From Porodaedalea pini (lineage: Eukaryota > Basidiomycota > Agaricomycetes > Hymenochaetales > Hymenochaetaceae), in NCBI GenBank assembly GCA_002794775.1, contig NBAY01000090.1, positions 62,001 to 126,000 on the forward strand: DNA of 64,000 bases, read 5' to 3'. The notes beneath the pieces were generated by a model, which saw only the letters and a program-made list of their open reading frames with translations, had not been told where the DNA came from and did no database searches. A program made the position numbers and the translations under genes. Each line of letters opens with the position of its first letter. The first letter of the stretch is position 1. Below are positions 1 through 64,000 of this stretch, one piece after another.

Positions 1-1800
1 TGACAGGCTCGATGAGGATGTCTTAAGATGATGAAGGCCCACTCGTGTCACTGGCCATTGAAACGAGGACAATTCTCGAAGGAATACATGCTTTGAGGCC
101 AAAGACGTCTACGTGGAACTAGAGAAAATTTCCAAATGGGAAGTCTTGGCTTTAGAAAAATGTGCGTCCACATACAAAGCCTTTGACCATACGAATCACG
201 GCCTTATCTCACCAATCTGTGTTTTGCAGTATATGGGCTGTGCCACGGGACGGGTCATGAGGATCTCAAGCATTGCGCCCTCTACCGCTGGTGAGATTGT
301 TGCCAGCAAGGCACAAGCTGCGAAGGAGGCCAAAGAGGCCATGAATCCAAGAATACGTGGCTCCCAGAAGATGTTGCAAGCACCCTGATTCCCAAACTCT
401 GTCTCAACTTGCTTTGCAAACACATCGGCATATCTGACCTCTTCACTAAGCGCGATGCCGGTGAGCTCAAATGCCTCACCGATATTCAGCTCACATATTT
501 CGACGAGAAACGACCAGCTTAGCTTCAAGCTCGGTCCGAGTCACCTCTTCCCGCCAAAGGAGTACTTCGAGGACAAAACTTTCGAGAATATGAACCTATA
601 CGAGCCCGAGCTCGATCACTGGGCAGACTTCATCTTTGATTGTGCCTCCGGGATGGCAATTCACTGGAAGGATGAGAAGGACCCCACGTAGGAGTTTGGT
701 TAAGAAGCAACGCAATAAAAGTATGTATATTTGTCTCAACCGAGTTCATCTCAGTTCTTATTGCATCTCCAGATGCCACCCTCGTGTGACTTGTGCACAA
801 GGCGCATGCCACTGATATTCCTTACCTTCCTGCATTTAAAGAGAACCATGAAGACGAGCGGGACGAAAATACTTGTGAGGTGTAAGAGGTGCTTGTATTG
901 TGACTTCAACTCAGCTATCACGTATACGCTCCTCTGACCTCCCACCACGCCTCTCTTATAACTAACTCACCCTCCAGATCAGCGAGAACATATGCGACCC
1001 CACTGTCCTGCACGTAGTTGACTATTCCACGAGTGGCGCACCCGGATACAATGCTAACGCGCTGCGCTGGAAAGCAGCGACTTCAAGCACGATGATGACG
1101 AGGAGGAGCAGCTGGCTGACTCTGGCAAAGGGCACGTGGACAAGAGGCGGTATAAAAAAGAAGGCCTGAGGAAGGAGGACTGTAAGCAGCAATAACACAA
1201 CCTACTCTTGCTTCGTCCATCGTCTTTTCCTCTCTTGTTGTCACTTTCTCTTGACTCTTGTGTCATTGTTGCTTTCCTCCCTTCCCATGCATCGTGTTTA
1301 TCCCCAATCTCACGCTGTGCTCCCGTATTCGTCTCAAGAGTGAGATAGAGCCTCCGAAAGCCTTACTTGTTCTCACGTTCAGTGTCGCATAGACGATTGG
1401 TATAATGGTGCTGTTTTCATTGCCTAATGCTAGAGTACAGCCAGTTTTCGTCTCGACAACGAAGTGCGGTATGGATGCATCGAGGACTACGGATGCACGT
1501 ATCAGAGGGAGCATTCAATTTAAAGAGAAAAGCTCAGAGCCAACGTGAAAGTGGTGAGTCTTTTGTCTTTTCAATACTTTACCTCACTGGCTCGTCTTCT
1601 TAAGGTACCTGCAACTTTTTTTTCTTTTTTCTAAAGCTTTTGAGGCTTACTGAGTCGGCAAGTACTCGGGAGCTGTGTATTTGGAAACACACCACTCACT
1701 GGTCAAAAAAAAAGCAGTGAGACTGATTTCATTTGTGAAAGATGAGCAGGAAGCAACATCTCAGTTACAGGCTACAGGATTCTCGCCAGCTCATAATACT
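1..1800. other. gene-poor stretch, no supported gene
   Basis: Short open frames occur on both strands (for example 113-388 and 455-691 on +, 1263-1514 on -). None shows a domain, a signal peptide or an intron-joined continuation that I recognise. The 455-691 frame ends in a fairly protein-like acidic and aromatic stretch, so a decayed gene is possible. I see no RNA gene. Confidence 0.4.
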
Positions 1801-1845
1801 AATGTCTATATAAAAACTTCCTCGCCTCATCATACCTCAACAAAG

Positions 1846-2506
1846 ATGATTTGTATTCTCCCAGCTTCCTCCAATAATTCAATATACTCCTCCTTTGTGA
1901 TCGCTCCGTTCCTAATGAGGCGCTTTTCGACCTCATCCTTGACGAATCTGTCCAGATCAGGGTCCATGTCTTCCAGCCCATCATACTCATGGCAGACTGA
2001 GTGTCATTCAGTCAATCGTAATGTGAAGAAACAAGCAAGAAGTCAGTATGAAGTATTGAGAAAGATAGGAAAAACTGACTAGTGTAAGTCTTGTATTTCC
2101 TCTCTAACAACCCCAATCCGAATGCAGAGAACTTCCCCGTAGCTTTGCCAGGTCCTAGCCTCCAGAGGACTTCCATCAGAATGACGTCGGTGCTCGAATT
2201 GAACCCCTCTTCCACTAGATTTCTCTTAAGCCTAAGACCGTCCTCGGAAAGACAAGGTCCACCACCATAGCAAGCGCTCCAGATTAACAAGCAGTGCGTT
2301 CAAGCTCTGACCATTTCCATGGCAAGTTCGATGGAGACGGGGCCAGCGAGAGATTGCCTGTTTCTGCCCCGGGGTTCAAGAGCATGACGTTCATCATAGG
2401 TCAGGGGGGGAGTCGGAATCATCCAAGTAGAAATGGTCAGTTTCCCAGTCCATTTTGGCTCCTTGGAGCTACACTGTGCCTGTATGAGTCGATAGCAAGG
2501 GTCCAT
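1846..2506 (-). other. possible remnant of an unrecognised gene
   Basis: Three minus-strand open segments follow one another here (2506-2300, 2290-2012, 1990-1846). The last reads as a charged helical tail, LDRFVKDEVEKRL then ITKEEYIELLEEAG, which has the composition of real protein. The frames do not join through obvious GT-AG introns, and no conserved domain is visible. It could be the 3' end of a degraded gene or chance. I assign no function. Confidence 0.2.
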
Positions 2507-2569
2507 GAGTGTGGGACGGCGACAAAGAGCATTAAGGAGAATAGGCTTACCAGATTCAGAGTGTGCTAA

Positions 2570-3630
2570 AGGGTAGCGCTTGAAAGAGGGGTAAGAGCTG
2601 TAGCTTGAGTGCCCCAGAGGGGCTCCTTATATACAGAGCAGGAAATTCATAGTAATCAATTAAGACATTTACGGAAGTGAGTCACAGTGAGTCAGAAGCA
2701 GTCAGGAGCATGAGTCAGTCTGCGTCTTCGAGACTCGAGTCGCCAATTCGAAGACGTGCTACAAGCTGGGCAGTACGTCGGTATATCCTGCAATCCTATA
2801 GTGTAATGCAATATAGAGGGAGAGATACCAGAGAGGGAAAGGGGAAAGAAGGAAAGAAGGAAAGGAAGTAGGAGCCGGAGCCACCTGAGGCAGATCCGCT
2901 CCTCATCATATCGCTCGAAGAGATTCCTACAAGAAAGAAGTCATTGGAGCTCAACAGGGGGGCGATACAATGAGAGCAATTGAGAGTGAACTGAGTAGAG
3001 CTAAATCTAATAGCGAACAAGTGGGCACAGAAATGAGTAAAGGAACTGGTGGATGGGTTGGTAAAAGAATGCCTCATGAAATACGAAGTGGCGATATGGG
3101 GGTGGTGGCGGACAAAGTGAGAGAATCTTCAAATTCACGACTACTCCCGCTACATGCACACCGACGCATGCCTCTCTCTACTGTCCCACGCCCAGGGCTG
3201 AACATCATGATTGCAGTCAGAGCGTTGTGAGTCAGATATCTATCAGTTTGATATTTATAGAACAAATGCAAAAAGCAGAGGTCAAGGGTTGAATCTGGCT
3301 TCTCTGGATTATGCAATCACTTTGGTGAAGCACGTGGCTTACTGTTCCGTAAAGTCCGGCCCGTGATCCCAAAAATCTTATTTATTCCGGCACTCAGCTT
3401 TGTTTGTACATGACACAGTATATTATGCTGGTAATATTCTGGGGCTTGGATCTTTTCTGTTCCAATCACCATATTATCTGACTGCAGAACTCATTTTTGC
3501 GACTTCCAGCATTGCATCAGTGCTGTGCTTGCCATCAAACGTACTACACCCAAGGAACAGCCTGTGAGGCTTTTTTACATGGGCATCTTAATCTTAATAT
3601 TGAACTGACGAAGGCCCTTTTGCCCACAGC
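2570..3630. other. intergenic stretch with a polypurine run
   Basis: No supported gene. A nearly pure purine run made of GA and GGAAA steps lies at about 2814-2869 on the + strand. The rest is short chance frames. Confidence 0.4.
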
Positions 3631-4680
3631 CACTTGATCTCTTACTCCCATCATCCCATCGTGGGAAAGTGAGATCCTCACCCTACACTCTACAACATGT
3701 TTCGTGTGCTCGTCCATCGGTTCATCCGATCCTCCCAATGTCTCCTAGTCGAACCATCCTCCGCTTCAACCTCATACTTGATCGCATCTTGACAGTGATC
3801 GTACAGCTTCGTGCATCTGTGGTGACACCCCTGTGTCGCCCCCCATCCCTATGTCTTTGCATTGTCCCTCCTGTCCGTCAACAGTGACATCGCAAGTGCT
3901 GTTCCAAGCGCACCTCCCATAATCGCCGATTTATACAAGCTCTTGAACACGTCACTAAAATCATCGAATATCAACAATGTATCCTTGCCTATCAACGGCA
4001 AAAGTCTCTTCCCAACTCATCCACTGCCTCCTCCCCTATGTCAGTGGAATTCATCATGGACTCATCACTGGCCCCAGCAGGCCCCTCGCCTCTGCCACCG
4101 CCATCGTCACTTTTACTCTCTCCACCACCTCGTCTAACGATGCCACCATCCATATCTTTCCTCACCCCACAATCTCAGTGGCCTCGCCTTGGTCAACTGA
4201 TCGTTTCAGCCCAATGGCTTCAATGCCAACGGGCTTTGCATCCTCCAACTGCGCCCCGTGTTTATGGGCCGGAAGCAACTCAATTCTGTTCACACCCTCG
4301 CCTGGCGTCCCCAGGCCCTTTGGCCCCATCTTCACATACACACCATGTCCCACAATTTCCTCTGTCACCACCCCCAGTCCCTCCCACTTGTCTCTCCATG
4401 ATTACTCGTACACGTAGCATCTCCTCTCATGCCCCTCAAGCTCCCACTCCACCCCCCTTTCACCAATTATTTTACGTCACTCTTCACCTATCAGACAGAC
4501 TGACATTTCTACTTTACCTCCCCCCCTCCCACCACTTAAACCTCCTGGCCGTCCACGCCGTCACAACTATTCTTTACAGCCTGTTAGTAGCTCTCTCTCC
4601 CTTTCTAATTTCCCTCGCTAGCTTTAGTTCTGTGCTAGCCATATTACGCTTCTGTTAAATTAGGTTCCGTTGTAGAGTGT
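3631..4680 (+). repeat. diverged dispersed repeat, left copy
   Basis: The segment starting ACTTGATCTCTTACTCCCAT at about 3632 recurs in inverse orientation at about 60240-60840. Similarity continues, more diverged, through a C-rich tract that carries long overlapping open frames in two phases (3977-4417 and 4038-4658). Both copies give Pro/Ser/His-rich conceptual products in several frames. That suggests a low-complexity, C-rich mobile or satellite-like family rather than one conserved protein. I see no terminal repeats or transposase. Confidence 0.5.
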
Positions 4681-4730
4681 GTAGTGCAGAGCAGTGCAAA
4701 TATTACTAACCCACAGCCACCATCAGAAAT

Positions 4731-4860
4731 GACAAATTCTGTCAAATTCTGTCAAATTCTGTCAAATTCTGACAAGTTCTGACAAATTCTGACAAATTCT
4801 GACAAATTCTGACTAAAACTGACTAAAACTGACTAAAACTGACTAATTCTGACTAAAATT
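4731..4860 (+). repeat. 10-bp tandem repeat, 13 units
   Basis: Thirteen consecutive 10-base units keep exact register from 4731 to 4860. The first eight are variants of GACAAATTCT or GTCAAATTCT; the last five drift to GACTAAAACT and related words. There is no coding capacity. The block structure (GTC, then GAC, then GACT versions) shows expansion in steps. Confidence 0.9.
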
Positions 4861-4983
4861 TGTCACTATTAGTCAGCCTTCTCCCTGCCGCTTTTCACAG
4901 TACCCCCCCAAAGTGGCAACTCTGCAGATCACTCAAAGTGGCAGCATACACATAACACTTTGAGCTCAAACAACCCATTTCTC

Positions 4984-5195
4984 ACTTGAACAAAATTGGA
5001 AAAATCATTAAAAAATTAAATATAATTAGAAAATTAATATGCCATCTTCCCCATGACTATTGGTGCATAAATTGCCACATTACATCAACTAATTTGAGCT
5101 TTCCTGATGATGCATGAATAGATTGCTTACTTTGCTATCAAACAAAATCGGAAAAAATTATTAAAAAATTAGATCTAATTAGAAATTTACTGCCC
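4984..5195 (+). repeat. imperfect direct repeat pair, AT-rich
   Basis: About 55 bases at 4989-5044 (containing AACAAAATTGGAAAAAT) recur at about 5140-5193 (AACAAAATCGGAAAAAAT), followed by similar TTAAAAAATTA blocks. The spacing is about 150 bp. A weaker third echo lies near 5370-5390. This is non-coding, AT-rich repeat debris outside the large palindrome. Confidence 0.6.
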
Positions 5196-5300
5196 TTTTC
5201 AGAAGTATTGTCACACGTGATTTCACTGATTTTCATGCCACAAGAGCCTCAAAACACAAACATTTTCATATCTCAACCAAAAGTTGACCATTTTGCATCA
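5187..5300 (+). repeat. fragment related to the end of the right-edge palindromic element
   Basis: From TTACTGCCCTTTTCAGAAG at 5187 the sequence matches 62942-63052 with only a few substitutions over about 105 bases, then diverges near 5300. In the right-edge copy this sequence is the outer part of a long inverted-repeat arm. The fragment is therefore a lone terminus of the same repeat family, about 300 bp outside the left boundary of the giant palindrome. Confidence 0.75.
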
Positions 5301-5611
5301 TCTACAGCCATTTTCATAAGTCCTGTGACATGTGCATGTCATGTGAAGTGAGCCATGTCAGAGCCAAAGCGTCAAAAAATTAGAATGAATGCCTATTTTC
5401 TCTGTGAATTCTGCACAGAACCTGCTCATTAAGTACTCAAAAAAAAGGCATGGTTCTCAGGAGAAGAAATAAGTAAAATAGGGAGCAATAAATTGACTGT
5501 GTAGGTGGGTGGAGATCAAACAAGTGCAGCTGGTCTGTTCTCTCACCCATTTCCACTGAGATTCAAAAATTATGGCTCCCCTAAATCTATCTATAAAATT
5601 CCACTTCAGGC

Positions 5612-5680
5612 TACCCCTAAAAGTAGACCTATTAGGCTAATTCTTACACACAGATAATTAGCCTATTAGGGGTCAGGTTT
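5612..5680 (+). repeat. terminal hairpin of the left arm
   Basis: CCTATTAGGCTAATT at 5628-5642 pairs with AATTAGCCTATTAGG at 5656-5670 (14 of 15 bases) across a 13-base loop, with CCCCTAA and TTAGGGG-like extensions outside. The same structure ends the right arm at about 26243-26311. Its position just inside both outer boundaries makes it a candidate end-recognition structure. No known family assignment. Confidence 0.7.
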
Positions 5681-5689
5681 GGGCGTACC

Positions 5690-5945
5690 CAATTTCCTGG
5701 GTGCGCCCAGTGGGTGTGAGCTGGGTATACCCAATTGTTATTACTGTGGGAAAATTGGGCCTACCCAGCTCCTAGGGCACTCTAAACTGGGCCTCCCCAA
5801 TGTTCCTAGTGGGCATGCCCAATTTTCTGGGTGTGCCCATATGGGCATGCCCAATTTTTTGGGTGTACCCAGGTGGGCATGCCCTGGGTGTACCCAGATA
5901 TGTCACTGTCACTGACTGTCTGGGGGACTTTGGGGCACACCCAGA
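5690..5945 (+). repeat. outer array of palindromic GGG...CCC decamers, left arm
   Basis: Words of the form GGGCATGCCC, GGGTGTACCC or GGGTATACCC, each nearly self-complementary, alternate with CAATTTTCTGGG linkers roughly every 14-20 bases. Open frames across the tract come from the repeat composition and are not treated as genes. A mirrored copy lies at 25978-26233. Confidence 0.85.
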
Positions 5946-6378
5946 AAATCATCCCTCCCTCCCCTTTTATTTTTTTATTTTCTTCTTCAGCTGTATACTT
6001 CTAATGGCTTCATAGGTGCATATATAAATATAGGTTGCATGCTGAATGTGCATCTGCTATTTTAAGTTCTGTATATAGCTTGTAGACATTATAAAGAATG
6101 AAAGTCAATTATATTGACATCTGAGCTTGCTATTGCAGACTACTCATTGTCAAGTGCAAATAGCAAGTTGTTTGATTAAGCTTTGAGCTCAGTTTTGAAT
6201 GTATCTTGACCTCAATCAAGCTCAAATTTTATTTATTTAATTTGGGGCTTCATTCTACTTCAAAGTTCAAATCTCAATTCTATTGCTACAAGTTTCTTCT
6301 CCCTTAGGTCATAACAATCAAGCTAGAACCTCATGGTTGATTCTTGAGCTCTACATTCATTCTCAAATTGAGCAGCTT
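5946..6378. other. AT-rich non-coding part of the left arm
   Basis: This lies between the decamer array and the retrotransposon. It is AT-rich with no coding signal. It is mirrored in the right arm at about 25544-25977. Confidence 0.6.
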
Positions 6379-6383
6379 CTGTA

Positions 6384-6796
6384 TGTTAGAACCTGAACTT
6401 TCACCTTTTCCTTTATTTTCCCTTTTACCATTTCCTTTATTATATTCGTCCTTTTCATTATATTTACCCATCTTACACAATCATTCCCACACTACCTTCA
6501 TTCGTTCCATTCCCACTCGTTATGTAATGTTAGGTAATATAGTCTCACGGTCGTCGCTATATAAGGTCTCAGGAATCGCATGAACTCCTTGTTCTGCTTT
6601 TCCTCTTACCTCCGTGACGACCTAGGTGAGACTCGTCCCCCTTGTATTAGTTTAGACTTGTATTAATCCTCTTACCTCCGTGACGACCTAGCCTGAGTAA
6701 GCGTGTCCCGAGTCTACGCTCGAGTATAGCACGTCCCAGGCGACAGTCAGCCGAGGCCTGCCCAGTCCGAGTCGTCTCCCGGGCTCCCGCCTAACA
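6384..6796 (+). repeat. 5' LTR
   Basis: 413 bp, TG...CA ends. It contains TATATAAG at 6558-6565 and an internal 25-bp direct repeat (6601-6625 and 6667-6691). It is identical to the 3' LTR except for one transition. Confidence 0.97.
6558..6565 (+). promoter_or_regulatory. LTR TATA box
   Basis: TATATAAG lies about 30 bases upstream of GTTCTGCTTTT (6591-6601). This puts the predicted transcript start at about 6588-6592, exactly at the sequence that complements the primer site. Confidence 0.7.
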
Positions 6797-6797
6797 T

Positions 6798-6808
6798 AAA
6801 AGCAGAAC
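6798..6808 (+). promoter_or_regulatory. self-complementary primer binding site (Tf1-type)
   Basis: AAAAGCAGAAC begins two bases after the 5' LTR. It is a perfect complement of GTTCTGCTTTT at 6591-6601, the expected 5' end of the element's own RNA. It has no TGG start expected for pairing with a tRNA 3' CCA end. Tf1/sushi-group chromoviruses prime reverse transcription this way; here it is inferred from sequence alone. Confidence 0.7.
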
Positions 6809-7506
6809 CTCACCCAGGCTCATCCCCAGCGTAAGTCGTCGCTGTCGACTCGCCTTCACTCGGTCTAGAGGAGCGCTCCCCTCGACGGACTTGACGTGTA
6901 AACCCCCTAAACGACAACCCTCAACCCTGCCCGGACGTTTTCGGACGTTCGTGTATTACGTAAATATATCAACCGACATTTCCCGACCCTGGCTCTACGA
7001 ATTAGCCTCTGGTGGAGCACGCACCTAACGTGGACGTGGGTAACAAGACGAGTCCAAACTTCGACGACAATCTCGTTTGTAATCTCACTCGGATCCTACC
7101 GCCTCGTCATCAACTTCGCTGATGAACCCGCTCAACGTTGGCGTAACCCTGGATCAAACGCGCAACCGATCCCTGTCCCTCCGCCAACGTCAAGATAGAT
7201 CTCACCGACGAACAGCAACGGGCCCTTCCTGCTTCAGCCCGTTGGGATCCAGACCGACCAGGCTACGTCGCGACCAATAATAGCGGCGTCGCTCACGACA
7301 TCTGGTGGAGTGAAATCCGGCGCAGCTGGTATTCATCAGACGAACGAGGGAGGAGAGCAAGGTGGCCCCCAGCCACTCCGTCGTCACCTGCACCGTCAAC
7401 GTCTACGGTCAACCTACCACCGACCCCAGGTCCTTACCGCGAAACCAACAGAGACCCCTCACCGCCGACTCCTCCAGAACCTTCGACACCCGCACCCGAA
7501 CCCGCG
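6809..7506 (+). other. retrotransposon 5' leader
   Basis: About 700 bases between the primer site and the gag start. Short overlapping frames exist (7310-7636, 7362-7616), but none has a retroelement domain. It probably holds packaging signals. Confidence 0.6.
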
Positions 7507-8586
7507 ATGTCAGCAGAAGGTTTCAGCCAACAGCAAATGGCGCAGATCGCGGCCATCGTTGCGAATGCCTTCGCCCATCAGGCGAACAACGCCCCAGCAC
7601 CGGTCGCGGCCGCTAACCCCCCGACCCCCAACATAGATGTCGCCCGGCCACGAGAATTCACTGGTGGCGACGATTACCTCGACTTCAGACGTGAAGTCCT
7701 CCTTTTTGTATCCGCAAATCCAAGTCGATACCCTACGTCAGAGAGTAAGATTTATGTAGCTCTCTCCTACCTGAAGGGTGGTAATGCGGCAACGTGGGCG
7801 CAGAACTACGTCGAGGAGTCGACAACGTCGGGGATCGTCACCTTCACCGACAGCTGGGAAAGATTCCAGGAACGACTCGATGCCTCATTCGACGACCCGA
7901 ATCGCAAGGAGAAAGCGCTGAAGGATTTCCGAGATAAGGTTCAGAAGGACCTAACCGCGGACGAGTTCTTCCAGAAGTTCGACGTGATAATTAAGCGCGC
8001 CGAGTTGAAAGACGACAGCGTCATCTGCGATCGCCTCAAGCGGGCGATGAACATTGAGGTGGTCCGTGGAGTGCTAAGGTCGACGCCAGTCCCAACGAAA
8101 TACGAGGATTGGAAGAACAAGGCGATTGAAATAGACCGCGGCGAACAGCAGATTCGCGCTATCCAACGAGGACGCGCCTTTCTTCCCCCGCCTCGCCTAC
8201 CACAACAAGCGCCCCCAGCTCGCCGTCAGGTAGCGGCCCCTCACGTCGACAGACACGATGCAACCGGCGTCACCTTTGGAGGCGCTGGTCAACCGATGGA
8301 CGTCTCGATGAACGAGGCACAACGACGACGTGCGTGCTGGATCTGTGGTGGGCTGGGCCACTTTAAAGACAAGTGCCCACAGGCGAAACCGATCATCCAG
8401 CGCATGCTGGAACTGATGGCGCCAGGCGAACGTTGTGTCCTCGCCGACGAGCTCGGAGCAATGAAGGAGTCGGCCTTCGAGGAAGTCGTAGACACTTGGA
8501 GGTCGACGGTGGAGGACTATGTGGAGGAAGAAGGCGATAACGAAGAGGTCGTCGACTCGCAGGGTTTTGCGAATGGTCAGGCGTAG
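7507..8586 (+). CDS. gag: retrotransposon Gag
   Basis: A 359-residue structural protein expected to assemble the virus-like particle and bind element RNA. Residues about 60-175 resemble the retrotransposon Gag core, with hydrophobic helices around SWERFQERLDASFDDP and the DEFFQKFDVIIKRAEL segment. A zinc knuckle CWICGGLGHFKDKC lies at about 277-290, with CX2CX4HX4C spacing intact. The N-terminus is Gln/Ala/Pro-rich and the C-terminus strongly acidic. The chosen ATG opens the longest frame and precedes a plausible QQQMAQIAAIVANAF helix. The stop (8584-8586) lies inside an overlap with the pol frame, which is open from 8541. Confidence 0.92.
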   Translation: MSAEGFSQQQMAQIAAIVANAFAHQANNAPAPVAAANPPTPNIDVARPREFTGGDDYLDFRREVLLFVSANPSRYPTSESKIYVALSYLKGGNAATWAQNYVEESTTSGIVTFTDSWERFQERLDASFDDPNRKEKALKDFRDKVQKDLTADEFFQKFDVIIKRAELKDDSVICDRLKRAMNIEVVRGVLRSTPVPTKYEDWKNKAIEIDRGEQQIRAIQRGRAFLPPPRLPQQAPPARRQVAAPHVDRHDATGVTFGGAGQPMDVSMNEAQRRRACWICGGLGHFKDKCPQAKPIIQRMLELMAPGERCVLADELGAMKESAFEEVVDTWRSTVEDYVEEEGDNEEVVDSQGFANGQA

Positions 8587-11500
8587 CCATCGGGGCGACT
8601 GACCGAGAAGAACAAGAGACTTCGAATCCGGATCCGCTAAAATATAACCAACCGTTTGTACAATACGTAGATGCGAACAACGTCGATGGTTTTCCCGATT
8701 ACGAAGTCTCCACCGGTGTGAACAAGAATGAAGAGTACGAACAACTGTTCATGAGAGGAACTGGCGGACGCCAGCTGGACCTTCTCCTGACCGTCGAGCA
8801 TGAAATAGCTGGTGAGGCGAGAGAGGTAGATGCGCATGCCCTTGTGGATTCGGGATGCACGGGATCCTGCATCGACGTCAGGTTCGTCGAGAGGTACGGG
8901 TTGGAAACGAAACGCTACATTCGACCCCTCGCGGTGCTGAACGCCGATGGCACGCACAATGAGGCCGGATTGATCGAGGAGTACGTTGACGTCGAACTCA
9001 TGATCGGCCGTCATCGGGAGAAGATCGTCCTCGCAGTAACGTCCCTAGCATCATCGAACATCTTCCTGGGGTACGACTGGCTTCGACGTCACAATCCGGA
9101 GGTCGACTGGAAAACGGGCTCGATCAAATTCACCCGCTGTCCAGAAGAATGTGCGATCGAGAGGGAGCCGGTGGAGGACCTAGGCGAGGTGAAGAAGGTG
9201 GTGGAGCAGATGAGGAGGGTGAGTGAGATGCGAATGGACAAGACGTCCTGGCCCGCATACCTCAACGACTACGCCGACGTTTTCAGCGAAAAAGGTTTCG
9301 AGAAGCTGCCGGAACACCGACCCTGGGATCATGTCATCGACTTGAAGCCCGACTTCAAACCGAGCGACTGTAAGATCTACCCGCTCACGCCGACTGAGCA
9401 GCAGTCACTCAAGGACTTCCTTGATGAAAACCTGAAGTCGGGTCGCATTCGACGGTCGATATCGCCCATGGCGTCGCCCTTCTTCTTCATTAAGAAGGCC
9501 GACAAATCGCTACGCCCGATCCAGGATTACCGTAAGCTCAATGACGGTACGATCAAGAACAAGTATCCCCTCCCTCTCATTGACGAACTCGTCGACAAGG
9601 TCAAGAAAGCGAAATACATCACTAAGCTTGACCTTCGCTGGGGGTACTACAATATCCGGATCCGCGAGGGTGACGAATGGAAAGCAGCGTTTCGCACGAA
9701 CATGGGCCTCTTCGAACCGACGGTCATGTTTTTTGGCCTTTGCAACGCGCCGGCCACGTTCCAGGCCTTTGTCAACCACATCTTTAAGGACCTAATCTAC
9801 GCGAACTTGATCATCGTATACCTCGACGACATCCTGATCCTCTCGGAAACCATTGAGGAGCATATCGACACGTCGAGGCGCGTACTCCAGATCCTCCGAG
9901 AGAATGGCCTGTACCTGAAGCCGGAGAAGTGCGAGTTTGACGCCAAGGTCGTCAAATACCTCGGCCACATCATCGGCAATGGAGAGATCAGGGCTGACCC
10001 GGCAAAGACGGAGGCGATTGCGAACTGGCCAGTCCCACGGAACCTCAAGGAGCTGCAACAGTTCCTCGGCATGGGAAACTGGCTGAGACGGTTTATTAAG
10101 GACTACAGCAAGGTGGTCCGACCGTTGACGTCGTTAACGGGCAAGAAGGACTGGGTATGGGAGACCGAACAGCAGGAAGCATTCAAGGAGCTGAGACGAC
10201 GTCTCTGCTCACCTCCAGTCCTAGCCATCGCCAATGACGAGGGCCCTTTCCGCGTAGAAGCGGACTCGTCGAACTTTGCGCTCGGTGGTGTGTTGTTGCA
10301 GAAGCAGGAAGGGAAGTGGAGGGTGATCGCCTACAGGTCAGAGGCACTTGAACCGGCGGAACGAAACTACGAGATCTACGACAAGGAGATGCTCGCGATC
10401 GTTTCGGCGCTCAAGGAGTGGCGGCAATACCTCCTTGGCGCTCGCCACAAAATTGAAATCTGGTCCGACCACGCCAACCTCACCTATTTCAGGTCAGCGC
10501 AGAAGCTGAGCTATCGTCAAGCTCGCTGGCGAACCGAACTCGAGGAATTCGACTTCCACCTCGAACACAAGTCGGGGAAGACAATGGGCAAGGCCGACTT
10601 GCTGTCACGCAAGGCGGGCTATGATCAGGGCAAGGATGACAATGACGGCGTCGTGTTCATCAAGGAGAAATGGCTGAACCGTGGGGTGGTAAGGACGTCG
10701 CGTGATGAAATGTTGGAACGAGTGGGTGAGGCACAGAGAGCGCAAGACGAGATGGAGAGGCCGACGAATATGGTGAAGGTCGACGGGTTGTGGCGGATGA
10801 AAGGCAAGGTGTACGTGCCGTCGACGATGAAGGAAGCGGTATTGCGGGAGTACCACGACTCGACCCTGGCAGGACATCCTGGATCGTCGAAGACGGTCGA
10901 ACTGGTACGTCGAGACTTCTGGTGGGTGTCAATGTTCTCCGATGTCCGAACATACATCCGAGGATGCAACCGTTGCCAACGGACGAAAGCCTTAAGAACG
11001 TCGAGGTCGAGACCGCTTCATCCTAACGCGATCCCTGAAGGTCCCTGGGAGATCGTCACGGTCGACCTAATCGGAGAACTCCCGGACTCTAAGGGACACA
11101 ATGCAATCTGCGTCTTCGTGGACAGATTCTCGAAACAGATGCATGCCATCCCGACGACGACGAAACTGTCAGCGGAAGGCATGGCTCAGTTATACCGAGA
11201 CCACGTCTTCCGCCTCCATGGCCTACCGAAGAAGATCATCCACGACCGAGGCACACAGTTCGATGCGTCGATGATGAAGGAGCTATACAAACTCCTACAC
11301 ATCGAAGGCAACCCGTCAACGGCATACCACCCACAAACGGACGGTCAGACGGAACACGTCAATCAAGAGCTCGAACAGTACCTCCGGCTCTTCGTCGATC
11401 ATCGGCAATCGGACTGGAAGGACTGGCTCCCCCTCGCAGAGTTCGCCTACAACAACCGTGAACATTCAGCGACAAGGATGTCACCCTTCTACGCAAACAC

Positions 11501-12212
11501 CGGACGTCACCCTATGAGCTTCGACACCGTACGAACTTCCTCTGCCAACATGTCGGCGGAAGAATTCGCCAAGCACATCAAGGAGACTCATCGCGTTGCT
11601 AAGGACAATCTAGTCAAGGCAGCAGAGGACATGAAGCGCTACCATGACCGGACAGCAGGAGCTTCGGTGGAGTACAAGGCTGGAGACAAAGTCTTCCTTG
11701 ACGGGCGAAACATCAGTACGGACTCGCCGACGAAGAAACTCGCAGACAAATGGTACGGCCCCTTTGACATCGTTGACAAGGTAGGAGCGAGCGCGTACAA
11801 GCTCAAACTCCCGAAGCGATGGAAAAAGGTCCACCCTGTCTTCAACGAAGCCCTGTTGAAACCCGCCGTCGAACCGTCCTTTGAAAGCCAGAAGCAACCG
11901 CCGCCGCCGCCGCCAGACATCGTCGACAACGAGGAGGAATACGAACTCGAGGAAGTCTTAGACTCACGTCTGCACCAAGGGAAACTACAGTACCTTGTCA
12001 AGTGGGTCGGCTACAATGAACCTACTTGGCAGCCTGAGACGGACTTCGGCGAGAACGCGAAGGAGGCGATCGCTGAGTTCTACCTCAAACATCCCGGTGC
12101 ACCTCGGAAACTTGACATCCCTCGTCAACGACTCCGTCCGCTCTTCGTCGACACCGAGCCTGACGACCGCGATCATGGTTGGTCGGGACGCCCAACCTTG
12201 AAGGGGGGGTAA
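8541..12212 (+). CDS. pol: retrotransposon Pol (PR-RT-RNase H-IN-chromodomain)
   Basis: The frame is open from 8541. Its first ATG is at 8718, giving 1,164 residues, but synthesis as a Gag-Pol fusion is more likely. Residues counted from that ATG: aspartic protease DSG at about 43-46; reverse transcriptase with YLDD at about 368-371; RNase H with VEADSSNFALGG at about 512-523; integrase zinc finger with HPGSSKT and CNRCQRTK at about 720-758; catalytic Asp in VTVDLIG (about 782), Asp in HDRGTQ (about 843) and Glu in TDGQTE (about 880). A chromodomain with VKWVGYNEPTWQPE at about 1072-1129 probably steers insertion to modified chromatin. No stops or frameshifts: potentially active. The stop codon abuts the 3' LTR. 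Confidence 0.95.
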   Translation, partial: RRGRRLAGFCEWSGVAIGATDREEQETSNPDPLKYNQPFVQYVDANNVDGFPDYEVSTGVNKNEEYEQLFMRGTGGRQLDLLLTVEHEIAGEAREVDAHALVDSGCTGSCIDVRFVERYGLETKRYIRPLAVLNADGTHNEAGLIEEYVDVELMIGRHREKIVLAVTSLASSNIFLGYDWLRRHNPEVDWKTGSIKFTRCPEECAIEREPVEDLGEVKKVVEQMRRVSEMRMDKTSWPAYLNDYADVFSEKGFEKLPEHRPWDHVIDLKPDFKPSDCKIYPLTPTEQQSLKDFLDENLKSGRIRRSISPMASPFFFIKKADKSLRPIQDYRKLNDGTIKNKYPLPLIDELVDKVKKAKYITKLDLRWGYYNIRIREGDEWKAAFRTNMGLFEPTVMFFGLCNAPATFQAFVNHIFKDLIYANLIIVYLDDILILSETIEEHIDTSRRVLQILRENGLYLKPEKCEFDAKVVKYLGHIIGNGEIRADPAKTEAIANWPVPRNLKELQQFLGMGNWLRRFIKDYSKVVRPLTSLTGKKDWVWETEQQEAFKELRRRLCSPPVLAIANDEGPFRVEADSSNFALGGVLLQKQEGKWRVIAYRSEALEPAERNYEIYDKEMLAIVSALKEWRQYLLGARHKIEIWSDHANLTYFRSAQKLSYRQARWRTELEEFDFHLEHKSGKTMGKADLLSRKAGYDQGKDDNDGVVFIKEKWLNRGVVRTSRDEMLERVGEAQRAQDEMERPTNMVKVDGLWRMKGKVYVPSTMKEAVLREYHDSTLAGHPGSSKTVELVRRDFWWVSMFSDVRTYIRGCNRCQRTKALRTSRSRPLHPNAIPEGPWEIVTVDLIGELPDSKGHNAICVFVDRFSKQMHAIPTTTKLSAEGMAQLYRDHVFRLHGLPKKIIHDRGTQFDASMMKELYKLLHIEGNPSTAYHPQTDGQTEHVNQELEQYLRLFVDHRQSDWKDWLPLAEFAYNNREHSATRMSPFYANTGRHPMSFDTVRTSSANMSAEEFAKHIKETHRVAKDNLVKAAEDMKRYHDRTAGASVEYKAGDKVFLDGRNISTDSPTKKLADKWYGPFDIVDKVGASAYKLKLPKRWKKVHPVFNEALLKPAVEPSFESQKQPPPPPPDIVDNEEEYELEEVLDSRLHQGKLQYLVKWVGYNEPTWQPETDFGENAKEAIAEFYLKHPGAPRKLDIPRQRLRPLFVDTEPDDRDHGWSGRPTLKGG
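8562..8604 (+). promoter_or_regulatory. predicted -1 ribosomal frameshift site, gag to pol
   Basis: G GGT TTT (8562-8568) in the gag frame is a canonical X XXY YYZ slippery heptamer. Slipping back one base enters the pol frame, which is free of stops from 8541 through 12209. Six bases downstream, GGTCAG (8575-8580) can pair with CTGACC (8599-8604), a suitable stimulatory stem. The gag stop lies within its loop. Confidence 0.7.
12200..12209 (+). promoter_or_regulatory. polypurine tract
   Basis: GAAGGGGGGG lies three bases before the 3' LTR and overlaps the last pol codons. This is the expected plus-strand priming site. Confidence 0.8.
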
Positions 12213-12625
12213 TGTTAGAACCTGAACTTTCACCTTTTCCTTTATTTTCCCTTTTACCATTTCCTTTATTATATTCGTCCTTTTCATTATATTTACCCAT
12301 CTTACACAATCATTCCCACACTACCTTCATTCGTTCCATTCCCACTCGTTATGTAATGTTAGGTAATATAGTCTCACGGTCGTCGCTATATAAGGTCTCA
12401 GGAATCGCATGAACTCCTTGTTCTGCTTTTCCTCTTACCTCCGTGACGACCTAGGTGAGACTCGTCCCCCTTGTATTAGTTTAGACTTGTATTAATCCTC
12501 TTACCTCCGTGACGACCTAGCCTGAGTAAGCGTGTCCCAAGTCTACGCTCGAGTATAGCACGTCCCAGGCGACAGTCAGCCGAGGCCTGCCCAGTCCGAG
12601 TCGTCTCCCGGGCTCCCGCCTAACA
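12213..12625 (+). repeat. 3' LTR
   Basis: 413 bp, the same as 6384-6796 apart from one G/A difference, followed by the second CTGTA target copy at 12626-12630. Confidence 0.97.
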
Positions 12626-12630
12626 CTGTA

Positions 12631-13310
12631 AGCCCACCAGAGTATTTTTACCACATCTGACTTAACATCAACTGGCTGGACATCATGTCATGACTCTGAG
12701 GTACTGAGTTGCTGATATTCCAAGATGCACAAACTCCAGAAGGCCACCATACAGCCGTACCATGACTGCACTGAGTCTGAGTCTGAAACTTGGTGGCAGC
12801 ATAGCCTCTGGACATTTGAAGCATAGCACATTATATTCTATTTATATTCTTTTCATATTCCCTTCACTCCTTAACCCATCCAAAGCTAATATGAACTCAT
12901 TCAAAGCTCATATGCACTTGCACTGAGTCAAGTGATCCTTTGGCAGACATATATCAAAGATTTATACATTCTGAGAGTAATTCTCAACAGATTCCTTTCA
13001 GACTGGTACTGTATAGTTCATATTATATAATCCTTCCTATTTGAACCCTTTCTGATGCCTTTGTTGCCTCAGTCTCTCTGACAGCAACAAATATTGTTTT
13101 GTCCTGTCTGTCTTGTGGGCTCAAGTGTTGGCACTATCTAGGTGCCTTCTATATAGGATCAATTTATTACTGCAAAGAGAAATAAGATTAGACACTACTG
13201 AGATGAAAAGGAGAGCCTGACTGAGAGAGCCTAGATGTCTTAGGTATATACAAAGATTCAGAGGTGTCTAGTTGGATGTGCCTAAAACATTTGAAAGTGT
13301 CTAGCTAGGT
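12631..13310. other. non-coding part of the left arm
   Basis: AT-rich, with no coding signal. It is mirrored at about 24860-25538 in the right arm with few differences. Confidence 0.6.
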
Positions 13311-13320
13311 ATTCCCAGAT

Positions 13321-13640
13321 ACATTGAGTATGCCCAGTTGGGTACTCCCAATTATTTGGGCACACCCAGTTGGGCACTCCCAGCCATCTGGGCATGCCCA
13401 GTTGGGCACTCCCAGCCATCTGGGCACGCCCAGTTGGGCACTCCCAGCCATCTGGGCACACCCAGTTGGGCACTCCCAATTATTTGGGCACGCCCAGTTG
13501 GGCACTCCCAACCATCTGGGCACTCCCAACCATCTGGGCACTCCCAACCATCTGGGTACACCCAGTTGGGCACTCCCAACCATCTGGGTACACCCAGTTG
13601 GGCACTCCCAACTATTTGGGAATACCCAGTTGGGTGTGCC
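13321..13640 (+). repeat. 32-bp minisatellite, left arm
   Basis: Units of about 32 bases (CCCAGTTGGGCACTCCCA, then a CATCTGGGCA-type half) repeat about nine times, including two shortened 18-base units near 13500-13545. Each unit contains TGGG...CCCA inverted words, so the array can form many small hairpins. The right-arm array (about 24565-24850) differs in unit number and order, making this the most divergent part of the arms. Long frames here are repeat artefacts. Confidence 0.88.
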
Positions 13641-13938
13641 TAGCTACTTATTATCTTTTTTAATTCCTGCCTAAGATTTTTTTTTCTTTTTTTGAGAAGT
13701 AAAAACTGTTATGTCATGAAAATCAAATAGGTCTAGAATAGAAGTCTTGAATATTCTATGGAGAATTTCTCAATCATTTTATTCTAGGCTCTGAATCTTA
13801 GCTGCCTTGCTCTGGAGACCAATCAACACACTGCAAGCCACTGCAGGTCAGATGACAATGTTGTTTGATGTGAGAGCAAAAGAAAGCAATGTTTGCTGTG
13901 CACTGAGCACTGCATGTTGGTGAGCTACAATGATCATA
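13641..13938. other. non-coding spacer, left arm
   Basis: Nothing recognisable. It is mirrored at about 24267-24560. Confidence 0.5.
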
Positions 13939-15013
13939 CTAGAACATGCTCCAAGGGTCAGCAGCATCATACTGATCATGTTGGTAGAGCATAGCTTGGG
14001 GAGTTGAACTGATCTGCCAGGAAAATGAGTGAGTCCATGGTAGCAGTGTACTTGTTGGGGCCATGGTCACTGTAGTTGAAGAGCAAAGTCGCACCCTGAA
14101 TGTACATGTGCAAAAAACCACTGAGGTTCAAGTTTGGGTTGTTACTGAGCATGCCGGACTCCGAACCAGTTGCCGACACAAGCGAAGAGGTCATCTCAGA
14201 CTAGCCAGTCATTTCGAAGTACCAATAGTTTTTTAGTTTGCTGTCTCCGCCCACAAACCATCATCTGAGACAGCAAAGCAGTTCTCCTTTGCATTCACGA
14301 CAGTAAGAGGAAGAAGCTGCACCGTGTTTCCAGTCATGTCATCACCAAGGATGGTGAGAGATACCAAAGTGAGACTGCCATTGCAAACACAGTTCCAGTT
14401 ACCCTTAATATCAGCATCTGACCACCAGCCATTCGTGCCCTGCACCAGAGCAGCAATGCCAAGGGACAGATCATACTGTTTCAAAGTGGACCGGATCATC
14501 TCCTTCTTGTCATCAGCCTACATGTCGTAAAGCTAGTTGTAAGCAATACCGAAAGCGGCGGACATTTCAGCAGTGTCAAGAAAATGAGCAGGACTCCACC
14601 TGTCAACAGCGGGATCCCATGAGGTCGAGCCATTGCCAGCAGCATTCTGCAAGTATAACATATCAGCATGTACAAGGATGCAAATTATATGAGCCAAACC
14701 TGGAGCTCTAGCCAGGTACAGTCAACTCACAATGAATCGTTCGTCATGCGGTAGACATACGCAAAGGCCTTATGCACTCTTTGACTTGACGGCAGGCATC
14801 AAGGATACCACTGGCGCCATCCATGAAATACGGGACAGGGTCCATGGCCTTCCAATCAGAGGCATTGCCAAAGATCGTCTGGTTCCAGCCGCTGAAGTAA
14901 GGGTCGTGCGCAATAAGGTTAGGCAGCACTTCCCACTTGAAAGCCGGCTCAATGAGACGCAGCTAGAGCGAAAGTAGCGCGCCTTCCTCAGTCTGGACCT
15001 GGTTCTTCTGCAT
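13939..15013 (-). pseudogene. heparinase II/III-like protein fragment, left-arm copy
   Basis: The reverse strand encodes pieces typical of fungal heparinase II/III-like secreted proteins, in family order: PNLIAHDPYFSGWNQTIFGN, DPVPYFMDGASGILDACRQV, an SPAHFLDTAEMSAAFGIAYN block, GWWSDADIKGNWNCVCN, VSDDGLWAETAN, SNNPNLNLSGFLHMY and SDHGPNKYTATMDSL. The copy is broken. A TAG follows FGIAYN, a stop follows the VSDDGLWAETAN block, and a 2-base deletion near 13993 (absent from the right arm) changes the frame after DQFNSPSYAL. The catalytic C-terminal half is missing: the reading ends at DAADPWSMF. One apparent intron sits near 14650-14730. Identification rests on recalled family motifs. Confidence 0.75.
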
Positions 15014-15228
15014 GGTGATGGTGATGTCGATGTGACGCTCTGGGATAGATGCACGGCCGCATCATCTGGCAGCGTCGCAGCACATCTAAGTGCCCTGTTT
15101 GCCATACCTGCCTTCGTCCTCACGTGACCAAACTCCGGGCTTGCGCCTGCATCTGACAAGGGTGGACTCGGGAAGTGCATCGCGTTGTGCACTGCAGAAA
15201 CCGGAGACGATCCAAATGCGCTCGCACC

Positions 15229-16407
15229 CTAGCTTTTCATGTGTTGCATGCCGCGTGACTGCTCTTCCTGCGGCGGCGTAGTACTCTTGCCGACCCAGAG
15301 ACGCGGTCCTAGGGCATCGCCCAGTGAGCGTTCGCGGCGTCCAACCACATGTGATGTGACCGGAGAGATTCGCCCATGTTCGATTCGAATAGCATCGATC
15401 CTGTAATGATTTCGATACGAGAGTGAGTGCGGCGACGAAAGTGCGCCGCGGGCGAAGAAGCGGCAATGACAGAGGTGACAGCGGTGTGAGCAGTTTTGCA
15501 AGGATCTTACGACGCTTGTCGTTAGACTGCCTTTGAGTCTGCATCTGCTGAGTGGATGGAAGCGAAGCGTCCATTTGGTAGACTGTCGGCACGCGCGATC
15601 TGTTGGAGGGGTCCATTGACGTCAGCTCTGTCAGAAGACCGCAGGGGTTGGACGTGTCCGAAGAGGTATTCGCCTTTGACGAGAGAGACACCTCGCCTTC
15701 CCTCTTATCCAACTCCGGCTCGACCCGTCACCTTCCCCCGCACCGCCCCGATGTAGCAGAGCGCCGACTGCAGGACGCTACGTCTCGTGCGTGAACGGTG
15801 AGGCGAGTGCGATGCAGCGCGTATGCGACGAAGTGCGCAAGCGTATTCGGTATCACTGGTGCCCCTCTTGATCCTGCCATTGCGGTAGCGGGGGGCACGC
15901 AAGACGACTGCGGTCGAGGACGATGTGGAAGAGGTGGAGGACGACGGAGGAAGGATCTCGGGGCAGTTGAAGGTATGGCTGACGAAGCGCGCACAGAGCT
16001 TGCTGGTGTCTTCGTGCCCGTAGTAAGTGGCGACTGCCGGTGGAGGTGCTGCCGGCGCGGGGTGGTGCGAGTGGTGTGCGCGCGGGACTGCCGATGACTG
16101 TTTTTTTGTCGAACGTTTTCGGCGCGGTCGGAGGAAAAAAAACGCGATAGAGAACAAGACACTGATCAACAGCCGATCATCACTCAAGTATCAGAGATCG
16201 GGGGGAAAGAGGGGGGACGCTTACAGAACTCGAGGTAGATGCTGCGGCAGCGGCGGACGCAGAAGACGATTTCGCAGGTGGAGGCGGGGCGTACGTCGCG
16301 CGGTGCACGCGCCGGAAGGGCGAGTGGTTCGAGCTGGCACTCGATGATGATATCGAATGCTGATGCGGATGGGGGTGGGGATGGCGCGGGGCGTGGACGG
16401 TGGCCAT
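15229..16407 (-). pseudogene. Pcl/Pho80-type cyclin fragment, left-arm copy
   Basis: It opens with a His/Pro/Ser-rich N-terminus (ATG at 16407). An apparent intron of about 125 bp follows (GTAAGCGT donor near 16230), then TYYGHEDTSKLCARFVSHTF, LAHFVAYALHRTRL, LQSALCYIGAVRGKV, RPRRTFVAALTLVSKSLQDR, CYSNRTWANLSG and ERSLGDALGPRLWVGK. These are the cyclin-box helices of fungal cyclins that partner Pho85-like kinases. The pieces lie in different frames, so at least two frameshifts separate them; both arms share these, so the damage predates duplication. It reads antisense to the Hsp90 fragment. Probably non-functional. Confidence 0.7.
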
Positions 16408-16689
16408 ATTCGCTGCGGCGGGCTCTCTGGCTCTGGGCGTTGACGAGCGTCTGTGAGCGTCAAAGGACAGGTGGAGTTGATGCGTGAGAAGAGGTCGCTA
16501 CGAATGTTTTGATTGGAACGAGATCCTTCTCGGACACAACGGTTGCGTCGCGTTCGCCGAAGTGCGCAGTGAGAAAGGCAGATGAGAAAACGGCTGACGT
16601 CGATGTTGAGGCGTGTGGAACATTGGCGGGGGCAGAAGGAAGAGGTGAGGAATGCGTCCCAGGTGAACAGGGCGAGGGAAGTTGAACCG

Positions 16690-16975
16690 CTCGACGGTTT
16701 CGGTGAATGTCGCCAGTCCCTCCCTGCCTGACAATGACGAGAGAGAGGACAGCGACGTTGCGACCGATGATGCAGCCACGGGCCGGCTTGCACTTTCTCA
16801 CCAGTGCGGCAGAGATGGTAGCAAGAGTGACCAGCAGAAAGGAGAAGGCGAGCAGTTAGGAATGAGTACACCCTGCTTCATCGGGAAGTCCTGCTCGTCG
16901 TTTCCGCCAGAGACGCGGAAGACGTGGCCCTTGAACTCATCACCGAGCAAGTCGCTGGGGACACCTGGGACATCT
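16690..16975 (-). pseudogene. ribosomal protein eS6 (RPS6) fragment, left-arm copy
   Basis: The reverse strand reads [34 protein letters not shown], then in another frame [19 protein letters not shown], then in a third [20 protein letters not shown] and VIVRQG. This is the conserved central part of eS6, a component of the small ribosomal subunit. Two frameshifts and the missing N- and C-terminal parts make it a fragment. It abuts the Hsp90 fragment head to head at about 16975-16994, so two unrelated genes are fused here. Confidence 0.75.
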
Positions 16976-16993
16976 TGCCGTGGAAAATGCGGT

Positions 16994-18092
16994 AACGACC
17001 ACCTCGCTATGAAGCACTTCTCGGTAGAAGGTCAGCTCAAATTCAAGGCTATTCTCTACATTCCGAAGCGGTGAGTCTCCTTGCTGGCCTTGCTATGAAC
17101 CTGTTTCTGACGTCTCTTTTAGCGCACCGTTCGACCTCTTCGAGTCCAAGAAGAAGCGTAACAACATTAAGCTCTACGTCCGCCCCGTCTTCATTATGGA
17201 CGACTGCGAGGATCTCATCCCCGAGTACCTTAACTTCGTCAAGGGTATCGTCGACTCTGAGGATCTCCCGCTCAACATCTCGCGTGAGACGCTCCAGCAG
17301 AACAAGATTCTCAAGGTCATCCGCAAGAACATCGTGAAGAAGTGCCTCGACCTCATCCAGGAGATCTCGGAGGACAAGGACAACTTCAAGAAGTTCTACG
17401 AGGCGTTCGGCAAGAACCTCAAGCTTGGTATCCACGAGGATGCGCAGAACCGCAGCAAGCTCGCCGAGTTCCTCCGCTTCTACTCGACGAAGTCGACTGA
17501 GGAGCAGGTCTCGCTGAAAAAGGGTACGTGTTCAAGCGGCGGCCCTGTCCCGTTATTTGGTTGCTGACATCTTACCGCAGACTACATCACGCGGATGCCT
17601 GAGATTCAGAAGTCCATCTACTACCTCACTGGCGAGTCGCTCAATGCCGTCAAGGACTCTCCCTTCCTTGAGGCTCTCAAGAAGCAGGGCTTCGAGGTAC
17701 TCCTGCTTGTTGACCCGATCGACGAGTACGCCGTCACTCAGCTCAAGGAGTTCGACGGTCACAAGCTCGTGTGCGTGTCGAAGGAGGGTCTGGAGCTCGA
17801 GGAGACCGAAGAGGAGAAGAAGGAGCGCGAGAGTGAGGCCTCGCAGTTCGAGGAGCTCTGCAAGGTCGTCAAGGATGCGCTCGGCGACAAGGTCGAGAAG
17901 GTCGTCATCTCGAACCGCGTCACCGACTCAACATGTGTGCTCGTCACCGGCCAGTTCGGCTGGTCCGCAAATATGGAGCGCATCATGAAGGCGCAGGCGC
18001 TTCGCGACTCGTCAATGTCATCGTACATGGCGTCGAAGAAGACGCTTAAGCTTAACCCGCACAACGCGATCATCAAGGTCCTTCGATGTTGA
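16994..18092 (+). pseudogene. Hsp90 middle and C-terminal fragment, left-arm copy
   Basis: Three exons (16994-17070, 17123-17523, 17581-18092) join in frame through clean GT-AG introns. They encode the Hsp90 middle domain from [20 protein letters not shown] through [20 protein letters not shown], then [16 protein letters not shown], then part of the C-terminal domain to [14 protein letters not shown]. The N-terminal ATPase domain, most of the dimerisation domain and the terminal MEEVD-type motif are missing, so chaperone activity is not expected. The open frame is otherwise undamaged, suggesting recent capture. Retained introns point to DNA-level rather than RNA-level duplication. Confidence 0.88.
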
Positions 18093-18940
18093 TCGTCTTT
18101 TGCTGGCCCATCGCCAGGTCAGCGATGTCGACACTTCATGGCCGGTGGTGTCTTGAGGAGCTCGTCGTGTTCTGTCCCTTCAGGCAAGCAAAAAAAAAAT
18201 GATGAAAAGTAATTATTAGTATATTCAAATAGTTTTTATGATTTTTTTTTTTTGCTTACCTTGAGTGTGTGGCCGGTGGGACAGCCGTGCTCGTCGTCGA
18301 TGGTGAAGACGAAACGACACGAACAACGACGACGCGTTGGTTGTGTTGCCTAATTTGGCCGATCGCCGCGTCTCAAACAAGCAATCAAAGCATTCCGATT
18401 CTTTCGGAAATCTCGAAAGTCTCAGCTGTTGGCCTCAAACAAATTCTACGGACGCGTTTAAAAATACAAAAAAATATGGAATAGTTTTATTATGTATGTA
18501 TCTCTATCATAGCCAATAATTACGCGTCCAACGCGTTTTTCAATGGAGTCATAAATACAACAGTAATCTTGACATGCAGCACCAGGCCTCCAGAAGCATA
18601 CACAAAAGTACAATATACCCTGAAAGGCCTGACACCTATTCTATCATGAAGTAAGTGATACATTGTGTATGTATGCAAGGTTTCAAGCCAATCAGACATG
18701 AACTGACTTCATAATAGAGAAGGAGGTGGTTTCATGAGATCTTCTGAATCTGAGTGTTTTGTATATCCTGTTCCCACTTTCTACTTTGATGGCACATAAA
18801 ATATTAAGCATATCCAGAATGGATATGTCTATGTTTATGTAAATTTACAAGTTTCCAGCCTCAGTGGTTGGAGCTGGGTGAATTGCAAAACATCGAAAAG
18901 CATGGTTTTTAGAAGTTCAGAGAAAGCATATATTCATGTT
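18093..18940. other. inner non-coding part of the left arm
   Basis: No gene. It holds a small hairpin (18183-18260), several ACGCGT words near 18450-18540, and AT-rich sequence up to the inner boundary. Confidence 0.6.
18183..18260 (+). repeat. MITE-like hairpin with A/T-run stems
   Basis: GGCAAGC plus an A-run and TGATGAAAA pairs imperfectly with TTTTATGATT plus a T-run and GCTTACC, across an AT-rich loop of about 25 bases. The mirrored copy is at about 19939-20018. It may be a tiny foldback element. No clear target duplication. Confidence 0.45.
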
Positions 18941-19259
18941 GTTGCTTTATTCCAAACCTCAGGAAGCTCTATAAAATAAATATTAATACTTTTAATGACT
19001 ATAATGAATGTAATCAGGTGCTAGATCTCAGAGTTAGAGGAAAGTTCTGAAGGGGGAGAGGAAATACATGCAAAACTGCTCTGTGTTTCTTGGATTTCTG
19101 TCAGGTTTCACAAAACATGAACTGTATCACTTCTCATTTCACTCCCAATTCCGAACTTTTCCCTCACCCACAAAACTAAGGACTGGATATCTTTCTTGGA
19201 GCATACTTAAATACAAATAACTAATTTTGTTGAGCTTCTCATACTGTGAACCAACTAAA
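18941..19259. other. unique spacer at the centre of the giant palindrome
   Basis: 319 bases with no inverse partner, AT-rich, no ORF or recognised motif. Both boundaries are sharp: pairing is exact up to 18940 and from 19260. Confidence 0.85.
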
Positions 19260-19938
19260 AACATGAATATATGCTTTCTCTGAACTTCTAAAAACCATGC
19301 TTTTCGATGTTTTGCAATTCACCCAGCTCCAACCACTGAGGCTGGAAACTTGTAAATTTACATAAACATAGACATATCCATTCTGGATATGCTTAATATT
19401 TTATGTGCCATCAAAGTAGAAAGTGGGAACAGGATATACAAAACACTCAGATTCAGAAGATCTCATGAAACCACCTCCTTCTCTATTATGAAGTCAGTTC
19501 ATGTCTGATTGGCTTGAAACCTTGCATACATACACAATGTATCACTTACTTCATGATAGAATAGGTGTCAGGCCTTTCAGGGTATATTGTACTTTTGTGT
19601 ATGCTTCTGGAGGCCTGGTGCTGCATGTCAAGATTACTGTTGTATTTATGACTCCATTGAAAAACGCGTTGGACGCGTAATTATTGGCTATGATAGAGAT
19701 ACATACATAATAAAACTATTCCATTTTTTTTGTATTTTTAAACGCGTCCGTAGAATTTGTTTGAGGCCAACAGCTGAGACTTTCGAGATTTCCGAAAGAA
19801 TCGGAATGCTTTGATTGCTTGTTTGAGACGCGGCGATCGGCCAAATTAGGCAACACAACCAACGCGTCGTCGTTGTTCGTGTCGTTTCGTCTTCACCATC
19901 GACGACGAGCACGGCTGTCCCACCGGCCACACACTCAA

Positions 19939-20018
19939 GGTAAGCAAAAAAAAAATTAATCATAAAAACTATTTGAATATACTAATAATTACTTTTCATC
20001 ATTTTTTTTTTGCTTGCC
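19939..20018 (-). repeat. MITE-like hairpin, right-arm copy
   Basis: Mirror copy of 18183-18260, with slightly different A/T run lengths. Confidence 0.4.
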
Positions 20019-20108
20019 TGAAGGGACAGAACACGACGAGCTCCTCAAGACACCACCGGCCATGAAGTGTCGACATCGCTGACCTGGCGATGGGCCAGCA
20101 AAAGACGA

Positions 20109-21206
20109 TCAACATCGAAGGACCTTGATGATCGCGTTGTGCGGGTTAAGCTTAAGCGTCTTCTTCGACGCCATGTACGATGACATTGACGAGTCGCGAA
20201 GCGCCTGCGCCTTCATGATGCGCTCCATATTTGCGGACCAGCCGAACTGGCCGGTGACGAGCACACATGTTGAGTCGGTGACGCGGTTCGAGATGACGAC
20301 CTTCTCGACCTTGTCGCCGAGCGCATCCTTGACGACCTTGCAGAGCTCCTCGAACTGCGAGGCCTCACTCTCGCGCTCCTTCTTCTCCTCTTCGGTCTCC
20401 TCGAGCTCCAGACCCTCCTTCGACACGCACACGAGCTTGTGACCGTCGAACTCCTTGAGCTGAGTGACGGCGTACTCGTCGATCGGGTCAACAAGCAGGA
20501 GTACCTCGAAGCCCTGCTTCTTGAGAGCCTCAAGGAAGGGAGAGTCCTTGACGGCATTGAGCGACTCGCCAGTGAGGTAGTAGATGGACTTCTGAATCTC
20601 AGGCATCCGCGTGATGTAGTCTGCGGTAAGATGTCAGCAACCAAATAACGGGACAGGGCCGCCGCTTGAACACGTACCCTTTTTCAGCGAGACCTGCTCC
20701 TCAGTCGACTTCGTCGAGTAGAAGCGGAGGAACTCGGCGAGCTTGCTGCGGTTCTGCGCATCCTCGTGGATACCAAGCTTGAGGTTCTTGCCGAACGCCT
20801 CGTAGAACTTCTTGATGTTGTCCTTGTCCTCCGAGATCTCCTGGATGAGGTCGAGGCACTTCTTCACGATGTTCTTGCGGATGACCTTGAGAATCTTGTT
20901 CTGCTGGAGCGTCTCACGCGAGATGTTGAGCGGGAGATCCTCAGAGTCGACGATACCCTTGACGAAGTTAAGGTACTCGGGGATGAGATCCTCGCAGTCG
21001 TCCATAATGAAGACGGGGCGGACGTAGAGCTTAATGTTGTTACGCTTCTTCTTGGACTCGAAGAGGTCGAACGGTGCGCTAAAAGAGACGTCAGAAACAG
21101 GTTCATAGCAAGGCCAGCAAGGAGACTCACCGCTTCGGAATGTAGAGAATAGCCTTGAATTTGAGCTGACCTTCTACCGAGAAGTGCTTCATAGCGAGGT
21201 GGTCGT
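20109..21206 (-). pseudogene. Hsp90 fragment, right-arm copy
   Basis: Mirror copy of the left-arm Hsp90 fragment with the same three-exon structure, the same truncations at both ends and the same KVLRC ending. One visible amino-acid difference is Ile for Phe in DKDN(F/I)KKFYEAF. Intact splice signals and frame in both arms show that little decay has happened since duplication. Non-functional as a chaperone for lack of the ATPase domain. Confidence 0.88.
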
Positions 21207-21224
21207 TACCGCATTTTCCACGGC

Positions 21225-21510
21225 AAGATGTCCCAGGTGTCCCCAGCGACTTGCTCGGTGATGAGTTCAAGGGCCACGTCTTCCGCGTCTCTGGCGGAAA
21301 CGACGAGCAGGACTTCCCGATGAAGCAGGGTGTACTCATTCCTAACTGCTCGCCTTCTCCTTTCTGCTGGTCACTCTTGCTACCATCTCTGCCGCACTGG
21401 TGAGAAAGTGCAAGCCGGCCCGTGGCTGCATCATCGGTCGCAACGTCGCTGTCCTCTCTCTCGTCATTGTCAGGCAGGGAGGGACTGGCGACATTCACCG
21501 AAACCGTCGA
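21225..21510 (+). pseudogene. ribosomal protein eS6 fragment, right-arm copy
   Basis: Same segment and same two frameshifts as the left-arm copy: [20 protein letters not shown], then [12 protein letters not shown], then [18 protein letters not shown] in three frames. It lies head to head with the Hsp90 fragment. Confidence 0.75.
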
Positions 21511-21793
21511 GCGGTTCAACTTCCCTCGCCCTGTTCACCTGGGACGCATTCCTCACCTCTTCCTTCTGCCCCCGCCAATGTTCCACACGCCTCAACATCG
21601 ACGTCAGCCGTTTTCTCATCTGCCTTTCTCACTGCGCACTTCGGCGAACGCGACGCAACCGTTGTGTCCGAGAAGGATCTCGTTCCAATCAAAACATTCG
21701 TAGCGACCTCTTCTCACGCATCAACTCCACCTGTCCTTTGACGCTCACAGACGCTCGTCAACGCCCAGAGCCAGAGAGCCCGCCGCAGCGAAT

Positions 21794-22971
21794 ATGGCCA
21801 CCGTCCACGCCCCGCGCCATCCCCACCCCCATCCGCATCAGCATTCGATATCATCATCGAGTGCCAGCTCGAACCACTCGCCCTTCCGGCGCGTGCACCG
21901 CGCGACGTACGCCCCGCCTCCACCTGCGAAATCGTCTTCTGCGTCCGCCGCTGCCGCAGCATCTACCTCGAGTTCTGTAAGCGTCCCCCCTCTTTCCCCC
22001 CGATCTCTGATACTTGAGTGATGATCGGCTGTTGATCGGTGTCTTGTTCTCTATCGCGTTTTTTTCCTCCGACCGCGCCGAAAACGTTCGACAAAAAAAC
22101 AGTCATCGGCAGTCCCGCGCGCACACCACTCGCATCACCCCGCGCCGGCAGCACCTCCACCGGCAGTCGCCACTTACTACGGGCACGAAGACACCAGCAA
22201 GCTCTGTGCGCGCTTCGTCAGCCATACCTTCAACTGCCCCGAGATCCTTCCTCCGTCGTCCTCCACCTCTTCCACATCGTCCTCGACCGCAGTCGTCTTG
22301 CGTGCCCCCCGCTACCGCAATGGCAGGATCAAGAGGGGCACCAGTGATACCGAATACGCTTGCGCACTTCGTCGCATACGCGCTGCATCGCACTCGCCTC
22401 ACCGTTCACGCACGAGACGTAGCGTCCTGCAGTCGGCGCTCTGCTACATCGGGGCGGTGCGGGGGAAGGTGACGGGTCGAGCCGGAGTTGGATAAGAGGG
22501 AAGGCGAGGTGTCTCTCTCGTCAAAGGCGAATACCTCTTCGGACACGTCCAACCCCTGCGGTCTTCTGACAGAGCTGACGTCAATGGACCCCTCCAACAG
22601 ATCGCGCGTGCCGACAGTCTACCAAATGGACGCTTCGCTTCCATCCACTCAGCAGATGCAGACTCAAAGGCAGTCTAACGACAAGCGTCGTAAGATCCTT
22701 GCAAAACTGCTCACACCGCTGTCACCTCTGTCATTGCCGCTTCTTCGCCCGCGGCGCACTTTCGTCGCCGCACTCACTCTCGTATCGAAATCATTACAGG
22801 ATCGATGCTATTCGAATCGAACATGGGCGAATCTCTCCGGTCCCATCACATGTGGTTGGACGCCGCGAACGCTCACTGGGCGATGCCCTAGGACCGTGTC
22901 TCTGGGTCGGCAAGAGTACTACGCCGCCGCAGGAAGAGCAGTCACGCGGCATGCAACACATGAAAAGCTAG
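21794..22971 (+). pseudogene. Pcl/Pho80-type cyclin fragment, right-arm copy
   Basis: Mirror of the left-arm cyclin remnant: ATG at 21794, the apparent intron, then cyclin-box pieces in shifting frames (HFVAYALHRTRL, LQSALCYIGAVRGKV, TLVSKSLQDRCYSNRTWANL, LGDALGPCLWVGK). A few substitutions distinguish it from the left copy (for example LGPCLW versus LGPRLW). Confidence 0.7.
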
Positions 22972-23186
22972 GGTGCGAGCGCATTTGGATCGTCTCCGGT
23001 TTCTGCAGTGCACAACGCGATGCACTTCCCGAGTCCACCCTTGTCAGATGCAGGCGCAAGCCCGGAGTTTGGTTACGTGAGGACGAAGGCAGGTATGGCA
23101 AACAGGGCACTTAGATGTGCTGCGACGCTGCCAGATGATGCGGCCGTGCATCTATCCCAGAGCGTCACATCGACATCACCATCACC

Positions 23187-24266
23187 ATGCAGAAGAACCA
23201 GGTCCAGACTGAGGAAGACGCGCTACTTTCGCTCTAGCTGCGTCTCATTGAGCCGGCTTTCAAGTGGGAAGTGTTGCCTAACCTTATTGCGCACGACCCT
23301 TACTTCAGCGGCTGGAACCAGACGATCTTTGGCAATGCCTCTGATTGGAAGGCCATGGACCCTGTCCCGTATTTCATGGATGGCGCCAGTGGTATCCTTG
23401 ATGCCTGCCGTCAAGTCAAAGAGTGCATAAGGCCATTGCGTATGTCTACCGCATGACGAACGATTCATTGTGAGTTGACTGTACCTGGCTAGAGCTCCAG
23501 GTTTGGCTCATTATATAATTTGCATCCTTGTACATGCTGATATGTTATACTTGCAGAATGCTGCTGGCAATGGCTCGACCTCATGGGATCCCGCTGTTGA
23601 CAGGTGGAGTCCTGCTCATTTTCTTGACACTGCTGAAATGTCCGCCGCTTTCGGTATTGCTTACAACTAGCTTTACGACATGTGGGCTGATGACAAGAAG
23701 GAGATGATCTGGTCCACTTTGAAACAGTATGATCTGTCCCTTGGCATTGCTGCTCTGGTGCAGGGCATGAATGGCTGGTGGTCAGATGCTGATATTAAGG
23801 GTAACTGGAACTGTGTTTGCAATGGCGGTCTCACTTTGGTATCTCTCACCATCCTTGGTGATGACATGACTGGAAACACGGTGCAGCTTCTTCCTCTTAC
23901 TGTTGTGAATGCGAAGGAGAACTGCTTTGCTGTCTCAGATGATGGTTTGTGGGCAGAGACAGCAAACTAAAAAACTATTGGTACTTCGAAATGACTGGCT
24001 AGTCTGAGATGACCTCTTCGCTTGTGTCGGCAACTGGTTCGGAGTCTGGCATGCTCAGTAACAACCCAAACTTGAACCTCAGTGGTTTTTTGCACATGTA
24101 CATTCAGGGTGTGACTTTGCTCTTCAACTACAGTGACCATGGCCCCAACAAGTACACTGCTACCATGGACTCACTCATTTTCCTGGCAGATCAGTTCAAC
24201 TCCCCAAGCTATGCTCTGTACCAACATGATCAGTATGATGCTGCTGACCCTTGGAGCATGTTCTAG
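23187..24266 (+). pseudogene. heparinase II/III-like fragment, right-arm copy
   Basis: Same content as the left copy and slightly less decayed. After DQFNSPSYAL the frame stays open through YQHDQYDAADPWSMF, where the left arm has lost two bases. The stop after FGIAYN and the missing C-terminal half are shared. Exon-like breaks fall near 23470-23560. Confidence 0.75.
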
Positions 24267-24564
24267 TATGGTCATTGTAGCTCACCAACATGCAGTGCTC
24301 AGTGCACAGCAAACATTGCTTTCTTTTGCTCTCACATCAAACAACATTGTCATCTGACCTGCAGTGGCTTGCAGTGTGTTGATTGGTCTCCAGAGCAAGG
24401 CAGCTAAGATTCAGAGCCTAGAATAAAATGATTGAGAAATTCTCCATAGAATATTCAAGACTTCTATTCTAGACCTATTTGATTTTCATGACATAACAGT
24501 TTTTACTTCTCAAAAAAAGAAAAAAAAATCTTAGGCAGGAATTAAAAAAGATAATAAGTAGCTA

Positions 24565-24850
24565 GGCACACCCAACTGGGTATTCCCAAATAGTTGGGAG
24601 TGCCCAACTGGGCATGCCCAGATGGTTAGGAGTGCCCAACTGGGCGTGCCCAAATAATTGGGAGTGCCTAACTGGGCATGCCCAGATGGCTGGGAGTGCC
24701 CAACTGGGTATGCCCAGATGGCTGGGAGTGCCCAACTGGGTGTGCCCAGATGGCTGGGAGTGCCCAACTGGGCATGCCCAGATGGCTGGGAGTGCCCAAC
24801 TGGGCATGCCCAAATAATTGGGAGTACCCAACTGGGCATACCCAATGTAT
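24565..24850 (-). repeat. 32-bp minisatellite, right arm
   Basis: About eight units of the same repeat as 13321-13640 in opposite orientation. It lacks the two shortened units seen in the left arm. Confidence 0.85.
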
Positions 24851-24859
24851 CTGGGAATA

Positions 24860-25538
24860 CCTAGCTAGACACTTTCAAATGTTTTAGGCACATCCAACTA
24901 GACACCTCTGAATCTTTGTATATACCTAAGACATCTAGGCTCTCTCAGTCAGGCTCTCCTTTTCATCTCAGTAGTGTCTAATCTTATTTCTCTTTGCAGT
25001 AATAAATTGATCCTATATAGAAGGCACCTAGATAGTGCCAACACTTGAGCCCACAAGACAGACAGGACAAAACAATATTTGTTGCTGTCAGAGAGACTGA
25101 GGCAACAAAGGCATCAGAAAGGGTTCAAATAGGAAGGATTATATAATATGAACTATACAGTACCAGTCTGAAAGGAATCTGTTGAGAATTACTCTCAGAA
25201 TGCATAAATCTTTGATATATGTCTGCCAAAGGATCACTTGACTCAGTGCAAGTGCATATGAGCTTTGAATGAGTTCATATTAGCTTTGGATGGGTTAAGG
25301 AGTGAAGGGAATATGAAAAGAATATAAATAGAATATAATGTGCTATGCTTCAAATGTCCAGAGGCTATGCTGCCACCAAGTTTCAGACTCAGACTCAGTG
25401 CAGTCATGGTACGGCTGTATGGTGGCCTTCTGGAGTTTGTGCATCTTGGAATATCAGCAACTCAGTACCTCAGAGTCATGACATGATGTCCAGCCAGTTG
25501 ATGTTAAGTCAGATGTAGTAAAAATACTCTGGTGGGCT
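24860..25538. other. non-coding part of the right arm
   Basis: Mirror of 12631-13310. Nothing coding. Confidence 0.55.
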
Positions 25539-25543
25539 TACAG
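25539..25543 (-). other. empty retrotransposon insertion site
   Basis: TACAG (reverse complement CTGTA) occurs once. Its flanks match the left-arm sequences on either side of the element. This is the pre-insertion sequence of the target. Confidence 0.95.
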
Positions 25544-25977
25544 AAGCTGCTCAATTTGAGAATGAATGTAGAGCTCAAGAATCAACCATGAGGTTCTAGC
25601 TTGATTGTTATGACCTAAGGGAGAAGAAACTTGTAGCAATAGAATTGAGATTTGAACTTTGAAGTAGAATGAAGCCCCAAATTAAATAAATAAAATTTGA
25701 GCTTGATTGAGGTCAAGATACATTCAAAACTGAGCTCAAAGCTTAATCAAACAACTTGCTATTTGCACTTAACAATGAGTAGTCTGCAATAGCAAGCTCA
25801 GATGTCAATATAATTGACTTTCATTCTTTATAATGTCTACAAGCTATATACAGAACTTAAAATAGCAGATGCACATTCAGCATGCAACCTATATTTATAT
25901 ATGCATCTATGAAGCCATTAGAAGTATACAGCTGAAGAAGAAAATAAAAAAATAAAAGGGGAGGGAGGGATGATTTT
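25544..25977. other. AT-rich non-coding part of the right arm
   Basis: Mirror of 5946-6378. No coding signal. Confidence 0.55.
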
Positions 25978-26233
25978 CTGGGTGTGCCCAAAAGTCCCCC
26001 AGACAGTCAGTGACAGTGACATATCTGGGTACACCCAGGGCATGCCCACCTGGGTACACCCAAAAAATTGGGCATGCCCATATGGGCACACCCAGAAAAT
26101 TGGGCATGCCCACCTAGGAACATTGGGGAGGCCCAGTTGGGAGTGCCCTAGAAACTGGGTAGGCCCAATTTTCCCACAGTAATTACAATTGGGTATACCC
26201 AGCTCACACCCACTGGGTGCACCCAGGAAATTG
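25978..26233 (-). repeat. outer array of palindromic decamers, right arm
   Basis: Mirror of 5690-5945. GGGCATGCCC-, GGGTACACCC- and GGGTATACCC-type words at short intervals. Confidence 0.85.
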
Positions 26234-26242
26234 GGTACACCC

Positions 26243-26311
26243 AAACCTGACCCCTAATAGGCTAATTATCTGTGTGTAAGAATTAGCCTAATAGGTCTAC
26301 TCTTAGGGGTA
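26243..26311 (-). repeat. terminal hairpin of the right arm
   Basis: Mirror of 5612-5680, with stem halves on either side of ATCTGTGTGTAAG. The arm ends ten bases further out at 26321. Confidence 0.7.
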
Positions 26312-26321
26312 GCCTGAAGTG

Positions 26322-27620
26322 AAGATTTGAACAAAAATTTAAACTGAAAATGCTTATCTAGAGGTCATCACGTGACCATATATACCCCCATATGGATGCT
26401 CTTGTGATGGTATGCGGCTTGGCAAGCAATGATTTTTGTGGCCTGCAGAAAGTAGATAGATAAGGCAAAAAAAAAAAAGCACCTGTCAGATACCCTTACT
26501 TGCCATGCACTCTTGCAGCTAATGTGCTTTTTCAAAAGCCGGACCAGTGCAGAGTTCAGTCAGACACACAAGCTGTTACCAAAGGTCCAAAGCTGTGGCA
26601 GGAGCTCCAGAAGGAAATCAACAAAGGTCTAAATGCTAATATTCATAGTTATTTCTCTTAAAATGTCCCTTGCAACTATTTAACAGCTGAAAGTAATGTA
26701 AATGTCTTCACCTGCATGCGTGGGTCTTGACATTGGATTGCGTGAGACAGCATTCCATAAATGGAAATAACTTTATTTGTTTATTACGCAATAACGCAGA
26801 CAAGCATTCCTGTGTATAAGCATTGGCCAACATGTCCACCGAGGCCAATGCTTATACACAGGTTCGACTGTATGTGATATTATGGTCCCTTACTAACCCT
26901 TACTCAGAATTATCTTTCCAAATACCCAAGCGGCAACCAATCCTCATGACCTAGGTGCCATAGCTAATATTGAAGACTTCTATCGAGACTGGACTGAGGA
27001 TGAGGAGGGCAATGAAGAGGGTGAGGAGGACAACAAAGAGGAAGAGGACAATGTATGAATTTTGATTGAAATTTCCGCTCACATTCAATCCAATACCATC
27101 CATCTTGAACAGCTATTTCTATTTTCCCTATTATCGGTCACATATTGTTATGTGCTATTTCAATTTCATTCTATTCCAATACTTCTATCTAATTGTCATC
27201 CACGACAACTGCTGCTAAGTGAGCTATAACTATTATACACATGAGAACCAACAGTGCGCATCATCATCAATTAGAAAGCATTATAAGTAATTTCTTACTT
27301 TTATGACTCCAACAACTCTTCCGCCACCTTGTAATCCTGACTTTAGAATTTATTTAATTATATATAAGTCTGCAATACTTCTGCTAACTTATACTCTATT
27401 GAAAGTCTTATCATGTATTAAAATCTCTCATAAGTGTTTTGATATATTATAATTTGGTATGACTGTTATGCTTTTCGGTAAGTATTATGGTGGATTGTAA
27501 GATGGAGTTCAGATTATATTGCTCTATAATTATGCCCAAAATGATTATATGTATTACATGTCTTTTAAGACTTATAATTGAATATAATTAGTTATAATAC
27601 TCTGCAGATTTTTGTGATGA
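26322..27620. other. AT-rich intergenic stretch
   Basis: Beyond the palindrome the sequence is unique and AT-rich, especially 27100-27620. A short acidic run (Glu/Asp codons at about 26990-27055) may be a decayed exon end. No supported gene. Confidence 0.5.
26809..26871 (-). repeat. 20-bp perfect hairpin resembling pogo/Fot-type terminal repeats
   Basis: A perfect 20-base stem (26809-26828 with 26843-26862) flanks a 14-base loop. Read on the minus strand, the outer side begins CAGTCGAACCTGTGTATAAG. That resembles the CAGTCGAACCT start of many pogo/Tigger-group Tc1-mariner elements. Probably a collapsed MITE or a remnant end; there is no transposase nearby. Confidence 0.5.
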
Positions 27621-27626
27621 CCCAGG

Positions 27627-27669
27627 TGATACGTAACCGTTAGTGACAGTATGTGTCACGCGCTCGACG
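27627..27669 (+). repeat. 43-bp direct repeat, copy 1
   Basis: A GTGATACGTAACCGTTAGTG type sequence followed by CGCTCGAC. It recurs at 33805-33848 with about five differences. Confidence 0.7.
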
Positions 27670-27719
27670 CCACCAACTAACTGAGTAACTCAACAATTCT
27701 AATGAGCTACTCCTTCCAG

Positions 27720-30050
27720 AGAGCCGACCCCAACGCATGTACCTTCGTCAGCGCCTGCAGTTGAAGACGGTATTGCCTCCTCTGCACCTTCTCGAGCGGC
27801 CAGCGCACCGCACGATGCCGATGAGGCCGGTGTCGCCTCCTCTGTGGATTCCAGACCGATAACGGCTTCGCACGACGCGGACGAGGGTCCGCTGATGCTC
27901 TTCGAGGAGGAGCTCATGCAGGATGCGGCAGAATTGGCCGAGTCCGAGATGGGAGCTGGGAGCTGGGAGCTGGGAAGAGGTTTCGGCTGCGGAGGCACCT
28001 GAATCTGAACCAGAGAGGGAGGACATCGAGGTGGACATCGAGGTTGTTGACGTGAATGATAATGACAATGCTGGCAACGACGATACCGCTGTCGATAAAG
28101 AAATGCACGACGCGCGCTCAGCATCTCCTCCAAAGGCTCGCGTTTCACTCATACCGTGTTGAGGTCCACACGCCTTCGCCACCGCAACGTCCTGCACAGT
28201 CTCTATCTTCCTCTATGCACGAGCCGCTTCACCACTCTCCACTTCTGGAACCTGAACGGGACTCGTATGAGGAGAAAACAGGTGATCCTCGCGTCCGCCT
28301 CAGCCACCCCAGCAGCCACACCTGCGCCAGAAATTTCTCCCACCTCCAATCATGCCAGCCCATCTGACAATGATCACCTCAGTGCGAGTCCAAGGTTGCT
28401 ATGCGCGCCCTCTCCCGCTGTATCCATCGGCTCCTCTACGGACGTCCGACCGACTCCACCGCCTTTCGCTGCTGCTTCCGACAACGAACATGAGCACGAG
28501 CAGACGCAGGGACAGGAGTCAGAGTCAGCAGAAGGTGGCGAGCCGACTGCATCCGCTCCAGCCGAGCCATCGAAGATCAGACGGTCAATGGCAGACTATC
28601 GCCAGCGAAAACGGAAGCAGCGTGAAGAGGAGGCGGCGAAAGCTACGGTGGAGCCCCGTTACTCCTGTTACACCTCTGCTGCAGGACTTGCCTGGGATAG
28701 TCGAGGCGAATCGCGTGTGTTGGGTCGGATGAGATGCCGGGTGGGTTGGAAAAGGCCGAGAAAAGGAAGGAACTAGAAGAAGGGCAGACTGGGAGGGAGA
28801 ATGGGGATTCGAAGACTCGAACCGAAAGTCATACCTCGATAGGAGAGCAGACGCTGAGCTCTCAAAAGCAAGGATCAGGACCGACCGTAGAAGCTGGCCT
28901 GAGACCATCTGCCGGTCAGAAAGCATCTAAAAGTGTTTCGGGCAGTCTGGACATCTGCGACTATCCTGGCACTTCTGCCTACGTCGACGCTCCGCAGTAT
29001 TCTGTTGCAATGACGATGCCGTCAACTTCTGATATGCCGAAGTCTACTGCGGTACCTGTGGAGCTTCCAGCTCAAGTAGTTTCGCGGCAGGAGTCATCAC
29101 CTAAGCGTGAGATATCTGAAGAGCGTGTGGACTTTTCTCCTAACCCCGAGCTGGACAGCAGAGTGCCTGCTGGATTGAAAGTCGGTCGCGGTACTGGCAC
29201 TCCACCGCCGGGCGAAACTCCGCAAGATTGCGGACAGGCAGTTCCACCATCGTCTCCTCCTACACAAAGCAAGGGACATGCACTTACGCCGCAGGCGGAG
29301 GAATGTGGCTGCACAGCGTGCGACGCCACCATCGAAGCCTGACGCGGACACTTGTCGTGGATAACCCTCTAGTTTGCCCGCTTCGACGCGCCCGCCAGCG
29401 CCAGCGCCTTCTTTGACTCCAACGTCCGCGTTTTCTATTACCGGCACTGCTAGAACTAATCATGGTGGACCGACCCCACCAAAGTGACCTCGTTCCTTCT
29501 GCGACGTGTCATCAGCGTGTCTCCCCCACCCCATATCCGTGAGCTCCCACCATCGGCCGCTAGAAAGTCCAAGCTGGGTGGCACGCGAACGCGCTGTTGC
29601 AACTGGAGTTGGACTCGTTGGCAGAGTACCTGCAGCAACTACAGAAGTCATGGACAAGAAGGTAGACGCCGTATCTCCTGTCAGGCGCGCTCCGTCTTAT
29701 GTTCCTGGACCCACAAAATCGACTTCCATTGCAGTTCCTGGTGCACCTTCAAGTTCAGGCACAACCTCTGGACTGCCGGTGGTGAGTCGGCCGGCACCGC
29801 CGAGCGGACCCCGAGCGGTTCGAATGCCTTCTGCGGGGCTAGGTAGGACGCAGCCACCTCCGCCTCCCCGCGGGCCGCTTGCTGAGCGTGTTGAACGCGA
29901 TCGGTCTCATGGCCGGGAACGGGAGCGAGAGGTTGACTGGGATTGAGAACGCGACATAGAACATGATCGTGATCGTGATCGTGACAGACACTCGCCTCCT
30001 CGGGGACGATATGCTGGACGGGTACGATTCTGTGGACGCGGTCGTAGATG
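27720..30050 (+). pseudogene. decayed C-terminal tail of a possible Set3/MLL5-like gene
   Basis: A long low-complexity Ser/Pro/Glu-rich coding signal switches among all three forward frames (27721-28002, then 27923-28162, then 28270-28700, then 28734-29342, then 29506-29946). Recognisable pieces are KIRRSMADYRQRKRKQREEE, reminiscent of the basic motif in fungal Set3 and animal MLL5/SETD5 tails, and a final Arg/Asp-rich ERDRSHGREREREVDWD. A TGA then interrupts an otherwise continuing RDRDRHSPPRGRYAGR run. No SET or PHD domain lies upstream. Many frame changes cannot be explained by introns, so I call it a pseudogene; the family assignment is tentative. Confidence 0.45.
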
Positions 30051-30507
30051 ATCACATCATGTCCTTCACCACTCTCCTTTTTTTCGTTGTTCCTTCTTTC
30101 ATACGTTTCTTGGGTCTGCGTGCGTATCGTTTCAATGCAATATACTTGTAATGCTTTCATCTTTGCCTTCACTTCCTTTGTGTCTGACTTTCCTTCGTCG
30201 CACCTATACCCGCTTCATCTATCCTATTCTCTTTTGCCTGTTGACTGATGTGCTTCATCTGTATCGTGTATGTCTATGCTGTCCAACCCAATGTGCTCAT
30301 TGTTTTGAATTTTTTTTTTGTCACACTGTGCTTTGACGTAGCCACGATCCTTACTGACCATCTATCTGATCGGCTATTTTCAGAATGTACAGTATCTTCT
30401 AGCTTCGTCCGGCTGAAGAATTATACTCACAGTGTCCTTGTGACCCATTGGAAGCAGCTTATCCTTATCACTCCCACCAGCGACTACTCTTTCTCTCAAC
30501 GACGACC
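30051..30507. other. T-rich intergenic region, probable promoter
   Basis: Pyrimidine-rich on the + strand just before the ATG at 30508, as is common for fungal promoters. No gene. Confidence 0.4.
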
Positions 30508-31569
30508 ATGGCTCCTGTCGCAACCGCCGCTGCTGATGTCGCTCTCGCTCCGACTGTCAAGTCCAAGGTTCCCAGCGTTGACGAAGAGATTCAACATGAT
30601 AAGTCGACTATGAGCAAGCGCTCACGGTCCGCTTTCCCGAAACAACCCGTGTTTGAAGATAAGTTGGAGGAACGTGCATATCTCAAGTTCCGCCTCGCCC
30701 AAGCCTTTCGAATCTTTGGCAGGCTTGGGTACGATGAAGGCGTCGCCGGCCACATCACCGTCAGAGTACGTCGTTCGCATCCTAGCTTATACTCAAATAA
30801 TTATTACTTATTAATAATGCAAGGATCCGATTAAGACCGACTCCTTCTGGGTCAATCCGTTCGGTCTGCATTTCTCGCTCATCCAGCCAGATGACCTCCT
30901 TCTTGTCGACCACACCGGCGCCATTCTCGACGAGTCTGGGCCCTCGCGTCTGCTCAACTCAGCCGCATTTGCGATCCATTCTGCTATTCACACTGCACGT
31001 CCCGACGTGCTTTGTGCCGCGCACTCTCACTCCGTCTATGGACGTGCGTTCTCAACGCTTGGGAAGGAGCTCGATATGATTACACAGGACTCTTGCGCAT
31101 TCTACAAGGATCACGCGGTTTACAAGCAGTTTAATGGTGTTGTTCTCGCGGAGGAGGAAGGGCGGAACATAGCTGAGACACTTGGAAACAAGAAGGTATG
31201 CGCTACTTGAATAAGGCAAGCCACTGTTGTGCTGATGGCAGTCATGCGTAGGCTATCATTCTTCAGGTAACCATAAGTCGTCTTTCTCCGTTTGTTGTTA
31301 AATCGTGTACGATTTTCACCTAGAACCACGGTCTGCTTGTGGCGACGTCGTCGATCGAGGGCACTGTACACTATTTTACGGCACTGGAGAAGTCGTGCCA
31401 TGTACAGCTTTTGGCGGACGCGGCAGGGTCAACGGTAAAGATCGGGGACGAAGAAGCGGCGGAGACCTACAGAACTGTCGGCACCGCGTACACCGGCTGG
31501 TTTAGCGGCCGGCCGGCGTTCCACGTCCTTGAAGCGAATGAAGGTGTATGCTTCAAGTATGCAAAGTAG
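30508..31569 (+). CDS. class II aldolase/adducin-domain protein
   Basis: A metal-dependent aldolase-fold protein; the substrate cannot be told. Four exons (30508-30765, 30824-31195, 31252-31266, 31324-31569) join in frame to 296 residues, typical of fungal members. The domain runs from about residue 55 (EERAYLKFRLAQAFRIFGRL, then GVAGHITVR) to about 270. AAHSHSVYGRAFSTLG carries the paired His residues expected to bind metal. NHGLLVATSSIEGTVHYFTA is the conserved later motif, with a third His. Introns are 56-58 bp with clean GT-AG ends, and exon 3 encodes only five residues. The frame is intact, so this is probably a working gene. Relatives include fuculose-phosphate aldolase-like enzymes and adducin heads. 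Confidence 0.9.
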
Positions 31570-31976
31570 ATGCTAGAAAGATATGTGCATTGGGAGTCAT
31601 GGCAGAGAATGGTGAATGAAATGTACTATCAAGAACTTTTTGGGAAATATGAACGTGCAGTCTTGATGCCAGATTAAAATATGTGGCGTCCTTAGCAGAG
31701 TTGCTTCCGACATTGTACTCTAGCATTGGGTGGCATGGACGCAAACTCAGTATAATATAAGTCTTTTGGGCTAAGTTACATTCTACTAGTTGCTAATGTT
31801 CCCCAATCAAAAGCCCATTCTCCTCCCCATCACTGATACGTGCTTACCGAACCATTCATCACATATGCATACATTAAAATGCAATGAACATTTAGTACAT
31901 AAAATAGGAGTTTCTGTCCATGTCCAGATCCACACCCACCAACCGAACAAGCAGCACCTGAGAGCACATTTCGACG

Positions 31977-33694
31977 ATGTCCAGACACCTGTGCAATTTG
32001 AAACCTATAGAAACAGAGGACAATGTATTGTCTCGACCTGTAGGAGATTTGATACTTTTGGACAAGATAGGCAAAGGCACTTCTGGGGAAGTCTGGGTGC
32101 GTTCAGATGTTCCTTCCTCACTTACTATTACAAGTCTGGTGGAGGTTCGTGGCACGGGGGATAAAGTATCCCTTGCGTTGAAAGCTAAGAGGTCTCATGT
32201 GTTTCGAACTAGCAACTTCCTTTATATCAAATGTCTCTGCGTCTTATACTTACTCCAAGTACTTCCTTGATAGAGAGCAAAACGACTCGGAAACAACACC
32301 GAAGAGTTCGCCGCAAAAGTACTTAACTTCGACAACCCCCTTAACCTAGAGAAAGCAGTAATGAATGAAGTTCGACTCACACGAAGATTAGGGCATAAGC
32401 ATGTGGTATGTTGTTATACCTGAATTATATCCTACATTATGTACGCTTAATAACCAACTATTTGGAAGGTGGGGTGTTATGGTCTCTATGAGAATGATGA
32501 CAATTATGTCATTATCTATGAACTTGCTAAAGGAGGATCTCTTGCTAAGCGACTTCAAAAAGTCAGCAGCTTTTCAGAAAAGGATGCTGCACATATCATA
32601 AAGTACATATTTCTTGTCCATCCAAGTATATTTGAGTTTCTGACATAGGACAATTAGGCAGGTAGCTAAAGCTTTGGAGTACATCCATGGCAATGGTGTT
32701 ATGCATAGGGATGTAAAGTAAGTATCACATAGTGATTTTTATGAGTAGCTCAGATCTCTGAGCTTTTGTCACTACAGACCAGAAAATATTTTTTCAAGGA
32801 AGATTCACCCTGATTTTTCTCATTCTTTGAGTAAGGATGAAGTTTGTCTTGGTGACTTTGGATTGTGAGATAGTATCATCATTGCAGAGCTTCCCTGTTC
32901 CATTAACAAGCTATTCCCAGTGCACATAAAAGTGAAGACAATAAAGCAAGTGATACATTGGGACCAACATCATATATTGCTCCTGAAGTGCTACTTAGCC
33001 ATGAGTACACAAATAAAGTAGACATGTGGTCTCTGGGGTGAGATATTCTACTTTTATTTAGAATAATGTGCTCTATAATTTCATAGGGTCATCACATATG
33101 AGCTTCTAAGTGGAACAAAACTTTATCCTGGAGATGATATTGAAGTTAAATTTCAGGAGGTCAAGAATAAGCCTATTCTTTTAACAGGGGAAAACTGGAC
33201 TTATATATCTAAGGATGGTGAGCCTATTTCCCCCTAATGCAGAAGTTGGATTTGCTCACTCTGGGAAATATGTAGCAAAGAACTTTGTACATTGTTGTCT
33301 GGAAAGGGACCCAGAAAAAAGGATTTCTGCAAAAGAAGCACTTGATCACAATGTAGGATTCAAGTAGTTTCTCATATGAGACTAAACTTATTTTTTTACA
33401 TTGCTCACGCAGTGGTTGAAAAATGGTACAAATCTTAGTTCAAGGAATTTAAAGGCACTGCACGCATGGAGGAATGGAGTATCGAAGATTATGAAGGGAA
33501 CAGAAAGCAGCAAAAATATTTCGAGCAAAACTTCCAGTAAAGGGATGAAGCCTTCGGGCTCTACAACAAGCTTAAGGTCGAGCACGGCAGCAAGTCCCAA
33601 CCAAAGGCGAGACCCTACAACGGATCCCGCCCATGCTGGAAGTGCAAACGTCGCCAGTGATAAGAAAGGAGGGCATGAAAAGCAGAACAAATGA
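31977..33694 (+). CDS. serine/threonine protein kinase
   Basis: Nine exons (31977-32191, 32276-32405, 32469-32602, 32658-32717, 32778-32864, 32921-33037, 33087-33217, 33243-33352, 33413-33694) join in frame to 421 residues. The kinase domain has a Gly loop IGKGTSGEVW, ATP-binding Lys in EFAAKVL after an unusually long linker, alpha-C Glu in AVMNEV, catalytic loop HRDVKPENIF, DFG (reads DFGFA with my choice of splice site), and PTSYIAPEV before VDMWSLGVITYELLSG. This looks CAMK-like. The tail is basic and Ser/Thr-rich. The first exon and the DFG junction each need a non-obvious splice acceptor. The locus is clearly more AT-rich than its neighbours. Confidence 0.85.
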
Positions 33695-33804
33695 AAGCAG
33701 GAAGCAAACATGAGAAGAAGAATAATCCTAGCATACGTAGCTTATATATAGCCAGGCATGTTAGATTCGTCGAAGTAGTCAAAGCAAGATTTGAAGTCGA
33801 GGCA

Positions 33805-33848
33805 TGTGATACGTGACCATTAGTGACAGCACGTGTCACGCTCTCGAC
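33805..33848 (+). repeat. 43-bp direct repeat, copy 2
   Basis: Matches 27627-27669. It lies about 280 bp upstream of the dehydrogenase start, so a shared upstream element is one explanation. Confidence 0.7.
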
Positions 33849-34087
33849 ATCGATGACGGCGACGAGCGCGACCGACTGTGACAACGTGAACGTCTCGTTT
33901 GCGCCATGGAAATCGCGACGTCAATGACACCCCTAATGACGCACACTCCTACTCCGTTTCTCCAACCTTCAAAATCCAACTCCCCGAGACACAGAAGTAT
34001 AAAATGCTCGCCCTTCGTCATTTCTGCCTTCCAACTCGTGTCTCATCCTCAACCCTCGCATTTATTTGCACACGCAACGTGAACATT

Positions 34088-35509
34088 ATGGCAAACAACG
34101 CGACCTTCAAGATTTCCAACCTCTTCAATGTCGAAGGTAAGCACGATGGTTAGAACATGCTCGTCAAGGACGAAATGTGATGAATCCTACCTGCTTTCGC
34201 TAGGATGGGTTGCGGTTGTGACTGGGGGAGGAACTGGTATTGGTACGTGTCTGAGCATATTTGGTGCAGCAAAGTATTCATAGACTTTCAAAGGTCTGAT
34301 GGTTAGCAAGCGTCCTGTTTTTAATTCAACTTCTCTGACAACCCGTTCAGGCTGCGCAAGCACTCGCGAACAATGGTGCACGTGTTTGTAAGTCCTCTCC
34401 CCCTTCCTTATCTTTTGTGACCTATCCCACCTTACTATAATTGTCTCTAAGACATCACCTCTCGCTGCCAATCTGCACTTGACCAAGCCGTCGCTACACA
34501 CGGAAAGTCACTCGCCCACCCGAATGGTGCTCTCATCCCCATCACTGCCGACGTCACCTCCAAATCGTCAATTGAGCAGCTGGTCGCGGAGATCAGCAAG
34601 CGAGAGAAGCACGTTGACGCGAGTCTGAAATCTATCTGATACTACTGTGCTTGTCCAACGTCCCGACCAGGTCCTTGTCAATAATGCCGGTATTACGAAA
34701 GGCACAAGCGAAGTCGAGAAGGGTGACGAAGATGCGGTTGCTCTCGGAAAGGAGCTTTGGAGCGAAGAGGCGGAGAGCTGGGAGGACGTGTACCGCACGA
34801 ATGTTATAGGGTGCGTAAGTTACGAGACGAATTACGTCGTCCTTTCCCATTTATGTCGGTTTCCGATCAAGATATTTCTTCACGACGGTCAAATTCCTTC
34901 CTTTGCTGGCAGCGTCTGCGCAGACGAAGGCGGCACATCGTGGTGCGGTGATTAACATTACGAGCATGTCTGGCATCACACGCACGACGCAGCACCACTT
35001 TAAGTACAACGTCTCCAAGGCCGCCGCAATTCATCTCAGCACTCTTCTCGCGCAAGAGTGTCGCCGAACGAAAGTCAACGTGCGCGTAAACAAGTGCGTT
35101 GCTTTATTTATTCCCTTTTCTTCTTTCTTATCTAAGTGTTGAACTGGCATTCTTGGTAGCATTGCCCCGGGTATTTTCCCCTCTGAGATGACGAGTACGC
35201 CCCTTCCTCTTACCCTTACCATGCGCCTTGTGTCTCATCTGTCCTTCATGATGTCGTAGCTGAAGGTTCCGACGAAATCAACAAGTCTGAGATCCCCGTC
35301 GACGAGTCATACGGTGAAAAGAAGGGCATTCCAGCTGGTCGTCCCGGTCGTGACGAGGATATGGCACAAGCCATTCTTGCACTCGCATGCAACCAGTATG
35401 CGTATGGTCAGGTACTCTTTTTGTTTCTCTACTTCCCTGCGTTGCTTTGCTGATGTTGGTCTTGTAGACGCTGGCGATCGAGGGAGGTTACTTGCTTGAG
35501 CATCCATGA
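34088..35509 (+). CDS. short-chain dehydrogenase/reductase
   Basis: A cytosolic NAD(P)-dependent oxidoreductase of the classical SDR type, 296 residues from ten exons: 34088-34136, 34204-34242, 34294-34301, 34351-34387, 34452-34618, 34671-34810, 34872-35093, 35160-35194, 35260-35411, 35468-35509. The nucleotide-binding motif is VVTGGGTGIG. NNAG lies in VLVNNAGITKG. Catalytic Ser lies in NITSMSG, and YNVSK carries Tyr and Lys. IAPGIFPSEMT follows, and the C-terminus is QTLAIEGGYLLEHP. Exon 3 is an 8-base microexon, and the intron after 34618 starts with GC rather than GT; both are needed to keep the conserved motifs in frame. The substrate is unknown. Confidence 0.92.
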
Positions 35510-35948
35510 AGAGAACACAGACTGAGACGAAAGGAATGTGTATAAAGATGTTCTTCTTGCTGTGTGTTCGTATTCTGGGTTCTTCTGTAAAATTCTAACG
35601 TAGCAACTAATTTCCTGATCTGAGGCAGTCAACTGACACGTCATGCCATGGTTCCGATGTCTGCACTGGCATTAAATAATCCGCCATGACTCCAACCTCA
35701 CTTATCACCTTTTCCTTGACTTCGCGTTCGCGAATGACGTCCCATCTGAGCATATTTCTTGCGAGAGTTCGAATGTGCGAAAAATGCGCATTTTTCAAAA
35801 GGACATACAAGTTTTACATCTGTTTGAAGAGCAAGAGTCCACGAAATACATGAAGTCTGTTTAAAAATCGAAATTTCGTCGAGTAAATGAGAAATGTACG
35901 ACTATTTGAAGAATTGTTGAATAGTCTGTGATCATCGCTGGAAAACGC
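35510..35948. other. intergenic region between convergent genes
   Basis: No gene signal. It lies between the 3' ends of the dehydrogenase and the minus-strand gene. Confidence 0.5.
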
Positions 35949-37476
35949 TCATGTGGAGGACTCGGGTGCTAAGTGAATATAGTTGAAATGCTCTCTGATC
36001 CAAGAGGGCTCCGTAAGGTGCGACCACGCACGAGCGCTGCCAGATATACGTATGCATGTCAGCATTTGAATAGCTCTCCTGTACGATAACAATAATGAAA
36101 CAAAAGGGTGTACGTACACCATTTCCTTCAGGTAAGGCGGATTTAAATTTCTGCAAGGGTCTGAAAGCCACCAAAGGACAGAGGCGACTGTCTCCCATTC
36201 GATCGCTTCAGGGTGTGCCATGTCGAAAAGATAGAGCAGAGCGATAGAGAGGTCCTGAATCATTTTTTCTATGTTGTCAAGATGTGCTCGTGACTGTTCG
36301 ACGAACTCGGACCAAGAGACAAACTTGAAGATGTTGGAAAATATCCAAAGTACGCCCTCGAGATGACGAAATGCGAGAAACGCGTGTTGTGGTGACCTAA
36401 AGCAAGGTAGTAGGGAAATGGAAAATTAGAAATGACGAGACTGAAAGAAAGGGAGGAACGTACTTGTAGACATGCATGATTAATCCATTAAACTCGCTGG
36501 TAAGTATTCCTGCACATACTCTCCATTCAACCTTTTTGACAAGCTCTTTGGTCTCAAACCCAATTGGAATGAGTTTATAGTGCAGCATTCGTACTTTATG
36601 TCCAACAGAATTTACTTCATTGTCGACCAAGCACATGAGCGCTCGTTGAGAGGGGAGAAGAAGATGGTTGCGGAACCGATCCTGCTCAGCCATCCTCATG
36701 GCAAGGGCAACCTGGCGCGATGCGTCGAGTGTACTGAGTGTATCATGAGAATAGGAATCCCAGATCGAAAGATAGATGATTGCTTCAAATGCGAGCTTCT
36801 GGTTGGAAGTGATATCCGATCTGTATCATATATAGAAAAACATTTGTGAGTTGACTCTGATGAGTTATGGAGGTACAGAGAGCGCACCGTGCATATCTGA
36901 TTAGTTTTGCGAGGCTTTTGCGATATTTCTTTGCCTTCCTTGATTTAGGCATTGGAGTATTATCACGATCCCAGTCGGCCCAAGGCGATCTTTCAGCGCT
37001 CCAAAGCCGAAGTGTTCCGCATGTTTGCTCGTGACCGCCTCTAGCCGCTTCCCGAGGAAAGTATGAAGCAATCCAAGCGTGCGTCCTGCGCCTGGCAGAT
37101 TGTCCGCTGTAGCCATAGTGCTCAGTGTAGATATGGAGGACGCATCATCTTCGCAGCGAGACCGTAATGCCGTGATGCTGCAACCATCCCCAGTAGCTCT
37201 ACTTGCTGTCCTGCTATTGGCCGGTGCACTATTAGTGGAGGCATGTGTGCGCTTTGCGGCACGTCTGTCGGCCCATCCTTCGAGCTTTTGTCCAAGGTAG
37301 CTGAAAGCAAGTCCGACAGTTCTGCCAGCACCAGGCAGGTCATCTGCAGTCGCCGTGGTGCTGGTAGAGGTCGCATCGGAATCCTGATCTTCAGCTTCGT
37401 CGAACGCATCTAAGAATGATTCAAGACTTCCATTTGGGTGAGAAGTAAGACGGTAGGAGAGCTGAAGCGAAGACAT
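35949..37476 (-). CDS. unknown protein with internal DLPGAGRT repeat
   Basis: The first exon from the ATG at 37476 encodes a Ser/Thr-rich N-terminus with two copies of a motif: DLPGAGRTVGLAFSYLGQKL and NLPGAGRTLGLLHTFLGKRL. The frame then shifts into SPWADWDRDNTPMPKSRKAK (near 36990), through an unseen intron or a frameshift. Further exons read DITSNQKLAFEAIIYLSIWD to LIMHVYK (about 36833-36464) and SPQHAFLAFRHLEGVLWIFS to NPPYLKEM (about 36397-36122), with GTACGT...TTTAG and GTGCGC...ATACAG introns. The product is helical and probably 440-480 residues. I recognise no family; it may be basidiomycete-specific. Confidence 0.65.
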
Positions 37477-38469
37477 TGATTGAGAAGAAGTGCATTTAGG
37501 TCCTGGGAACGATGCCGCGAATAAATTGGTACTTTATATCACAGCCACGAGGCTGCGTCTCCGTCTTCAGGCCGCAAGATCAGACCTCGTGACTGATATC
37601 TGCAGTGAAGCCAGCAACTTGGTTAGCACAGTTAGATGCCTTGCAAATGCATTTATTTATTTACAATTTCCCGCTTACCACGAAAGTTTAGCAATCGCAT
37701 TCAAGGTTCAAACTTGACAAAGAATCTGTTCGCCCAGTATATCGACTCGAGGTGTTCATGCACGTTCCCCACTGAGATATCGAACGAGGACAATTGTAGG
37801 ACATTTGCCAAGCGTGAGCACCGAGTTTGCGGTCCATAAACGGAATAAGGAGCGTCGATTAGAAAGATACTGGTCCCAGAGAAGAACGCAAGGAGCAAAG
37901 CGCTTTTCCACACCTTGATCTCGTCGTATATCACTTTGCTCATTTCCGTTGTTGCAGTTAGTGCACACGTCGCAGACGACACTCTGTTTTGCAAGTGAAA
38001 TGAGTACTAGTGGCCTAGCGCGGGTCAATTCTGGGAATATGCGAGGTCGGTAAAATCAGGACTCCTGATACAGTGATAGATGAGAGCAACTCGGAAACAT
38101 TCAGAGCGCCGTGAATGAATAACAAAATTGAGCAGCGGAATAGATGTCGCATGTGGAAGTGGGCACTGACCGAGATCTATCGCACTAGGCTGTAGTCAAA
38201 TAAGCTTCAACGAGATCCGAGACGGAGGAATGTGGAGTAGGTCATGTTCTGTCATGCTTTGGTAGTAGAACACATTGTTGAAATTGACGTGATAGAGTAT
38301 GTGCTGTACATTAAGGATTACAAATCGGTAAAAGTCCAGCGTAATACACGGCGAGTGAGGTAGAAATACAGTGTGCGGTGAATTATATGGTTGTATCGGT
38401 ATAATGGTAGGGTATGATCCAGGATGGTCGCGTATTGATAAGCGACCCATCGTCTGCTAGCCGGGAAAA
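37477..38469. other. intergenic stretch, no supported gene
   Basis: This covers the upstream side of the minus-strand gene ending at 37476 and the 3' side of the next minus-strand gene. Only short chance frames. Confidence 0.5.
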
Positions 38470-39373
38470 TCAAAGAGCCAAAGCGAGTCCGAAGAGCGCA
38501 GGAAAAAGCACAAAGACAAAGTTGAACTGCATATTGGGCTTCCGTACGTGTCTTCCGCCACTCGAGGCATCGTTGGCTATTGCAGCGACGGTCCCGGCGG
38601 TTGTCTCTGCGGGGAAAGGGACGGTGGCCGAGTCCGACATCGCCATCGTCACTGTCACCAGGTCGTTGTTGCCGCCACCGGGTGTGGGCGTCGGTACGGT
38701 TGACGGAACAGTGGAGGTCGGCATTGATGCAACAGGTAGAGCGCGAGAGTCCGAGGACGGTTGACGGAGTTTTTCGTCTGAATAGGAAGTCCGGTTGCCG
38801 TTCATGTCCATAATGGAGAAATCGGCTGTGTATATTATCGCAGGTGGGTCGCTTGACTTGAGCCGGATAACACTGAAAAAGGGGAAGGGGAATAATTTCC
38901 ATGGTTACTCGTAGGCTGGAGCAAGACGAGCAGAACATGCGTGCCACTCACAAGTTAGACGCGTCGGTCCAGAGCTCTGCCGGAATGAAGACTTTCTGGG
39001 ACATCTGCCGAGGGTCTACGTCCGTCGCCAGATTTGCCAAGAACATCTGCAATACAGCACGACCAAAAGAAAGTCAGTAGAGCGTGATTCCAGCACTTCT
39101 TTCTTCCACTTTGCATTTCACATTCGGGGGTGGCAACAAAGTAAAAAAAAAAAACATAGCACAGCCACTCACTTTGTCGTCTACCCATAGATCAATACGC
39201 ATATTGCCCAGGTCAAACAGTGAGGGCGATGCCTCACTGTTTATCCAAGTGATGTTATTCCATGTTCCACCGTGGAAGACAGAGTTGGCGACAGGTTGCG
39301 TCGGATACAAGCTTGCGCCGACAGACCCTGTCCAGATGACAAAAGGGACAAGAGAAAGGACAGACGTGCGCAT
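38470..39373 (-). CDS. KRE9/KNH1-like secreted, GPI-anchored surface protein
   Basis: Three exons (39373-39173, 39046-38952, 38872-38470) give 232 residues. The chosen ATG starts a clear signal peptide (MRTSVLSLVPFVIWTGSVGA). The mature protein begins LYPTQPVANSVFHGGTWNNI, the typical start of the KRE9/KNH1-like N-terminal domain. MRIDLWVDDK, NVDPRQ-like and FVIRLKSSDPPAIIYTADFS segments complete the fold to about residue 120. A Ser/Thr/Pro-rich linker and a hydrophobic tail (FNFVFVLFPALFGLALAL) preceded by Ser/Gly residues fit a GPI signal. KRE9/KNH1 proteins act in beta-1,6-glucan-related wall assembly in yeast; the role of basidiomycete members is not established. Confidence 0.88.
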
Positions 39374-40367
39374 AGTGAACCAATGAGAGCTTTGCAAAGA
39401 GGGTATGATACAAGTGAATGTGGTGGTGGCCGCCCAGGAAGAAGATTGGATGCCGACGGACACGCGAGTGACGATTATGGCCGCTGAATTGCTTGGTCAT
39501 CGGCATGAGCTTCGGCAGGGTCCCTTGATTTCACATCACGGTGCTCGGAATTTCTGCCCTTTCTCTCTCTAACCACCATCTTCTCTTCCTTCTGCCTCGC
39601 TAAACCCTAAGACACAACCTTCTCTGGATCTCGATCGTCCTTCACTGTGGCCAAACTACTACCACTGAATGCTATCTGCGGCCGCGTCAAGATGATTTCC
39701 ATTCTAAAGTTTATTGGACTCAATAGCGTATAAATATTGCTGCAACACCCTGGCTCAACGAACTCACATTCTCTGAGATACGGCCAGCTATCGCTATCAT
39801 ACAAGCGCTACACGGTCATTATCGGTGATGCCGCCCCTCTCGTGAACCCGCTTAGCCTTCTCGTGTCCGGTGTACATGCGAGTTCTCGAAAGTTTCCGTC
39901 AAATCTTGATCACGCAGTCGAAAGTCCTTAGCGCGGTGCTCAAACATACACAGCCCTCTGCCTTGGATCATCCCTGCCTCTCTTCTCTACAAGGATCTCC
40001 ATCTGTTCTCGGCTCATTTCCCTTCCTCAAGGACTAAAAGGATTGTCGAAACCGCTGTTCTGCGCATTTCCTGTCGTGTTTCCACTTACGTCCTTTGCCC
40101 GGCCCATCGCAACCACTCTCGGGACGCTGTGCTGCTCGTTGCCAATCGATGGGCACTAACGTGCCTGAAAATGAGCCTGGTGTTGGGTTCTGCCTTTAAT
40201 ACATCGCTCCAAAAAGCGGTCTCATGTTGGTTTCTTAAGACCGAGTAAACCAGGGCTATGCAAATACTTATAAGTTCCTCCCCAGCACTCCATCATCCTT
40301 TGACTCTGGCCACCTACTTTGGTAGCTCTTTCATTTCCCAACATTCTCGCCACTCTTCCCTACATAT
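39374..40367. other. intergenic region between divergent genes
   Basis: A pyrimidine-rich region between the secreted-protein gene (-) and the next gene (+). It likely holds both promoters. No ORF with protein-like composition. Confidence 0.5.
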
Positions 40368-41956
40368 ATGTATAATCACGTCGCGCCGCGGAGGCCGATG
40401 CCGTGGTTTTCATATACGTCCGACCCGAACGAAAGGCAACATGACGAGGATAATTCTTCGTCCTATGCCGCTGACTCGAGTATGCGCATGATGCAGAGTT
40501 GCTGTCCTGCAATTGTTATGCCAAGCTACTCGTCGCAGTCTTTGGCACCTTGTGAAAGTACGTGCTGACGTCCTTGATTGACGCTCTGCTGCTTAACATT
40601 GTTTAAGTAATGGATTCAGGCTACTACGAAGCTGAGAACGCTAATAAAGACTTCTCGAACTTTGGTGGGCAAGGCGTATCACTTGCAGTCGATGATCATT
40701 ATTCAAACCAAAATGTGATCCAAGTACACGAGGCGGACTGTACCCCTTTTTTCGCTCTCCGAGATGGGCATGATTGGTCTCAACAGTTCCAACATTCTCC
40801 GCGTTCTGCCCCTTATTCTCCAGGCTCTACAGAACCATGTCCTCGAATCAGTCGACTCAATGCCTCTGGTCTATTTCCACGATCACAGACGCCCAACAGA
40901 TTCCCGAGCAACGCTTCTGAGGGTAGCGCTCTGCTACATGCTTACAATCCGAACGAATTAGTTCCATTTCGCTACTCGCCGTCCCCTCTTTCCGGTTTCA
41001 ATTATCCCGCCGGCGCTCACAAAGTCTCGTGGCAAGTCGAACATGACACAAACGCCGGTCGATTCGATCCTGAAGCATCTTCCAGCGCCCAGCTGCTATC
41101 ACAAGCTGCTTCTCCGCGATCCTTTTACTCCGACTTGTCTGAGGAGCGACCGCATCAGCGCCGGCGGATCGGTTTTTCAAACTCGACACTGTCGAGCTCT
41201 TCTGAAGCAGGAAGTACGTCCGACACATCCCTCACGACAGTGTCTAGTACGCAACGGAAGAGTCCAAATCTACCCAAAGCTCGCTCCTCCAAAAAGGGAT
41301 GTATAAAGGTATATCGCGAATGCAATCGTGTGATTTACATAGTTTTCTAAAACTTGCATCGGTTCATCTCAGCAAACCCAACCGATCATTTCGTCAAACG
41401 CGTGTTCAGCGTTCTCAACCTTCTCTGTAAATTTAATTCCCGCAGAACACGAACCTACCGCAACGTACATGTCCACTGTCGACTTCGAAACCGACACAGA
41501 GCACCAGGCCTTCGAGCACGGTCCAACGGACCTGCCTCCTCGACCATACATCGGTGGCCCCGACGTGAGCAGTCCTTGGAAGCCGCGCAAAAACCTGGGC
41601 ACTATCCCGGGGAGTGCGCTGGATTATGTGAGAACCTATTCACTTCTTCCTTATCACATTCTTGAAGTTCACGCTCGGTCGGCTACCTTTTTGATTCGAT
41701 CTTGCCGTCATCGTCCGCACGCCGCCCTACTTGGCTTCTTCCGCTCATTTCGTGATCAACAAAATTCCTAACTAACTCGTCCATTATTGTTCTTCTCACA
41801 CAGCTTCCCGCCGTCGAAGATCGGATGGCGCGTTTAGAGAGGGCTCTCGATTCATATTTGCAATACAGGGGCGAGCGGGCTGTGCAGAATTCGATCGTTC
41901 CGGGTATGGACTTGGACACCTGTGACGATACTGCTGGTTTTGCTATTTTAAACTGA
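40368..41956 (+). CDS. unknown Ser/Pro-rich, probably nuclear protein
   Basis: Four exons (40368-40557, 40608-41308, 41373-41627, 41804-41956) join in frame to about 431 residues. Most of it is disordered and Ser/Pro/Asn-rich, with a basic stretch HQRRRIGF and a KARSSKKGCIK cluster just before an intron. The last exon begins with a short helical, coiled-coil-like segment (VEDRMARLERALDSYLQ). The KKGCI run recalls the start of a Zn2Cys6 cluster, but no further Cys residues follow, so I do not call a zinc cluster. A transcriptional regulator is only a guess from composition. The upstream ATG is uncertain; the one at 40611 would remove exon 1. Confidence 0.6.
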
Positions 41957-43271
41957 CCATGATATGGTACTCCTATGTTTCGCATATTCTCATGACATCC
42001 TTTGTTCTTCTCGCACGCGGACACCTTTCACGAATTGATCAACCTTATGGAAAACTTCCATAGATTACGGAATCATACCCTAGACTTTCCTCGCTGTAGC
42101 ATCCTTACCAAATGATCAGGCTCTCCCATTCGCATTGCCAACCTGTGCTCTCATCACATCATTCCAGTTCATCAGTTCTAAAGCTAGCATCTGAAATTTC
42201 CAATGCCCCGGAGTGGATGAGGAGAAAATCAGGGCTGGACTCGTGCGAGATCGCAGCTCCGCACTGCATGCTTGGGTCTGCAGGATTGGAAATTTCCGCA
42301 TCTGCGGCGCCTTTCAGCATAAATGGCAAGTCTACATCATTGGTTTCATTTCGCATTTTCTCTCCATGGGTGACTGTGACCTCCTCGCTCTCACCGAGGG
42401 GCGTTTCTCCCCGTCCAGTTGCAAATAGTGAGCACCGGAAGTGATAAATAGGTGATTAGTCCTGTGCCCCGCGCTCCGACTCGGAGAGTTTGCAAATGTG
42501 AATATTCGACCGAGATGACCGAGCAAGAGCAGAAACATATGGTCTGTTTATATCAGCGGATTCAGCTTGCGGTGAGATACAAGAACGATGAGCGCAAAGG
42601 TATCTAGGGAGGTCGCCGCAAAAGCCGCGTATGTCAAATAACACGTTCGGTACGTCCCATACCTTCAACACAGCTCTGGAGTGGAAATAGGTTCGGCCAA
42701 GCAATAATGAAGTTTATCGAATGAATGAAACGAAAGGTAGAAAACACGAAATTCATAAACACAGCACCAGTACTGTCAGCGAACGCGGACTCAATTTCTG
42801 ATTTTTGACTGATCATGTGATCACAGTACTTTGCGTTTGCAAACTTCACGCCAGCCATTTAGCAAATGGTCTCTCTCGTCTTGCTATGCTCATGCTCACC
42901 TCGTACTAGAATCCACTGCTACGTGAACTCAGGAATACCCATGTAGGATTCTATCTCTACCTGAACTTGTCAATTAGAGCAAGAGCCAACTTGATCGCCC
43001 CACGCAAGGCGCTACTCCTTTGCTCTCTACTTCGTGTGAAAGTATGACTTCGGTTACGTGCATTGCATCGATGCAAAAAGAAAAAAGAAAAAAAACACCC
43101 GCCAAGAGAGAAGGATTGCTGGGAAATTGCGCAATTCAAGCATAATGCATACGCAATACATTGTGAGCCTTTTGAGTCGTTATCATCCCCTCCTACAGAC
43201 GATTTCTGCCTTTTGAAAGGCCGGATTCTTCTCCCGTCCTTTCTTTCTCCTCAGTAATCGATCGTTTGCAC
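41957..43271. other. intergenic stretch, no supported gene
   Basis: Short frames on both strands (for example 42112-42444) show no domain. An A-rich run lies near 43073-43097. Confidence 0.5.
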
Positions 43272-44845
43272 ATGTCACTCATATGCAAGCTTTTGACATT
43301 ACCAGATGAGCTGCTTTCTGAAGTCATTTCTCACTGCTCTGTGGAAGACATCGTGCGCCTTGAAGTGGTGAGTTATGTTGTCTGGCAAATGTTGAAACAC
43401 CAATTCTGAACCGAACATAGACATGCAAGCATCTTCATTCTGTCTGCAACAATCGGACGGTATGGCTTGATCTTCTGTACGGACTCGACGTCGAGTGCGC
43501 ACCGGATCTTCCTCCCCATCATTCTTTAGAATCACTAACACTCAGCGACCTGAGGGTAAAGGTGACTGATGCAATAAGGCGCTTTCATGCCTGGAGGAAT
43601 CCGGAAAAACTTCGCGTTTTGTACGAGGTAGCGCTGCGCATCGAGCCACCGAAGAATGGCTCAGATCTACCTTTGGAGGCACGGCTTCTCCCGGGAGGAA
43701 GGGAACTTTTGATACTAAATTGTGGTCGGCTTGAGCTATGGTCTCTTGAACTGCCTGCATGCATATGGCATATTCCGCCGTTCTTTGGACACCTCCAATG
43801 CTCCTCATTTGATTTTGAACTTGTACAAAATGGCACAGTCATTATGATCGTTGGCGAGTTCATCAGTGCAGAACAAGCAACAACGTGAGTGTGCCACTTG
43901 CCTATTAAGACCTCTTCTGACAGTCTACAAAGATATTTACGAGTATTTCGTTATGAAATTGTGAAGCGTTCGGCCGAGCTCGTATACGACGTCGGTCTTC
44001 CGTATACACATCTTTTCCGATTGACAATTCGCGACGAGTTCTGCATGGCGTTTCTGCCGCACCAATTTCAAACTGTGCTCATTAATTGGAAATCTGGAAG
44101 AGGTGTATTTCTGGATTTTGTGGATTCGATGGTAAGATTATAACTTCCATCTGCTGGATCCATAAGTCACATACGACGTTTGCTTCAGGGGCAAAGTATC
44201 AATGACAACGTACGATCTCCGAACCTATACGACGGTCATCTTCTGGTTACTGCAAAACTGCCCACTGGTTTCTGCGTAGCCTCTTTCCCGCTTTCCATTC
44301 TAGATGAACAATGGTCATCTGATACCAACTACAGAGCTTGGAGAAGCTTTCCCTACAATCCAGAAAGTGGATACATTCTTACGCTCTCTCCCCCAGATGA
44401 TGAAGGACCATGGATGCTCACGACGCATGTGTTCAAGCCAACTTGGAAGAAGAATGCACCAGCGGAGATGTATATCGTTGCATATAGTAACATCTGGGAC
44501 TCGCCGAAGGTCTTCCTATCATTCAGGCTCCAGTTAAGCTCATCTGATGGGTGCCGCCGAGCGCAGGCTGGAAGTCTGACTGCCGTTCTAAAGAGCGTAG
44601 TGCATACTTCTGCAGTCCGTCTGCCGTGGGACTCGCATTGTATTTCGAATTCGGGCCACATTATCTGTCTTCGGGAAAGCCTCCGATGCTTTTCGCTGTT
44701 TTCTGAAGCACAGCAACCAATGGCTGAACTGGGACTAGATATACATAAGGATGGAAGCATTGGGCCCACACTCACGGTTGAACCGTGGAGTGGTGCTGTT
44801 GTGGCCAGCATGGAAGGAGCAGTGAGAGTGTTTCAGTTGAAGTAG
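43272..44845 (+). CDS. F-box protein
   Basis: Four exons (43272-43367, 43421-43884, 43924-44131, 44189-44845) join to 474 residues. The N-terminus KLLTLPDELLSEVISHCSVE followed by DIVRLEVVTCKHLHSVCNNR is an F-box, which would bind Skp1 in an SCF ubiquitin ligase. The remaining 420 residues have repeated beta-strand patterns such as LELWSLELPACIWHI, VYDVGLPY and GAVVASMEGAVRVFQLK. That suggests a divergent beta-propeller-like substrate-binding region, as in many expanded agaric F-box families; no WD motif is clear. The first intron falls inside the F-box. All introns are 39-57 bp with GT-AG ends, and the frame is intact. Confidence 0.85.
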
Positions 44846-45506
44846 CCAATTAGAATGACGTACAGAACCCACGGCTTTTCAGTCTGAAGGTCCAATACAA
44901 CACTCTCATCGTATAGTATGTGCTGGATGGATTCATACCGGTTGTAGCATTGCTCTCTTATGCTGGACCGAGCCTTCGCTCTCGTCTACGCCAGCCATGC
45001 AACTCAATTAATAGTAAGGACAACGACAGTTGGACTCCATTGTGAATTGAGACATTTCCGCTTTCGCGATGCTCCTTAGTCTCACAGACTCTCGTTGATG
45101 AAAATATCTTCCTCGGGCCCGTTATATTATAGAAGGATCTGGGATGATATTAAATCAGTGTTGTCACCCCCTCTTCTGAGGTCATTTTTAGTACTAGTAG
45201 CCTTATTTAGTCTTCAGAGAATGAGTCGAAATGAAGTTTATTCTATGCAGGTTGTAGCTCACCCAATTCGAATGACGTGAGCCCAGTAAAATAAGAGATG
45301 CTGATGTCAGCGAAGCGAAGAGTGACCAAGCACTGCTTATGTACATCAGTCCCTATTTGAGCTTTAACCGTTCTGAGACATTTGAGTTGACCGGACGTTC
45401 TGATCCCGACCAGCCCGTTTCGTCAGAACTCCGCGGTCAGCCCAAGTATCCACTAACATATAACACCCCGGCCCATGATCTCTCTCCTTGCACCTGTCTT
45501 TCCGCC
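44846..45506. other. intergenic region
   Basis: No gene. It includes the probable promoter of the downstream transporter. Confidence 0.5.
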
Positions 45507-47603
45507 ATGGCAGAACGGGATGCCATTACGAGCACTACACCAACCATCGTCGACGAGCGAAGCGAGACAAGCAGTGTCAATGAACAGTTCGGGCATCAGC
45601 TCTTTCCTGGTCCAGAAGAGCGAGCGAAGGATGAACATCTTGTAGAGTTCGAACAAGATGATCCCCTCAACCCCAAGGTCAGCCAAAAGCAACTGCACAT
45701 CTATTGCACCTGACGCCACGCTTATTCTTGTCTGTTCTTTTTTTCTTTTCTCCTAGAGCTGGTCACGATCATACCGCTGGTTCCTGACAATTCTCTCGGG
45801 CGTAATTGTCCTGAACGCGTACGTCTTTGACTTGTTGATTGTACGATCATCTGACTGGGCATAATTCTTCGTGTAGATCGTTTGCTTCGTCCGCACCGTC
45901 AGGAATTACCGGACAACTTATCGAGCGGTTCAATCTGTCAAGTGAAGTAGCCGTCCTAACCATCGCCCTCTTTGTCTTTGGATATTGTCTTGGTCCGATA
46001 TTCTGGGGTCCGCTTTCAGAGCAGGTAATGTTAGCCCTCTTATTCGCTAGGAAGTAATGGCTGACCTCAAGACACCCAGTACGGTCGAAGACCGGTCTTT
46101 ATTGTCTCCTTTGTATTTTACACTGGCTTTCAAGTTGGAAGTGCACTCTCTCAGAACACAGCGTCTGTCCTGATCTTCCGTATTTTGGGTGGGACATTCG
46201 CGGCAGCTCCATTGACAAATAGCGGGTAAGTTACTGGCTTATGTCTTTCTGGTGCCTTTATTGATTTGTGTCCTCTAGCGCGTTGGTTTCTGACATGTAT
46301 GCGTGGCATCTGCTCTATCCGAGTTTTCACGTTTCTGACTTCCGGCTTTAGCTGGGATGCAGGTACTCGTGGCAAGGCTCTTGCCCTGTTTACGGTCGCG
46401 CCCTTCGCAGGTCCATCACTAGGGCCTATAGTTGGCGGTTACATCAACACGGCCGGTGTATCCTGGCGCTGGCTGTTTTGGGTCTTAGCAATATTTGCTG
46501 GTGTATGCACTATTGCTATCATTCTCTTTGTTCCAGAGACTTTCGCGTAAGTTTCTCGTCAATTCCATCTGTTCGTTGCTGATTCAAATTTTAACAGACC
46601 AGTCATAATGGCTTCGAAAGCGAAGGCTTTACGCTTGAAGACGGGGGACGACAAATATTACGCACCCATAGAAAGGCAGGAGAAGAAGAGCTGGGCTAAG
46701 CGTTTAGAAGAAACCGTCGCGCGTCCTTTCAAAATCCTTTTCCAAGAGCCCATGCTTATTGCTATCACAGTCTATATGAGCGTAAGCATGCCTCCCTTAT
46801 GCTTTGCTCCCCTATGCTTTGCTCCCCTATGCTGAATCATAATCAAACAGTTCGTATATGGGTGCATCTATCTGCTCTTCGAGGCATACCCTATTGTCTT
46901 CGAACAGGGCCACGGGTTCTCTACTGGTGCGGGCGGCTTGATGTTTTTACCTGTCTTCCTGGGCGGAGTCATAGCGGTGACTGTATACATCGCTGTCTTC
47001 AACCCACGTTACGAGCGTTTGATTGAGGAACACAAGCCAAACATGGTGCCCCCCGAGGCACGACTCAATCTTGCGATAATCGGTGCCCCGATCTTCGCTA
47101 TCGGGTTCTTTTGGTTCGGCTGGACTTCTTACCCATCGATTTCTTTTTGGGCGCCAATGTTGTCTGGCCTGGCCATGGGAGGATCGGTGGTATTCATCTT
47201 TGTAAGTTCTGTCCTTTGTCATCCTTGGTAGTGGAAATTGACAATGTTACACAGCTAGCATTGTTCAACTTTATTATCGATGCGTACCTGTTCGTAGCTG
47301 CGTCCGCACTCGCATCAAATACTGTCGTTCGGAGTACGTTCGGCGCGGCGTTTCCACTCTTTGCGACGCAGATGTACGACGCGCTGAAGCCGAGATGGGC
47401 CTCTACGCTCATAGGTTGCGTCGCCGTGATTATGATACCCATTCCACTCGTGCTGAAGAGGTGCGCGACAGTTTATGCGTTATGCGAGTCTACAAATACA
47501 TTGCTTACTTTTATTGATCAGATACGGTCCGAAGATACGCAAGCACTCGAAACATGCCCCTACTCTTCCTATGAAAGAGAAGGTGGAGGTGTCAAAGGCG
47601 TAA
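45507..47603 (+). CDS. major facilitator superfamily transporter
   Basis: A plasma-membrane secondary transporter of the 12-helix drug:H+ antiporter/polyamine type. Ten exons (45507-45677, 45757-45818, 45877-46024, 46080-46225, 46279-46296, 46352-46546, 46598-46781, 46851-47201, 47255-47460, 47522-47603) join in frame to 520 residues. The signature between helices 2 and 3 is GPLSEQYGRRPVF. SWRWLFWVLAIFAG and the APFAGPSLGPIVGGYI motif fit helices 5-6. A hydrophilic 55-residue N-terminus (ending DDPLNPKSW) and a long central loop (KALRLKTGDD...RLEETVARP) are typical. Exon 5 is only 18 bases. The intron after 46781 contains a short tandem CTATGCTTTGCTCCC repeat. Substrate not determinable. Confidence 0.92.
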
Positions 47604-49080
47604 TCAATTTGTTTCGACGCAACGCTTTGCCACATATACGCAGCATGGATCATCTGTTTTTTCAATATCGCTTTGCCGTTTTAAATCGTAATCACACGCA
47701 ATGCATACATTCCTTTCCAACCCCAGCTTTCCCTTTTTTTACTTACAGACTCGTATATTCATTCTTACATGTGAACTTCCGTAGGATAACAACGGCTTAC
47801 AATTTCATCCCGGACATGCAAGTCAAAGGACGTCGTGTTGTTTCCTTTCTTCTCTTGACCCGCTTGGAGATGATGCTGTTTAAGTAATTCGGATAAGGGC
47901 GACTAGCTGAAGGTGCTTTCGATCTTCGACGTTTCATTTGTTCCCCTTGACGTTTCTAACGATAGGATTCGTGTCGTTGATCAATTGTCATTTTACCACA
48001 AGCATGCAAGCGTTCTAGTCGTGCTTGGACGATTCACTTGTTTCGCCAAGGCATTGCCTTCGCAATTTCTGCGTTGCCGACGTCGGCCAAGGCCTAAGGG
48101 GTCTGCAGCGATATTGAACATAGGTATATACGCAACCCATGGCAGCCGTTGGATCGGACGGGCAGACGCTTTAGAGACGGGCGGCGGGTTAACGCGCCGA
48201 TGGATTCGATCCCTGCTGCGACGCGTGAAATGCACGTTGCGAAAGAACTAACTGTTAGCTCTGGCTCCGGCTCTCCTCCGTTGATCCTCCACCGTCCGCA
48301 TTTGATCTGTGCTTCAGTTCGTGGTTCATGATGTTACTGTCACCCAGACGATATAAGGCCTTCCTTTACGTACCTCCCTCGACCAACCCGTACAATATCC
48401 TACAGCACATTCACGGCAAACCTACTCAGATCAGCACGCGATGTTTGGAAACCGCAACCATGAGCACATACGTGGGGATCCGGCGACCTGGTTACCTGAC
48501 GACGACTCGGGCGAGGATTAGTCTCACTAGCGCCCCTCGTGAGTGCGAGGCAGACGAGAGATGTTGCTGCATATTTCTCATCTACTCTGTGCACACGTCT
48601 CTCGCTCCTCTTCCAGCCGTAAATCGTGTTTATCTTCGTCTTTCGCGTCACGAGAGCCAAACAACGCTGCGTACTTTAGCATTGATTGAACGCGAAGCGA
48701 ATTGAAGGGACTTGAACATGTATAAGAAGCAGATGAAAGCGTTCACACTAGCGCGCTACTGACTGATGAGTACGATATATACGTATCGAGCTTGTCATTA
48801 CTCACTGCAAAGAGACACTGCCACACTGGCAGTCATTTGTATCCTGCATTTTCCGAAGTTCGACTCTTGAGTCATACCAGTAAAGCTCAAAATACTGGTC
48901 ATGGAGGTGTACTATAGTTTTGTTGCATCTGGCGAATTTATTGAAAATGTCCTTATGCAAGTAATCAGTGCAGTTGAAGGAAAGAGTACTAGTACGTATT
49001 CGGAGCCGATCACTTTCTTACCTAAGTCACTTTTTACAGCCAATGCTGATTCTCATGTCGCTACTTGACCGCCGCTCATC
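47604..49080. other. intergenic stretch, no supported gene
   Basis: About 1.5 kb with frames lacking protein-like composition. The last 100 bases are probably the promoter of the downstream polymerase gene. Confidence 0.5.
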
Positions 49081-50553
49081 ATGCCCGTGCCGGCGACATC
49101 CTCAGCGCCGGCGAACATCAACGAGCGTCGCCTAGTAGGCGTTCACGCTGAGCGCGTCTCAAACGTCTCCAGTACCGACTTCCCTGGACACTACCCCGGA
49201 GAGGATCACCACTGGGACCTGGCTGCCTTCAAGGACTCCCTGCAACTGAACGTCACGCGTCTCTCGCAGCGCAGTATTGACCTCGACCTCATCGGGGTCG
49301 ACTCTTCCGTTGCTAACGCCATTCGGCGTACCCTCATTGCGGAGGTGCCCACTCTTGCGATCGAGTCGGTGTATGTGTGGAATAACACAAGTGTCATTCA
49401 TGACGAGGTGCTCGCACATCGCCTCGGCCTCATCCCACTCAACGTAGATCCTGGCTTGTTCGAGCTGCGCGAGGAGAGCTCGGATTCCACAGACCGTAAT
49501 ACGCTCGTGTTCAAGCTGGAGGTCGAGTGTAATCGTAGGGCGGGTGCACCAGCGGACAGCACTGACCCGGATGTGCTGTATGAAAACCATCTAGTCACTG
49601 CCGGAATGCTCAAATGGGAGCCGCAGGGTGAGCAAGCCGAAATCCCCCACTTCAAGGTGTGCTGCCGTTGTGGCTCTTTATCATTTTTGTAAATTCTCAC
49701 AAGTCTCTTTTGCAGAGGAAACCGCCAGGTCCAACGAACCCGAACATCGTCCTCGCGAAGCTTCGTCCCGGACAAGTGATCGAGATGGAATGCCATGCAG
49801 TCAAGAACGTCGGGAAGGAGCACGCAAAGTGGTCTCCAGTCGGTACGTCCTTCTGCTATGTCCTTTTGTGCCTTTCTTCGTCTTTTGCATGACGTTTTCC
49901 TTATCCTCTATTTTTTTAGCAACGGCTTCCTACCGCATCCATCCGCATATCGCACTTCTTAAGCAACCACCAGCTGGATCAGTGCGCAAGTTCGCTGACT
50001 GTTTCTCACCTGGTGTCATCAAGGTCATCGGCGAGGGCACGGGTACGCGTTCGTTTGCAGCATTCTCAACATGTATATATATCCTAACATCGTTTCGAAC
50101 CTAGCAAGGGAGAGGGTGGAGATCGATGAGCGGAGGGTTCGTGAAGAGAACATGAGCCGTGAGGTACTTCGCCACGCCGAGTTCGAGGACTGCGTGAAGC
50201 TCGGCCGCGTACGTGATTGGTTTTTATGTGCGTCTCGCTTTCCATATCGTCTTTTCCTCTGTTTTTTTTTTTCTTCTTCGCTCCTTCTACTTTTTTCCAG
50301 CTATTATTCATTCATTAACCCTCTATACTCAGACAATATCGAATCTGAGGGGCCCTACGCGCCGCAGGACCTTTTCCCTGCCGCCATCCGTGTACTACGA
50401 GCGCGTGTTGCTGCATTGAAACGCGCCGCTGAGGCACTCGCATCAGGCGAGGAGCCTGATTCTGCTGCGAGTGTGACTATCGGGGTCGTCCGAGAAGAGC
50501 TAATGTCGGGACAGGAGGGTGTGAATATGGATATTGTGATGATGGATACTTGA
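49081..50553 (+). CDS. RPC40: DNA-directed RNA polymerases I and III subunit AC40
   Basis: The alpha-like subunit shared by RNA polymerases I and III, needed for rRNA, tRNA and 5S transcription in the nucleus. Five exons (49081-49656, 49716-49842, 49920-50042, 50105-50227, 50333-50553) give 389 residues, close to the family's usual size. Diagnostic stretches are [19 protein letters not shown] near residue 30, [20 protein letters not shown] near 80 (the alpha dimerisation motif), [14 protein letters not shown], and [20 protein letters not shown] near the C-terminus. The last junction is fixed by this homology. Choosing an earlier GT donor at 50209 breaks the frame. Fully intact; a single-copy housekeeping gene. 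Confidence 0.95.
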
Positions 50554-50880
50554 ACTAGGGTTGAGGGACGCCATGGAAGAATGTTGGTGTGCGTTGTCTG
50601 GTACATACATGTACTGGGGTGTCTATAATTGAGGGGCACCCGAATCTGTCTCGCGCTGGCATTAGCAAAATTATATTAGTGATACATGTATAGGTGAGTT
50701 GTAAAATGTCTCACTTTCGTGACATATCAAGGGCTCATCGCTTGTCATTGCAGTCAAAGTCCTTGTTTGAATAGTAGATCATGAGCTCGCAACAGGCCTT
50801 TAGATGCTATCTTTAACCATCGTTGTTTTCTCGACCTCGATCATTCTGTAACGCACATTACGCGCTCACAGCGCAAAGTC
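50554..50880. other. intergenic region
   Basis: The 3' flank of the polymerase gene. Nothing recognised. Confidence 0.4.
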
Positions 50881-50889
50881 CTACGAGGA

Positions 50890-52440
50890 TTGGTTTGCGC
50901 TCCTGACGGCTCTATTCTTCAATATACTCCACTGAGCATCAAATTTGAAAAACACGCCACGGTCTTCCGTAGTTCAACAACATACGCATATGAACTCTCG
51001 TTCGGAATTTCCATCGATGACAAGTACAAGCCACTGAGGAGATCTCCGGGTTCAATGACGTTCTCATACATGAGTAAGAAAAATGTATCTACCCGTATAA
51101 TCGTCCTCGCTGAGTACATCTCCGCTCTTATTGATACCTCCAGCGACTCCGAAGCACTTGTTTTCATAGCGTAGGGAAAGCACTTATCATTGCTATTTGA
51201 ACTTTGCGTGGCTAAGTGATTTCCCTGCGGGGCCATCGCCAGCAGTACGCTCTCGCGTACTTCGCGACGGTTTCTTAACGTTCGGCGAAAAAGGAAAACG
51301 TTACTCGCAATTGACGCGTGCCTACACGGTGTGTACGCCACTTCCATCGCATCACGATGACCTATCGGCACTTCGACGCTGCAGACGAAGGTCTCCCGGG
51401 AAATTTCATTGTCTTCGTACGGAGTTTGTCCTTGTAAGTTAGAGGCGCAAATAACATGATATTATTGATCCTTTGCAGGTGATGTATTGGGCTGAGAGTA
51501 GCGGTAGCTTTGAGACGAGCGTACGAGCGTCGGTAACGAAATTGACATCTATCATGACGAGTCAGCATATACATTGGTTCATTCCATTGGAACTTATGCT
51601 TGAAGATTTTACACAGGAACCTGTATGCATTTCAGCAAGGAAGCGAGAACATTCTTAACCACACTCTCCATATTAGTGCAAAAGTAGTGGCTACTGACTC
51701 AATCGCCATTCTGACCTGTGACTTCATTAGCGTCGACGGGACTGTGTACGGCTTTCAAAATGTCCAAGCTATTGGCGCGGGCTGGAACGAGACGGTTGAC
51801 TATTGTGGACCAGGCAAGTCTTCTGCCAGTCAAACGTCCGGACTTGGCTGATGCGCTCTATACGATAGGCTACCAAGGATGATATTTACGTGATCTACAA
51901 CAAGAATGAGAATCACTCGGGTGGCGTCTCAAGCTTTCCGAAATTCGGTGAGTTCATATTCTTATGCTTCTTTTTTTATGCTTTCTTGACGTGTGCCACG
52001 TAGAGTGGACATAACAACAGACCTGCCGGCCATACATGTCAGCTGCATGTTCAACCGTGTACAGTTGCTCACTTCCCAGAATGAATAAACCAAGATGTAC
52101 ACTGCCTATTGGCTAGATACTCCGCGGAAAATCGTGCGCGGTGGTCCATCGCTCAATTATACATCGTGTTCTTCTGCCGCTATCGAACAAGAGGGTTATA
52201 TCGATGCTATCAACTCTTCTGAGTGGGGAATAGATCAGATCTGTACGTTACCTCTTCTCATGTTATATCGCCGCCTTCCTACGGGTTCATACTTGTATTC
52301 ACGAGCTTACACATGAACTATAGATGGACCTGGAAAGGACTTCGAATGGAGCTCGAATTACCAATTCTCTGTCGTCCATTAGCTTGTCTCGTCAAGTTGC
52401 GTAGCCACTGGCGCTGCCGCTTTATTGAATAAACAATTTT
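50890..52440 (+). other. possible decayed unrecognised gene
   Basis: A series of plus-strand frames has protein-like composition: 50890-51174, 51197-51442, 51473-51658, 51600-51851 (TLHISAKVVATDSIAILTCD), a piece near 51880-51950 (YVIYNKNENHSGGVSSFP), and 52095-52316 (MYTAYWLDTPRKIVRGGPSL). Some breaks look like introns, but others overlap in different frames. I recognise no family. The pattern fits a secreted beta-rich protein gene that is degraded, or one whose exons I could not join. Confidence 0.3.
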
Positions 52441-54120
52441 ATTTATTCCAAGGCTATAAGCTTTCGAAATCATCATCAGCAATTGCTTATCAACCCAGGT
52501 GCTGTTCCTGCCTAGTTTTCTGCGCAAATAAGTAGAACAGAGTTCCATGAATCAGCATCTCTGACTTGAGACCATCTTCGCTGGGAACTCTCGTCCTGAT
52601 TGCGGAAAGCATCGGGCGTCTCCGCCTCATGTTTACTTCCTCTTGGTTCATGAAGAGCTTCTTTTAGCTTGCAAACTCAAATTTACTGATTTGATTCTCA
52701 TCGTAGAATCATATTATGTTCTTCGTCCGGCAACATCCTTGAAGTCTGACGAAATTGCGAACATAACTCTATGTCCTCCGTAGCTCGTCGGGCAAGAACT
52801 TAAGATTCTATAGCTTACGCTTGCTGCTGAGCGCACAGACCTTTACGGAGTGTATGTACTCTTGTTTTGACTTCTTTTTAAAAGGCAGATAATCTCGTTC
52901 TTCATTCTAACCTCCACTCTGTATTACAGTGGCCTCTTTGGCGTATCGCGTTCTGATTCCATCACACCACATGATCCTTTTCGTAATTCTTGCAACCTCT
53001 CCGTCGCTCCTTGCGCTCATAGTCTAACCTTGGCCGCATACAGTTAGACGTCTTCGACCTTATCGACCACTAGACGCTAGCCAGTTCCTCTTCTGGCCGT
53101 CTGGTGACTGAAGTTATATCTGGACGCGTCTCGGAAATTTACTAAATGAGCCAGAGCTAAATGTGGACGTGTCTCGGAAATTTACTAAAGAGGCCAAATC
53201 CTCAGCGGCGCTTGAACAAGAGGACTTCCCTTCAGATCCTCCCCCTCTCCTCTCGTACTGTCCTACCTTGAAACGTCAAACATCTACTTCACCGCACATT
53301 CAGAACAATGCCGTCACGACACAGTCCAACGCTCTTGCTGCGCTCGAGATTTCTACGAAGGCTGTAAGCGGCTGCGGACTGTGAGCGGTCAAACATTGTT
53401 CAATGTGTGTGCCAAGTATATGCTTCTGTCCACGCCAGTCCGCGACGTCTCAGTCGCTCTTGCGACTACCTACCCTTACATGTGTGTCCATATTTCCTCT
53501 CAGATTTGTACTTCTCTCTGCCTGATTATGCAAAGCGTTGTGGCTGACTATCCTTACCTTGTACATTAAAGTGATCCAGGCGTTGAAGCGGCTCCCTCCC
53601 TAGCGGTTAGAGAGAGGCGCTTATGAAATTATCAATCTTGAAAGGTACAGACCCGAATTAATCAGATGTTATCTATACGAAGAAACTGAGTTTCAGTATT
53701 TTCAGGTATACCATTCCGCACCTCTTGCTTGCCGTTCAACTTTAAGCTCCGATGCAGAAGCTGCCCGCGCATGCGCAGTGGTTACTCAAACGTCACGGTC
53801 CTATCAGCTTGCGCCTCATTCGTCTTCTTGAGCTGCGAGCAAGGACTGTTTTGAGTCAAACACTGTTCTTGCGCGGTGAATATTTAGCATCGACTGTGGA
53901 GTCATCAACTTTTGTATTCTTTGTACTGTTGCTTCGGGAAACACTAGACTGTCGGAGATATGCAGTGTTCAGCCGTACGGATAACAATACTGTGCAATGC
54001 AGAGTCCCGTAATACATCTGTATGTGCTGTGTGTCTTGTATATCATTGAGAATCCATCATCTTGCCGAAACTTTGGTGGTCTTTTCGAGTCGAATGAAAG
54101 CTCCAACAGCTCTGCCCAAT
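52441..54120. other. decayed intergenic stretch with a short tandem duplication
   Basis: No supported gene. At about 53116-53190 a segment ending GTCTCGGAAATTTACTAAA is present twice in tandem (spacing about 45 bp). The frame 53163-53384 is Ser/Thr-rich without a domain. Confidence 0.4.
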
Positions 54121-55660
54121 CAGGAGTAGTCACTTCATTCCCTTCAACTTATCGGCTGCCAAATGTGTGCGTACGGCATCATCCCAACCTAGCATCTCTG
54201 AAAACCGTGCCTCCACTGAGCCAGCGCTTTCATCGTTCGCGGAGCAGTCCCAGATACGCGCGATCTTTGGGAGAGAAGAACGAAGGCGGTCTAGAAGCGG
54301 AAAAATAGAGTGCAATGGCGCGTAGATTGCGAGGAGCCCCTTGACTGAAACCGATATGAAGAGGACGAATGAGAAGAATTGAGTTTGAAGACACTCGAAG
54401 CCTCGCACAAGTATGATTCTCGGCATCATCAGGATAGTTGCAAATTGCTTCCAACTACTGCTCCCTTGACTTCCCCATGTAGTCGAGGAGTTCAACTCGA
54501 TTCATACATCAGTGTACCTCCTGACGGTGGTAATAATCCAGCGCTTCGGTAGATTTAGTACGTTGCACTTACTTGAGGTGGCTTGAACTTACGCTAGAGT
54601 ATCTGCGGCGGGTTAGACCAAGAATAACGAAAGAAATCCAAGATCCACTGTGACCGTCTCCTAAATATACGAGCTTTCACGACGTCCTTGTGAGGCTCTT
54701 CGGCAAATCATGCATCATAGCAAGCGTGTATGCATTGCTGCCCAACCCACCTTGCTCAAATAACATCTCATTTCCAAATCGAAACGTGCGGAAAACAAAT
54801 CACTTGAGTGTAAATTTTTTAGGCAAACCTGAATGCGTCGAGACGCAGATCTAGAGCGCGAATGCCAATGGCAAATGTCTCATCAAAAACAGTGCCGGTC
54901 CACAGAAGGAACATTGCGCCAAATCCGAGATCCGCATTCTAAGACCTCGATTGATTTATCGTACATCGCAATTGCAAGCGGGAGCTTGGATTCGGCAATG
55001 AACGCACGCATGACCCACGCCTGCCGTAAAGTTCAACTCCATCGAGGATTTATTCAACTTCTGCGGTACTTACCGGACGGTGGTCGCTATGACCGGCCGA
55101 ACGCTGTCCCATCCCTCCATACCAGCCACTCCTGAGACTCCCTTAGAAGTGTCAGGATCATCGTTAAGCCAGCCGCGCACGCTCATGTTCTCCATCATAA
55201 CCTTGTTCGAATTAACTTGCGATGAAATAGGTTTGTCTTTGGAGTGTCGGGTAAGATGATCGAAGCCCGCATCTTGTCTGAAGAGCTTATAGATCCATTC
55301 TCTGGGATTCTCTCTGGAAGACATGTTTGCCGCATAAAAATTCCATTCGTCAAAGATTGCAACGCCTAGATCCGATGCTTCGGGTGAGCAAACACTCGAC
55401 AACTCAATACAGAGCACACATGCTCACGCCTTTTCGAACTTTGAAGAGTTGGTATCCGTTCGTTGTAAAGCTTAATCTATTCTCCATCATCATGCCGACA
55501 CCCCGAGAAAATTTCTGTAGTCCATAATGAGTGCACCATGTTTGAATGAAATGTAAAAAGCACCATACATCGTAAGCACCAGCAATAACCTACACATGTA
55601 GACGGAGTCAGAGTGCTTGGTCTACGATATTTAAATTAACATACACTACTCGTAATCCCT
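54100..55660 (-). other. possible remnant of a minus-strand gene
   Basis: Minus-strand pieces with realistic composition occur at 55417-55070 (FDEWNFYAANMSSRENPREW), around 54990-54830 (FGAMFLLWTGTVFDETFAIG) and 54495-54130, where a hydrophobic stretch FFSFVLFISVSVKGLLAIYA could be a membrane helix. They do not join into one frame. No family recognised. Confidence 0.25.
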
Positions 55661-55844
55661 CATTTTCCAGAAGGCGCTGCTCTGGAAGTATGTCCATAGC
55701 GCATTCCCAAGGCCGGCCACTTCCGAAAGGGTGCTCGTCTGTGCACAACAATCGTCCTTTGATTGATCACTTCGGGTTCTAGAAATGTGGCTCTTTTCCG
55801 AAGGTGAGAGGTTCGTTGTTAAAGGAAGAGAAGAGAGCCCGTTT

Positions 55845-56320
55845 TCTAACGCAGATACTGCATTGGCCCAGCTTCCAAGGCCCTAAGGTATTGCTCAGGA
55901 GGCGATCGAGAGATCCAAATAGCTCGGACTGAACTCATGTGCCGAAGCCGGCCAACCCCATGCCTTGGTATATAATTCGGAGCTATCTCGAGAGACTTGG
56001 AAAGTTTGCAATTATCACTGCTGGGAACGAAGCCCATATAGATAACACACCTTTTGCGCATCGTCGGTAGCCTCAGGATGCCTGTCAGAAGATGCACTGG
56101 ATATAAGAATCGACAGACGCAATAGGATGATCACTGGCCTGCCCATACATAGAAGACAGGCCGCGCGATTCGCGTAAAGCGCAGCGCTCGCATCATCAAG
56201 CTTGATACCTGTCGACTGCTCAAGCGAACTCCTGCTTGTCAAACAATGCATTACCCTCATCTTTCAGCTGTAATACATAAGACGCAAGTAGTGGATCTAC
56301 AGATGGCATGATAGTCGATC
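55845..56320 (-). pseudogene. TPR-protein pseudogene fragment
   Basis: Reverse-strand sequence reads LKDEGNALFDKQEFA, a stop, AVDRYQA, then after a frame change DDASAALYANRAACLLCMGR. Split by intron-like GT-AG segments, YPEATDDAQK and LEIAPNY follow, then a degraded ALEAGPMQYL. This order (DEGNALF, ALYANRAACLL, DAQKAxELxPxY) is that of tetratricopeptide co-chaperone-type domains. The in-frame TGA, the frameshift and the missing ends make it a pseudogene. Confidence 0.65.
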
Positions 56321-56656
56321 GCGCGTCGTTTCGGACTTTACAAACCAAAATTGTCTTGCAGTTCACACGCTGCTCTTCGATTTGTCACCTAATTACGGAG
56401 CGAACTCAAAATGTCGAAGGCCAATAGCTAGTAGTTAGTAGAATAGTAAACATAGTACATACATATATATCACTAGAGATTACGCGAGGGAGAGTTGCTA
56501 CCGAAGAGGATTAAGAAAAGTTACCTGTAGACTAGAAGAAGGACAAGACAAATATCAATCGTACAAAAAAGCCTGCGATCATCACATTGAAGTTATCTCC
56601 CCGTCCACTTAGAAAGTGAATTGTCGCTTTCCGCGCGGAGTTTAAGAGGGGGTCAA
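56321..56656. other. intergenic region
   Basis: AT-rich, no gene. Confidence 0.4.
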
Positions 56657-59066
56657 TCAAATAACTTTCGCATCCTGCAGATTTTGATAGATAATGCCTT
56701 CACGCACCGCGCGAAGGATCGCGGACGTCGCTTGTGCGTCCTATGAGCCATTGAAAGCAAAATCAGTTTTCCGAGAGAAGGCAACGGCAGTGCAGACGAA
56801 TGAAAAACTCACGATAACGGTCGTCTCATGACAGTAGAAGATTCGAGGCGACGGCGACAGGGATTTTTGATAGGTCTTGAACCTCGTGCGGAAGTCTACA
56901 TGCAGAAATAGAGTCAATGCCGATTCATTTCAGCCTAGAAGCTATCTAAAGGACTTCGCTCACTCACATTTGATGACCGTCCGAAGGTCGTTCGATTGGT
57001 TTCCGAAGCTCGGTACATAATCCCTCAGCCGTATACCTTGCTCGAGCACACGTGCGACAAGGTCCACCTTATTGAGGAACAACACGAGCGTCGCGCGCGC
57101 CAGCAATGGATGTGCACAAATCTTCTTCCACAACGCAAGTGAGTCTTCGATGCGGCTCACTGTTGGGTCTTCCACCAATGTCTGAGTGAAGACGAGCGGC
57201 GCGAGGAAGATGATCGCATCGACTGCCAGTGTGTGCAAATATATTTACCATTAGAAACGCAGAGAAGAGTTAGGTAGGGAAACCATGCACCATTTTCAAA
57301 ATAAGGAATCCACTTATGTCGCTATGTTGAACACTTCGTAAACTTCAAGTCAAACTGAATTAGATGGCACATGGAGAACGTACATTGCTGCGATGGCCCC
57401 CAACGTCATATATTATCCAGTCTCTTCTTGGGTCCGTAATGCTCGTACGCATCTCCATCTTCAGGTGATGCTCCTCGACGCCGAGTGTCTGCAAACGGGC
57501 CTTCAGAATATCGCCTAACAGAATAACGTCAGCCAAGGTCTAGCTCTCCATGACTTGAAACGAAAACAGACCGTCAGATGGTCCATATTCCGTTTGCGCT
57601 ATCCGATCTGCATCGTCAAGAAAGCTGAGAACGGGGGTAGGTGGAAGGGAGCAATATGAGCAGCCGAACTGAAGCCCATAATCGGTTTTGACAGAGGGAC
57701 TTACAATCCTGGGTAACTCTCGATATCCACTTGTCTACGCTTCAGCACAGCGCGCACAATGGGGTCTGACCACAGCGCGACAACGTCCTCACGGCACGCC
57801 GCCAGCACACTAGTCGCGCCCTCCTGGCCATGTTCCCTCTCCCATTCCTCCGCCCTCTCCCGCCCCCTCTCCTTCTCCTTCCCCTTCCATTGACGATCGT
57901 GGTCCCGTGTCTCTGAGCTAGATCCGTCTCCAGGCCGCAGTGCATCGAAGATCTTGTTCGCAATTCGAGGCCGATGGATCCCGACGTAGCTCGGCTCGCG
58001 TTTCCGGGAAGAGGCAACGCTTTCCGCGCTTGATGTGCTCACGAGGGAGGGCGCCGTTCCGTCATTTTTCGAAGTTGAATCAGAACCGGAATGCAGAGTG
58101 TTTCCAGTCATCACCTGCCAGAACAAAGAGCTCACGCGATGCGCTCGATGCATGTGCAGTAGCATAAGCGTCACTCTCGCTGGTATGCGCTTGGTATACT
58201 TCGGCGACGCAGAGCGATGCGTACGGGTTGACTGCACACGCCAAAGGGCGTTCGACCTGCAGGAGTGCACCGAGGCGCAGCATGAGCTTTCGGTGCTCGG
58301 CAGTCAGCGGGAGAGGTCGCCCCTGAATATCTCCTTCTTTCGCTTTCGGCGGTTCAGTGTTGATGTCGTGCGACGCACCTGGAGGTGGACGGGTAGAACG
58401 AGCACGCGCAAGGGAATAGGAGGCAGAGTTGACGGAAGTGAATGGAGATTTAGACTGATTAGTGGCGGTGGGAGTGGAGGACGAGGTGGAAGCGGATGCA
58501 GAGGGGGCTGAAGGGGACGGTGCGCGTGTGCTCGGACGGCTGCTGACCCTCGTATGGGAAGACGAAGTAACGGGAAGAGGGGAGGGGGAGGTTATCTCGG
58601 CGAGCTCGGCATAGAGAGCGTCAACAATAATCCGAACAGAGGCGATGAGGTTGAGCTGCACGACAGTACGCCATGCATTGCGTTCCGCCTGGAATTGCAT
58701 GGGGGCGAATGTGAGCTGAAAGTCTTTGAACGATTTTCAGCATGCTGCGACAAGCCGTCAAGACGAGAATCACGCACTCTTCAACGTCGTACTTTTTCCA
58801 CTCTCCGATTGGCCAAGCAAGAGCACCTTAACCGCCTTATTCTTCATCTCGAATGCTCTTTTCTCGCTCGCAAGCTGTTCGTCAATCACGCGACTGTGAC
58901 GCAACGCGGCCTCTTCTTCTGCGATACGCTTCGAACGCGCCTCAGGCGTTTCACCCGGTGGCGGGCGAAGAGCATTCGCGAGCGGGTCGTCGCTCGTGGA
59001 TCCGCGTATCGAACGCGTGCGGTCGAGAGAGAACCGTGCACCCAGGCTCACTGGAGATGCAGACAT
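56657..59066 (-). CDS. atypical extended G-protein alpha subunit
   Basis: A membrane-associated signalling GTPase of the heterotrimeric type, in an expanded basidiomycete form. Exon 1 (59066-58778) carries a charged N-terminus and the P-loop LLLGQSESGKSTTLK. Exon 2 starts at 58723 with NFQLTFAPMQFQAERNAW. The helical domain has a Ser/Pro-rich insertion and a Lys/Arg/Glu-rich one. Conserved parts follow: CREDVVALWSDPIVRAVLKR, FLDDADRIAQTEYGPSDG, DILKARLQTLGVEEHHL (switch I with Arg and Thr), DWIIYDVGGHRSN (switch II), HKWIPYFEN, VDAIIFLAPLVFTQ, LVLFLNKVDLV (NKxD), and DAQATSAI in place of TCAT, ending DAKVI. His replaces the catalytic Gln of GGQ. Well over 350 residues; the splice near 58100 is uncertain. 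Confidence 0.85.
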
Positions 59067-60230
59067 GACGGTGGGTGGAGTTCGGGCAGCAGAGTCTCAG
59101 ACTAGCTGCTGCTTGTGGGCGATGGGAAAGATAGGGCACGAAAGGCATGACATGGAGAGTTAAGACTGAGCAAGCTCGGATTGAGAAGCCGACAATCTAT
59201 ACGCGAGATATCGATCCTTGCGATGTGTCGGCATTCCTTGTCAGTATGTGCTTTCTTCCTTTTATTTCTGTATACTCCTCTTATCACAAATGATGGTCTC
59301 CAGTGAGCTTTATATGAGTGTCACTGTCTTGTTCTGCACGTCAAAATAAGATTTTGTGCTGAGAGTGAGCTTTAGGTCTAACAGTAACAGAGACAGTTAA
59401 GCTTGATGACGACTACAAGTCCGAAGTCCAGAAACGACAATCCTTGTGTAATTTCTCTTCTTGCTGCTTCTGGAACTCCTTTTCGAATCATCCGATCATG
59501 TTGTTTCCCGCTTCTGTTCCATTCCAATAAATTGACCTTGCCCTACTAGTACTTACCAGCTCGGGCACGCTGAAGCTCCGACCATGTTCTTCGCATCTAG
59601 CACTGCGTTCTCTAATCTCAAATCTCACGCCGATAATCCGTGTGTTTTTGCACATAGCTTAAATGTAACGGAGGAAATTTTGGGTTCATATGCTTGAGCA
59701 GAAAAGGGTTCGTCTCTCTCCCAATTGCTTAGACAAGTGGTACTTGGTCGCAATGTTATCACTGCCATGGTTCCGGGCACAGAACTCCCGCCTGTTCCAT
59801 ATCATTGAAACACTATAGTCTGTTAGCTATTAGGAGAATGACTCTGAGTCCTGCGGTAGCCTGAAAGGTACCTCTTTATAATTGAATAATCATTTGGACG
59901 GTCTTGAGCTCATCGATAAAGTATAGGTAGAATGGCAGGCGAAAGGAACTTTCTGACCAAGCCAGTAAGCCGGTCCTGGTCTGGCACGGAGATGCAGATG
60001 ATACAACAAGAGTAATACGGCTTCATTATCTCGCTTTGAGCGTGATGAAGTACATCGTCGATTGAACTTGAGTCGAACCTGCAAAAATGCGTGGGATAGC
60101 TAGATCACGTGTACGGTGGTTTATAATGCATCTACCCTACGCTCTTACTCTCACAAAGCGGCGAGCTGACCGCCGGAAACAGAGAGTACAAAAAAAAACA
60201 AGCTAAATGAGTGTAAACTAGTGCCCATGT
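59067..60230. other. intergenic stretch, no supported gene
   Basis: The upstream side of the G-alpha gene and unique sequence with only short frames. A GATCACGTGTACGGTGGTTTA word at about 60103 is echoed by GATCAAGTGTACGGTGGTTA at about 60829, perhaps marking the edges of the next repeat. Confidence 0.45.
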
Positions 60231-60239
60231 CAAGGCAGC

Positions 60240-60940
60240 TAATGCGATGAGGGGAAGGAGAGCCAGAAATCTACTGAGTCCTCCAATGGGTTTCGGGTGG
60301 GTGGGTGAGGATGGGGTACATGGGTGCGTGGAACGTATGGGACTGCGGATGGATTAAGTTGTCCGCAGGCGATACTGGGGTCCCTAGGAAGGGGGCGCCT
60401 GGGTAATGCAGGCAAGTTATTATTGTTTGTGTAAGCGAAGTCATGTAAGCGCTGAAGCTCGTGTTCGAGATAGGGGTTGAAAGGGGAGACCGGCAGTGAT
60501 GTGATGATTTTGACAGACGATGCTGGCAAAGGCGATGTAGGTGATACGATGCCAGTGGCAGGAGGCACGGCAGGGGACAAAAAGGAGGATTTCCTCGCCC
60601 GGCGACAGCTATGGCATCGGCGACAGGGCGGAGGGCGGTAAAAGGTAATTGGGCGACACAGTGGTGATGCCAAGGACGATCTGAGAGCCAAGACCACAGA
60701 TGCGATGCGGTCAAGGACGCAGTTAAAACGACAGACGGTTCGATGAGAGTGCATGGAGGGATCGCTCGTCGTCGACGGGACAAGGTCTCAGAGCAACTTT
60801 CCCATGATGGGGATGATGGGAGTAAGAGATCAAGTGTACGGTGGTTAGCACCGTTTGACCGGCATTGGCGACGACCTCCAGCTCTGCATCTCCTCTCTCT
60901 ATAGCATAATAGACAGCATGAAGTGTTCAACGATGTGACC
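60240..60940 (-). repeat. diverged dispersed repeat, right copy (inverted)
   Basis: The reverse complement of 60775-60835 matches 3631-3690 closely, and 60660-60740 matches about 3745-3850 more weakly. It has the same C-rich character on that strand and long overlapping frames (60239-60754 and 60271-60942). See the left copy at 3631-4680. Confidence 0.5.
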
Positions 60941-61701
60941 ATACTTTATGAAATCTTACAGTTCCACAGTGCCAGACGTAGACAGCTTACCTGCGTGATC
61001 TCGGTCATCAAGCAGCTCAGTGTAAAGGTCTGTGGAAGTGCTAATTTCTGAAGCACTACAGCCTGACAAATCTCTCTAATAAAAGAGGAGCGATTTCACT
61101 GAGAAGCTGCTCAACCAAACTGATGGAATCGTCACCTCGACCCCTCATTCATCCTCACCCGCCCCTTCCTGGAAACCATCATTGATTCCTTCTTGAAGAT
61201 CAGTAAGAGCATACCGTGATTGGAATACATATACCATGCTGTGGCCAAATCTACAACAGAAATGCTCGCATTGGTAACCACAGGAGAAGATTGGGAAAGA
61301 CAACATCTTCACTATCGAGGGAATCTTATGATCAAGGACGAGCTACAGATCAAAAGGAATTCATTTGGAAGTAGGGCCACCCGTGTGTGGTATGAATGCA
61401 AGGTGAGCAGCGAATCTGGGTCGCTCTCGCTCTCACTTTTGAAGGTTGACTTTGCCAAACATTTGTAGATATTGCGTGCGTCTTGTGCTATGGATGAATG
61501 GGGTTCACGCGTGCTCATCAATGCATTTCACGCTCGTTTCGACTCTCTGAGATCTTTCTAGCCAGAATCTCAACTTTCATTTCTTGCTGTCAGCCTCTGT
61601 TGCAGCTTGAATGTGATTTCACTCCACAAAGAGATTGTGGTCACAAGCTTGTCTGTTAAATAGATCTCATCATGCACAAAAATAGAACAAGGTTGGGTTC
61701 G
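60941..61701. other. intergenic stretch
   Basis: The frame 61220-61468 has no recognised domain. Otherwise empty. Confidence 0.4.
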
Positions 61702-62126
61702 TGTTTGGCGGGAGTCCAGGAGACGACTCGGACTGGGCAGGCCTCGGCTGACTGTCGTCTGGGACGTGCTATACTCGAGTGTAGACTCGGGACACGCTTA
61801 CTCAGGCTAGGTCATTGCGGAGGTAAGAGGATTAATACAAGTCTAAACTAATACAGGGGGAATGAGTCTCACCTAGGTCGTCGCGGAGGTAAGAGGAAAA
61901 GCAGAACAAGGAGTTCATGTGATTCCTGAGACCTTATATAGCGGCGACCGTGGGACTATATTATCTAAAGTTACATAAACGAACGGAATGGAACGAATGA
62001 AGGTCATGTGGAGGGAGTGTGGGAAATGATTGAAAAGATGATTAAATATAATGAAAAGGAGCGGTTAAAAGAAAAGAAATGGTAAAAGGGAAATAAAAGA
62101 AAAAGGTAAAAGTTCGAGTCCTAACA
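61702..62126 (-). mobile_element. solo LTR of the same Gypsy family
   Basis: A single diverged LTR in reverse orientation (TGTTTGGCGGGAG to GTCCTAACA, 425 bp). It has the family's internal direct repeat and the GCAGAACAAGG self-priming region. It is flanked by GTTCG at 61697-61701 and 62127-62131. A solo LTR with intact target copies shows a full element was once here and was lost by LTR-LTR recombination. Confidence 0.93.
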
Positions 62127-62131
62127 GTTCG

Positions 62132-62536
62132 CAATGACAAGCATGACTGGAGATTCACCTCGGGCTTCAGGCGAGCTCAGAGCCATAATTACCATCAAAG
62201 TCCAAAATTAAGTGGCATTTCATTGCTTTGCACAATGCCAGGGATCTCAAACGCAAAGTTGGGCTTGCTTATCATCTTACTTGCACACGAGCCTTAACAA
62301 AGACACAATGATGATGAAACTGTTGATTGTCCGAATATCTCAGTGTACGATACTTGTTCTTTTTGTCTCTTGTTGAACTTGACCTCATCATGTTTTACAG
62401 ATGAACATAGCATCACAGTGTTTTGCTTGCATTGAATCGATTTAAGTACCTGTGGGTGCTCACCGTAAACTCTGCGTTTCATACACATCTCTTATATCTC
62501 ATACCTACATTCTTTTTGCACTGAAAGCATTCAAAA
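62132..62536. other. intergenic stretch
   Basis: Nothing recognised. Confidence 0.4.
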
Positions 62537-62881
62537 ATGTCACATTTTCCTGTCTCTTCCACTTCCCTTCATTCTTCACCTCCTTCTAATCCAGATAATA
62601 CGCTCAGCAAAACTCGCACACATACATACCCCAAGTATGCAGTCTCTGTTGTCTGGAGCGCTGTACTTGCGGCTGCAATCTATAATGCGCTATCCTTGCT
62701 TCACAAAATCATGCGACTGCGACACGCACGCCAAGTACCACCAACCGATCCAGAAGGAAGCAAAGTGTCAGGCGATGAAACCAACATGGAGAAAGGCCTG
62801 CAAACAGTTCCCAATGGTCACGTTGCACTTCGGCGCACACCCGAGGCCTTGCTGAATGCCACTCGCATCATTTTATTTTGA
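62537..62881 (+). CDS. small single-pass membrane protein, hypothetical
   Basis: An uninterrupted 114-residue frame. A Ser/Pro-rich N-terminus is followed by one hydrophobic segment, YAVSVVWSAVLAAAIYNALS, at about residues 34-53, then a basic MRLRHAR stretch (positive side probably cytosolic). The C-terminus is polar. No family recognised. The pyrimidine-rich leader and the clean membrane segment favour a real gene, but the sequence lies between repeats and could be chance. Confidence 0.35.
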   Translation: MSHFPVSSTSLHSSPPSNPDNTLSKTRTHTYPKYAVSVVWSAVLAAAIYNALSLLHKIMRLRHARQVPPTDPEGSKVSGDETNMEKGLQTVPNGHVALRRTPEALLNATRIILF

Positions 62882-62941
62882 AGGACGAGCCCTCCGCTCT
62901 TCGAGGTCGTCATCATCATCGCGTATCTCCTATCAATGTTG

Positions 62942-64000
62942 TTACTGCCCTTTTCAGAAGTATTGTCACACGTGATTTCACTGATTTTCGTGCCACAAGA
63001 GCCTCAAAACACAAACATTTTCATATCTCAACCAAAAGTTGTCCTTTTTGTGTCATCTAAGTTGCTAAATTCATTTTTTTAATCTCATCTTTCATATTTC
63101 AACAAGAGTGATAAGAAATAGTCAAAATTGGAGTCCAAAACAGCAAAAATGCTGTTTTTGATCCCATTTCCCTTGTTCATTTTTTCCTGCACTCAGATTT
63201 CACTGTACAGTGCTCCAGACCAGCCCAGAATCCCAGTATTAGTCTATTATGAATTTACAGACTGATTTTGAGATGTATTGTGAGGTAGATGTGCTGAATT
63301 GGTGCATGCCTAAAACACACAAATCCCCTCTGTTTCTGCAAGCCCCCCAGCCCCCAGGAAAAATTCTTCTCAACTAAGTTCATGCATGTAAATTCATTCA
63401 AAGTGTATTGGAAGAGATTTGAGCAGCATCCAGGGATCTAGCATCAACCAGTGAGCTGAATTGAGTACCAGATTCTGACTGTATGCACTATTCTTGTGAA
63501 CATATCCCTGATTCATGAAGCAAGCCTGTATCCATGGATGCTGCTCAAATCTCTTCCAATACACTTTGAATGAATTTACATGCATGAACTTAGTTGAGAA
63601 GAATTTTTCCTGGGGGCTGGGGGGCTTGCAGAAACAGAGGGGATTTGTGTGTTTTAGGCATGCACCAATTCAGCACATCTACCTCACAATACATCTCAAA
63701 ATCAGTCTGTAAATTCATAATAGACTAATACTGGGATTCTGGGCTGGTCTGGAGCACTGTACAGTGAAATCTGAGTGCAGGAAAAAATGAACAAGGGAAA
63801 TGGGATCAAAAACAGCATTTTTGCTGTTTTGGACTCCAATTTTGACTATTTCTTATCACTCTTGTTGAAATATGAAAGATGAGATTAAAAAAATGAATTT
63901 AGCAACTTAGATGACACAAAAAGGACAACTTTTGGTTGAGATATGAAAATGTTTGTGTTTTGAGGCTCTTGTGGCACGAAAATCAGTGAAATCACGTGTG
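62942..64000. repeat. second palindromic element, cut by the window end
   Basis: 62967-63432 is an almost exact reverse complement of 63535-64000 (position x pairs with 126967-x, no indels seen), around a 102-base spacer (63433-63534). The left arm continues outward to at least 62942 (TTACTGCCC), where similarity to 5187 also begins; the matching right end would fall at about 64025, outside the window. The arms have no coding sequence. A small hairpin AAAACAGCA/TGCTGTTTT sits inside each arm. Architecture resembles a foldback or long-TIR non-autonomous element. Confidence 0.85.

What the first reader, a model, noticed from the sequence alone, without database searches (positions are those of the whole stretch)
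5602..26321. 20.7-kb giant inverted repeat with 7.1-kb arms and a 319-bp unique spacer
Arms pair base for base from 5602/26321 to 18940/19260, at about 99% identity as judged by eye. Each end carries the same hairpin and decamer array. Palindromes this long are unstable, and I know no described fungal element with this layout. It could be a very long-TIR non-autonomous element, a foldback duplication made by template switching, or an artefactual join of two haplotypes of a dikaryon (which would also explain the divergence and the insertion polymorphism).
Basis: partly seen in the sequence, partly recalled or inferred. Interest (0 to 1): 0.88.

Follow-up and report, generated by a model that had tools for sequence, protein, structure and literature searches.

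The report
Giant palindromic transposon family
The 20.7-kb palindrome is one of about fifty copies of a mobile DNA element that is almost entirely a mirror image of itself, carries pieces of the host's Hsp90 and ribosomal-protein genes in both halves, and keeps its two halves alike while the copies drift apart.

Summary
The palindrome is real, but the element is about 14.5 kb: a 6.24-kb Gypsy retrotransposon sits in its left arm. Arms are 7,092 and 7,062 bp, 99.4% identical, around a 319-bp spacer. It belongs to a dispersed family: 50 inverted pairs of its RPS6 fragment, with 39 of 40 listed spacer hits centred in such a pair. Of 16 two-ended copies examined, 12 have a 7- or 8-bp target duplication beside CAC...GTG (11 exact). 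A 29.6-kb relative with nearly the same termini, about 3.8-kb TIRs and its own duplication encodes a KDZ-superfamily transposase. Most likely this is a non-autonomous KDZ transposon that became palindromic once and moves as a unit. Arms evolve in concert: in 9 of 11 copies they differ by 0-5 of 6,260-6,390 sites, while inner arms of different copies differ by up to 12%. Captured Hsp90 DNA is in both arms or neither in the 18 copies compared. The window copy has no true duplication: its flanks come from two different repeats, so recombination or the assembler joined its edges.

The parts
5602..26321 (.). Whole palindromic element (CAC...GTG), interrupted by a nested LTR retrotransposon
   Evidence: self-comparison and genome copies
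5602..6383 (+). Left arm, outer piece (terminus)
   Evidence: its first 28 bases match 42 places genome-wide with at most 3 mismatches
12631..18940 (+). Left arm, remainder
18941..19259 (.). Unpaired central spacer; same centre in 10 of 11 fully read copies (C59 has a centre deletion)
19260..26321 (-). Right arm
5609..5678 (+). Terminal imperfect hairpin; same sequence with few changes at the right end
   Evidence: ssDNA fold -14.9 kcal/mol, z -3.65; right end read
5680..5896 (.). Subterminal TGGGNNNNCCCA decamers, possible transposase-binding sites (inferred); mirrored at 25979-26243
   Evidence: 54 in window, 0.66 expected
13303..13643 (.). Tandem array carrying the same decamer; mirrored at about 24531-24860
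16997..18082 (+). Captured host Hsp90 gene fragment, intron included; mirrored at about 20119-21204 (-)
   Evidence: 95.9% to the gene at G000:C3:769757-771424
16858..16962 (-). Captured RPS6 (Ribosomal_S6e) fragment, split by the Hsp90 insert; mirrored at 21239-21343 (+)
6384..12625 (+). Nested Gypsy/chromodomain LTR retrotransposon; LTRs 6384-6796 and 12213-12625; TSD CTGTA

Best explanation
This is a non-autonomous DNA transposon whose two ends are alike because almost the whole element is an inverted duplication. A KDZ-superfamily transposase, supplied in trans by relatives such as G000:C2:501266-530822, most likely recognises the hairpin and decamer-rich termini, excises the element and inserts it with a 7- or 8-bp duplication. 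The palindrome formed once, before the present subfamilies split, because they carry the same 319-bp centre. Since then it has moved as one unit. The two arms are kept alike by copying one arm from the other, either by gene conversion within the palindrome or at transposition. So a host gene piece captured in one arm ends up in both, and the arms lengthen symmetrically. Shown: family, termini, TSDs, shared centre, arm homogeneity, symmetric captures, transposase in a relative. Inferred: that this transposase moves these copies, and how arms are homogenised.
For: Family and TSDs: 16 two-ended copies examined (15 with the palindromic layout plus C2; for C116, C125, C78 and C42 only ends and listed hits were seen): seven exact 7-bp (C59, C37, C51, C147, C125, C78, C42), one 7-bp with one mismatch (C49), four exact 8-bp (C24, C65, C116, C2), four none (C112, C105, C86, window). 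Census: 107 RPS6 fragment hits give 50 inverted pairs, no same-orientation neighbours within 13 kb, 7 unpaired; 39 of 40 listed spacer hits are centred in a pair. Transposase: KDZ Pfam match 8.1e-54 and CxC1 3.5e-6 inside C2, which has nearly the same termini (1 mismatch in 28), about 3.8-kb TIRs and TSD TTGCTATC. Concerted arms. Symmetric captures: Hsp90 in both arms of 11 of 11 full A copies and in neither arm of 6 of 6 B copies; C144, cut off by its locus, has part in both.
Against: The window copy encodes no transposase that a Pfam scan of its main frames recognised, and C2 resembles the palindromes only at the terminal ~310 bp, a ~550-bp stretch in the other orientation, and the arrays. 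The C2 KDZ gene could be a nested insertion of another element; that was not excluded. Published Laccaria Kyakuja elements have no TIRs (PMC12730594, passages). Four of 16 copies lack a TSD, the window copy among them. TSDs are 7 bp in some copies and 8 in others. In young clusters the inner arms are identical between copies too (C37 and C65; C24b, C54 and C65b), so there they say nothing about concert, and the window's left arm is nearer to C59_R (0.416%) than to its own partner (0.486%).
Confidence: 0.8

Rival explanations
1. Arms are alike because each new copy is rebuilt from one half: an excised or broken half-element folds back on itself and is copied, so divergence is reset to zero at every move, with no later conversion between arms.
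For: Of the 65 arm differences in the 11 copies, 46 are private to one arm, as expected for mutations after a reset; C24, C147 and C59 are near zero and have exact TSDs.
Against: The other 19 differences have both alleles elsewhere in the family (window 14 of 31, C105 3 of 5, C51 1 of 1, C112 1 of 18). The same 319-bp non-palindromic spacer and centre persist across subfamilies that differ by up to 12%; repeated fold-back would be expected to move the centre. The one spacerless case (C162) reaches a contig start and is probably an assembly fold-back.
Confidence: 0.35
2. Assembly or haplotype artefact: the palindrome is a join of two haplotypes or of inverted read copies.
For: The window copy's two flanks come from different repeats; C105 shares a flank with C65; C162 folds back at a contig start; several ends have no partner, three of them (C88, C81, C74) within 2 kb of a contig end.
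Against: Matching 7-8-bp TSDs at 12 of 16 two-ended copies; same spacer at 40 listed places; arms that differ in array length and, in the window, in a one-arm retrotransposon. No reads could be examined.
Confidence: 0.04
3. The window copy alone is a recombinant of two elements, not an assembly error: an exchange inside two copies joined the flank of one insertion to the flank of another.
For: Different flanking repeats; 14 of its 31 arm differences carry alleles that each occur in other copies; C112 also lacks a TSD and has 15 versus 2 private changes in its arms.
Against: A mis-join in assembly would leave the same signs; no reads could be examined. By eye, no reciprocal partner is among the ends printed.
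Confidence: 0.5
4. It belongs to another superfamily that makes 7-bp TSDs, such as P/Galileo or hAT7.
For: 7-bp TSD and long TIRs recall Galileo (from memory); hAT7 makes 7-bp TSDs (PMC12730594, passages).
Against: A P-type RNase-H family gave no match, though its controls did not ring either, so that is inconclusive. A KDZ gene lies within matching termini. hAT was not searched.
Confidence: 0.1

Closest known systems
Kyakuja (KDZ superfamily) transposons of Agaricomycetes
   Same: 7-bp TSD, 5'-CA..TG-3' termini, KDZ transposase in a relative (PMC12730594, passages)
   Different: The two published Laccaria families have no TIRs; here TIRs are about 3.8 kb in the coding relative and 7.1 kb in the palindromes; no Tet_JBP match was found in C2, though that search's controls did not ring
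KDZ elements of Marasmius oreades (PMC8290104, passages)
   Same: That paper says it characterised TIR motifs of KDZ and Plavaka elements, so TIRs as such are not new for the group
   Different: The motifs and their lengths are in a supplementary figure that I did not see; no palindrome is mentioned in its main text (term search)
Zisupton / Dileera (KDZ)
   Same: KDZ transposase; 8-bp TSD as in four copies here
   Different: More copies here have 7 bp than 8; transposase phylogeny could not be done
Pack-MULEs and MULEs with long TIRs in plants
   Same: Captured gene fragments; identical TIRs taken as a sign of youth (PMC3310237, passages)
   Different: Other superfamily; the gene fragments here sit inside the arms and so exist twice
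Galileo / Foldback elements of Drosophila (recalled, not read)
   Same: Very long TIRs with internal tandem repeats; ectopic recombination between copies
   Different: P superfamily; TIRs of about 1 kb as recalled; different transposase
Y-chromosome palindromes with arm-to-arm gene conversion (recalled)
   Same: Arms far more alike than expected from their age
   Different: Those are not mobile and not dispersed

Membership tests
KDZ DNA transposon superfamily | KDZ transposase encoded by the element or by a relative with the same ends | tested here: met
   Met by relative C2, unless its KDZ gene is a nested insertion; none recognised in the window copy
KDZ DNA transposon superfamily | 7- or 8-bp TSD | tested here: met
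   12 of 16 two-ended copies; not in the window copy
Kyakuja | CA..TG termini and 7-bp TSD | tested here: met
   CAC..GTG; 8 copies with 7 bp (one of them with a mismatch), but 4 with 8 bp
Kyakuja | no TIRs (two Laccaria families) | tested here: not met
   7.1-kb TIRs here, about 3.8 kb in C2
Kyakuja | transposase groups with Kyakuja in a tree | not testable with these tools
   Protein database was unavailable
Kyakuja (TET-bearing) | TET/JBP dioxygenase gene | tested here: inconclusive
   No Tet_JBP match within C2, one sub-threshold match elsewhere at C6; the search's controls rang in 0 genomes
P / Galileo superfamily | P-type transposase | tested here: inconclusive
   No match, but controls did not ring
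hAT7 | hAT transposase | not tested
   No hAT family was searched
Pack-type (gene-capturing) element | host gene fragments with an identifiable source gene | tested here: met
   Hsp90 and RPS6

The most novel reading that the evidence does not exclude
A fully palindromic transposon lineage that renews itself by copying one arm onto the other, so that its arms act as a growing, self-correcting double archive of captured host genes; if transcribed through the centre it would make a 7-kb hairpin RNA matching itself and the host Hsp90 and RPS6 genes, a possible built-in trigger or decoy of RNA silencing. No transcript or small-RNA data were available.
Probability: 0.12. Interest if true: 0.85.

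Novelty: new variant of a known kind. Interest (0 to 1): 0.62.

Why it matters
Palindromes of this size are generally held to be unstable (recalled knowledge), yet here one has spread to about fifty places, and 42 of 50 inverted pairs have an RPS6-to-RPS6 spacing of 2.2 or 4.4 kb to the nearest 100 bases. It offers a natural series of palindromes for measuring arm-to-arm conversion, shows how terminal repeats can grow to kilobases by capturing host DNA in both arms, and adds elements with giant inverted repeats to the KDZ superfamily, as far as the few passages I could read show. It also warns that such repeats can mis-join or rearrange fungal contigs.

Tried and rejected
C162 first looked like an independently formed spacerless palindrome, which would have supported fold-back rebuilding; its palindrome runs to the first base of the contig at 100%, so it was set aside as a likely contig-end artefact, though it is still one of the 50 pairs counted. 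Early BLAST output suggested different spacer lengths in some copies; direct alignment showed the same 319-bp centre in 10 of 11 and a centre deletion in C59. I first took the window flanks AAAATTC/AAGATTT as a decayed TSD; reading uninterrupted copies of both flanking repeats (one of the left, two of the right) showed they are two different sites. A fall of arm differences towards the centre in the window copy is weak (Fisher p 0.012-0.021; C112 0.19-0.34) and is not relied on. Source of the spacer: no match beyond chance to the RPS6 or Hsp90 source loci or to C2. Literature: two paper searches answered; the others failed, so no claim is made that such an element is absent from print.
Full report
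Observation. The window lies at G000:C90:62001-126000 of a 53-Mb, 201-contig assembly. Self-comparison shows a palindrome from 5602 to 26321 centred on a 319-bp spacer. Its left arm is split by a 6.24-kb Gypsy LTR retrotransposon with chromodomain, 1 difference in 413 LTR bases and a CTGTA duplication. Without that insert the arms are 7,092 and 7,062 bp and match at 99.44% of aligned bases, with 174 gap columns that I did not map one by one.

A family, not an accident. The terminal 28 bases occur at 42 places with at most three mismatches, against none for the reversed control pattern. Ten further two-ended copies were read in full; each is a palindrome of 14.1 to 15.2 kb. Flanks show duplications next to CAC...GTG. 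With small end fetches, C2 and C42, 16 two-ended copies were examined: 11 exact duplications (seven of 7 bp, four of 8 bp), one with a mismatch, four without. The listed RPS6 matches (113 rows; 107 used after dropping the source gene and five overlapping rows) form 50 inverted pairs with no same-orientation neighbours and 7 unpaired, and 39 of the 40 spacer hits shown (52 candidates) lie in the middle of such a pair; the exception, C168:893, has one unpaired RPS6 hit beside it. Counts are lower bounds because the search scores only its best candidates; one pair, C162, is probably an assembly fold-back.

What moves it. A KDZ-family search finds 77 matches in the genome. One lies in C2:501266-530822, a 29.6-kb element with nearly the same termini, an exact 8-bp duplication, KDZ and CxC1 matches, five further open frames tested without a Pfam match below E 0.1, and its own copy of the Gypsy element. 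Its TIRs match over about 3.85 kb: 5 of the 40 mismatches outside the array lie before position 3846 and 35 after it, where the match ends. The shared ends and the duplication sizes make KDZ the best assignment. Whether it is nearer Kyakuja, Dileera or Zisupton could not be tested. PMC12730594 (passages read) gives 7-bp duplications, CA..TG ends and no TIRs for two Laccaria Kyakuja families, and 8 bp for Zisupton. PMC8290104 (passages read) says TIR motifs of KDZ elements in Marasmius oreades are shown in a supplement, which I did not see. So TIRs may be known for KDZ; giant ones are the departure here, as far as I could check.

Cargo. The arms hold a 1,086-bp piece of the host Hsp90 gene at C3, intron included, at 95.9% identity. 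A weaker Hsp90 match at C13 is the only other one outside the family in that listing. It is set into an older captured piece of RPS6, whose only full-length match is at C81 (78-90% identity by piece). Subfamily B lacks the Hsp90 piece; at the junction a few bases of B are replaced in A, with short shared bases at both edges (by eye). This looks like DNA-level capture during repair (inference). Hsp90 is in both arms of all 11 full A copies and in neither arm of all 6 B copies; C144, cut off by its locus, has part of it in both. A 108-bp segment is likewise in both arms of 13 copies and in neither arm of 4, with C144 out of range.

Concerted arms. Outside the array, arms of the same copy differ at 0, 0, 0, 1, 1, 3, 3, 3 and 5 sites in nine copies, 18 in C112 and 31 in the window copy, of 6,259 to 6,391; the median distance to arms of other copies is 1.5-2.0%, the nearest 0.06-0.85%. 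For C59 the three differences are at the edge of its centre deletion. For the window copy the nearest other arm, C59_R, is closer (0.416%) than its own partner (0.486%), against the general rule. In an inner-arm comparison of 36 arms from 18 copies, 16 copies have no substitution between arms over about 770 sites, while copies differ by up to 12.1%; within young clusters, different copies are identical too. Of 65 arm differences, 46 are private to one arm and 19 have both alleles elsewhere. Since the subfamilies share the same centre, the palindrome is older than they are, and its arms must have been equalised repeatedly. Gene conversion in place and a reset at transposition both fit; I give conversion the edge because the spacer and centre persist.

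The window copy. Its left flank is a repeat that runs on uninterrupted at C133 as AAAATTC|TTTCCTG, and its right flank is another repeat that at C70 and C31 is preceded by ...GACATT. So there is no duplication at this copy. Its edges were joined by exchange between two copies or by the assembler; C112, C86 and C105 also lack duplications.

Verdict. A real, dispersed, gene-capturing, fully palindromic transposon family with arm homogenisation, most likely KDZ-driven: a new variant of a known kind.

Noticed in passing
window 62942-64000 (and 5187-5304): A second, smaller palindrome: about 1.05 kb self-inverted at 94.5%, running to the window end; its end sequence also lies at 5187-5304, just left of the element.
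   Followed up: no
window 61701-62126: A stretch 87.8% identical, in inverted orientation, to the LTRs of the nested Gypsy element, apparently a solo LTR.
   Followed up: no
L036:3973-5448 (-): 491-aa open frame in the KDZ-bearing relative with what looks by eye like three repeats of an unknown domain; no Pfam match; protein search failed.
   Followed up: partly
L035:6183 to L036:2425 (C2 copy): The KDZ-bearing relative carries its own copy of the same Gypsy element with identical 414-bp LTRs.
   Followed up: no
G000:C105, around 1149-15691 and 95152: The right flank of the first element and the left flank of a second one share CCGGGTG, and its left flank equals the right flank of C65: mis-join or rearrangement.
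   Followed up: partly
G000:C162:1-10256: Spacerless palindrome reaching the contig start, probably an assembly fold-back.
   Followed up: yes
C59 centre (L009 end, L010 start): Deletion of part of the spacer and part of one arm at the palindrome centre, as expected from centre breakage.
   Followed up: partly
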